Source: Apostichopus japonicus | Lineage: Eukaryota; Echinodermata; Holothuroidea; Aspidochirotida; Stichopodidae | Length of the DNA stretch: 64,000 nucleotides | Reading direction: 5' to 3' | Assembly (NCBI RefSeq): GCF_037975245.1 | Contig: NC_092569.1 | Span: forward strand, 27,107,168 to 27,171,167 | Part shown: positions 1-64,000 of the stretch, piece by piece | Position numbering within the stretch: the first letter of the stretch is position 1 | Layout of the letters: every line of letters begins with the position of its first letter | Program-made: the position numbers and the translations under genes | Notes under the pieces: generated by a model | Database searches by the model: none | Told to the model about the DNA's origin: nothing | Seen by the model: the letters and a program-made list of their open reading frames with translations, nothing else

Positions 1-1021
1 TGTAAATGGACTATTGTTCAAAGTAGAAATATATATATATATATAATGTACACAATTATATACAGATATATACAAATTCATGAAACCTAAATTAAATGGA
101 CCGATTAGTTAATGACAAAACAAAAACTGAATTGGAAACTTATCTTTCGGTTGCCATGGGAATTAATTACTACTCTTCAAAATTGTCCAGTTTAAATATT
201 TCCAAGTTTTGCTTTCAACACCGAGTCTTAACGGAGACGCAAATGTTCAAGTTTTGGACATTTTCCATTTTCCATTATACTAGTCACGAAATGAAGACAT
301 ACACATCATATACCACCAATGTCTGAAGATAAGATATATCCACCCAAACTAAACTACAATTTTCCTGATTTTGATAACGTTTGAAATGTAAAAAAAAAAT
401 GAATAATATCACGGTAAGTTGAAATCTCAATGGTATTTATCAGGTTGTATTATATGGATCAGCGTCGTACAAATATCCAAGGGATTAGGATGATTTAGGG
501 CCAGTAATTGTTTTTATCAACTTAAGGAAAGTTGATCACAGGCATTCACTGATACGAATACTAACTTGCTTGCTACTAATATTCAGTCTCGATTTGGGTA
601 CTCTAAACATACAGAGAAACGAAACATACTTTTTTGGCACATAACTTGTATAACAAATCCCAAGTGCTAACTAAATCAGCACAGCCAATTTTATGAATTT
701 AAGCGTGACTAAGGGTATACGATTAATTGCGTATAATGATGTGTGTCTTAACAATCTACCTAAATTGTATCTTTTAAGAGACTACTATAGCATGATTATT
801 TATGAAAATGCAAAATGAATACTAATGAAAACTGGAGAAAGCAAAAGGCACAATGAGTTAATAATTAATCCTTACAATAATCCCGTCTCAACACTATCCT
901 ATCCGATGAGACAATGTTCCAAGTCACTAATTAAATACTCGATGATTGCTGGATGAACAGTTATACAACCAAGGATGATTTTAGCCATGCTTTATATCTC
1001 ACAATTCTACCATGTAATTAA

Positions 1022-4000
1022 TCATAGGAAGGGCGTAATGGCTGCTAACGTGATGACAGCAAGGTGTACTCGCAAATGACTGCCATTTGATCCACCTGTT
1101 GGTAAAATTGAACAATGATTAGATGTTATTCTTCAAAGAAATTTACTAGTTGTTAGCAAGCTTTTATATTTACACAATGTCATTTATTTATCAAGAGACG
1201 GTAAAACTATCATAATGAATGAACTTACAAGTATGTCGACAAAACTATAGTTGGTGCATTTGGCATTACAAATACATTTTTTTTTTTACAATTCATATAT
1301 AAAATATTTATTCACGGGCTTCTGTATGTGTTAGCTTTGTTTCCGGTAAACAGTAATACTCATTGGCATTAGAAATAAATCCTATTTATAAATAGAACAA
1401 CATATTGAAGCTTCTGTGTCGTCATGACTTTCAAATTACTGGATGATTATATGTTTGTATTAAATAAGATATCATAGCTTCCGGTTGGATGGGATCTTGG
1501 CATTTGCTTACCTCTTTTAGTAGTAGGATGAACCTTATCTGTTTTACTCCCTAAAGTATTCCTGTGTACATTCTTGTCATTCAATGTCGGCCTAGGCGTG
1601 TTCGTAGTAGTACTACCTGTAGTAGGACTATATATCTTCATCTTCGTCGTTGTCGTCTTTGGAGTGGTTGCTACAGTTGTGGTTGCTACAGTTGTGGTTG
1701 CTACAGTTGTGGTTGTAACAATGTCTTTGACACATTTTGGAATTGAGCCAGACCAATGATAGGTGTCCGTTGCGTCATCCAAAATACACTCAACAAGTGC
1801 ATTATTATTCAAATGGAAACCTTCATCACAGTTATACTCAGCTAACATGGCAGTGTGATTAATCGTGCCGTGGTTAGGCGGTGGCAATTTGGTGCAAAGT
1901 GTTTCTAATGTAAAAAACAAGGAAAAGGTCTTGTCAAATATTTAAAATGTTGGGTGCATGGGTGTAAACCATACCGGTACTCTGGCCGATTGGATTATGG
2001 CGGTGCATTGAAATGACAAATGATAATACTCGGTTTTTCAAGGAGGCTCTTCTGAGGGGATGGACATTCTGATGGCTCGACTGGAGATACACAGTAAGGT
2101 TAAAATCATAGGTACCTCTATTTGGAAAATAAAAATGTAGAGTTGTTATTAGACTAAAGAGAAAACTAATGAAAGAGAAAGATTAAATAAAGATACTGAG
2201 TTAAATCTATTATTAAAATGGTGACAATAAGGTCAATTAGAATAGGAAAATCCAACAATCATAGCCAGAAAATAAAACTCAAGTGAAATGGGAGGATAAT
2301 AAGTTATGTTTTGATCCTTTATACAAATAATAATGGACAGTATAACATGTAAAGTATTGATTTTAGTGACTCACCAGTGACAGAAAAATCTACAAAAATT
2401 GTCTTTTCTTGAAATTCCGTGTCGAGTAAGATCACTTTATACATCTGTTCATGCGTGTGCTGAACATTTTTAATAACTAGTGATCCGGTTGGCAACATAT
2501 CATATTCGTGGCTGTCATATCCTCGCCCGAATTTCATCCCACTTTCAGATCTAATCAGTGGTTCAATGTCGTCGTGCTCTTCAAACCAATACACCCCTTC
2601 ATTTTCTGGGTTGAAGCAACAACTTATCACGCCCTCTGTATGCAACCGTCCAGTCACTCTAGATGGACAATTTTCTAAAAAAAAAAAAATCAAGTCTTAT
2701 GAACAAAAATGTATTTAAGAATAACTTAGTCTTGTTAAGTGAAGGCAAAAACTGCAGAAGTACAAAAAAAGATTTATGAGTAGTTGTTATATTTTGCTCT
2801 GTGATGTAGTACGGTTGCTCAAATCTATGAGATTTCTCCGTTATCGCGATCAAATTCAACCAGAAAGAAACAGGTTTACCATTGCAAGTGTCATAAGTCA
2901 AGCTTGGAAAAACATCATCACCTTCGCGAATGTGTTGATTTTAACGAATTTCAATACCAATAAATAATTGTGAAATTATCTGTGGAAAAGTCAGAGAATA
3001 CAACACTGACGTTTCCAAGTTACTTTTATAAATTTAATTGGTTTCGTTGAGACTATTAAATGGCGTTCGGAAAATTTGGGGAAATACACGCGTAGTTACC
3101 GTACAAAACGTTCCATTTCAGATTTACAAGTTACACCAAATTGAATGATATTGCTTTTTGTATACTTGAAAAACTTGTTTATTTCGTGAAATTGTATCGC
3201 TATTACACGAGGTATGACACCGCAATGTCCAACTTTCTCAACATTGAAATATGTCATCATTAAAATCATAAAAATGTTTTTAATATATATTCTTCTCAAG
3301 CCTTTTTATTTTGCTTCATTGATTTAATGTTATACAAAATATGATAGCGCAAATACCAAATATTCTCGAGCTTGAAAATATGTTATCTTAATATCACATA
3401 GATATTTGTCCGTTCGTGTATGCAGTAATCAGTTGAGTTTGCCGACTCACCAGTAACAGAGAAGTCCACCGTGAATTCGTCATCTCTAAATTCCGAATCG
3501 AGAAGAATTACTGTATATTGCTGGTTATTAGTGAATTGGGTGTTCTTAATAACGAGTGATCCATTTTGTAATACGTCATATTCGTGACTTTTGTAACCTC
3601 TACCAGCCTTATATCCACTCTCTAATCTAATCAATGGTTCGTCATCATCAGATTCTTCAAACCAATACACGCCTTCAAAGTTTGAATCAAAGTCACAAGG
3701 TAGGAAGACACGCTCTCCGCAAAAGCCACTAACGTGAGGTGAGCAACGGTTTCCTGCGAGTGTAAAAATATAAATAAAAACAAAACTTATTTTAATTTAG
3801 AGGAACACTTTAAGAGAATTGTGATATGAGGTTCTCTTGTCGAAATGCTTAATACACGCGATTTTCAACAATCACAGCGTAAGGACAAGTGTTTACTTTA
3901 TTGTAATATTCCCCGCTGAAGAGCACTCGTACCGACAGTTTGAGTACATAAAAGTATGTGTTAGAATCAATATGACGACATAAACTTGAATTAAATAGTG

Positions 4001-4187
4001 ACATTGTTAAATTTAAAGATGCCAGAAAACTCGTCATTTTGGTAGTATTAGGGGTTTAGCACAGATTGACGTATTCTCTTAATAGGGCGATTTCAATAGA
4101 AAACATACCATTCGCTGAACCAAGGAAAAGTAATAGAGTAACCAGAAAATATATGCCGACTGCTCTTTTCCAGCCAGAGAATTCCAT
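1022..4187 (-). CDS. Gene A: GPI-anchored Ig-like/Sushi surface protein (5 coding exons)
   Basis: Coding exons, in transcript order: 4187-4109 (signal peptide), 3753-3451 (Ig-like 1), 2674-2375 (Ig-like 2), 1904-1512 (Sushi plus Thr-rich stalk), 1095-1022 (C-terminal tail). All junctions are GT/AG and all introns are phase 1; the sum is 1149 nt, 382 residues. The start MEFSGWKRAVG opens a hydrophobic leader. Each Ig-like domain has a B-strand Cys, a C-strand Trp (VYWF) and an E-strand-like GSLVIKN. The Sushi domain shows four Cys with LPPPNHG, GFHLN and the W..P.C ending. The stalk has VATTT repeats. The last exon encodes GGSNGSHLRVHLAVITLAAI and stops after TPFL, a small-residue site followed by a hydrophobic end typical of GPI signals, with no cytoplasmic part. 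An acceptor-like CAG near 4210 suggests a 5'UTR intron. The ligand is unknown. A third Ig exon is present only as a fragment (2036-2090). Confidence 0.8.
2036..2090 (-). pseudogene. Remnant of a third Ig-like exon in gene A
   Basis: About 55 nt matching the first part of the intact third Ig exon of gene B (14058-13765), including the CPSP start. Just downstream the sequence jumps into the head of a tRNA-like SINE that lies several hundred bases away in gene B. The rest of the exon and its splice donor are missing, so the exon cannot be used. Because neighbouring exons are all phase 1, splicing Ig2 straight to the Sushi exon keeps the frame. Confidence 0.75.
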
Positions 4188-4828
4188 TTTTCTTGAATCT
4201 TTTCTACCTGGTAATAAATGAATGATATAAGTTATTTCAAAAATTTACAACGACAAGTTTAAACTCGACTGTTGCTTGGCAGTATGAATATTTATGTTTC
4301 TGGTAACAGGAATCTGTAATCTGTATCCGTAATCCAGGAATTAGATGCATGATGATAAAAACAAGGTCTCAAAGTTTTTCAACTTTCTTCATCAAAGTAT
4401 CATCTGATAATTGTCACGATATATGTCATACCACTTGTTACACATTCATTTCTTACTTACGGCTAGACTTGTCAATAAAAAGTGGTAATTCTGTGTAAAT
4501 TGTCAGATTCAAAGCACCAGGGGTGCACTCTGTACAATCATAGCACGTTGGTAATAAGCACCCATTAACATTTTTACTTAGTATTCAATCCAGTAGAATC
4601 ACTGCGGTTGAATGGTACGGACTTCCGTCTGTGACACGAAGGTCCGGTTTTCGATTCCTCCCTTCGCCTGATGAGTTCCAAAAAGATGAAACCGGTCGTA
4701 AAGTGGAAGTTTTCTGGTTTCTTTTGTCGTTATAAACTTATAAACGAAAGAGATACTTTGAACAGATAAAGTTAAATGAAATAGAATACGACCAAGGCAA
4801 ATGAATAAATACATTTGAAAGGGTAATC

Positions 4829-4918
4829 CAGCCTCCACCAGGAATCTCACCCGGCCAGCCCGTTTCATATGTGGAAAGTCACCCTAACCAACTAGGCTAT
4901 GGACACCGATTGTCTGTT
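4829..4918 (-). repeat. tRNA-derived SINE head
   Basis: On the minus strand this has an A-box-like TAGTTGGTTAGGGTG and a weak B-box-like GGTGAGATTCC, flanked upstream by GACAATCGGTGTCC. The same flank and layout recur at 46692-46771, which defines a repeat family rather than a functional tRNA gene. No tRNA cloverleaf could be completed. A second tRNA-like B box, on the plus strand, lies near 4650. Confidence 0.5.
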
Positions 4919-7900
4919 CTGAGGTTCGAAACCAGCATGAAGTAGTTAATCCACTCTAGAATATATTCCACATGTATCGAACAATCCTAGCCCTGTCTTG
5001 GTGACATATTTGGCCTCTAGAGATCAATCGTGATGCTATCCATCTCCAAACTCATTTGTTAATCCTAAAACCATCAATAGATATCTATATATATTTATAT
5101 ATATTGTATATATATATTATGTATATAACATATAAATGTATATAACATATATAACAAGAGACACCCTTCTTCTTGCAGCTTCAAAGTTTAGTACTTAGTT
5201 TTAGAATCAAAATAAACTATTCATATTGCTGTTTATTTGTTACCTGTTTTCGGCCGTTGATCCATGTTAGATTTATAAAACTCTCAGATCAGTTCTTATA
5301 TTCCGATACCAATGTAGCACAACATAGTTCCTTCAAACTGAAATTTATTTGAATTACACTTCCAAGTTGACTGGTATGCCACGTACACTGTGTCACTCAA
5401 TGGCAATGCCTAACGTTTCATAGAATATTCTGAGGGCAATGACAATGTTTGTGTTAACCCTTCAGTGGTACAAAAGATTTGTGTATTTAAGATAACACTG
5501 GTGTAGGTTATATTACTAAATCGAACAAAGTTCGTCATTTTGATTGTACAATCTTCAATCAAAATCATACTGGAAATGGTGCCTGAGATTTTTAGTGTTT
5601 GTCTACCTGCGATAGTGGTTATTTTATCAGTAAGGTTTGCGTACCAGCCAGCTAAGCAACTGTAAACATATATATTGTCGCAGAAACGAAACTGATTTAC
5701 TAAATACGAGTCAAAGATTAAGTCAATAACTCGTTCGTGCTTTCATGGCATCTATTTTGAAATTAATAATCTCTCTGTATCTACACATAATTATGCCATG
5801 TTTAATGATCTTAGATATTATGATCTCAAAATAGTTATAATATAATATCATTTTTTGCTCTTCCTTGACGGAAAATAGCCCTGATAACTTCGAATACTTA
5901 CAATGACTCACGGCTTAGTGGGTGACAGTTTACTTGATATTTATATTCAATGATACTTAACACAGGTCCTGTTTTTGACAATATCTATTTCTGAAACAAA
6001 ACAGGTGTATTTATAATTCTGCATTTACTCCATTCCATTACAAACGCAATGAAAAACATTCCTTTAAGAATTGTTCCGTTACATCTTGATCTACCAAAGG
6101 TATATATGTTGAATACGGGGGATGCAGCACGAGGCACATTCAGACAATCACGGAGTGAGAAATTAGTAGATTTAGGATAGAAACAGGATTTATTCACCTA
6201 TAGATACGTACGGCTCTACTACTTCTCTGAGCTTAAGACCAAAGACAGCAAAATATAACTAGTCAAGTCTCTTTAACTCCAAACTATCGGTAACTAAACT
6301 CCCATAACTGATCTTATTGGGATTTACCTACAATTGTATTGACATTAATGATTGATATTACTCATTATCGATTCCTTGACGATTTCCAAGTACACTACGC
6401 AGAAACAACTCACAGTATTGGAATGTCACATGTTTAACTTCTAAACAAGAGTCGCTTCCTTATATGGTCATTTGCTGGTTTTCGGGAGAATTGCCAACAC
6501 AGGTATAGCCTACTTAGAGACATTACCTAGAAACAACAACCGGATTGAATGCGGTAACTCTGCTTTGCCCGTAACAGAATTGTGATATCCAATTGTCAGA
6601 GATATTTAGTTTTGTAATCATTTTTTTTTTATTCTTTTGTAATACATTTTTGAAGAAGAGAAGGATCAAGACTTGAATCTTATTGTGCGGCTTTCATGTA
6701 TGGATGTAAGTTAGTCCTATTTTCTTATTTTTTTTATGACTCTCTTGGAGTCTGGGAGATTGTGAAGGAATCTTTCTGCTCTTTGTAGAAAACAGTTGTG
6801 TGCAAATTATTAGTTGATATTCACTGAATAATTGATCAGCTTGTTGTTAATTACGACTATATTTACGAAAAATCTTAAGATCTTACAATGGGCACGTTTG
6901 AAAAGGTGGAGTGAAGAAGGTGTTTCAGAGTATTCATAAACGCAGATTGGGCAATCGGCTGACATGTCGAATAACGTAGCCATAATATCTACTTGTAAAC
7001 CCTTTCCTTAATATGCAGGTTTTTGTAAACAAAGCCGCTCCTAGATATTTGTTGTCTATATAGAGGGCCTCAATTTGAATTGAGAATAGCAGAGGCCAAA
7101 TTAAAATGCAATGGATATGGCCCTAGAAACGACAAAACCCACTCGCCTTATAAACAGTCTTCCATACTGAAGGAAACAATTTGAACTTCAAAATAGTGCA
7201 TTCTGAAGCATCTTTAGACTATAATATAGTTCTTCAATAAGGTCTAAAAGCAAGATTATTTTAAAAGCTACACACTAATGGAATGTATGGGTAAGGTTCG
7301 GGTAATAGGGTAGTTAACGCAAGAAGTAAACAGGCTAAGTATGTAACTGCGTTTGACTGCATAAAAAGGCTTAATTGCGCAAACACTACGTATAAATGTG
7401 TACGTAAGTGCATTGAAATACGGCAAACAAGGAGCATATAGTTTTATTATATTTATGCTTATTTTCTGAGCGTAGACATCATTTTAGTTTTATCTTGTTA
7501 AGTCTGTCGTTTACACTCTAGTGTTTTATTTTCTTGTTTCAATCAGTCAATCAATAGATCGAATAAACAACGATGTATAAGAGTGAAGCGAGGGAATGAA
7601 CTTAAAACCAAAGTATCCACAAAACTTCTTCTAAGCAAAAATGTACAGGTATAATTCAGTACATTGGATACACATGTAAATATAATATGTGATACTGGTT
7701 GTCATCGTCATACAATGAAAGTCAACTCTGATGATATATGCTGATTGATAATCATATTTAATTTTTTACCTGTTATGCTTTATTGGAAAATTTTGCCTTT
7801 ATTCTGGCAAACTGTGTGAATCTCTGAAATGTATAATATATCGATATGAAAATTAGTCAAAACGTTTGATTGCAATGGGAGTCGAGCCATTTACTAAATG

Positions 7901-8790
7901 ACTACCAGCTCCGTGTTCTATCAAACTGTATCAAAAAGACTTAACAAGCTCCAAAAATCAATTTGCATATTAAGTAAAGATGTAGTTCTTCGTTACAATA
8001 TTTCTATAAATATAATTAATATGCAAAGTCTTTTCGAAGGAAAGACATTTCTTGCCAATTCAAAGAACACTAACAAAGATGACACTTAATATTTCGTGAT
8101 ATTACTGTCTATATTGCGTTCCCCTGTATTGAATACTTCCTCTACTTCATTTTATTTGCATGTTTCTTGTTGTTCTCTACATAGTTTTGTTTCTAGTGTT
8201 CAGTGAATCTGTGTCTCAAATGAAACCACGCTAAGAGAGATACTCTCAAATGAAAGTCGTATTAGGCAGGGAATTGCCCTTTCATGTTGTTCATTAAAAT
8301 TTCTAATAGAGCCTTGTGATGTTACTATAGTTTAAATGTGAGTTGCGTACTATGTTGTTAGATAACTTAACCTGACAGTTTCACTCGGCAGTAGATCTCA
8401 TCTGTCCATCAAAATATGCCGATGGACTTGTGTGATGTAACCCTTGATTGGCTTTGAAATATAATCATAATGGTACCCTTCATAATTAAAAATGTAACAG
8501 GAATCTCACAAATCACTAAATAAAGAAAAGTAAATAATGAAAATGACAATTCGAGAAAGCCAACTCTAACAGTATTGCCGGTATAGGCTAAAGTTAGATT
8601 TAACGAAAAACCCATAGCAATGTTATAACCAGATTACCGGCGCTGATAATATATAGAGGATAGAAGTTATTAAAGACATTAGATCAAACCATATCAACGA
8701 ATCAATATGAGTTTTGTAGAGAGCAAATTAATTGATTGACTAAAATGTTCAGTTGTGCAGAATAAGTCGCTGATTGGAAACGTGTACGTT

Positions 8791-9172
8791 CACCCGATAC
8801 TCATAGCTAGTATACAGTAGCTACTGTTCATGTGCCACAACCGTACATCAGTAACTACTGCGCTGTGTTCGTAACACGGTAACATGTGTTACAGGTGGCA
8901 CAGTTTTTTCTAACTGCAAATTTAAAATTTTAAAACTTAAAATTTAATTTTAAAATTTAAAATATAAAATAATAAAAATTTATATATATATTTTTTTAAT
9001 TTCTGCAAATTTTCACCTGTCGGATTCGTAGTTCATCGTGTAACAGCTTTGCAGTAATTACTGTGCCACCTGTAACACATGTTACCGTGTTGCGAACACA
9101 GCACAGTAGTTACTGATGCACGGTTTGTGGAACATGAACAGTAGTTACTGTACTAGCTATGAGTATCGGATG
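8791..9172. mobile_element. Foldback/MITE-like element with ~130-bp inverted arms
   Basis: The ends CACCCGATACTCATAGCTAG and the reverse complement of the right end (CATCCGATACTCATAGCTAG) match apart from one base. Similarity continues inward about 130 bp per arm, including AACATGTGTTACAGGTGGCA. The centre is an AT-rich spacer with no coding potential. GTACGTT lies directly outside both ends (8784-8790 and 9173-9179) as a likely target site duplication. The superfamily is not clear; 7-8 bp duplications occur in several. Confidence 0.75.
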
Positions 9173-11391
9173 GTACGTTCGTGATCAAATGTTAAACGGA
9201 TTGTTCTCGGCTTTCATTATGTTATAGTTGAAGAGCGCCTCGCAAGATACCGTATATGACGTAAACTACTGTACAACAATATTGTGGATTGAATGAGGGA
9301 GACTCCCGTGTATTAGTCCTTTATAGATGAACGGCATTTTCGTTTTCAGTTTGATAATTTCGTTTTGTTATACTCAGAAAGACGGAAACATAAGTAATTG
9401 ATAGGAAGTCAAGATAACTAAGGACAAAATAATGTCAAGATGATGCGGATGTTTCAACGTTACATAATACCCACTACTAGTTTTTATGTTGAAACATAGT
9501 ACCCTCAACTAGTATTTCCTGTTTTCGCCATTGTGACATCTACATGAATTTTGTGTTAAGAAAGTTGAAAGTCCTTTGAGAAACATTGCGTCAGTTTGTA
9601 GATTAGTAATGAAAAGAGTCAAAATAAATTATATCAGTAACTGCTATAGTTGTTAGTAGTAATGCTACTCAGTATATCCAATTAAAAGAAACTCTTGAAT
9701 TACATCAAGAAATGATGTCTTCACGAGGTATTATAATAAACACTGGTTGTCGTTATTTTGCTCGCTATCAACATTCAGTTCTGACGATATATTATCGAAC
9801 AATCAACAAATGTCGCCAAAAGTTAGTCAACAATTTCCAGCCTTTCTTGATTCAGTTTTCTTGATTCTCTAGTAACACTTCAGTCAAATTTGTTGTTCTT
9901 TAAACCTACGCAACATATTGCTTGAAGGGTTAAAGAGAAATGCATTACTTATATCAGGTCCAGAGTTTTGTTTGTCTTCAAATATAGAGGTTCACTGGAG
10001 TCATCGCCATGGAATATGTTGTCCATATTTGTTGATTGTTTGATTAACTCTGCTTGAAAAAATTTAAGTGTAAAGGTCGCGTGATTTCAGTTTCGGTTCA
10101 GTGCTTGCAGTGATTCACGGCTGTGTAATTGGTGACACATGTATACACCTATAGGGAATATAAAATCTCGTTCCCAAGTTGACATTAGCGTTATTCTTAA
10201 CGTGCATTGCTGTTAACTATTGAAACCAACCTTCAAAAGCTCAAACTATCACAAACACTGTATAAAACCATTGCGGTCGTTAAGTAAAGACTTGATAAGT
10301 GCACCATAAGAAAAAAAAAATGGAGACAATGAGGACACTTGGAGGCTGCACTCGTAGGCTTCACTATCGTTATATATAGTTTCAAAAGTCTTGTTTGTAG
10401 AACGAAAACAAGACTTTTACTTCGCAAAGGGAAGTGGTAGTTTGAGTTCTTCTGAACGGCCGATGACCCTTCTTTTAATATTGAGTAATAGAAATATTAG
10501 ACTTTGAAACACACGTTTCGATGAAGACAATAAAATTTAACCATAACCGACACTGCCCCCACTTATTTTATTCTGGACATTCTTCTTTAGCTAGGTCAGG
10601 AAGAACTCACAAGGAGGGGGGGGGGGTGGGGGCTCGTAAATACGTCTGTGCGATACACCAAGAAATAGTCGAAGCGTCTTCAACATTGTTTCAAAATATG
10701 ATACCATTTTAAGTCAAAGATCCTTAATTCATTTAGACCCTCAACTAACGAATTATCATATTATTCCACCCCCTCCCACGCTCACTCTACAAGAAAAGGT
10801 GGTTGCACCCTTACATAATTTCTATATATATATATATATAATGAAGACAACATATGGAACTACGAATTCAATCTCCCATTCTATGGATACGTTATTGTGT
10901 TGGGATGAGAAATGCCGGTTTGATATACAAAATAACTCAATTATTTTGGATTTTTGTTTTGGATTTAAGATACAAAATAGCTCAACAGAAGTCTGGTATT
11001 ATTGAATGTGGAATGGGGTAACATCTACCACAACATTATAGCAAGCTGTCTTAAGTGTTTTACAGTGAGCATGCTGATAAATATCATTTACATGTTAGGT
11101 TCTTTCTCAAGGTTCTGGAAATGTTTACCTCTATATAAGAATACTTATAATTGAGTTTGTGTGTTTGCATTATCTTCCAGCTTTCATTACATTGTATAAC
11201 AAGAAGCGGAAATCAATCGAGTCAAAGCTATTTATTAACATGCATGTCATGATGATTAAAATATTAATTAATGATAATTCATAAAATTTAAAGATGACAA
11301 GTTGACAAAAATTTCAAGTAAATTTCAAAGTATTGGTGTATTATTTATATACAAAGCCATATGATATGTACAGGATGTCTCAAAGACATCA
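9173..11391. other. Gene-poor spacer
   Basis: No convincing coding exon, RNA gene or complete mobile element was found. It holds short open frames without homology features, a poly-G tract near 10615-10630 and a short TA run near 10824-10840. It ends where the second copy of the segmental duplication begins. Confidence 0.5.
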
Positions 11392-12358
11392 TATAAATTG
11401 ACTATTGTTAAAAGCAGAAATACATATAATTTTATATATATATATATACACATTCATAAAACCTAAATTAAATGGAACAGTTAGTTAATGACAAAAAAAA
11501 AACGACCTGGAAACTTATCTTTCGGTTGCGATTGGAATTAATAACTATTCTTTAAAATTGTCCAGCTTAAATATTTTCCGAGAAAAGCTTTCACCACAGA
11601 GGCTAACCTAAGAACGTGAAATTGCAAATTTTGGCAAGTTTCCATTTTCCATTATACTAGCCATGAAACGAGAACATAAATGTCATATACCACCAATGCC
11701 TGAAGATAAGACATATACACATAAAATGTACTACAACTTTCCTAATTTAGATAACGTTTGAAATATAAAAAATGAAAAACAAAAACACGGTAAGTTAACC
11801 TGAATGATATTTAGCAGTTTATATTACGGATTAGCGTCGCACAAGATTCTAGTGGTCGGGATGATTTTGGGTCAAGAATTTTGTTTTATCAACTTAAGGA
11901 AAGTTTCTCCCCAAGGGTTCAATAATACGAATACGAAATTACTTGTTACCAATATTCAAAGTCTCGATTTGGGTATTCTAAACATACAAAGAAACAACAC
12001 ATACTTTATGGTACATGACTTGTATAACAAATCCAAAGTGCTTACAAAATGAACAGAGCCAATTTATGAATTTAAGCCTGGGTAAGGGTATACGATTAAT
12101 TAATTAATTAATTAAATTTCATTTTTGGAGAGTCTACTATAACATGATTATTAATACAAATGCAAAGTGAATACTAATAAAAGCTGGAGAAAGCAAAAGG
12201 CACAATGGGTTACTAATTAATCCTTACTACAAACCCGTCTCAACACTATCCTATCCGATTCAGTGTTCCAAGTCACTAATTATATTCTCGAAGATGGTAG
12301 GAGGAACAATAATACAACCGCAGATGATTTTGGTCATGCTTTACATCTCACAATTCTG

Positions 12359-15300
12359 TCATGTATTTAAGAAAAGGAAGGACGTAATGGTTGCTAACGT
12401 GATGACAGCAAGGTGTACTCGCAAATGACTGCCATTTGATCCACCTGTTGGTAAAATTCAACAAATGTTTAGATGTTGTTCTTTAAAGACGTTACTAGTT
12501 GTTAGCAAGCTTTTATATTTACACAATGTAATTTATTTATCAAGAGACGGTAAAACTATCATAATGAATGAACTTACAAGTATGTCGACAAAACTATAGT
12601 TGGTGCATTTGGCATTACAATAACTGGAAATCTGTACAATTGAAATATATAATATTTCTTCATGGACTTCTGTGTGTGTTAGCTTTTTTTCCGGTAAAGA
12701 GAAACACTCATTGGCATTGAATAAATCCCATTCGTAAATAAAACAAAATATTGAAGCAAATGTGCCGTCATGACTTTCAATTAACTTGATGATTATATGT
12801 TTATATTAAATACGATGTCATAAAAAAACATTTCTTGACAAGCTTCCGGTTGGATGGGATCTTGACATTTGCTTACCTTTTTTATTTGTAGGATGAACCT
12901 TATCTGTTTTACTCCCTATAGTATTCCTGTGTACATTCTTGTCATTAAATGTCGGCCTAGGCGTGTTCGTAGTAATACTACCTGTAGTAGAACTATATAT
13001 CTTCATCTTCGTCGTTGTCGTCTTTGGAGTGGTTGCTACAGTTGTGATTGCTACAGGAGTGGTTGTAACAATGTCTCTGACACATTCCGGAATCGGGCCA
13101 GACCAATGATAAGTGGCCGTTGCTTCATTCAAAATACACTTAACAAGTGCATTATTATTCAATTGGAAACCTTCCTCACAGTTATACTCAGCTAACATGG
13201 CAGTTTGTTTAACTGTGCCGTGGTTAGGCTGAGGCAAGTTGGTGCAAAGTGTTTCTAATGTGAAAAAAAGGAAAAGGTCTTGGCAAATATTTGTAATGTT
13301 GGGTGCATGGATGGAAGCAATATCGGTGCTGTGGCCGATTGGATAAAGGTGGTGGCAATTGAAGCAATGAGGCTTAGCAATAGGAAAGTTCGGGGTTCGA
13401 TTCCCGGCCGGGTCATATATTAAGGTGGGCTTTTCATCCAAGAGGAATCTACGGCTTTCCCATCTGACATGACTTGTAAATTGAAAATATTCAAAATTTG
13501 AGTTAAATTGTTAAATTGGGAGCCAGACGACGTGCAAGTTGTAATCCATAATCTCTGCGGGTTTCTCCCACATTTCGTGGTCGCTTAAGCGTCGTAATAT
13601 AACTGCTGATTATTGATTATTCAACGCAACGTCTATCATAGATCAACACATAACGCCACTTCGTGTGACATTCGTTTCCCCCATACCTTATTGTGATAAT
13701 GCAGCATTACAAATGACTATGGCGTAACAACATACAACAACATACAACTTAATTCAAAGTTTACCTGCTTCAAAGTCTATTTGGTAAGTAAATGATTTAT
13801 TATTCACATCAACCAAAATCACTTTGTATCTGGCGTTGTTTTCTTCGGAAACTCGGCGTATAATAAGTGATCCAGTGTTGGATACGTCGTACTTGTCGTC
13901 TGTGAAACCAGGCCCAGAGATGGTCGAACCTTCTCGTTGAATCAGAGGATCATTTTCAGAATTTTCAACAATCCAAGAAACTCTTTTAAAGTCAGTATTG
14001 AAATGACAAATGATAATGCTCGGTTCTCCAAGGAGGCCTTTCTGAGGAGATGGACATTCTGATGGTCAGAATGAAAATATACAGTAAGGTTAAAATCATA
14101 GTTACCTCTATTTGAAAATGAAAATCTAGAGTTGTAATTGATAAAGTAGAAAGATTAAATAAAGATACTCAGTTAATCTATTATAAAAGGGTGACAATAA
14201 GGTCAATTATAAGGAAAATCCAACAATTATAATCAGAAAAAAACTGCGGTGAAATGGGAGGATAATAATTAATGTGTTGATCCTTTTAACATATCTTGTG
14301 ACACTTATTCTTAATTCTGTTGGTCTGGACCTTGTCCATATAAACAATTGTATTTAGTTTTGTGGTAAAACATTCACTGAGCTACGCTGGCTATTATCTG
14401 TAGCTTTCAGTGGACAGTACCAAAATGTAAAATATCGATTTTAGTGACTCACCAATGACAGAAAGATTTACGAAAAACGTATTTTCGTGAAATTCATTGT
14501 CGAGTATGATCACTTTATATATCTGTTCATGCGTGTGCTGAACATTTTTAATAACTAGTGATCCGTTCGGCAACATATCATATTCTTGACTGTCATAACC
14601 TCTACCATCCGTATAACCATTCTCTAATAAAATCAATGGTTCTTCACCATCAGATTCATCAAACCAATACACGCCTTCAAAGTTTGGATCAAAGTCACAA
14701 GGTAGCATGACACTCTCTCCGCAAGAGCCAATAACGTGAGGTGAGCAAAGGTTTCCTGCGAGTGTAAGAGTAAAAATTAAAACAATATTTATTTTAAGTT
14801 AGAGGAACTCATTGTTAGAATTCTGAAGTGAGGTTCTCTTATCGAAATGCATAATACACGCCCTTTTAAACAGTCACGGAGTGAGGACAATTACTTAAAA
14901 GTATGCCTTAGTATCAATTTGGTGAGAAAGATTTGGATTAATTGGTGGCATTGTTAAATTTAAATATGCCAGTTTACTCGTCATGTTGGTAAAATTAGGG
15001 TTTAGCACTGATTGACGTATTTCTTCATATGGCGATTTCAAAGAAAAAATACCATTCGATGAACCAAGGGAAAGAAGTTTTGTGGTAAAACATTCACTGA
15101 GCTACGTTGGCTATTATCTGTAGCTTTCAGTGGTCAGTGCGAAAATGTAAAGTATTGATTTTAGTGACTCACCAGTAACAGAAAAATCAACGAAAATTGT
15201 CTTTTCGCGAAATTCAGTGTCGAGTAAGATCACTTTATATATCTGTTCATGCGTGTGCCGAACATTTTGAATAACTAGTGATCCGTTTGGCAACATATCA

Positions 15301-17239
15301 TATTCGTGACTGTCATATCCTCGCCCGAATTTTTCCCCACCCTCAGATCTAATCAGTGGTTCAATATCGTCGTGCTCTTCAAACCAATACACCCCTTCAT
15401 TTTCTGGGTTGAAGCAACAACTTATCACACCCTTTGTATTCAAGCGTCCAGTCACTCTAGAAGGACAATTCTCTGAAAAATCAAGTAGAATGAAAAAATG
15501 TATAGTTAAGAAAAATTTGGTCTTGTTAAGTTAAGGCTCAACAATGCAGAAGTACAAAAAAAGGGTTATAAGTATCTTTTATTTTGCTCTGTGATGTAGT
15601 ACGGTTGCTCAAAACTATGAAATTTCCCCGTTATTGTGATCAAATTCAACCAGAAAGAAACAGGTTTACCATTGCAAATGTCATAAGTCAAGCTAGGAAA
15701 AACATCATCACCTTCATGAATGTGTTGATTTTAACGAATTTCAATTCCGATAAATAATTGTGAAATTATCTGTGGAAAAGTCAGAGAATATAGCAAAGAC
15801 GTTTCCTAGTTACTTTTATAAATTTAATTGGTTTCGTTGAGACTATAAAATGGCGCTCGCAAAATTTGGTCGACAAAATTTGACTTACACGAACGGAATA
15901 CAGCTGCGGTGTCTACGAGTGCAGTACGCAAAGCTGGGGAAATACACGCGTAGTTACCGTACAGAACGTTCCATTTCAGATTTAAAAGTTACATCAACTT
16001 GGATGTTATTGCTTTAGTTTTCTACTTGAAAAACTTGTTTATTTCGTAAGATTGTATCGCTATTACACGAGTATGATACCACAATGTCCAACTTTCTCAA
16101 TATTGAAATAGGTCATCTTAAAAAATCATAGAAATGTTTTTAATATAAATTCTTCTTTAGCTTTTTTATTTGCTTCATTGATTTAATGTTATACAAAATA
16201 TGATAGCGCCAAAATCAAATATTCTCCAGCCTTCAAATATGTCATATTAATATCAAATTGATATATTTTTTAAAGTTCACGCAGGTCTATTTTTGTCCGT
16301 TCGTGTATGCAGTAATCAGTTGAGCTTGCCTACTCACCAGTAACAGAGAAGTCCACCGTGAATGTTTCATCTCTAAATTCCGAGTTGAGTAGGATTACTT
16401 TATATTGCTGGTTATTAGTGAATTGAGTGTTCTTTATAACGAGTGATCCATTTTGTAATACGTCATATTCGTGACTTTGGTAACCTCTACCAGACTTATA
16501 ACCATTCTCTAATCTAATCAATGGTTCTTCACCATCAGATTCATCAAACCAATACACGCCTTCAAAGTTTGGATCAAAGTCACAAGGTAGTAAGACACTC
16601 TCTCCGCAAGAGCCACTAACGTGAGGTAAGCAAAGGTTTCCTGCGAGTGTAAGAAAAAATATAAAACAATACTTATTTTAAGTTAGAGGAACTCTTTAAA
16701 AGAATTGTTATATGAGGTTCTCTTGTCGAAATGCATAATACACGCAATTTTTAACAGTCACCGCGTAAGGACAAGTGTGTTCTATATTGTATTATTTCCG
16801 GCTTAAGAGCCTTCGAACTGACAATTTGAGCAGTATGAAAGTCTTCATGTTAGTTCCACAGATATACAGGTTATGAATATTGTTCGTATTGACAGTACGA
16901 TTGCTTTACGATTGATAATGGAGGAGAGGGGTGGGGGCGGCTGGGGAACATAGAGGAATTAGAAATGGCCTAACCAGTATGATCAGCTGTTATAAATACT
17001 TAAAAGTATGCGTTAGAATCAATATGACGACATAAACTTGGATTAAATAGTGACATTGTTTAATTTAAAGATGCCAGTAAACTAGTCATTTTGGTAGTAT
17101 TAGGGGTTTAGCACTGATTGACGTATTCTCTTAATGGGGCGATTTCAATAGAAAACATACCATTCACTGATGCAAGGAAACGTAATAGAGTAACCAGAAC
17201 ATATATGTCAAATGCTCTTTTCCAACCAGAGAATTCCAT
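12359..17239 (-). CDS. Gene B: GPI-anchored protein with four Ig-like domains and a Sushi domain
   Basis: Coding exons in transcript order: 17239-17161 (signal peptide, MEFSGWKRAF), 16640-16338 (Ig-like 1), 15472-15173 (Ig-like 2), 14755-14453 (Ig-like 1'), 14058-13765 (Ig-like 3), 13254-12877 (Sushi plus Thr-rich stalk), 12444-12359 (GPI-type tail ending ITSFLFLNT). The sum is 1743 nt, 580 residues; every intron is phase 1 with GT/AG ends. Ig-like 1' is mosaic: its first half resembles Ig-like 1 and its second half (NVQHTHEQIYK) resembles Ig-like 2. The Ig-like domains have the B-strand Cys and C-strand Trp but lack the usual F-strand Cys (YKV in place of YxC). A relic of a signal-peptide exon in the Ig2-Ig1' intron suggests the gene formed by fusion of two tandem units. 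An alternative is two separate genes, but the relic has no start codon. Confidence 0.75.
13325..13625 (+). repeat. tRNA-derived SINE (class II tRNA-like head)
   Basis: The head has A-box-like TGGCCGATTGGATAAAGG, a long variable-arm-like stretch, and a perfect B box in GGGGTTCGATTCCCGG, as in Leu/Ser-type tRNAs. An unrelated body follows to about 13625. It sits in the intron between Ig-like 3 and the Sushi exon of gene B. In gene A only the first ~25 nt of the head remain, joined to the Ig3 remnant, so the SINE predates the deletion there. The 3' boundary is uncertain. Confidence 0.6.
15053..15074 (-). pseudogene. Truncated signal-peptide exon relic inside gene B
   Basis: About 22 nt matching the end of the signal-peptide exon (LGSSNG) with its donor changed to GTATTT, followed on the downstream side by intron sequence like that of 17050-17155. 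The upstream part, with the initiator ATG, is replaced by sequence like the 3' flank of an Ig exon (compare 14350-14440 with 15075-15170). It marks an unequal recombination junction between tandem gene units. Confidence 0.7.
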
Positions 17240-18546
17240 TTTTCTTGAATCGTTCAACCTGGTACTAAATGAATGATATAAGTTTTTTTCAACAATTTAC
17301 AACGACAATTTTATACTGGATTGTTGCTTGGCGATATGAACATTTTGTGTTTCTGGTGACAAAGTCTGTATTATTCTGTATCCGTTATCCAGGTAGTAGA
17401 TACATGATGATCAAAAGGAGTAGACTTTTGGGAAAGATAGTTTTAAACTTTCTTCATCAATTCTGCCAATTTCCACGATATCTGTCAATCCGTTAATCCA
17501 TGTTAGATTTATAAATCTCTAGTATCAGTTCTTATGTTTCGGTATTAATATAGCACAGCATAGTTCCTTGAAATAAATTTGAATCACACTTCCAAGTTGA
17601 ATGGTATGCCACGTACACTGTGCCACTCAGTTGCGATTACTAACTTTTTCATATATTCATGGTGGCAAATACAACGTTTGCTTAGTGATGCTTCAGTGAT
17701 AAAATACAATTATGTATTCCAAAAGAAAATGCCAATCAATTGAAGCAAAGGTCGTGATTGTATTTACATTGTAAGTTCAAAATTCAATGGAAATCAAAGG
17801 GGTTAAGATTTTAGAATTTGTTTACCGAGAAACGGCTTTTCAATCAGTAAGGTTTCGCATACCAGATAAATGAGTGTACTTCGGATATTGTAAAACCTAT
17901 AGTCGCAGAAACGAAACTAGTCTACATAATATTACAGTACCGTGATTAAAGGTCAAGTGACACGTAGACTTGACTTTACATAATATTAAACTTAACAATT
18001 CTTACATTAAGAAGAACCCAACACCGCGATTTTTTTTCCGTCTCCAAAGGGGTAGAAATCGGTAAAAATTACTATTACGTTATAGACTCAGTGACGTCAC
18101 GGGGGGGGGGGGGGAGCGCAGAAGAGTGCAAACTGTATATGTTCTGCGAAGTGCATTGGGTATGTAGAAATCTCAAACTTCTCGAAAATATTACCTTTTT
18201 CAGCAGTCTGTTACAAGAAAGTTAAGATTTGGATTAAGATGAAAAATCAAAAATTGATACATAAGACAATCAACAAAACATCTAATGACTTGTTTTTCCA
18301 TAAATTCCTTGCATTTTCTTCCTATCAAGCAACATAAACTCCGCAAAAATCGGCTAGATTGACTCGTTAAGGGAAAGTCGGAACAAATGACGTCATTTGT
18401 TTACCAAGTCGAAAGTGCATGATATCGTCGCATGGAACTGCTTCTTGCTACCACATACAGTTTCTGTACACACAATATAGTACGCATATATACACAGCAC
18501 AGCATAAACAGCATAGCTTATACATATCGCGAAATGGCTGCCGGTG

Positions 18547-19281
18547 GCATTGACACACAGTGCAGTTGCTGATAGGGATTGTTGCGAGGTTGTTCCAACT
18601 TGTAATGGATTTGACGTTTTACCTGTGGAGGAGTTGCGTGATGTTGATGATGGGAATGAAGTCTCCCAGGAGGGAAATAGTGAGTGGCTAGTAGTGGACG
18701 AAGTGCGTGGTGATTGTGATGTGATAGAAGATGGTAGTGTGGTTGTTAACAGCGGTCAGTGGGGACAGGAGAAGTCGAAAGCAAGAATGGTATTGTGTGG
18801 GGATTCACTAGTACGGTATGTAGACCGAGAGTTCTGCAGTGCGGATAAAGCAAAAAGGGTTTGGGTATGTTTGCCAGGTGCTAAAATCCAGGATGTCAGT
18901 AAACGGGTTAACAAAATCGTGTCAGATGAGGAGGTGGTTGTGGTCCAGGTAGGCACCAATAATGTGCAGAAGGAGTCACAAAACATTATTCAGTCTAGGT
19001 ACCACGAGTTGAAGTGTCGACTAGCATCAACTCGGGCTAAAGTTGTCATATGTAGTTTGTTGCCAAGATTTGACAACAAGGTCCTGTCAGATAAGATTGT
19101 AACTTTGAATGGTTTATTGTATAGACTGTGTGCCGACTTCGGCTTCACATTTGTTGACATTTGGTCATCTTTCCAGGGTAGAAGGGATTTGTTCGCCAGG
19201 GGATGGTTTGCACCTAGCTAATACTGGGGCCTCGTTGTTTGGTAGGATGGTGAATTACTCTGTTGAACAGCTATGTTTAAA
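18547..19281 (+). pseudogene. LINE ORF1 with SGNH/GDSL esterase-like domain
   Basis: Shows the block I motif CGDSLVRYVD (catalytic Ser), block III-like QVGTNNV (Gly/Asn), and DGLHLANTGA (catalytic Asp-His) about 180 residues later. The last block lies in the next frame because of a one-base insertion near 19200, so ORF1 reads to VEQLCLN and stops near 19281. Esterase domains in ORF1 are established for CR1-clade LINEs. The open frame continues leftward to 18544 through the junction, so the true N-terminus is probably lost by 5' truncation. Confidence 0.7.
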
Positions 19282-19430
19282 CTAAATTGGGGGGCGATGA
19301 GGTCAGGAATAATTTTTGATAAGGATTATGTTCCTAGTGGAGGCGATTATAGCGTTTTGAAAGGAAGAAAAGTGATAGTCATAGTTCTAACTTTAGGAGG
19401 CATTCTAAGGTACATAGTTTCAGGGATAAA

Positions 19431-20422
19431 ATGAAGATTGTCTTTACCAATGCTAGCAGTATTCGTAAAAATTTAGCTGAATTTACTGTACTTCTTGAGG
19501 ATCTGAAACCGGATGTGTTTGGTATCACCGAATCTTGGTTAAGGGAGGACATTGATAGTGCTGAGGTTTCTCACCCGGGGTATGTTGTGTATCGTCAGGA
19601 CAGAAGGGATACTCATAATGGGGTTGGTGGGGACTTTTACTGTATATTAGGGATGACATTGTAAGTGTTGAGAAATATCAGTTGCAAGGGGCTTTTGTTA
19701 ATTCTGTCTGGTGCGAGTTGTCCACCAACAACTCCAAGAGGTCCAGGGACGTTATCACTGTGGATGTTGTTTACCGCTGTCCTAACAGCAGCGATGATAA
19801 TGATGTCATGCTGTTTGATTCAATTAGAAAGGCTGCCAAAGGTGATGTTGATATAATGGGTGACTTTAATTTTCCTGACATTAATTGGATAGATGGTTCT
19901 AGTAGTAGGAAGGGTAGTAATTTTCTAGATGTTGTGGAAGATTGCTTTTTACATCAACATGTTACTTTCCCTACTAGGGGGGATAACATCCTGGATCTTG
20001 TTTTGAGTTTTAATACAAGCAATGTTGCTGATTTGACGGGTCTAGGAAAACTAGGAACTAGTGATCATGATATACTAGCTTTTGATGTTGTTTGCAAAGT
20101 CGTAAATTCTGTTAGCAATGAAAAAGTCCCTGATTTTACGAGATCAGATACAGAGGCAATTGAAACTTTACAAAAGGGTACAGATTGGTTTAATTTGTTT
20201 AGAGATATGAGTTCTTCTCAGTCTTGGATTTGGTTTGCTGATAAATTAAAGGTCATTATGGAAAATCATGTTCCGTGGAAGAATCGTCGTCGTAAAAGCA
20301 GTATGCCTCACTGGATGAATAAGAAAGTTAGATGTGCAATTAGGCAAAAACGTAGAATGTGGAAGTTGTTAAGGAGACTAAATCTGAATCTCTTTTGGCC
20401 AAGTTTAAAATTCATCAGCTGA
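19431..20422 (+). pseudogene. LINE APE-type endonuclease region
   Basis: Begins MKIVFTNASSIRKN and shows DVFGITESWL (the metal-binding Glu), GDFNFPDINW (catalytic Asp and Asn) and TSDHDIL (the Asp-His pair), the standard APE endonuclease order. The first part (to about 19640) and the second (from 19682) are in different frames, showing a frameshift near the expected GVLLY motif. A further frame change occurs near 20360-20420, leading to the spacer before the reverse transcriptase. Confidence 0.8.
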
Positions 20423-20734
20423 AGGTAGAATGCTTAGTCTCTGATGCAAAATTGAATTTCGAAACAAGCATTGCCCTAAAATTAAGGATTTCCCAAAAGC
20501 CTTCTTTTCTTATGTCAGGTCAAAGCAGAAAGTTAAAGATGCAATTGTTTCTCTTAGGGCACCACAGGCTGACAATATAGTTACTGATAGTCAGGATCTT
20601 GCAGATCTTTTGAACAACTATTTTGTGTCGGTTTTCACAAGGGAAGATGCGAGTAGTATTCCAGATTTTCAGGGGGGGGGGGGGGCAGTGATAGGCCTAA
20701 ACTGGATACGGTCTTATTTTCGGATGAGGTTGTC

Positions 20735-22216
20735 TTGAAGGAGCTGCTTCGTCTAAATGTTTCTAAAGCTTCTGGACCGGATGCAATCCATTCGTATTTG
20801 TTGAAGACTTTTGCACACCATTTCTGCGTTCCACTCTCGTTGGTTTTTAGTAAATTTATGGATGAGGGTTATGTTCCTAGGGACTGGAGGTGTGCTAATA
20901 TTACCCCAATTTTCAAGAAGGGTGATAAGTCTAAGCCCTGTAATTATAGGTCCGTTAGTCTCACTAGTGTAGTAATGGAGTCTATTGTTAAAAGGTCTAT
21001 GGTCTGTCACTTCAGCAGTCAGTCTTTGATCAGAGAGTCTCAACATGGCTTTTGTCAAAAAAGGTCTTGTCTCACTAATATCCTTGAGTTTATGGAAGAT
21101 GTAACAAGTTCACTTAATAGGCAGAGGTCTGTAAATGTTGTGTTCCTGGATTTCCAGAAGGCCTTTGATAAAGTTCCCCACCAGCGTCTTTTACTTAGGC
21201 TGAAGAGCATGGGTGTCATAGGGAATTTACTGTCTTGGATCGGGAATTGGCTTGGTAATAGGGAACAGAGGGTGGTAATTAAAGGCTGTGCTTCTTCTTG
21301 GCAGAACGTTACTAGTGGCGTTCCACAAGGGTCTGTATTAGGTCCCTTGTTGTTTGTTGCCTATATAAATGACATCGACGGAGATATTATGTGTAAAGCT
21401 ACGAAGTTTACTGATGACACCAAATTGTATTCTGAGGTCTCTTCCAAAAGCGATTCTGAGAAATTTCAAGCGGATTTGGATAAGATTTTTTCCTGGTCTC
21501 AGGGGTGGCAAATGCTTTTTAATATTGATAAATGTAAGGTAATGCACATTGGTAGTAGTAACCAAAAGTTTACATACAATCTTAATGTTGTGGAGTTACA
21601 GGAGGTCTCTGTTGAAAGAGACCTAGGTATCTACATTGACTCATCTCTGCAACCTTCTAAACATTGTCTTGAAGCTGCTAAAAGAGGTAATAGGGTTTTA
21701 GGTATGATCAAGAGGAACTTCAGTTTTCTGAAAGAGGACATCGTAGTTAGGCTTTATAAGCAGTTGGTTAGGCCTCATGTGGAGTATGCTGTGCAGGCTT
21801 GGAACCCTTACTTTGCTAAGGATAAGGAAGTACTTGAAAGGGTCCAGAGGAGGGCTACTAGGATGATTAGTTCCTTAAAGGGGGTTCCTTATTATAGGCG
21901 GTTACAACTGTTGAATCTCACAACACTGGAGCTTAGAAGGTTACGTGGGGACTTGATCCAGGTTTTCAAGATTGTGTATGATTTCGACAATTTATCCTTT
22001 ACCGATTTTTTCTTGTTTGCTAACAGTAGTTGTACTAGAGGTCATTGTCTTAAACTCCAAAAGTCGCATAGTAGGATTAATATTCGGCATAACTTTTTTT
22101 CTAATAGGGTTGTGAATGAGTGGAATGGTTTGCCTGAGAAAGTTGTACTTGCAAGTAGTGTGAATGGGTTTAAGAATGCTTTGGACAAGCACTTTAAGCA
22201 TTGTAATCGGGTCTGA
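20735..22216 (+). CDS. LINE reverse transcriptase domain, open
   Basis: 493-residue open frame with the reverse transcriptase blocks in order: KASGPDAI, FLDFQKAFDKVPH (motif A Asp), SGVPQGSVLGPLLF (motif B), KFTDDTKLY (motif C, FTDD in place of the common FADD) and a C-terminal region of CR1/L2 style (LVRPHVEYAVQAWNP, VNEWNGLP). It ends HCNRV followed by a stop and a short 3'UTR with the ACTAA tail. The frame is intact from motif 0 to the stop, but its upstream connection to the endonuclease is broken, so it is part of a dead element. Confidence 0.88.
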   Translation: MKELLRLNVSKASGPDAIHSYLLKTFAHHFCVPLSLVFSKFMDEGYVPRDWRCANITPIFKKGDKSKPCNYRSVSLTSVVMESIVKRSMVCHFSSQSLIRESQHGFCQKRSCLTNILEFMEDVTSSLNRQRSVNVVFLDFQKAFDKVPHQRLLLRLKSMGVIGNLLSWIGNWLGNREQRVVIKGCASSWQNVTSGVPQGSVLGPLLFVAYINDIDGDIMCKATKFTDDTKLYSEVSSKSDSEKFQADLDKIFSWSQGWQMLFNIDKCKVMHIGSSNQKFTYNLNVVELQEVSVERDLGIYIDSSLQPSKHCLEAAKRGNRVLGMIKRNFSFLKEDIVVRLYKQLVRPHVEYAVQAWNPYFAKDKEVLERVQRRATRMISSLKGVPYYRRLQLLNLTTLELRRLRGDLIQVFKIVYDFDNLSFTDFFLFANSSCTRGHCLKLQKSHSRINIRHNFFSNRVVNEWNGLPEKVVLASSVNGFKNALDKHFKHCNRV

Positions 22217-24595
22217 GTGTCTGTGTCTTCAGTTTTTTTCTCTCTCTATAGAGTCCTTGATGGGGACTTAATGTCCCTCCTGATCCCTGTTTCTACTAAA
22301 CTAAACTAAACTAAACTAAACTAGTATTCATATAACGATAGCAAAGAAGGCAGGGAAATGGAGGACATGGTCGACGATCGTGGGGAAGTTTTTCCCTACA
22401 TGTTCGAACCGGAGACCAGCGAAGAGGAAGCGACATCGGACAGCGATGTCGAAATTGATCGTTTTGACGGAACACAATGCTAACGTAACGCCTAGCGTAC
22501 AATACTGTATATAGGATAGTTGTGTCACTAGTTTGGCCTAGAACCGATAAATGTTTCCTAACTTTGCTCATACTCTTAGCTAGCCAAGTTGTTGATGGGG
22601 CAGCAAAATTAACATGAGAGTGCGGTCGAGTTAAGTTAAGGATGTTACTATTTTCCTTAAAAGTTGTGGTAGCACATGCCCCAGGAACATGTCACACTGA
22701 CATATTTCATTTGGTTAGTAGATTGAATGAGCCAATTGGAAGAATGCGCAACAAATTAAGAGGTGGTCTATTATTAATTTCCTAGTGCAATTGTAGTGGC
22801 AAATTAGTAAAGTTACCACAAATCAGGGAAAGGGTGGGGAGGGACAAGGTGGCACCTCACATCAGCCTTTCGTCATTTCCGCTTAAGCTTATTTCATAAC
22901 CAGATTTTCTGAATCTAGGGAATGGATTCAGAAGTGGGAAAAAGAGTTGCAAACGAGGCAACATCGGCCTGTTTTATTTTCCTTTCCAGCAATGTCCCAA
23001 CAGAGGCAAGAACTCTAAAAAGAGGCCACCCCCTCCTTCAATTATAAGGGGCTTCAATTGTAGACAGCCCTTCAGAGTTTTAGCTCTTTATCATTCATTT
23101 GAACTGGTTTGCATTGTTTACAGGTGTCATTGTGGCCAGTGTGCTGTGATGCCTACAGCAAGGGAGTGTAGATGCTGCAGGGAAATAGAAAAAGTAAGGA
23201 ATGTGATGGATGAAGAAGGTGCTGCATGCATCACCTTACACCCAGGATTTGAAGCTGTGTGCCTGAACCCATGGGTGCTACAGACAGCCTACTACGTGTA
23301 CCGTCAACAGTATGGTGACCATGCACAGGAAAAGAGCATCCTTGAGTAAGTAGAGAATACATTATATATGTTGTAATACTTGTATACCTTTATTCATTGC
23401 TCTGACCTGCTGTTGAATGGTGTAACAACACAGAGGGTGTGCTTGTATTCATAGTTTACTTTTGTTGTGAAGGGAATTACATTAAGATATAGATTAGATC
23501 AAGAAAATGTGTGCAACATGTTCGAAACCTGCTTCTGATAAGGACATTTGTGCAAAAACAAAAACTGGTGCAATGTCCTTGAGGTTAACCCTTATCATGC
23601 TGACTGACATAGTAGTCATTTACACTGACCACAGAACCAATGCCACACAAAAAAATGTCCACCATGCTTGGGCATGATCCATTTACAAATTTTAGTCACC
23701 GAGATTCAATGATCAGTTTGTGTAAATTGCATAGCTAGGCCTGAAACTTTAGGGGAGGCAGATTTAGGGGCCAATCAAAATTCTGAAAATCATATGGAGA
23801 TTTATTTTAAAATTGACGTCCCCAGATGGCTACTAAGCTTTTGTGTGTCTTCATCTTTCATAGCTGGTTTTCATATGATTATTTTACAGGAAATACAGAC
23901 AGCATACAGACAACTTGTACGGATGTGCTGGCAGTTTTTAGGTAAGGAGGTTCGTGTTGTTCTCCCATCCTGTGCAGTAAGGAGGATTCCAGCAGCTTTT
24001 CCATCTGAACAGTATGAGGGGTTTAAATTACCAAGACTGTGAGAATGTGGACTTTGTATGCCAAGTCAAACTATCATTTCTGCAAAGTTTAATGAAACAG
24101 CGTTCAGTCCTGTCTGTTTTGTGGCTGAATTGTGAACATTTTGGAATTCCAGCATACATTTTTCTGGTTCATGGTATTAACTACAATCTTGGATGAAGAA
24201 ATTTTACATTTTCAAAATCACATTTTATCCCATGCGGGGATCAAACAGCAAAATTCTGTTAATTCATTTCGAGAAAAACAAAAAATTGGCAACTGTTTGA
24301 AACACCAAATATTAAGTCAGCATGAAATTGAAGTCTAAGCCCTCTATAGAGGAATACTTGTCATTGGAACTTTTGTTTAAATATAATGTTATCATTTAGT
24401 TCGTTACAATGGAAACCAGATGTAAGTAAAACTTTAATGTAAGACTTTAGCAACTTCCCTAAAGGTTGGTATCGACCTGTTAATTAACACTGCTCTGCAG
24501 CTGTGCCAAAACATCATGTGAACAGACGATTCACAGAGTCGATTGCTCCCCACTTCAATAAAACAAAATTAGAAATTGGGAGGCCATCAACCACT

Positions 24596-27296
24596 TCAGC
24601 AAAGCTTTTGAAATCTGCTTCGGTGTTGCTTTATGGCATCCTCATTGTTCGGATGAACATAGGAGCTTAAAAGTGGTGGTGGCTTTTTTCTAACAGGAAC
24701 AGGACACTCCTCTCCCAGAGTTCCACTTTTGCAGAAGTTGTGCAAGCAGTCAAAAAGTTTCCATACGTAATCTGTAGAATAGTAAAGATATGAAGAATAA
24801 TATAATAATAGTTCAAAAAAACACACCGTTTAGAAAGAGACATTCCAATCACTCCATTTCGGTCAATAGTCATGGCACAATGCACAGTTGTCAGTCAAGT
24901 CTTTGGATGCCCAACTAAGGCGACAGTTGATACACCTCGATTGGTGTTGATACATGGGTCAGGTTTTACTTGACAACTTGTGCCTGAACAATTCCAATAT
25001 ATTTTTACTGATTACAACAAAACCCTACAACTGTTTGTGCACCTAATATTATGGATTATGTAATCTTCAGCAGGATGTGTGGTCATGTAGACAGAGTAAC
25101 ATCCTGTCCCATCCTCTTGTAATCCATGGTAAAAGAGTGTATAAGATGCAACTTTCACCATTTGTATTCAGTAGCAGATATCCAGCCAAGTGAAGATATA
25201 ACATACTCTGTTAAATCCAGCTACTTGTTTGTGCCTTTATTTCTTGTTCACATACAGCTGTGACAACTCTACCAGATACAGTATGTATACGCTAATTGAA
25301 GTAAAGACTGATGGCCTCACCACACATTCCAGACTGCCCCACAGTGTTGGTGTCAAAAATTAATAATGATCCTCTTTCCAGAAAGTGATAGCGCCAATTG
25401 ATTTTCCAGACTAATCTACTATCAATCTTAAAAATTACCTTGAAGCATCATCTTTGTCTTGTTCAGATTCATCAGATGAGTGAACTGATGGAGTGTAGTC
25501 CGGGTTACCTGGCGGTTTTTCGGTGTATCCCGATGAGGATGCCACAGCAGCAAACGGACCATCATCACCATTGTGAGATGGCCCTGGTTGCTTTGATGGT
25601 GTTCTTGTCTCTGTTGGTCCAGTCAGCAACTTCAATGGTGGTAGGGGGACCAGTGAACACTGGACTTCTACATGTGTTATATGCACTGAAAATTAGAATA
25701 AACGCTTATTATACCACACACATACAGTAGGCTGCTCTTGGACAGGGGTTAGCTGCCTAGATGGTTCACTTATCTTTTCTCAAGGAGAGCATATCCTCCT
25801 ACTTTATGTGGCTGCAAAAATATGGGCCACTCACACCATGAGGATTGCAAATGACTTCAGCTTGGTTTCATATAGTATAACTACAATGTAATCTCCCTTC
25901 TCTCAGTAACTATAGATGTAGCCTATATATTTTCATGTGAAGCCATCAGGTATAGCCTCCTCAACCACTCTCGTCAGGCAGGCGGATATGATGGATAAAT
26001 ACAATGTATGTTATCCCCTAGTCAGCTTGCCTCGATGTGCAGTTTTAATTGCTATTTTGCTTTCAACAAGTACTGTTTCTAAAATTTTGGCCCCTGTACT
26101 CACTTCTGCTATAGAATACTCTATATATGTATGAAAGTTTTCAATTCTTCCTTTCATTACCCTAGCTTACACTTCACCACCACATTTCCGGCCCCACCCC
26201 CCCCCCCCATCCATCACTATATTTATGCCTATTTATGGGGACCTTTCGGGCGTAATAATACTGCCTCCTTTTTGTCTGGTAGCTTGCCCCCCATATACAT
26301 GCCTCGATGTTTTACTGGTGGAGATTCCTTGTATCCCGTTCAAAACTGACTACTTAAATCTTTAATGCCTGTCACCACCCTCCCCTCCCCCATTTTCCAA
26401 CTGGTTTTTGGTAATTACAAGCACATGTATATAAGATCATGCTACCTTTAGATGGAGATGTACATTCTGCAGAATCCTGCCTTGTATTTTCACTGCAGTT
26501 GGTCGGGGTACAGCTTTTAGTTTAATCTAAGTAGTGAAAATTGGGAAAGAAAATAACAAGGAAGTTATGAAAGTTCATTAAAGAAAGCAGTTTGATTTGT
26601 TTGAAAGCACTTGTCACAAGCGTTTTCTCTTGTAACAAAAATTGCAGCCCTACCACCAAAAATGGCAAAATATAAGGATGTCATTTACTGTGCAACATAT
26701 AAGCTATGACTCTGAGAATGAAGATAGGTGGGAGCACATTATTGGGCAAAATGACATGTAAACATCTGATGCTTGTCATTCTGGATTCTTCACGATGTAC
26801 CACTGATCAAATGCTTTAGTAAACTCTAGCCTACGCCTAACTTGATCGTCACCATACCTAATTAAGGGCCTAACTAAATGAACGAAATTATAAGAATGAG
26901 CCTACTGTAAGTTAGTAATAATACTAAGTTAGTCCTTGTAGTAGACCTAGGCCAGAATATACACTTACTTATTTCCGATCCAGCTTCGCAACTACTGGTC
27001 TACTTGTTTCTATATCTTCTCGAGTTTTGAAAATACTTTCTTCAAATATAGAAGGAACGGCATTGCCTTGCAGACGGGGAGCTGTTGGTGTTCCAAGTCC
27101 AAGTTGCGTGGATAGGCGATAGGAACGAAACTTTAACTAGTGAAGTGCGCACTGCACACATAAGATTCGCTCGAAGGTCCAAGCCAATCTTTACTTAGGC
27201 AGCTAGGCTGGCTGAGTGCACTGGTACTAAGCTATCGCTGTATACAGTGTTTGACGAACACGAAACTTTCTTGTACTGTTGTGCACCCATTCTCAT
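24596..27296 (-). pseudogene. Transposon THAP-domain transposase gene (decayed)
   Basis: Read from the right. Starts near 27290 with MGAQQYKKVSC; a one-base loss then gives KHC in another frame. YVCSAHFT near 27160 is the second metal-binding Cys-x2-His pair. RLQGNAVPSIF near 27030-27060 is the C-terminal AVPxIF of THAP zinc fingers. A GTAAGT donor follows at 26968. Further exon-like pieces with good splice sites: 26526-26446 (Ser/Thr/Cys linker), 25685-25439 (linker with TGPTETRTPSKQPG, acidic end), and 24771-24596 (DYVWKLFDCLHNF, VRKKPPPLLSSYV, HRSRFQKLC, stop). Exons in between (24780-25430) are too decayed to resolve. At least two frameshifts lie in the THAP domain. Confidence 0.65.
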
Positions 27297-27554
27297 ATGA
27301 TATTTTGTTTACTGTCCGTGACGTATTGTTTACGGCTTTGATCTCGGTTAGCATATTAGGCCTATCTAGTTTCGGTAACATTGGCGGTTCCCCCGTGACG
27401 TCATTATCTTACGGAATAGGCTTGGTTATTAACTTAATTAAAACAGCAAAGAAACAATCGTGGAACTCCAAATTTGGAATATAGGGTTTTGATATGTAGC
27501 TTCTCAATTTTTGCAAGTTTGAAGGGAATCTATTACGTGTCACTTGGCCTTTAA

Positions 27555-27715
27555 GTCAAAAGCTCGTTCGTGATTTAGTGGCGTCTATTTTTGCGTATAT
27601 TTTGATATTAGTAATCTTACAGTAGCTGCACTACGTTATGTTATGGCTCAGTGAGTGACCGTTTACTTGATATATATTGACAATGATAGTTAACACAGTT
27701 AACACTGGTTTCTCA
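27555..27715. repeat. Segmental duplication, copy 2 (continuation right of the transposon)
   Basis: GTCAAAAGCTCGTTCGTG follows the right TTAA and matches 5722 onward (GTCAATAACTCGTTCGTG). Similarity runs through GTTTACTTGATAT to about 27715. It confirms that the transposon split a once-continuous duplicate. Confidence 0.75.
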
Positions 27716-27884
27716 CAGTGCTAACAGTGTTTGGGTTCTGTAATAAGCTAAGATCCCTGTTTACCAACATTTTGACCCATGTCCAGTGCTCATTTGACTT
27801 TTAGGTTAACCTTTTAGAGTACAGTTCACCCTTCACATTGTGATTTGACCCTCTATCTTTGAATATGCATGTTTTTGTTAAGAA

Positions 27885-28064
27885 AAAGTCGCCCAGGAAA
27901 GAACCTGGGCACGAAACCAAACTACCAAACGACTGATCCGCTCTCAGCCCTATTCCCCTTGCATCGGGACTGTGGCTGCGTGATCATCAACGGGTGTGCA
28001 TCACCATTGCCCTCGAAAGGGAACAGATACTACACATGATCTTAGCCAAAAGGCCGAGAAGCAT
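27885..28064 (-). ncRNA. Chimeric U2-snRNA-headed RNA-like sequence
   Basis: Positions 28064-28020 (minus strand) match the 5' end of U2 snRNA almost perfectly: stem I GCTTCTCGGCCTTTTGGC, TAAGATCA, and the branch-site recognition segment GTGTAGTATCTGTTC. After that the match stops abruptly. The next part folds as CCCT-TTCG-AGGG, then GTGAT...ATCAC, and near the 3' end GCCCAGG-TTCTTT-CCTGGGC, followed by GACTTTTT. Stem IIa/b of true U2 and its Sm site (AUUUUUG) are not seen. The total is ~180 nt, close to U2 (about 190). It is either a divergent U2-like RNA, or more likely a snRNA-headed SINE. It sits in an inserted part of the duplicated region. Confidence 0.6.
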
Positions 28065-28802
28065 GCATGCATGTGTGCATGCATACCGTACCTCAAAGAT
28101 AACGGTATGTGTGTCTGTTTATCTCTATGTATTCAACTGGTAAGTATTTATACACTGTACCTTGGAGCCATACTGTAATGTGTAGTACACAGTTTTCTTA
28201 TCAGATCCTGAAGTAAATATCTTTTTATCTAAAGAATGACAATCTTAGTCAGAGATTTAGCTGATAAATGTTAGAAAGGAAAGGTGAGTGCTGGTAAAGT
28301 TTCTCTAGGTAGCTAATCCGTTTTTCAAGACATTCACCTTTAAGATATGTAGACAAGTATGCCTAAGTGGCAGACAAGTAGGTCTAAGTGTTAAGTTTTA
28401 ATCCATTGTTTTATAAATGATAAAATCGAAACCGAAACACATTCGTTTAACTTCATTATAAATAACAAGAGAATTCTTGGTTGACATTCAATACCATTTG
28501 CCCATGACAATATTTTAAATAGTACATTGTCAACACTTTTTGGTAGGCTGTAATATTTAGTCCTCCTCCTCCCCCTTAATTGGGATTTGTGACATTGCAT
28601 CTGAGTAACTTATTAATGGTCTGTGTGTTGTACAGACTAGACTAAATATAGCCTAGTCACTTTAATTAAAGGAATAACGAAGGCAGGAAGCAAAGAAAAT
28701 TTATATCATTCAGTAATATCAAAACTAAATAATATTCAGTTTTAAAGTTAACAGTTTTCTGTTGGACTGAATACACTCGCTTTGAAAATTGGCTCCTCAT
28801 GT

Positions 28803-29423
28803 CTAACCACAATGCACAGTTAGCCGCCATTGATTATGCAATACGCCTGAAGTTCCTTCTTGATGACGTCAGGGAGAAACAACTCTCGTAACAGTCTTTT
28901 ACAGTGTGGTATACTAACAGTGGAAAATATTCAGATGTGGTTGATAGGGCTAGAACGTTAGAAGGGCTTGCAATTTCCTATAAGCACAGCGCAGTTTAAA
29001 ATATTAACGAGGCACCTGTAGGTCAAGTTACGAAAACATCAAGAGTTCTCTTTTCCAATTTTTTTTGGGGTTAAAAAGAGGCATAGGCTACGCTAAAAGA
29101 GCACACTGAAGCTAAGCCTATAGTGTACGCTAAAGTAATAGTAACAATGTATCAATGTATATCATCTTCTTCCCTATTTACTCTTTAGTTTTCCCTTGCC
29201 TGTAATTCCTTTGCTGTGAATATCGGATGAAAATTATTAGGGTGCGGCCTTGTCATTGAACCTTCTTTGATTTATTTCGGTTTTGTTGAGAAATTCTAAT
29301 GAAATTGTTGTTTACTGAATGTGCTTTAGTACATCAGTTGTACGGAGAGAGTGCTACTGCTCGATTGAGTTGTTCCTTCCTGACGTCATCAAAGAATGAC
29401 GGCTTACTGTGCATTGTGGTTAG
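28803..29423. mobile_element. Short element with inverted ends (MITE-like)
   Basis: The left arm CTAACCACAATGCACAGTTA and the reverse complement of the right arm (CTAACCACAATGCACAGTAA) match. Both arms continue to TTGATGACGTCAGG and ACAACTC, about 70-90 bp each, the left with ~24 extra bases. There is no coding potential between them, so it looks non-autonomous. No clear target duplication was identified. The 16-bp minisatellite starts about 20 bp beyond its right end. Confidence 0.6.
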
Positions 29424-29442
29424 GCCTTAAGAGCAACTTAAA

Positions 29443-29953
29443 AGTGCAAGGTGACGATAGTGCGAGGTGACGATAGTGCGAGGTGACGATAGTGCGAGGT
29501 GACGATAGTGCAAGGTGACGATAGTGCGAGGTGACGAGAGTGCGAGGTGAAGAGAGTGCGAGGTCACGAGAGTGTGAGGTCACGAAAGTGCGGGTGACGA
29601 GAAGGCGGGGTGACGAGAGTGCGGGGTGACGCGAGTTCGAGGTGACGAGAGTGCGGGGTGACGAGAGCACGAGGGGACAAAAGTGCAAGGTAACGAGAGT
29701 AAGAGTTGATGAGAGTAAGAGGTGATGAGAAGGCGAGGTGGCTAGCGTGCGAGGTGACGAGAGTGCGAGGTAACGAGAGTGAGACGTGACGAGAGTGCGA
29801 GGTGACGAGAGTGCTAGGTGACGAGAGTGCGAGGTGATGAGAACGCAGGGTGACGAGAGTGCAAGGTGACGAGAGAGCGAGGTGACGAGAGTGCGAGGTG
29901 ACGAGAGTGCGAGGTGACGAGAGTGCGAGGTGGCGAGAGTGCTAGGTGACGAA
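29443..29953. repeat. 16-bp minisatellite, ~32 copies
   Basis: Tandem array with consensus GTGCGAGGTGACGAGA. Variants (GACGATA at the left, GGGGTGAC in the middle) are clustered, suggesting local amplification. Minus-strand translation gives an open frame repeating every 16 residues simply because the 16-bp unit has no stop in that frame; it is not considered a gene. Confidence 0.9.
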
Positions 29954-30280
29954 TTGTATCTCCCCAGTTTGGAGAAAATGTGGTTATCCAAAAAAAAATT
30001 GCCCCTGCCAATAACATTTGTTTAAGAAACACAACCATACCACAGTTTTATCCATTTTTTGCATTCTCCTCTTACTCATCTCCCCCACCATTCGTCCACC
30101 CTTCCCCATCCTCCCCCACACTCCCACCCTCCCCACCCCGATTGATGCCATGGTAACTGTAGTATTTGTAGTACAAATTCTATATGCATATATCGATAAT
30201 CTGGTCATAGAATCACTGTATGTTGCTTGTGTTTGTCTATTTTTTCCTTAATCGTATTCCTTCATTTGTCTTCCTGACAG

Positions 30281-30374
30281 TTAATCAGTATCGTGCACTT
30301 TACGACTATGAAGCAAGAAAGGAAAAAGATATTGGCTTCAAAAAAGGAGAGATGTTGGATATTTTGAACAACGC
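30281..30374 (+). pseudogene. Orphan Src-type SH3 exon
   Basis: After acceptor TCTTCCTGACAG the sequence encodes [20 protein letters not shown] and GEMLDILNN, the first half of an SH3 domain (ALYDY, the acidic RT loop, KGE). It ends at a GT (GTAGGG) in phase 2, the same place and phase at which vertebrate Src-family SH3 exons end (after NNT). The second half (WW and the PSNYV region) was not found in the following 3 kb, nor a kinase domain. It may be a duplicated exon fragment, or one exon of a host gene with very long introns. The SH3 identity is firm; the assignment to the Src family is moderate. Confidence 0.55.
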
Positions 30375-30984
30375 GTAGGGTTTTTTCTAAGTTTTGTCTA
30401 AATTTACACCAGCTACCCTCTTGATCATAATTACTAGTTTTCTTAAAATTTCTCTTCACATTATAATTCTGAGATATGCATCTCTGATTCATTGTGTGAA
30501 ACTTAACAGCTCATGGATAATAGTAAGTGTTGAATCCAGGGAATACTTTATCCGGTATCACACTGCAAAGTGCTATACCTAATGATCTAATTGCTGTACA
30601 ATTGTAAAGATATTGTAGTTTTCTAAACAAGAACTCTGTAAATAAATTATTCAATGGAAGACATAATTCAGAGCCTAGCAATGTGCTATGCAAATTTGAA
30701 CACTAAACTATTCCCTAAAACTGTCACATTTTTTTGAAGAAATATTAGGATTTTACAACTTGCAATTCAACTATGAATTAGTGAGAGGTTCTCTTGATAT
30801 TTGGTATTGGGTAGACCCGGAAGGAGCAGAAAATTGAACCCCCGGGTTAGCAGGGGCGTACCTGTACAAAAGTATTGTCAAGTGTTGTATGCCAGGTAGC
30901 TAAGAGTGCATGTATATGAGACAGGTAAGTATCATCATTGATGAATATTGGAAACAGTGGCTTTTTGGCTGTTTATTTGGGCAC

Positions 30985-31125
30985 CAGGACCTATAGATAC
31001 ATACAGCTTTACAACTTTTCTGAGGTTTCAGGCTTACGACAACAAAATGTAACATACCAATTCTCTCTATCTCCAAACTATCTCTAACTAAACTCCCATA
31101 ACTGATAGTATTGTAATTTACCTTT
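30985..31125. repeat. Segmental duplication, copy 2 (third piece)
   Basis: CCTATAGATACATACAG through AACTAAACTCCCATAACTGATA matches 6195-6340. The homologous sequence then breaks and resumes at 33043, implying ~1.9 kb inserted between. Confidence 0.65.
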
Positions 31126-31533
31126 ACGCTTGGGTAGCACCCGTTTTTTTTTGGTAAATTAGGAAGTACTAAGATTTAGATTCCCACTCCCTGTGCTAGG
31201 TTCCCCCTAAAAATTATTGGTGCTCACGGAGTTTAATGGACTGTCACTTCATTGCAGAAAGTCTTTATGACTAAGCCTGTATTCTTGGAATGACATTGCT
31301 TTGTGTACCCAGAAGAAAAAACCACCACAGAACCCATGAGCGGGCTAGGCTGTCCCCAGAAAGAGAGAGAGAGATCTGCAGTGTTCACCTTTTTGTGTAT
31401 GAAATCGTTCTCTGGGACTACGTCACTAAGTTGTTGACACCTGGTGCCATAGTGGTTATTGAGCAATGCTGGTGTTTCCGGTGATGAGTAAGCCTATCAG
31501 CTGGTTCATTTATTTGCTTATTTGGTTTTTGCA

Positions 31534-32540
<1,007 letters not shown>

Positions 32541-33042
32541 GGGTTTGGGTGGGCGTGACTAACACCCTCGTCATAAGATGCCCCTTTTCCACCAAGCCAT
32601 GATGTTCCCCAGGCCGTACAGACGGCCGCGCGGGTCTAGAGAGGGAGGGACCCCCTACCACCTACTAGTGTGATATCCGGAAAGAAGATATTGATAGTTA
32701 AATATTTTATGATGAATACAAGAAATTTGTTGTTCTCCATTACTATACCCTTTTCGCTTCTTTCTTTACTTCTTAGTTATGAATAAATACATTGCATAGC
32801 AATACATATGTTTTTTTTTGTGTAAATCTATTTGTTTGTGTGTTGTCTCAGACCAGCCAGTAGTTACAGAAGTAGTAAAGTAGGGTCCATGTATGTCACG
32901 AGGCGCATTGTCGATATATTTGTACTGAAAGACCGTGTATCTCGGTGCAGGTAGTTGACCCCATTACAGCCGAAGAACCCCTGCTTCCCTTAAGACTAGT
33001 GTCCTCTTGGTGGGAGCGATGAACTTGGGGTTACACTTGTTC

Positions 33043-35262
33043 TGACATTAATTATTGATTTGACTCATTGTCGCTTCCATGAAAATTTCGAAGCAGGCTA
33101 TCCAGAAACAACTCACAGTCTTGGAAAGTCAAATGTTACCTTCCGAAACGAGAGTCGCTTCCTTATATGGTCTTTCGTTGGCGTTCGAGAGAATCGCCAA
33201 CACATGTAGCCTATTTAGAGACATTCACTGGAAACAACAACCGGAAATGATGCTGTACCTCTGTTTTGCCATTAAAGGAATTGTGATCATACAATTTTCA
33301 GAAAGAAACTAGTAGCTATTTAATCAGAATTTTCTTAAATTCTTTGTTCATACAAGTTTTGAAGAAAGAGAAGGATCAAGACTTTTTCAGAATTGACAGA
33401 TTACCCTTTTTTTCGTCTTTCATGTATGGTTGTTAAGTCTTATTTCCTTAACATATTTCAGATGACGTTGTTACTTGTCAAGGCTTTTTGTATACAGCTG
33501 GGTAGATGATGGGTTTTGCAGGATCTGAAGTAAGGAGAATGTTGTGGTTGATATGCTGAATAGGAGGAAGATTAAGGTGGAAAGTAACAGCAAGAGGGAG
33601 CTTGCCGTCACATTCTCTTCCCCTTTTGAACTTCACTGCTGATGTAGATGATCTGTTCCCCCTTTAACTTCTAACCATACACACATTCAGCATAGCACTT
33701 TCAAATTTAACCTTCCAAATATAATCCCCCTTCGCCTCCCCCTCCCCTCCATCTTCCATTGTCTTTTCTGTGCAGTTTGGTAGATAGAGCACAAAGCTGG
33801 TCGTCCTGGGGTAAATGGTTTGACTATCATTGCAATCAAACATTTTGACTAATTTCATAAAGATATATGATTACATTTCATAGATTCAAAAGTTTGCCAA
33901 AGAAAGGCTACATTTTCTCATAAATAAATAAAAGGTAAAACTTTAAATAAGATTATCAGCATTTAACATTTCAGTTGTCTTTTATTGCAGGACGATGATA
34001 AATAGTACCACACATTGTATGAACATTTGTTTACTATGTACTGACTTATACCTGCTAATGTTTGCTTATATAGAAGAAGTCTTGTGGAAGCTATGGTATT
34101 GAGTTCGTTCCCTCGCTTCACTGTTGTACGGTTAAAACACGAAAGATTGTAGGATTTATGATTTTTTTTGTTGATGTTCTTGTTTCTTTTCATCTGTTTG
34201 TGTCGTAAATTGATCGCAATAACCATATAGTAACAACACTGCAGTAGTATCTTATATGAACCTACTATGTATGCACCGCCGACTTCTCTTCCAAAGTCCC
34301 GCTGAAAAGCTTCAACATTTAGAATGATTGAGGCGAGGGAAGACTCATGTTTACTCTATCTATTAATTGGCTGATTAAAACAAGCAAATCACAAACTAGA
34401 GTGTAAATGACAGACTTAGAAAAGATAAAACTAAAATGATGATGCTATTCTGCTTTAGTCTATTCTCAGAAAATAAGCATAGCACAGCCAAAATATAGCA
34501 AACCTATATGCTCCTCGTTTCCGTAATTTCAATGCACCAACGTACACATTATTGTAAGTACTTGTTCACGCAATTAAACCTTTCATGCAACCACAAACGT
34601 ACCTACATGCTTAGCATGTTTGCGGTAAACGTTGTTTACTTTTAATGCCCAATTTCCCGAACCTTATACAACAATTCAAGAACTATTTTATAGTGTGAGG
34701 ATGCTTCAGAATGCAACATTTGAAGTCCAAAATGCTTTTTTGATTTTTGTTATTAGAGAGGGAGTGTGTTTCGTCGTATCTAGGGCCAAATCCATTGGAT
34801 TTTTAAATCGCGAATGGGCCACTGCTATTCTTGATTCAAAGTTAGGCCATATACATAGAAATACAAACGTCTATAAGGGTGCGGTTTTGACATCAAAAAC
34901 CTGCATAAATAAAAACAAAATGGTTTACAATTAGATATTCTGGCTACTTTAATCGACAAGCCAGCCGATATCCAGAGCTCCGTTATGTTAACGGTAATGG
35001 ATCAAAACGGCTCAGTGGCATCCATCTTAGTATGAATATTCTTAAACACCTTTCCCGCCACCTAGTCAAGCGCGCCATTGAAAATGCAAAGTATTTCGAC
35101 GGGCGTTTCTAGACAATTAAAAGAACACTGACAAAGATTGCACTTAATATTTTCCAATATAATGTCTATAGTTGTGTTCATCTGTATGGATTACCTCCGC
35201 TACTTTATTTGCATTTACCTTTCCCTACATTGTAATCTTCCTAGTGTTCAGTGACTCTGTGT
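33043..35262. repeat. Segmental duplication, copy 2 (last pieces, partly inverted)
   Basis: 33043-33380 matches 6338-6680 directly (ATCCAGAAACAACTCACAGT versus the GCAGAAACAACTCACAGT region). 34080-34985 matches 7610-6955 in reverse complement (for example TAGAGTGTAAATGACAGACT against AGTCTGTCGTTTACACTCTA). 35095-35262 matches 8060-8218 directly again (AAAGAACACTGACAAAGAT). One inversion of about 0.7-0.9 kb separates the copies. No gene was recognised here. Confidence 0.65.
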
Positions 35263-36690
35263 CTATAAGCCCCATTGTTTGATTGTTTCAAGTTCTGCTA
35301 AAGTGCAGCACACTGTTCAATTTGTGATCTCTGGTAGGCTATTAAAACAAGCTAGTTAGGTAGGAGAGCCACCTAAGTCACGTTGGACCTTGTATATATT
35401 AATATTTCATTTCTCATATACTTGTTTTATTTCGCTTTGTTATGTAGCTTACTCAATGCAGGAAATGGTCGACCCCTTGTCCCTTCGTTGATAGTTATAT
35501 TGTAATTACTGAGTTTTTAAAAACATAAGTAGTGTATGCTGAACATTTACCAAGACGCTCAAAGCTGCTATACATCTACAGTAGTGACAAACCAGAATAT
35601 GATATATATTATTTGTATTAACTTACAAACAGTATTAAGGTTACCAATGTAATATACATATATATATACATTGCAAGTGAGGAACTGGTTGATAACTGTG
35701 CTAGACGAAGCAGGTAGACGATTCTGTTACACGCCGGTACCCCACTCTTGGTCCTGAGACTCGAGGGAGCGGTGTAGATATACCCCCTCCCCCTTCGCCA
35801 CTAGAAAGTACTCGCAGACTGAAGGACCAATGCAATGTGAATGAGATGCATGGTCACGTCTCTGTATTAGTAGATTAAGTAGTATTAGTAGAATCTGAGC
35901 CTTGTATTATAATGACTGTTCATAGTTAATGTCTGTATTTAGTATTGCTCTTGTATTAAATGATTGGTAAATAAATACTATTTACCCTGAGTGGTACCAG
36001 AAGAATAGTGTGTTTGTATTCATTTTGATATACTTGAACTTAATTCCTTTGAAAGTTAGACGCCACATTGTACTAGCTGAGCTCCGCTTCCCTCGATCAA
36101 CTGTACCTAGTGGTTGCATTACAATCACATCCCTGTTCTTGAACTATGTGCCCCATTACGAAAACATAACAGTTATTGTTGATGATGGATAATAAAATGA
36201 ATCTCCAAATACATTTACAAAACCATTTAATCATATTCAAAAATATGTTTGAAATGGTGAGAAAGTCGTCTATTTTTCGTAAAAAAAGTATCACCTGATC
36301 ATACTTGGATTAAACTAATAGAAAACTTTAAATTTAGCATAGAAAGTTGCATCTGTTCTTATAAGTGATTATAAGTGATAAGAATTATAATACTTATGGT
36401 TATGTAACCCAAGCTATTTAATTAATATCTCATAATATCTTTAATCATTATCATTAATATCTAAAAAGATGAATGAAATCGGCAACTTGTATAAACACAT
36501 GAAATTTCGACACTAGAATGGAGTTACTAAAATGTTGGATAAGTAATTTGTTTATAAGTAAAAGATAAAAGAAAATATGTGGTTAAACAGTGATAACGAA
36601 AATATATAAAAATTAGAGAAATATGTTTGATTAGTTTTTTCAAGTTAAAGCTTAAGTATGAATAAAACGTATAGCTGTGTGTTTAACTTC
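35263..36690. other. Gene-poor spacer before gene C
   Basis: AT-rich with short open frames only. 35690-35850 has a faint match to 32940-33030, suggesting a dispersed repeat. Nothing coding is supported. Confidence 0.4.
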
Positions 36691-39600
36691 TCACTGAAAT
36701 ATCTTCAGCAACGAAAGTGAGGTAATTATTGACATCATGACCAGGGACGCTGATGACGTAAACAATTTAGGTGTCCCTAAAAGTGAGAGTAAAGAAAACC
36801 GAAAGAGAATTATAAATTGAAGTTCACCATAGGGACGGTTTTAGTTCTTATGTATAATGTTCATATGATATAGTTCAACGCAATCTATAATCCATATTTA
36901 ATTCAAACTTTTCAGTGCAAATGCATCTTTAAATCACTGGTAAAACATCAATTATTTTCACATTTCGCTTCTTGCTAATAATTTGACATCATTTGATTTA
37001 ATCATCGGGTAAATCTCACCAGGGATTAATTAACACATCTCTGTTCTTACCACTTTCTTTTAAAGATTCAGTCTGGGTCCTTTGTTTGGTGCTCCGTTGT
37101 ACTGGGTCTGTTCGTACCAAAAAACAAAAAACAAAAAATGAGCTTCAACTGAATTTTATTAATACATGATTGGAGTGAGATAACGTTAATATATATATGC
37201 ATACCAACATAAAAAAAACTGTCATGGCGTCAATTTAAGAGGAAATCAAACTATAAATGATTTCATAACATTCAATATACTTTACATTAGGTTCAGAAGC
37301 TCTACCTTAACTATCATTAGCTCATATTACCCGTATAAAATATATAATTCATTTATAGTTAAACTACAAGAAATACCTTATATAAGTTCAGACTAACAGG
37401 AATGACTAGAAATTAACAAATATTTTTACAGCAAAATATGTCGAAATATCTCTTCCCTGCCATTTCTGAAGTTGCTTCGAATGAAACTTGGATATGATCC
37501 CTTCTGTGAAGAGCTGAATAGATAAGTACGTATAGTACGTTACATGCAGTCCTGTGGTAGTTGGTTCTACTCCCTTTGCTATCAAAAATGCCTTTCGTCC
37601 TTTCCAAAAGGCAAATAACCCAGAGATTTCAAAACATTGAAAGATATTGAATGAAGGTAACCTTTCCCGATAAAGAATACAAGTGAAGCTTTAGATATTA
37701 ATACCATTGGGCATTTATGAACTTGTTTACGTTTACGTTTATTGTAGCGCTGGGGATAAACGCCAGTGTCCAAAAAATAAGAAATTATTTCAATATTAAG
37801 ATGAACTTATACCTGTCAATGTTGGCTTAGAGGAGGTCCTTGTGGAAGCTTTGGTATTGAGTTCGTTCCTTTTTTTCGTTGTTGTAGGAATCACTATAGT
37901 AAAGTAAAACGAAAGATTATATTATGGATCTTCTAAATATATAGTGTGATCATTAGGGTCAACAAGGTGCAAACGCAATTGTTTTCTACAGTTGTGTATA
38001 AATGATTGGTTGCATTGGCGATGAACTGTGCATTTATCAGACTGCAGTGTATGTGCCAAATGCTTTCCTTTCCTCGAATTGTACTGATACCACCATTTAG
38101 ACAGATGTGACGTCTTTGTCATATGGACTTCAGTATAGATCAAATGTTAGGACACTGCCACGCACCTTTCGATGGTGCAAACAGAAATCCGGAGCAAACT
38201 ATAAAAAAGGGAACACAACATTGCCTTCCTAACCAACATTTGTTGTCCTATGGTAAGATGTTACTCTAAATACAACTCCTTCAACTGGTGCGTTTATCTA
38301 TTCCACTGTATGCAACGACATGGTTGAAGCACGACTGTTTTTCGTTTCCACAATTAAGATACGGGCATACAAGGAGAATCGGTCTACTACTAACAGACAA
38401 TGTAGACATACCCTGTTCAGCATGTCGTAAACCTTGTATGCACTTTCATCAATTGGAGAAAGTCAACCTCCAGCATGTTATTGAGAACTGGCCAATGAAA
38501 CATAGCCTATAATAAACGCCAAAAAGCATTACTGTTTAATCTGTGACGAAACTGATGTAGGCTAATGCTTAGTTTGAAAACGTTTCATATATCTACTTGT
38601 TTGGACCATCCATAGCAATTGGCCATATAAGAACTTCCTTTATGCCACATTTGTATTGCGTATCATTACAGTACCTCCCTGTCCTTTTGTTGTAGAATGA
38701 ACGATAACTTGTGTTGTAGTTTCAGTCTTTATTGGGTGAGTTGTGGATGTCCGTTTCTGCATTGTTACCTTCGGTGTAGTAGAAGGAACTGTAGGAAAGA
38801 ATAACGAGGAACTGCTTTTAAAAACGATATTATAAAAACAACGTTTTTATAAAATATGGTGAACTTGAAAATGTATTGTTGGGCAAAATGTGGTCCTATT
38901 GACCTTTGTAGTTAGAATGGAACACAAGTTTCATAATTAATGCCTTAATAACGAAGGGTTCCCAGGATGAAAGCCTTTTGTATTAACCATTTGTAAAACA
39001 TAACCCAAACATTAAACTGCCCTTCTGGTTTTGCCATAGCTTCTTGAAGCTTGACCACACATAAGCAAAATCTTGATAAAACAAATATGTATGTTCATTT
39101 TTAATTTCTCATCTCGTTTTATTAACCAGCCATTTAATTTTGAACACTGTAATATATGAATCACTGATGTCGTTTCCAACATGTGTTACAAGTCACGTTA
39201 CCATGACTGTACCTCTTTGAGCCCGTGTAGGTAGTTTTGGAGTGTCTGTGACGATAGCAGTATTGCATACAGGGCTCATTCCATTCCATACATGCTGTGC
39301 TGTGTTGTAGTTGTAGCCACAAGTAAGAAACTCTTCACCAAGAAGCCTATATCCCGGGTTACATCTAAATCTTGCAACAACACCATTTTGATCGACTTCA
39401 CCGTTAGCTAGTGATGGCATAGTGTTGCATAAAGTATCATTTCCTGTAACAAAAGGAAAGTGAATGAAACGAGTTGTTCAATCCAGCATGGTCAAAAAAC
39501 TTAAACTTTGAAACTTAAACGGGACTCAAACCCAGGCGTCTAACTTGATAAACGGACACTCTAACCATGTTTGAAACCAGTAAGGAAGGTCTTTGTCACC

Positions 39601-42258
39601 ATTTGTGAATCCTAAGGCCGGATCTCGAAAAGGGATATATTTTGAACGAACCTTTGTTAGGCCTAAATGAATGCAATTTAAAACAGTAAGATAGATAGAC
39701 AGAAGGATGGAATGATAGATGGATGGATGGATGGATTGGTATTCTGCAATAAATCACTATTAAGTCTAAACTATAGACTTACTTCGGAACACCCTTATTG
39801 ATTCATCAGATCCACACTTCTGCTCACGATCTCCAGGACATGTACCGCTGCATCGGTTTTCACTCAGAGGTCCATATCGAGCGTAATCTGCATCCGATCT
39901 ACCACAGAAGCAAAACGGCGCTGATAATCCAAAGTAGGCGTAGGCTTTGCCTCCATCACTGTCGTTGCACGATTGGAAACAGTAATCCACAGTTAACCTG
40001 TTCGGAATGTATCCACCGAAGTCATGGAGTGCCTTCTCTTCAAAAGGTTTCACATCCTTGTAACATCCAAGGTATACGTAACCTGTGATATACAAGTATA
40101 TGTCATACGGTATCTAGCATAAACTCGAACACGACAATCATGTAATGGGAATGGATTTTGCATATCTTCCTTTGTATTGCATCCCGCATCTCCCTAGTAG
40201 CTCGTAACGGTTTATGATATTATCTCAGGGTAGGAAGATCGTCGCAGCAATTCATTTAGTTAACATTTAAATGAATATGCATATGGAATAACAGGAGAAA
40301 TTTACATATTCTACATACGTCTCTAATATTTAGATAATCATTTGATATTAACACCCCTTCACTAATCCAGAAACTTTAAGGATATAATGTCAAATGTTTC
40401 TCAACGCTTTATGTTTCCTTTTTAACATTGTATCATGTTCTCGAGATACGTCTGGAATGTTCATTTAGCGGCAATGTACCCTCTAAGAATATTGTCTTCT
40501 TCTGTGGATAATTTATTTGTGTGGCACAACCGGCAGCAAAACAGACAAATATATATCAACTGTAATGAGATGGTACTCTTTATGTTGGTGACAGTTAATT
40601 TACTAAATATATAATTTTAAAGCTTCCTGTCTTCCCGAATAATCATTCAATCACGGTTTTGTTTTAAAACAACTTACAAACATGTTTTGAAAGGTCAAAG
40701 ATTAATATATTCCTTTAATGTGGAAACATTCCATTGAATCTTATGATTATCAATTAACCCGCAGAATGGATTTTGTTATTGATTACATAGGGAAGGTTAG
40801 TAAGTATCCTGTTATCATTGCTAAGAGGTTTCTACCCGGAACTTTGCACGAGCTTTTCCAGTATATATATACAGTATGACCTTGAACAATGAACGTAGGC
40901 GATGCAGTAGACAAAGTAATCTACTTTTCAAAACAAAATCATAGTTCATATCAAAACGGTCCCTTTCTTTTTGACATGCATATTGTGACGCTATTCGTAA
41001 AACGAAAGTCCATCCCATAGCTTTTCTATACATCCTTACCAAATAACAGCGGTCATTGCACTCAAATTAGTAAAAGAAAAAAAACATATATTATATCAGT
41101 GGTTGACCAAGTAGGTTGTGTGGCACTTATTTTATTGACGCCAACGCCCATGTAGACGAGGGAGTACAACTTTTAATAGCGGAATAGTGCAATATGAGGC
41201 ACGTTGAGGCTAGAAGTTACGTTCATAAATACGTTTACATGCAGGAGGTTTGCTATAATAACTGCTTCAAAACTTTGGTGGGGTTGACAAATGGATGGGT
41301 ATCCGGCCCAACTCATGGATTTGCGCCTGTAAAATAGGCCCTGGTCTTCTAGTCGTTTTTACTACTATACTTATCAAAACATATTCCTTAATTGAATGCA
41401 AAGTGTTTTAGAACTTTAAACGATGTATTGATAGTTCAGATAATGGGAAAATTTTAGCTATGAGATCCGTTGTCTCATTTGATGGAGGTTGAAAGAAAAC
41501 GCTTACACCTGAAGATATTTTGGCTTTTAAAAATCATGTCAGACGGACGTTGTCATTTTGTCAGCGTTTCAAGACAAAGTGTCAGTAGGAATAAACTTTA
41601 ATTTACATTATGAACATGTTAAAGGTTTATTACAACTGAGTAAAAACTATATTGACAGTTATTAATATTGACAATTTATGTGCCTGACCATGATAAACAT
41701 TTCGAAAAAAATACAGATTAATACCGCGTTAGTCAAAGCAAATAAGTATTTTTTAACTAGTGAGTGATTCATGTAGTTCAATGTTGTGATATTTAGATTT
41801 GCTTAATGCTCTACTTCCGCTATATACGATAGAAGCAATCAAAATTCAATGAGAGAGAAAATATACTTTAACTTATTACAGTACTTTCCTCGTAATTAAA
41901 TGACATGATTTTATTTCTTTATTTTAAGGCAGATATAGTAATACAAACTATGTTATAGATAAATCTAGCGATTGTCGTTAAATCAGGAGAGACTTACATG
42001 AATGGAGGGAGTTACGCACCTAGGACGATTCATGTATTAGATAACTGTAAAAGCATAGCCGGCTCTAGACGAAATATCTGTTTATATATACACATATAAA
42101 TATATTCAGACCAAGAAGGTATCCAAATTGTGATTGCTATGATGAGCTTGTTTACATATCACATTACCTGTTTGTGACCAGCTGCATGGAATTCCGATCA
42201 ATAAAAACAGAACCGTGATCTTCGAAATCATCATGATATGGTTGGAATGTGATGGCAT
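36691..42258 (-). CDS. Gene C: GPI-anchored WSC/Sushi surface protein (6 coding exons)
   Basis: Exons in transcript order: 42258-42168 (signal peptide: a hydrophobic run ITVLFLLIGIPCSW), 40082-39783 (WSC), 39443-39213 (Sushi), 38788-38675 (Thr/Ser/Lys stalk), 37107-37051 (short Gln/Thr-rich stalk exon), 36776-36691 (C-terminal tail). The sum is 879 nt, 292 residues; all introns are phase 1. The WSC domain starts YLGCYKDV and has eight Cys, including FCFCGRSD and KCGSD; WSC modules bind carbohydrate in fungal and animal proteins. The Sushi domain has CNTMPSLANGE, the GYRLLGEE turn and W....PVC. The last exon gives TPKLFTSSASLVMMSIITSL and then LSLLKIFQ, a hydrophobic end without a cytoplasmic tail, typical of GPI signals. 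The Sushi exon donor (GTACAG) is the only phase-1 choice; a phase-0 donor lies 11 bases on. The 37051-37107 exon is the least certain. Confidence 0.75.
39505..39575 (-). repeat. tRNA-like SINE fragment
   Basis: On the minus strand ATGGTTAGAGTGTCCG resembles an A box and GGGTTTGAGTCCCGTTT a B box, spaced as in tRNAs. It lies in the intron between the WSC and Sushi exons of gene C. No paired acceptor stem was found, so it is treated as a SINE head. A (GATG)n-type stretch lies nearby at 39688-39737. Confidence 0.45.
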
Positions 42259-42828
42259 GATGATAAGTAAGCATTATTTACTTGCAACAGTGTTAACAGT
42301 GCAGTTGTGCAACAAACTACTTAGCATGCTTTCACTTTCATAACTAAACAGCTCTAAAGCAGTCCATTATTATTCTCTTCAATTATTTACTGTTTAAAGT
42401 TATATTTTAACAATGTATGCGTGCTAACTCTGTTAATTGTTAGTTATTGTTGTGACAGTTTTGTTATGTTGGGTGCACCCGGTCAGTGCGTGTAAGAAAG
42501 GTCACGGCTGATGAGGTTAGCCATATGTTAAGTTACGTAACGTGTTAAAGGCACCGAAAGAAACAGTGTAGTGATATTGTGAGCGCTACTAATGGTTCTT
42601 GGAGTAGCAGGGTTGTTGATAAGTCTGAGAAAATTCACGGTTATATACCGGCTGCACGACACAGCAATTGGCAGGTGAAAGGTATCGGAAATAGTAGATT
42701 TATGGAGATACTAATGGTGTTATGGTACCGTAGTATTTGACATTTAACAACAGAGAGAAAGTAAAGAGTTATTAACCCTCTTGTTCATGCTTTGTTCAAT
42801 TGTGTCAGATGTGTTAGAAGAGGAGTTT

Positions 42829-43213
42829 CAACGTTACAAGGGCGTAGGAACCGGGGGGCTGGGGGGGGGGGGCGCCAGCCCCCAAGTGAAAAATGTGGAG
42901 GGGCTGAAGTATCATTCCGCCCTCCCGCTTCGCAAGTCAGAAAACCCCTTTTTCATCCAAATGGGAAAAAAATCTCATTTGGAGCACCAAATTGCATCTT
43001 AGGCCAGGTGAAAATACAAAATTAAGTTTACAAAATGGAGTGGGAGTTGAAGTGTGCTATAGTGCACCAAATTGCATCTGAGGCCACCTGGAAATGCAAA
43101 AAATTCCAAAGGGGAGGGGGACACCCCCTCCTTAAGACCCCTCCCCAGGCCGGCCATCAGTCTCCAGCCCCCCACCCCACTCAAAAGTACCTTCCTACGC
43201 CACTGTAACGTTA
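42829..43213. mobile_element. hAT-type MITE, copy 1
   Basis: The element at 42837-43205 (369 bp) has terminal inverted repeats CAAGGGCGTAGGAA and CAGTGGCGTAGGAA (reverse complement of the right end), with G-rich then C-rich subterminal parts. The flanks CAACGTTA (42829-42836) and TAACGTTA (43206-43213) form an 8-bp target duplication with one mismatch. The CAGTGGCG start and 8-bp duplication are hAT features. There is no coding capacity. It contains two ~25-bp direct copies of a CACCAAATTGCATCT block. Confidence 0.85.
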
Positions 43214-43680
43214 CACATTTCCCAGTGTGAGGCATATCACAGGCGTGTGGTAGGATTCGGACGCTTCCTAGGCCCTTCCATTTTCCTTTTAATTTCGGAT
43301 TACGTAACCGAGGAGGTTTTCAAGCTGTTACAGTCGTAGTACAGCGTGTCATAAAACTAGCGTTGACTTAATCATGATTCATGATAACATTATCTTTGTC
43401 TTTGTTAAAAACAAAACAATTCATATAATTAGAAATATTTAGTAACACATATCTTAGATGTTAATCGTTAATCATATCTAACGAAACGACAAAGCATAAA
43501 GCCATTGCAACACCCCCCCCCCCTCTCGCCCTCTTACTACTTACCGTACTACCCCATCCCAATCAGATGTTAAACAAAATAAGAAGAATACTTTTATTGC
43601 CAACATTTTTTGATGACTCTAATAACACAGAAGTGCCAATAACAAAAGTGTCAGTGTAACATTACAATACATTAACATAT

Positions 43681-44215
43681 ACTGTAGTGTCCAAGCACGT
43701 AGATGCCAAGTAATGGTTTTCATTGATTACTTACGCATTGCAACGGACTACTACGAATGAACGTATAAAATGCAGTGGATATGGTTGAAAGTAATCGATG
43801 GACGTGATTTATACATTCTAGCTATTTAATAACAACGGAAAAGTCACATATATACAGTATCATAGGAATAAGATCAGTTATGGCTTTTAAGTATACTGGT
43901 CTTGGATGGTTAAGGATTTTTCAGTTTTCTAGACATAGGTTACTGATGAGTTCTATTTTTAAATATACTAGCATGTAATTAACAGTTACTAGCTCCATCA
44001 AAATATATCTTATGAAGACATCTTATTATTAATCGATTATTATTATATATTAATTAATAGTTAATTAAAAATATATATTAATCTTATTAATCGATCACAG
44101 TAGCATAGTCAAAGGGTCAGGACAGGGGAAATGTACCTTTCCACCTACCCCCTCTCCCAGTTACATACAATTAGGGACGAGACGGGCCCTACAAAGAAAA
44201 GTGGCCAAAGAATTA

Positions 44216-44298
<83 letters not shown>

Positions 44299-44645
44299 CC
44301 TATAATATATAATGCTTGACAAAGTACATGTTTCATAGCACATGAGTGTGATTTTCGTATCTGAAGGTTTTACTCATTAGCCTTACTAACCATTGAACAA
44401 GAATTCTCTCAACAGGTTTACTCTGATTCCAGTTATTGACAATTGAGTTTTATGGAACTTGTTGATTGTAGTCTTTTAATGATGACTTTAGGCGCAGTAT
44501 TGATGTTTATAAGCTTAAGACAAGTAATACAAATTTTTATCAGTTCAGGTTTCAGTTCCTATATTTCTTTTAATTTCGTGAGAAATCACCCTTTAGGCAA
44601 ATGAAGCTCATCAGCTAAATTGACGGAATTTAATAGTCTACGATT
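43681..44645. repeat. Dispersed repeat block, copy 1
   Basis: Shares ordered similarity with 56711-57465: GTGATTTATA, TTTAATAACAACGGA, ATCATAGGAATAAGATCA, the TGGTCTTGG.TGGTTAAG region, a pyrimidine-rich stretch, and CATCA.CTAAA near the end. Copy 1 carries a TA tract (44219-44297) not found in copy 2. It is probably part of a second, older segmental duplication in the WSC cluster. No gene was found inside. Confidence 0.6.
44219..44297. repeat. (TA)n microsatellite
   Basis: About 79 bp of TA dinucleotides within the dispersed repeat block. Confidence 0.95.
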
Positions 44646-44656
44646 TTGCCCCCTCA

Positions 44657-44926
44657 TGTAAAATACAGTAGGCAAGCACTTTCGTGGTTAGTCTTGGCCA
44701 ACTCGTTTGTAATACTCTTTTTCTCGCGTGCAAACTGCACATGCCTAAGAGTCCGTTTTTGCCTAGCACGAATGTGCTTGCCCACTGTATTTTACAAGAC
44801 CGAGGATCTGTCTGATACAAACGTCTTGTACATTACTCCAAAGAGGGGCGTGAACCTATGCAAACAACAATATTGTTATTCATATTTTTGACAAAGAGTA
44901 TTACAAACGACTTGGCCAAGACTATG
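44657..44926. repeat. Nested inverted repeats
   Basis: GTAAAATACAGTAGGCAAGC at 44657 pairs with the reverse complement near 44775-44807. TCTTGGCCAACTCGTTTGTA at 44690 pairs with the reverse complement near 44893-44926. The two pairs are interleaved, which suggests a damaged foldback element or a rearranged pair of elements. No target duplication was identified. Confidence 0.5.
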
Positions 44927-45144
44927 GAACTATAAACAAGGAAGTCAGTTCTTCCTTACACTACAGAAACCGACGTTCATCCTAAGTATATGTATGCTTT
45001 CACTTTGTTTAATGAAGTACTAGTCCAGGTGTCCAACAGTATCTTAGTTGTACACAGAAGCTAACTTTAAGTCAAGGAAAATGGCCTGTAGTCCGTGAAA
45101 CACAACATTTTTTTATGGCCGTACATAAAGCTAGAACGTTGACG

Positions 45145-49623
<4,479 letters not shown>

Positions 49624-49765
49624 TTTACACTTAGGCTAATACTGAAAACATCAAACACAACATATAATCATTAGATATTCTTTCCAGTTTTTTCGACGTT
49701 TGTTTCTCATTTCTCTTCATGAGTCTCACCTGCTGCAATGAGTAACCATCAGTATGTGTGATGCA

Positions 49766-50141
49766 TTGATGTACAAGTGCGTAGGAACCGGGGTGTCTGT
49801 GGGGCGCCGCCCCCAGTGAAAAATATGGAGAGGCGGATGTATCATTCCGCCCCCCCCCCCCGCTTCGCAAGTCAGAAAACCCCCTTTTCATTTCCAAATG
49901 AGAAAAAAAATCTCATTTGGAGCACCAAGTTGCATCTAAGGCCAGGTGAAAATGCAAAATTATATACAAAATGGAGTGGGTGGGTTGAAGTGTGCTATAT
50001 TGCACCAAATTGCATCTGAGGCCACCTGGAAATTCCCAAAAAATCACACCCCCTCCCCTTAGACCCCTTCCCCATCCCGGCCATCAGTCCTCAGCCCCCC
50101 CCCTCCACTAAAAAGTACCTTCCTACGCCACTGTTGATGTA
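49766..50141. mobile_element. hAT-type MITE, copy 2
   Basis: The element at 49774-50133 (360 bp) starts CAAGTGCGTAGGAA; the reverse complement of its right end is CAGTGGCGTAGGAA. TTGATGTA flanks it exactly on both sides (49766-49773 and 50134-50141). It is clearly the same family as 42837-43205, including the CATTTGGAGCACCAA block. It lies ~150 bp after the gene D stop, so it may be part of that gene's 3'UTR. Confidence 0.9.
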
Positions 50142-52773
50142 TTTCTGAATGGAACCGTATAAGATTAACACTTCTGGAGTCTAATAAACAAAATTTTGAG
50201 TGTGTATTGGGGTCGATGTCGTGGTGGGAGTGGGGGAGGGCGGGGGGTGTCGGTGTTATCATACGACGACTTTGTAAGCTTACAGGCGCAGTCGAAACCA
50301 GTCTGCCCAGAAGACGCCTTCAGTTGACCTTCGCGGCCGGTAACTGCTTTCCACGTGTGCCTATTGGATAATCCTACCGGCACTGACTTACAGTGGATCG
50401 AATAACCAACAATCCACTACGCATATAGTACTAAGAGAGCCCATAACACAATTACGTAAAAAAAAAAAAAACGATCATCTTTGACTATAGCAAAATGTTT
50501 CAAACCAATGCGAGAGTAGAGAATTGGGCATGTAGGCGTTGGAGTGGTATTTTTATTTCGTTTCATTTTATACTCCTATTTAGTACGTTACTTTCATAAC
50601 ATAATTAACTAAGCAGTAGGCCTACGTACTTAATAAATCCATTAGCCGATAATTATCATTGTGATCGTCTGTCCTGCACACAGCCATTGAAACTAAAATA
50701 ATGTATTGAATAGCGAACGAAGAATAAACTGTCAGTAACTATTGAATTGATTTGTTTTCGACACGTCATTCATATTCATTTAATTTCCAATAAAAGGACA
50801 TTATCCCCGGACAAAGAGCACAACCTTCGTTTGGACTATAATCTGTTTAATAAAGGTCCCCATGTTTTCGTTTTCACCCTGACTCGTGCCATACGTGGGC
50901 GCACATAGATACACATCTCGGTTATGACCAGTGATTACTGACCGAGGAAGTGGCCAGGAAGTGGTCAGATTTGAAGCAGTGTATTTTCTACTGTAGGGAA
51001 GGTCGGCACATACAGTGGCGCAACAATAAAAGAAACACGAGGTTCATCGAACGTGGGCCCCAAATTTTGGGGGATTTAAAATTTGATTCCGAATTTTTGA
51101 GACAACGTAAATAACTTTTTTTTTTTTTAAATCTATAACTTTCTGTTAAGTTCTCCTCAGATGACGTTAGGGTGAAGGGCCCTGTTTCTCACTATTGGAC
51201 CAGGACCCTGAAATCATAGCAATATTTCTGGGCCACTGTTTTTTATGTCGGGGTACAAATGGTCGAACAAATGCCCCTGGGGTCCACAGAAACTGCAGTA
51301 TTTTCATATATTTCTTTGACCCATTTTACAACGGCAGATAGTTTATTCGGAAGTTATTAGAGTCCTAGAGGAAAAGTGTCCCGGAACTATGGTAATTTTC
51401 AGATAATGCATGTTCTCTTATAGCCATTTTTAAGCATTTAAATTCCATTTAGAGAGAGGGATAAAGATGTTAATATAATATATCGTTGGCTGGTATAGAG
51501 CCTGGTGGGTTTCGATGACAAGCTGGACCAGTTTAAGAAAAATCAGGATTCTCTCGTAGACATTTTTAAGAAATGACGATTAAATTTTGAATTTTGATCC
51601 CATTAATTTATAAGATAATTTGCATGAAGGACAACATAAACGGAAATTATGATACAGTGTCACAATAGTTTATTGGCTTCAAATGTAACTTTTTATTTGC
51701 GTGACATGTACCGTGTATCTTTATTCAGTTCAAAGGCAATGATTGTTTTGCATACTATTTACGATCAGGATCAGGTTACTCCTACAACGTTAAACATGAT
51801 TATGGTGAGAGAATACCACCGCCGTGCATTATGAAAACGATAATACGGAGACGTTAAGGTTCCATCACAATGTTAAGATCTCTTCGTAAATATAGTGCCA
51901 TCTTTCAACAACATGCTTAATTGTTTCAGTAAATACATGAAAATATTGCAACAAAATGTAAAATGCCTTAAACCTAGTTAGAGAAGAATTTATCATTGTG
52001 CTGCATATTGACAAAATGATTATTTATCAAATGTCATCAATTTTACTATTTGCGCGAAATGATCAAATTTAATGACTTAATGTATCTCATGTCGACAATA
52101 TATGACAAAATGATAAATTGTTTATCAGTAAAAAGAACCTTGAAGTCGGTGTATTGCAACAAAACGATCAATAACGTTCGAATGGATCAGAATGTCATCA
52201 TTTCGACATTTTGCGACCAAAATATCTAAACACTTCGATGGCACCTTAAACGTTTCCATACATACTTTAACCTAAAAGTTCTTAATCCTTTGAATTATTC
52301 ATATAACTGGTATTTGACACTTGAGAATGGAGACTATATCGGAAAACCATTGCCATATACCAAGAGCGATGAAACACTCGGCAATTTCCTGGTCATGTTG
52401 GGGTATATATTGGTCAAAGCCTTTAATTAAGAATGAAGCAGGATGACTCAATTGTTTTTATGACATTTATAAGAGATTTATTATATGAGATTTATAATCA
52501 TTATAAATATAATGTAAGTGCATACTTAACGCTAACTTACAATTGTGATGAAAGGAAAGCAGCGAATTCTTTCACTTAACTGAAGTAGGAGATATAATGT
52601 AATTACTGCAATTATAAAATAAAACGCCTACTAAAAGATTTAAAGCAGACAAACACTTTTCATTTTGATTCTAAAACTAAAACTAAAACTACCTTTAGCA
52701 AACACGTAGGATCAATTGCATACACACTTTTATGAGTTATACATCGAGTATTTTATATCTAACTTCTAGAACT
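50142..52773. other. Spacer between genes D and E
   Basis: No coding exon was supported. It holds a run of A at 50459-50472, low-complexity and AT-rich DNA, and a CAGTGGCGC/GGCCACTG pair (51014, 51234) that lacks a target duplication. Confidence 0.4.
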
Positions 52774-55700
52774 ATGAGGTTGGTGATTACTTTGGCGATA
52801 TATTTACTTTTTGAGACTGCTACTGGTAAAGAGGAAGAAAGTTGTAAGTGTTCTTTATTATCATATTTGTTTACCTTTTCCTTGTAGATAGTTGTGTCCG
52901 TTGCTCGATTGTTGCAAACTGCAAACGACTCTGTGTGGTTAGTAAATGATTGTAACGGTATAGCATACGTAACCCATCTATGTTACGTTTTTCTTGATAC
53001 AGTTGACGATTGACCGTAATTAGTTCCAGATTCCACGTCGCTCTAGATTCTATCAAGTAAATATATTACAATTTACCAGTGTAGGATTAAGGTTTATAAA
53101 AGATTAACACTGTTGCCAAACATCACAACATTTAATGATAATAACTCCTGTTAAACGGGTTCATTGTAGTTAAGTAGACTATGCTTTAATAATCAGCTGT
53201 AAAGGTAAATCTAGGCCAATCAATGAGATACCATCATTCCTATCGTAAGATTTCACAAATCTACTGATCTTAATTTTACAGTAAAATTAAGATCAGAAAA
53301 GTAAAAGTTAAGAAGTTTATTTCGAAATTAGACCATTACTGGGAAGGTGGGTTGGATAACCTATCCTCGGAACTCTTAACGTTATGTTCAACATGGCAAC
53401 TAATGATTCGGCCATGGGTGGTACTCCATCATTAAATATAATTCACATGGAATGGAAAATTATTACTTCTTGTTATAGTGAATTAAAACAGCATTTGAAA
53501 ACGTCAATTGAAAGTCTGAACTAGACATGAGATAATAGATCGATTAAATCGATTAATTTGAAGGATTCTATAATGTTATTTCAAATAGCAGTTCTTGATA
53601 ATATACCATTTACATCACTTTTGATAGATCAGCAAGTTTTTATGTAAGAACTTGCAATATGCAATGGTATCCACGTAAAGATCATGCGACCTTACGGATA
53701 CAGTTAACTATTCGTATGAATTTGGCCTATCAAATCGTCTTCAAATGTTAGCCTTCCTTCGAAACTTATGATAAGCAATGTAATTTCCATGCCAAGATGA
53801 TAATTTTGTGAAATTATATTAAGATATAGCTACGTTTGACTACCTCCATGGACATAATCTAAACAAGACTAGTAATTTCTACTACTGAACACCAAGTCAT
53901 CTGTCATCACCAAGTCATCTGATGCAAAAATATATTTAGATAATCCTTACTCATAATTTACATTTTTGTTAACATTACATTTTGAATCATAAATTTCTTA
54001 TTTCCAAATTTGTATTTAGATTCATACTTAGGTTGCTATCATAATTCAATTGGTAAAACATCAGAGACTAACCCACCAGATGGTAAGACGTTTAAAACAG
54101 ACGATAAGATAACAGAAAATAAATGTCGGTATTACTGCTTTGGAGAGAAAGGTTTACCGTACTTTGGTATGACAGTGGGCAGTAGATGCTACTGTTGGAA
54201 TTCATCTGCTGGATATCAGGTTTATGGGAATGTACCTCTTGCGTCATGTGATCACAACTGTCCTGGAAATGAGAGCAACATATGTGGAGGCGCCAGAGCA
54301 ATATCAATTTATGGAGGTAAGTTGTATCCTATCACACTATTTTAAAATGTTTAAGAATAAATCTAGTTGTTTAACACTTCACAAAAAATGTGATAAAAAA
54401 CGAAACAATTGCATTCCCTCATTTTTGAATACATTCAGTTAATAACACAACTACTCATATTTGTGCTACTATTTGGCAATGGGTGTGTTGTATAACTGGA
54501 TATGTACACGTTAAGTTCTAATCATCTACGTTTCATTTCGAATTGCTTCATAATTATTCAATAACGTGGTTATAATTTTCAGATTCACTCGTAGAAGAAA
54601 ATGTCGACGAAACTAGATGTCCTAAAAACTTTACGCAACAAAATGGCCGTGTGGTCAGCCTTAATGATACTAGGGTTACTTTTTCTTGTGATTTCGGATT
54701 TGTTCTGAAAGGCGATGAATGGATGCGTTGTAATATTACGTCATCTCAAGATTACAACTGGATCGGAGTTCAACCAACTTGCGAAGGTATCACGAAAATG
54801 TATAATTTATTAATCATTATTAATCATGAGTTGGGATAACAAAGGATTAAAAACAATATTTTCACATTTTTGCATGCACGTAATGCCCTGCTTTGGGTAG
54901 GGTGGTGTGAGGGTGTGTTGGGGGTGGGTTGTGGATACTTTTTTTATGATATGGACTAAACTGAGTCTTATCTAATAATTACTAAAGAAGAACCATTCAT
55001 GCTAGTTAAAAAACATTTCTTACATTGGTGCCAGCTTTGTGAAGGTGCGCACACATACATGATATGTATTCGTACGCGTGCATTTCTGTGCGTCTATAGA
55101 TGCGGGATTTTTGTTTTCAGTACGAACAGTAACTTAAGAGATCGTATTCTATTCAATTAAGTCCAAACGTAAGCTTGATATCTATCATTTCCTCCTTTCA
55201 GATTACAGATTCCATATGATGATTGGATTGTTGTCCTTAATACTTCTGCTATTGGGTGTCCTATTAACTGGTTGTTGTGTCAAGTATGTTTCGTATGTTT
55301 CAATTTCTCACCTATCTGTTTCTTAAATAACAAGTCCAGGCACTAATATTACGCCACAATTTAGATCCACATTTTAGTAACTCGTGTCGTTATAAAATCG
55401 AGTTCCAGTCCTGAGTCTGCGCAGAGAATTTAGTATTGGTCAGACATTTTCTGTAGTAATCAATTTATAGGAGTTCGTTTTCTATGTTTCTGTGTGTTAT
55501 ACTTACGGTAAGTGCATAATTAACGGTCATTTGGGGTGATTCGGTACATTATAAACAATTTTGATTTTAATTGTTGACAGAAGTTCATAATATACAACTT
55601 AAAATTATTTAGCTATTAGTTTTTTTTTGCCCTGAATAGTGTTGAAGTTTTGTATAACTTACTAATACGAACCCCTTTCTTGACTTTCAATCACATAAAA

Positions 55701-56142
55701 CACAACACCTAAGACGTTTCAATTCTTTTGCAAACAAATTGTATTATGATGGTCATATATGCAGTTTCATATAATCAATGATGTGTGTTGTTTTCTTCAT
55801 AGGCAAACGTGTCAACGTTCATTTGCATCTCCCCCTCCTCTTCCTCCTCCTCGTCCTCCTCCTCGTCCTCCTCCTCGTCCTCGTCCTCCCCCTCCCCCGT
55901 CAAAAAGTGTTTCTTCAACATCATTATTGGACGATCAATTTGTGACGAGAACATTACGAGACAACGGTTTTTATTCAACATATCATAAACGAGATAGCCA
56001 ATCGGACTCTAAAGAGAGCAGTTCTGAAAGAGGTTCTACCAGCGATCCTTACATCTATGGAAACGAAACGAATATATCCATTACATCCTTTGAAATAGAT
56101 ATCGAAAACCAAAGATCGCCTGATACCATTTACATATACTAA
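52774..56142 (+). CDS. Gene E: WSC/Sushi membrane receptor with proline-rich, Tyr-bearing tail (5 coding exons)
   Basis: Exons: 52774-52843 (signal peptide MRLVITLAIYLLFETATG), 54020-54316 (WSC), 54583-54786 (Sushi), 55202-55283 (transmembrane), 55803-56142 (tail to the stop). The sum is 993 nt, 330 residues; the ectodomain introns are phase 1 and the last is phase 2. WSC: YLGCYHNS, CRYYCFG, RCYCWNSS, CDHNCPGN, ICGG. Sushi: CPKNFTQQNG, TFSCDFGFVL, W.G.QPTC. Membrane helix: MMIGLLSLILLLLGVLLTG. The tail carries RPPPRPPPRPRPPPPP, which fits class I SH3 ligands (R-x-x-P-x-x-P), a Ser-rich stretch, and Tyr sites FYSTY, DPYIYGNE (Y-x-N, the Grb2-SH2 type) and the C-terminal TIYIY. It therefore looks built for tyrosine-kinase/adaptor signalling; this is inference. 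A polyA signal AATAAA lies at 56310. Confidence 0.82.
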
Positions 56143-56309
56143 CCCATTTATCATGAGACTTTTCTTAATCAAGTTTTTGTTAAATTTTTATTTGACCAAA
56201 TTCAGTAAATGCATATTTTATAAGACGTTAATATATGGTGCAGTGAAGACATTTCAAAATGAAATCAATGATAGAGAATATTCAAACCGTCACCACGAGA
56301 CGATTTTAG

Positions 56310-56315
56310 AATAAA
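56310..56315 (+). promoter_or_regulatory. Likely polyadenylation signal of gene E
   Basis: AATAAA about 170 bases after the gene E stop codon, in AT-rich sequence. It is the first such hexamer on this strand after the stop. Confidence 0.45.
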
Positions 56316-56710
56316 ATAAGATTTAGGTTTTCATATTTCTATGCTTCGTTAGTTTTGTTGTGCTGAAGTACCTATGTTGAATATAAAACTGTTCGGGTAA
56401 TATGAAATAATCAGAAACACATTTTAGATATTTATCAAAACCATACAGCTGAAAGACAAAACATTCGATATTTCAAATACAGACAAGTTCCCCCCCTCCC
56501 TACCAGCCCGACCAGGGGTTACACAATTTAAGAAGAATTCAAGTTTGTCTTACGGCATTTGATGACCCTTCAAGCAAAGTATTACAAATGTTAGGATTAA
56601 TTGCCATGAATGTAAGTTTGTCCTTAGTTACAGAGATATCACAGTGTATATTTACCGTCACATTTACAATAAGAGTGACAGCGATCACCTCACCAATATA
56701 TGTACATATA

Positions 56711-57465
56711 CGGCAGTGGTCAAGCATGTAGATACCCACTTATGGTTTGCATTGGTGTAGTGCGAATTGCGATTGACTACTACGTATTCTCACAAGAGCT
56801 CAGTAGTAAATATGGTCGAATATGATCGATAGACGTGATTTATAATATGTAGTGATTTAATAACAACGGAGATGTAACCTATATAGAACAATAACATAGG
56901 AAGAAGATCAGTTATGGTTTGTAAGAACACTAGTCTCGACTAGTTAAGACTTTAACAGTGATTTAAGACAAAGGATAAATCACCTATATAGAACAGTATC
57001 ATAGGAATAAGATCATTTATAGTTGAATGATTGCTGGTCTTGGCTGGTTTAGGCTTTGTTATCGCATCCTGTTATCTTCACATGAGCTGGAATGTAATTA
57101 AAAAGTCCTTAGCGCCATCCAAAACTATATTATTAAGATTAAAATTAGTAAATTTAATATATACCAGGTGGCAAAGCCAGGGGGTATAAGGGTAGCGAAA
57201 AAGTACTCTTCCCCCTTTTTCTACCCCCCCCCCCCACAGACAATTTAGAGACGAAACAAGTTTTGCAAACAAAATTTGGTCAAAGAAAAATAATTAGCTG
57301 CAATATACATAATACTATAGATATGCTACTTGTTCTTATGGCAAACTGCTATCTGTCAATGTTGCATTTACCATAATACTTTACATTTTTTGAAACATAA
57401 CCCTTTAGACAGACTAAGGAGGTTCATCAACTAAACTGACTGTATACCGTATAGTCTAAGACGCA
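56711..57465. repeat. Dispersed repeat block, copy 2
   Basis: Partner of 43681-44645 (see that entry). It has an internal partial duplication: CCTATATAGAACA followed by CATAGGA.AAGATCA occurs at 56878 and 56980. Confidence 0.6.
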
Positions 57466-58198
57466 GATAATTAGGTCACTTCATCAGATGCAACTCAAAC
57501 CTGAATGGGAAGATATAATAATTCTATCCCCTTAATAACATGTTTAGATTACATTTTCACATTTTTCAAGGACACATGGTAATGTTGTCTTACTTTGTTG
57601 TTTATTTGAAAGAAAATGTTAAAAGAACATGTTTTGGTTAATTATTAGAACATAAACACTAATATTTATAGGTCTGCACTTAGGTACCGACGTCATTAGC
57701 TCTTTGTCTTTTAAAGGAACATTCTAGAGCATATTTTGCACAAAGTAACATAACATATCAGACTAAAAGATTGTATGAAGTCATCCTTTAATATAATGAG
57801 CACGCAACATTTCCATTTGGATCAATACAGAGATAATACACACCTTCGTTTAACAACCAATACGTATTATTATTTATTTGTTAATACTTGATATCGTTAA
57901 TATATATATACAAGACCGTAACCACTCGGAGCCATTCGGAGCCACTGGGAGCATGGGCAAAAGTACCTTTTCCCGTCCCCAAATTGTCTGAATTCGAAAA
58001 CTCTATACACAAATGTAGTGAAAATGATATCATCATAACACCATATATTGCTTCTAATCACCCTAACTGAAAATAGAATATTAATTTTCAATTTGACCCG
58101 CCTTGACCCACTCTATTCATTTGTAGCAAATTTGATACAATGGGTAAAACTGGAAATATGACAAAGATTTTATCCTTTTCTACTAACGGTTTATTTTC
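57466..58198. other. Spacer with no supported gene
   Basis: AT-rich sequence. No exon, RNA or complete repeat was identified. Confidence 0.4.
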
Positions 58199-58605
58199 AA
58201 GATAACCATACCATAGATTAAAAACATTTTAGACTTCAAAGAACAAAACAAGGTGAATACGAGAGTAAAGCAAGTCATTTCTGATTGAAATTATGTATGT
58301 CTTAGTGAACATGATACAGTAACAGCTTATATCACGGTAACCAAACCATAGACTGAAAACGCATATACAAAATAGGGACTTCAAAAAACAAAACAAGGTG
58401 CATACATGAGTAAAGCAAGGTCAGTTCTGCTTGTAATTGTACCTTAATGAACACGATATAGTAAGAGCTTATCTCAAGGTAACCATACCATAGACTGAAA
58501 ACACATATAAAAAGTAGGGACTTCAAAAAACAAAACAAGGTGAATACTTAAGTAAAGCAAGGTCAGTTCTGATTGTAATTGTGTCTTAGTGATATGCATG
58601 GAAGC
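58199..58605. repeat. ~140-bp tandem repeat, three copies
   Basis: Units begin near 58199, 58334 and 58476 with GGTAACCATACCATAGA-type sequence and contain CTTCAAA.AACAAAACAAGG and GTAAAGCAAGGTCAGTTCTG. The last unit is incomplete. Copies 2 and 3 are most alike. No coding sense is evident. Confidence 0.85.
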
Positions 58606-59660
58606 AATTTCTGTTCTTGTTGGGGCAAAGTTTTGCGTTGCACTTCATACATTAAACGTATGCCAATCCATCTGGACAAATTTTACACCTTTGCCTTTTG
58701 CCAATACCTCCTGTCCGGTGTATCGGTGTCTAGGCATCTGAAAATATAGAAGCAAAAATTGGATGATAAGGATCTTGACTTGTTTGTTCGTAACATCAAT
58801 CAGGTGCTTCCCTTCATGATGCTCATGAGCTGCCAATGATGAACTTGCTAGCTGCCACCATAGGCGGCCCCCACCGCACACCCATAATCATTGTATTGCC
58901 TCAAGGTATGCCTCAATATATGTCATCCCTCCTTACCATGACCCCTGTAGAATGGTAATGCATGACTGGCAGTATTTCCTCACCATGAACCTATACACTA
59001 AGCTTAAATGTACAGGATTGGCCTATGCTCCCACCAGACCATCCCTTCCCCTACCCTCCCTCTACCATGCTGTTCCCTTAGATCACACTCAACCATAGTA
59101 TCATCCCCCTCCCAACTATGACCACTGTAGAATGGTAATTGCAAGCCTTGCAAGGCAGCCTATATTTCCTATACCATGATATGATATATGTACATGATTG
59201 GCCTATGTTGCCACCAGACCACCCCCCATCTTCCCTCCCTCCTCCCCACCGTGACCTCTGATCATGAAAATCCTGACGAGGAAGCCCTTAAAATATTCTG
59301 ATACCTTTCAATAGCGCAAATTGAACAGCTGGCTAGGCCTATATCACATCCTGCAGCATAAACTACATGTTAGATGTATGTATAGGTTTGGCCTATCCTT
59401 TGCAGTGTGCTGCCTTTATTGACCGATGTAGCAATTTGCTACATCAAATTTGTCGCAACTATTATCAGGATCTAGAACCAATTTCATGGTAAATAGTACA
59501 TGCCTATGTAAACTACTTGAATTAAAAATAATGACTGACAGCAGTTTATTCATTATCTTTGCAATGAGAGGGTGAAAAAGAAACCTTACCTTGGTTTTAC
59601 ATGCGAATCACAACATGAGGAGAAGCCATTTTCTCTCCTCTATCATTCTTTTCAATCAGA
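58606..59660. other. Spacer with no supported gene
   Basis: Contains a local duplication (ATGTACA.GATTGGCCTATG near 59008 and 59187, both followed by CCACCAGACCA) set in pyrimidine-rich DNA. No exon is supported. Confidence 0.4.
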
Positions 59661-59834
59661 GCCGTATATAGAGAGAGTTTGGCCAACTGGCGATTTGTGA
59701 CGTCACACGCAAACCATGGGCATCAAAATAGGTCCAGTTGTCGTTACCAGTTGCGCGAAACACGAAAAACACCACACACAATATATAGCAGCTTTGCACA
59801 CTGTGCTCGTTGCGAACAAACGAAGCGACTCAGA

Positions 59835-59878
59835 ATGTCAGATTTTGACAGGCATACGAGGAACAAAATGGATATCAG
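59835..59878 (+). pseudogene. First exon of the left-hand gene of the second transposon
   Basis: ATG followed by SDFDRHTRNKMDI and a GTAATG donor. It lies in the position of the P2X7-type gene start in the first element, but the sequence is not recognisably homologous. A later exon-like piece, 62150-62292, reads CGDSRTKKRLMPVIGPSFEC and ends LLPSVNRH-stop after an AAAG acceptor; the link between the two is inferred. Confidence 0.3.
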
Positions 59879-60170
59879 GTAATGAATTAGAGTATGCGTT
59901 AGTTAATGACATTTACGTTTATCTTCACACCTGAAATGCATAGAAAACTAGCTGAAAACCTGTCATTACACTTGTTTTATTTTACGCCTCATACTACTAG
60001 TCCTACTTTAGTCATACAAACGAAAAGCACACATCACAGTCCTGGCTAGGCTAGATTACAGACGCACAACTATAGCATCAGGCCTACATTAATAGATCCT
60101 TCAATTAAATTAAGTAGGCCTACACATAAAATGACAATTTATGCTTCACTGATCTTTTCAGGTTTGCCAA

Positions 60171-60480
60171 AAAGTAGTTGTACCAGAGGTCATTGTATTA
60201 AACTCCAGAAGTTACATAGTAGGATTAATATTCGGCATAACTTTTTCTCTAAAGTCTAATACAACTTATATAAGTGTTGTGAATGGATGGAATGGTTTGC
60301 CTAAGAAGGTTGAATTGCAAGTAGTGTGAATGGGTTTAAGAATACTTTGGATGAGTACATTAAGCATTGTAATTGGGTATGACATTTGATGGCCTCGGTT
60401 TTATTCCTCTCATATAGCCTTAGGGTCCTTAATGGGGACTTGAATGTCTCTCCTGGTCTTTTTTTCTACTAAACTAAACT
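60171..60480 (+). mobile_element. 5'-truncated CR1-like LINE, 3' end only
   Basis: Matches 22015-22315 of the larger LINE (GTAGTTGTACCAGAGGTCATT, GGATTAATATTCGGCATAAC), the end of the reverse transcriptase, the 3'UTR and the ACTAAACTAAACTA tail. It is frame-broken (an extra ~20 bases and single-base changes). 5' truncation is the usual product of LINE insertion. Confidence 0.9.
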
Positions 60481-61296
60481 ATATACTTGAGTGTAGGAGT
60501 TAGCAATAGTTGGGAGTCTGTGGGCAAACCTAAGACTGATATTGTGGTGTTAATTTCTCAGGAATGTAGTACTAGGCTATAGTAGGTGCAACAGATTGAA
60601 TGGGTCTGTCGAGAAAAAAAAAAACCTGCACAACTGAAGACTGGTGTATGTTGTAGCTTATGTATTTTCCATTAGCATATATACTATAAGGTCATGTCCT
60701 TAATAAGGTTTCATGGATCACACTGACATAGTGTGCCTACTTGTCAGTGTTGTCAACTGAGCACAGGGCTGATGACATCATTCAGTTTGTTATTATGCAG
60801 ACAGCAAATGGCCATAATGATAATTATTAATTGTTACTTATTCTTCATACTGCCCTTACTGGCCTTACCTGAACAGTGATGTATAAAAATGCAAGAAGTC
60901 GTTAAGCTTTCCATTTAAGAATCGTTTCAGCCTCTCCTATTTCAAACATATGATTGGCAGGTTTCCACGTTACATAGCTTATCAAAATGGAGCTGTTCTG
61001 TAAAGCAAGAAAATCACACATATGCCAAGGGACGAAATAGTTTTAGAGAATTGATTAGCAATAATTGCTTGACAATTCTTGGAAATAGCAATTAGCATTA
61101 GCAGGTACTGCATCTTTTGCTAATCAAAAGTAATATTGATTAGCAACTGGCAATTCTTGGGTAGCAAATTGCTATGCGAACCCAGTTATTTCGTCCCTTG
61201 TATGCATGCATACAAACACACTCATATATAACAATTTCTGAATATCTTTTCAGCTGCCCAAAGGTACTGGAATGCAAGCTCTGTTGGGTGAATTAA

Positions 61297-61854
61297 AAAA
61301 CCCTCATTGTACTCTTTTATCATGGTCAGCGTAGCTGGAACCAGCAATGATGGTGATGTGGATTTGACAGTACCTAGACAAGAATTCAATAGCTGCTTTG
61401 TGTTGAAGTGGGTTCAACTTGCTCAAGGCCATGACAGGATGACGACTAGACATTAGGATGAATTATCTGTTGCAGAGCTCTATAAACCAGGCAGTTGTTA
61501 AAACATCCATTGGGTGACCCTCACAGTCTACCAGGCACTGCATCGCAGAAGCAAAATGAAGTGTGTGTGATACCTTCATCTTATGAGAGTGGAATGGTAT
61601 CAGTGTGGCCTCTGTCAATTTGGCTTCAAGTCTTTGTTTTCTTGAAAGCTGAGAAGATCTTTCAGTGGTTTCACACTGACCTCTGTACTTGACAATTCAT
61701 GTGTATTTGCCAGCTCAGGAGGAAGCCAGATTTTAATTACATTAACCAATGCTGACTTTTTTTTGGACATGTGGTACATCTGCAAGGAGGTGAAGGAAGC
61801 AGTTGGAGTTGCATGGATGTGGAATCTTGTTGATAGTCTGGCAGTCTTATCCAC
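61297..61854 (-). pseudogene. Transposase-like fragments of the second THAP element
   Basis: Minus-strand frames with coding character: LPPELANTHELSSTEVSVKP near 61650-61720, and FILMSSRHPVMALSKLNPLQ with HKAAIEFLSRYCQIH near 61340-61455, broken by stops and frame changes. The position, downstream of the THAP exon on the same strand, suggests the body of the transposase. No catalytic residues could be assigned. Confidence 0.35.
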
Positions 61855-63799
61855 AGATTATCCCAAAGCTTCTCCACATTGCCACATTCAGAACTTATTA
61901 CATTGATAAACTTGAAAATTGCAGGAATCTAACGAAGCACCCATCAAGAGAATTTGTTTGTATAATTGTTGAAAGCTGTGACCTTCTGATGTGACAGACT
62001 AATGTGAAATAAAGGGCAGTAGATTACCTTGTAAATGAACCTTGTTATTGTTTGATTGTATCTAATGTTTGCAAAATTTTAAGTTGCATGCTACCAATTG
62101 AAACATAATTCTTTCTCTATTAATGGGATATAAATACTTCTCCTTAAAGGGTGTGGAGACTCCCGCACAAAGAAACGTCTCATGCCGGTTATCGGACCTA
62201 GTTTCGAATGCGGTGTAACAGAAGTGTTAGACACCACCATTGATCCCAGAAAATACACACACAGCTTGCTACCATCTGTAAATAGACATTAGTGTACAGT
62301 CAATACAAACATCACAGTCAATACCCACAACACAGTGCACATAGCAGCGTGGACATCTCAGGTCTAGATAAAAGATAACAAGGTATCAGGTTTCATTACT
62401 GTCTGCATTTTGTAGCGACACAAAAAAACTTCACTTGCAAGCAACGGAAAGTAAACTTTTTCAGAGCGCGGCATGCGGTTTAGGGCAAGTCTTCAATACC
62501 TTTAAATATACTGCATCGGTTGTTGTCACTTGATCATTTGCTTGTGTGTGAGCTAAACAGCTTAAATAATATGTAAAAAAATAATACAAACTTTCAAATT
62601 GCCAGATATTTACTTGCTCAAAATCATTATCCAATCATGATTTGTTGCTATCCTTGAGTCCATTATTCAGATGATGAGGCAGATTCCCTTCAACTCTCCA
62701 TGGTGAAGGTAAAACCTTATATCTTAACCAACTGCCATTGAGTGTCCATTTGAAAGTTTCAAACACACAAGTGCATTGATTAAAACAAAGACTTTATTGC
62801 TGTGGTTGCAGGAACTGGATTTCAGTCTAGTAGTCACTCACCAGGTTTGTCTTTATCACAGTCTGCTAACTGTGGCTTTTTATGTTAGGAGTTTTTCTTC
62901 AGAGCACATGTCACCTTTGATTTGTAAAAAAAGTCCTGAAATTCAGGGAGTTAAAATTTACTGTCTAAAGATAATTTAAAAAGATTTTTTTTAACTTCAA
63001 TCGTCAATGTGGGTGTCAATTAAGGGAATAAGGAGGTACTGATGCAACTTTGATAAATGATGATTGACTGCATCCAAATTAAACCAAGGCCTAGGCTATA
63101 CTTTTGAAGAAGAAAATATTAGGCTGAATTCATGTTAGCCTAAAAAGGCTAGGCCAATGCTGACAATTAACACAAACCAAGATCATTTAACCATTTGGGC
63201 ACTTGTTTATGGCATACTAAAAGGGTCTATATAATTAGGCTTGTATGTGTACACAACCCACAAGTTGCCAATGAGTATAGACCTAGCCTAACTAGTTTAG
63301 GCCTAGGCTACTTTGTTTTCCATAGACCTAGTTTAATTGGGCCTTATACTGTGCCATATTATGTAATGTGCTATAACAGTTGTAGTAATAGCAAGAATGG
63401 TCCAGGTCTAACTAAGCCCAGGCTTAACTTATGCTTCAGGCTTAACTAAGGATTAGGGCTTTACGTGATGCCTAGAGGCTAGCCCACCCTTTTACATTAA
63501 ACTAAAAGTGATACTTTTTTAGGCTAGGCATAGCCTAGGCATACAATAACTAGGAATTAGGATAACTATATGTGCGACTGAAACTGCCATGCCTATGATT
63601 AGAAGAGCTGGCATAATGAAATCGAATTTGTGGATCGTAAAACGAGAGAGAATAGCCATGCATGTAATTACAGAAACCAGTCTGAACGTAAAATTCTCGC
63701 ATTGCTTGTACATTACTCGTATTACACTAGGGCCTATGGCTAGTATGGGCCTAGGCTAACAGACTTTTTTTCATTAGATCTCCATCTTGTTCTTTCTAC

Positions 63800-63895
63800 T
63801 TCCAAAAAATTCCTCTTCTTTTATGGTCAGTCGGAAAATCAAACAACAATATCCATGTTCTGACCGATTGCAGCATCCCCAGCACCATTTCTTTC
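63800..63895 (-). pseudogene. THAP zinc-finger exon of the second transposon
   Basis: WCWGCCNRSEHG gives the first Cys pair of a THAP finger. After a one-base frame change, LFDFPTDHKRRGIFWK matches the F.FP.D...R..W segment of the THAP fold. The second Cys-x2-His pair was not located and should lie further left in the next exon. It is decayed. Confidence 0.55.
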
Positions 63896-64000
63896 ATAAT
63901 TTCGTACTTTTTCGTGTACACGAACGATAGTCTATACACTGTGAGTATGCGTGTCGCCTGCTAAAAAGTTTTCAAGTGGACCTATTTTACCACCCTGTGT

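Follow-up and report, generated by a model that had tools for sequence, protein, structure and literature searches.

Sequence comparison shows that the predicted V-set domains of two genes, A and B, in a sea cucumber gene cluster are related to a large domain family whose exons precede NACHT exons on chromosome C16 and, at some loci, on C12. Both genes lie in the 64,000-nucleotide stretch of Apostichopus japonicus DNA analysed here (the window), in a cluster on chromosome C9. COX1 of this genome reads sensibly with AAA as Asn, as in the echinoderm code, and a sponge origin was rejected. We put at about an even chance the explanation that we prefer, namely that exon shuffling has given rise to a tandem cluster of genes for immune-type surface receptors, in which A and B would encode tethered recognition proteins and two neighbours, D and E, WSC-bearing transmembrane (TM) receptors; A and B are best read as putative GPI-tethered proteins that would serve membrane NLRs as partners or decoys.

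The gene cluster and its exon kit

The original prediction of five intact multi-exon genes holds: A to E, at 1022..56142, could all be built as spliced models running from start to stop without an internal stop (proteins of 382, 580, 264, 253 and 324 aa, respectively), with GT-AG boundaries at 21 of 21 introns and phase 1 at 19 of them, the two phase 2 introns being the last of D and the last of E. The gene models hold up, and the set does not end with them, belonging instead to an array longer than the window, with further members in both flanks. To the left lie a third Ig-Sushi-GPI-type gene (Z, whose Ig and Sushi ectodomain was recovered by tblastn), a Sushi-only fragment (F) and a locus (K) at which a WSC exon is followed by an IgV-family exon on the same strand, possibly a WSC-Ig gene; to the right lies an additional WSC-TM gene (H).

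Gene A, on the minus strand, opens with a leader exon for the signal peptide (4109..4187; an open reading frame with a GT donor, phase 1, its peptide identical in Z), followed by two IgV-like exons (3451..3753, phase 1-1, and 2375..2674, from the spliced model), an exon for a Sushi domain and Thr-rich stalk (1512..1904) and a last exon with a GPI-type tail (1022..1095), its frame ending on a hydrophobic stretch. A truncated remnant of an Ig4 exon (2004..2069), which resembles B Ig4 for 22 aa and then breaks off, is skipped in the model. Gene B, on the same strand, has a leader (17161..17239, spliced model), four IgV-like exons (16338..16640, 15173..15472, 14453..14755 and 13765..14058, the last three from the Pfam V-set search and the model), a Sushi and stalk exon (12877..13254) and a GPI-type tail (12359..12444). 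Full-length matches to the A Sushi and stalk exon in the genome search are A, B, Z and F only, and the same four share the tail exon. The models of A and B each have one C-terminal hydrophobic stretch, at which the protein ends; GPI-type calls throughout are based on hydropathy and on the lack of a cytoplasmic tail beyond that point.

Gene C, also on the minus strand, carries a WSC exon (39783..40082), a Sushi exon (39213..39443) and a Thr-rich stalk (38675..38788, spliced model), between a tentative leader (42168..42231; alternative starts 42234 and 42258) and a tentative GPI-type tail (36691..36776, one of eight rows from a scan of 4 kb), both taken from a signal scan of a single copy without paralogue support. 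Of the predicted GPI tails in A, B and C, that of C is provisional. The plus-strand genes differ in their ends: D consists of a leader (45145..45226, spliced model), a divergent WSC exon (45634..45933), a modelled TM exon (48033..48141, phase 2 out) and a cytoplasmic tail with three tyrosines (49353..49623), and E of a leader (52774..52825; alternative donor 52843), a WSC exon (54020..54316), a Sushi exon (54583..54786; alternative acceptor 54595), a modelled TM exon (55202..55283, phase 2 out) and a proline-rich cytoplasmic tail with one YxN and no ITIM (55803..56142).

The domain search that the original prediction proposed was run with Pfam on all five proteins, and it placed V-set in A and B (29.2 and 74.5 bits, the latter over four stretches; cut-off 26) and WSC in C and E (41.7 and 46.2 bits; cut-off 27.8) above their cut-offs, Sushi in A, B, C and E just below (19.0, 19.7, 20.6 and 19.3 bits; cut-off 20.7), and NACHT in none. 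An HMM built from six Sushi domains of the genome, with A, B, Z and F excluded, recovers the Sushi of A (E=7e-10) and B (E=6e-9); in D, no Sushi was found even with an HMM of the window's own Sushi domains. The WSC domains of D and H, below detection by Pfam, score E=3e-10 and E=2e-11 with an HMM built on 17 WSC domains located elsewhere in the genome, from which the window's own and that of H were excluded, the 17 having been collected beforehand with an HMM that included D. Of 82 WSC matches in the genome, 67 are on C9. Plasmid and phage collections, queried with a Sushi piece and with an Ig, gave no match.

The predicted common build with differing modules is therefore borne out as a phase-1 exon kit (WSC, IgV, Sushi, stalk), with a reservation for the leader and tail of C, and the models support a cluster in which GPI-like and TM ends would both be used with that one kit. 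In the sequence, phase-1 exons for leader, WSC, a distinctive V-set, Sushi and stalk occur in differing combinations and are closed off with either a GPI-type end (A, B, Z and, tentatively, C) or a TM segment and tail (D, E and H).

The V-set family and NACHT exons elsewhere in the genome

The Ig family of A and B comprises at least 150 scored exons, most of them on C16. A genome search with protein A yields 109 matches, and one that starts from the Ig at a NACHT locus at least 150, each recovering the other's loci. Of 106 scored NACHT exons, 38 are preceded on their own strand by an Ig exon of the family, as against one with such an exon downstream and none with one on the opposite strand; for the upstream count a rotation null gives a mean of 0.95 and a maximum of 7 (2000 rotations). 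On C16 the proportion is 29 of 34, and some Ig-NACHT loci lie on C12 as well. For the other 68 scored NACHT exons no Ig is listed upstream, and C16:5.1-6.2 Mb holds 27 IgV exons with no scored NACHT nearby. Chromosome C9 has none of the 106 scored NACHT matches (out of 487 candidates). In an Ig array at C9:24.57 Mb, a TM or GPI end was sought at one locus (L044), and no convincing exon was found.

At one locus (L045), open frames for an IgV, further Ig-like sequence, a TM segment and a NACHT follow in order, and its Ig and that of the window match each other in both directions. Identity between the domains of the window and Z and that of the NACHT locus is only 24-31% (alignment A4), and the latter scores 13.4 bits against Pfam V-set, under the cut-off. 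All 14 aligned domains keep the pattern C..C..W..GxG..GSLxI..V and lack the F-strand Cys; in place of the usual pair they have two invariant Cys, one preceding strand A and the other at strand B. Together these comparisons suggest that membrane-tethered and signalling receptors may share one recognition module.

An AF2 model of the first B IgV domain (pLDDT 78) finds its best folds in CEACAM and CD2 (CD2 match, TM-score 0.81, rmsd 1.8). The fold prediction is that of an immunoreceptor V-set, with CEACAM, CD2 and TIGIT as its neighbours; profile matches to the CEACAM/CD2 type reach only E=4e-4 and 1e-4. The fold matches and the Cys missing from strand F in 14 of 14 domains indicate a V-set without the B-F disulfide. 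The CEACAM and CD2-SLAM families of vertebrates likewise have V-sets without the F-strand Cys, and include GPI-anchored as well as TM proteins. There are differences too: CEACAM lacks the B-strand Cys, whereas the window family has its two invariant ones; in the window Sushi, not a C2-type Ig, follows the Ig; and the window's TM members have no ITIM or ITSM.

V-set domains serve adhesion as commonly as immunity, and many of the best hits by structure come from adhesion proteins (CEACAM N domains, CD2, CD48, 2B4). Cell-cell adhesion, in which CEACAM/CD2-like V-sets would bind one another to recognise tissue or gametes and have no microbial role, would also suit the Thr-rich stalks and GPI-type ends, yet we consider it unlikely, if the most credible of the alternatives: the same domain family stands upstream of NACHT at many loci, which points to immunity.

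Pairing, tails and divergence within the cluster

The original prediction saw in the cluster a resemblance to paired receptor families, with A to C as the tethered half and D and E as local signalling partners. Strict paired receptors have near-identical ectodomains and opposite signalling, and in that sense the resemblance is not supported. Here C and E, which have the same module order, are about 30% identical, the best figure for any ectodomain; the Ig-Sushi ectodomains of A and B are unrelated to D and have only Sushi in common with C and E; and the Ig relatives of A and B that sit beside signalling domains adjoin NACHT and lie mostly on another chromosome, C16, with others on C12. The TM exons of D and E stand; scans of their tails for ITIM, ITSM, hemITAM and YxxPhi found none in either, the first three are absent from H, and no tail is of ITAM type. 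The tail of H does hold two YxxPhi (YYVL, YMDI), a number to be expected by chance because 86% of shuffles of that tail reach it. Linkage and the common exon kit speak for local pairing all the same, as do the module order common to C and E, the two YxxPhi of H, the C Sushi exon, whose best match outside gene C is the B Sushi exon, with A, Z and F matching too, and the WSC-IgV locus in the left flank. Because D has no detectable Sushi, the D and E tails hold no ITIM, ITSM or hemITAM and the leader and tail of C are tentative, a tethered/signalling pairing of A-C with D-E is weakly supported, and we hold it to be improbable.

Genes A, B and Z have kept their exons and frames while their introns are 85-96% identical (the last intron of B and F, 95%), with dS of about 0.03-0.2 in comparisons among the three and mosaicism at the level of exons. 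For Ig2, the comparison of A with B shows purifying selection (dN 0.047, dS 0.209; Fisher p=0.001, counts rounded). If a large IgSF/WSC repertoire were simply turning over neutrally, A, B and Z would be recent duplicates lacking any special task; this would accommodate the omega of 0.6-0.9 in most young pairs outside Ig2 and the existence of remnants (F and the broken Ig4 of A); open exon frames in A, B and Z despite intron divergence of about 4-15%, and the constraint on Ig2, make it a poor candidate. Positive selection on Ig1 was considered and set aside: the B-Z omega of 2.36 is suggestive without significance (Fisher p ~0.3-0.5), and the remaining Ig1 pairs give 0.71 and 0.84.

Known receptors and a candidate tethered system

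Combinations of the kind seen here had been thought not well described. This agrees with literature searches on Ig-Sushi-GPI and WSC-Sushi proteins in sea cucumbers; it does not stand for the wider pairings, Ig with Sushi being known in Botryllus and Ig with NACHT in A. japonicus itself. WSC-domain proteins include WSC1, polycystin-1 and kremen, to which C and E (by Pfam) and D and H (by the genome-specific HMM) are alike in that domain and unlike in order, WSC-Sushi and then a GPI-type end or TM. A link from WSC to a GWAS of papilla number was rejected, since the WSC genes named in the accessible part of that study are WSCD1/2-like and on Chr14, another locus (PMC12784826).

Holothurians are solitary animals, which tells against an allorecognition-like cluster, linked and polymorphic, as for the Ig plus Sushi TM receptors of Botryllus. 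Those receptors, fester and FcoR, form a linked, duplicated cluster, fester having three TM segments and FcoR tails an ITIM, a hemITAM or a Y-x-x-I/L/V core, according to the sections consulted (PMC12065747). The Ig plus Sushi ectodomains of A, B and Z in a linked cluster, and their exon mosaicism, are reminiscent of this arrangement, but the window has GPI-type ends and WSC modules, with neither the three-TM form nor ITIM or hemITAM, and the Y-x-x-L/I that occurs twice in the H tail is at chance level; we regard this explanation as the least probable of all.

Closer to hand are two membrane receptors of the same species with the Ig-TM-NACHT layout, AjNLRC4 and AjNLR-new (PMC8699970, PMC13133943). 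As described in the available text, AjNLRC4, whose Ig-like domain is at 31-132, dimerises through its Ig domains, and its extracellular Ig part binds bacteria as well as LPS, PGN and mannan (PMC8699970). The window's V-set relatives likewise stand upstream of TM and NACHT frames, and the L045 order resembles the published AjNLRC4 in layout, the level at which they were compared; from layout only, we infer that the AjNLRC4 Ig domain may belong to the same V-set family. The window proteins differ in having Sushi or WSC in place of any NACHT, and GPI-type or short TM tails.

Under the preferred explanation of immune-type receptors, A and B would provide tethered, non-signalling recognition of microbial glycans or of the V-sets of Ig-NACHT phagocytic receptors, and might consequently serve as a co-receptor, a decoy or a soluble opsonin, while D and E would be glycan-binding WSC receptors whose tails could work through SH3 ligands or tyrosines. 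More tentatively, and on balance doubtfully, one V-set family may be put to three uses, in GPI-tethered Sushi proteins, in a WSC-bearing receptor and as the ectodomain of membrane NLRs in a chromosome-scale array, with tethered forms competing or cooperating with NLR forms for the same ligands and the two halves unlinked.

The published A. japonicus Ig-NACHT receptors are each treated as a single gene in the portions available (PMC8699970, PMC13133943); our results suggest that Ig-NACHT genes form a sizeable family, concentrated on C16, and that proteins with a related recognition domain are tethered as well. The window genes thereby supply concrete candidates, open to testing, for co-receptors or decoys, and an instance of V-set immunoreceptors outside vertebrates with a predicted fold close to CEACAM and CD2. 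If the three-use reading is true, this echinoderm would have a receptor system in which the tethered and the signalling halves are not linked.

Predicted receptor genes of the window and their neighbours

Spliced models bear out the original prediction of five multi-exon genes: in A to E the ATG-to-stop frame is open in 5/5 and all 21 introns are GT..AG, with intron phase 1 throughout, apart from a final phase-2 intron in D and in E. Splice sites were picked by simple scores together with frame, and these are models, not transcripts. On the minus strand lie A (leader, two IgV domains, Sushi with a Thr-rich stalk, GPI-type tail), B (leader, four IgV, Sushi with stalk, GPI-type tail) and C (tentative leader, WSC, Sushi, stalk, tentative GPI-type tail); on the plus strand lie D (leader, WSC, TM, tail), whose WSC domain was detected with a genome-specific HMM only, and E (leader, WSC, Sushi, TM, tail). 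The GPI-type tails predicted for A to C and the TM helices with tails predicted for D and E appear in the models, that of C tentatively.

Three further elements share the window: in the interval from B to C, a plus-strand non-LTR retrotransposon (18517-22216) whose OSK/GDSL-like, endonuclease and reverse transcriptase ORFs each occupy their own open frame; a 16-bp minisatellite of 32 copies (29443-29952) beneath long minus-strand ORFs at 29404-30021; and a U2 snRNA match (27989-28065, minus strand; 48.4 against a cut-off of 46) of only 77 bases, probably a fragment.

Adding 40 kb on each side of the window, searched by tblastn, and then 20 kb more on the left extended the cluster. In the left flank, gene Z (window positions -25334 to -29329) has a leader, three Ig, Sushi+stalk and tail exons, read as separate exons, and F (-37585 to -38472) has Sushi+stalk and a tail, with neither leader nor Ig found there by tblastn. 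Farther left, locus K comprises a D-like WSC exon (C9:27060158-27060460), a downstream IgV exon on the same strand (within C9:27058026-27058367) and a TM candidate 10 kb further on, which together form a candidate gene. Locus H, in the right flank, pairs a D-like WSC exon at 72107 with a TM (74325-74403) and a tail (75630-75927) found by signal scan, again as separate exons. Among the matches scored in the protein A search of the genome, those to the Sushi+stalk exon at full length fall in A, B, Z and F only; the top match of the C Sushi exon outside C is the B exon (E 5e-10), and for E the nearest match elsewhere is to a distant WSC (E 6e-7).

The window spans C9:27107168-27171167 of a 671.58 Mb assembly of 35 contigs, one of which, C35, is a mitochondrial genome of 16,099 bases with proteins that make good sense in the echinoderm code, where AAA in COX1 would be Asn. 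Across the genome, 67 of 82 WSC matches fall on C9 (binomial p 4e-69, a value that ignores tandem duplication). Dense WSC exon groups occur at C9:9.08-9.68 Mb and C9:19.8-20.3 Mb; the loci read within these groups (L005, L022, L023, L024) each hold two WSC exons within ~2 kb. At C9:6975894-6977571 (minus strand) a WSC-like match is followed, 1.3 kb downstream, by a weak Sushi-like one (E 0.003).

Among the papers listed in PMC searches, none was found that describes a WSC+Sushi or Ig+Sushi+GPI receptor from a sea cucumber or states how large the Ig-NACHT set is; a term search of the H. glaberrima genome preprint (PMC13228809) found none of the terms immunoglobulin, WSC, sushi and V-set.

Divergence of A, B and Z

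Where compared, the introns of A, B, Z and F are 85-96% identical. Omega (dN/dS) is 0.71, 0.84 and 2.36 for the first IgV exon, Ig1; 0.22, 0.35 and 0.79 for Ig2; 0.73 for Ig4; and 0.59-0.92 for Sushi+stalk. Among the three pairs submitted to Fisher's test, only Ig2 A-B departs from neutrality (p=0.001); Ig1 A-B and Ig1 B-Z do not. The leader and intron 1 of Z are nearest to A, its 5' flank is also close to A, and its Ig1 is nearest to B (dS 0.025), a mosaic that suggests gene conversion at the level of exons.

IgV exons beside NACHT exons

Protein A has at least 109 matches in the genome (108 of 650 first-look candidates scored), and some of them form an array at C9:24.39-24.63 Mb. With A, B, Z and F set aside, 95 rows remain, 44 on C16 and 23 on C9. 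When the query was the IgV exon from a NACHT locus on C16, at least 150 matches reached E<=0.001 (150 of the 328 candidates were scored), recovering the Ig2 and Ig3 exons of the window and the C9:24.4-24.6 array.

NACHT (PF05729) has at least 106 matches (106 of 487 candidates scored), distributed as 45 on C12, 34 on C16, 18 on C7 and 9 elsewhere, with none of the 106 on C9. The 95 protein A rows have 12 same-strand NACHT partners within 20 kb downstream, against none upstream or on the opposite strand and a rotation null averaging 0.38 (max 5; 2000 rotations). With the matches of the C16 IgV query, 38 of the 106 NACHT exons have a same-strand IgV within 25 kb upstream, one has it downstream and none on the opposite strand (rotation mean 0.95, max 7; 2000 rotations, lengths of contigs other than C16 approximated). 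This count used 134 Ig entries, after merging two pieces of one exon and dropping 15 C9 rows because C9 has no scored NACHT. By contig, IgV lies upstream of 29/34 NACHT exons on C16, 7/45 on C12, 1/18 on C7 and 1/2 on C10. The remaining 68 of 106 have no listed Ig upstream, and the 27 IgV-family exons at C16:5.1-6.2 Mb, perhaps belonging to another receptor type, have none of the 106 scored NACHT matches nearby; both argue against a simple IgV-NACHT story.

Locus L045 (C16:37372900-37378900) carries, on a single strand, unspliced open frames that run from an IgV through further Ig-like stretches and a TM stretch to a NACHT domain (1.3e-19). Its IgV matches the window profile at E 5e-17 and scores 13.4 bits by Pfam, under the cut-off; the further Ig-like stretches score at or below Pfam cut-offs.

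Predicted V-set fold and proposed roles

The C16 V-set was modelled from 14 rows at pLDDT 90 (all five models 87-90), and that of the window, represented by B Ig1 in an alignment of 9 rows, at 78, two of its five models being poor (41 and 35). Among PDB folds, the window model comes closest to CEACAM N domains and CD2/CD48, and the C16 model to TIGIT, CEACAM and CD2; for C16, CD2 has the top TM-score among the 50 listed (0.81, rmsd 1.8). Both listings also include CD80, PD-L1, TIM-3 and T-cell receptors, so the predicted folds resemble immunoreceptor V-sets as a broad class. Agreement from sequence profiles is weak (CEACAM1 best, E 4e-4 and 1e-4). A Cys before strand A and another at strand B are kept in 14/14 aligned domains, and the F-strand Cys is absent from all 14.

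Of the published Ig + NACHT receptors of Apostichopus japonicus, AjNLRC4 is reported to drive phagocytosis, its recombinant extracellular Ig part binding bacteria, LPS, peptidoglycan and mannan (PMC8699970); for AjNLR-new the reported layout places NACHT outside and Ig inside (PMC13133943), so published topologies within the Ig-NACHT type differ. Homology leads us to propose that A, B and Z may act for Ig-NACHT receptors as GPI-tethered partners or decoys; C, D, E, H and K would be WSC-based glycan receptors built from the same exon kit.
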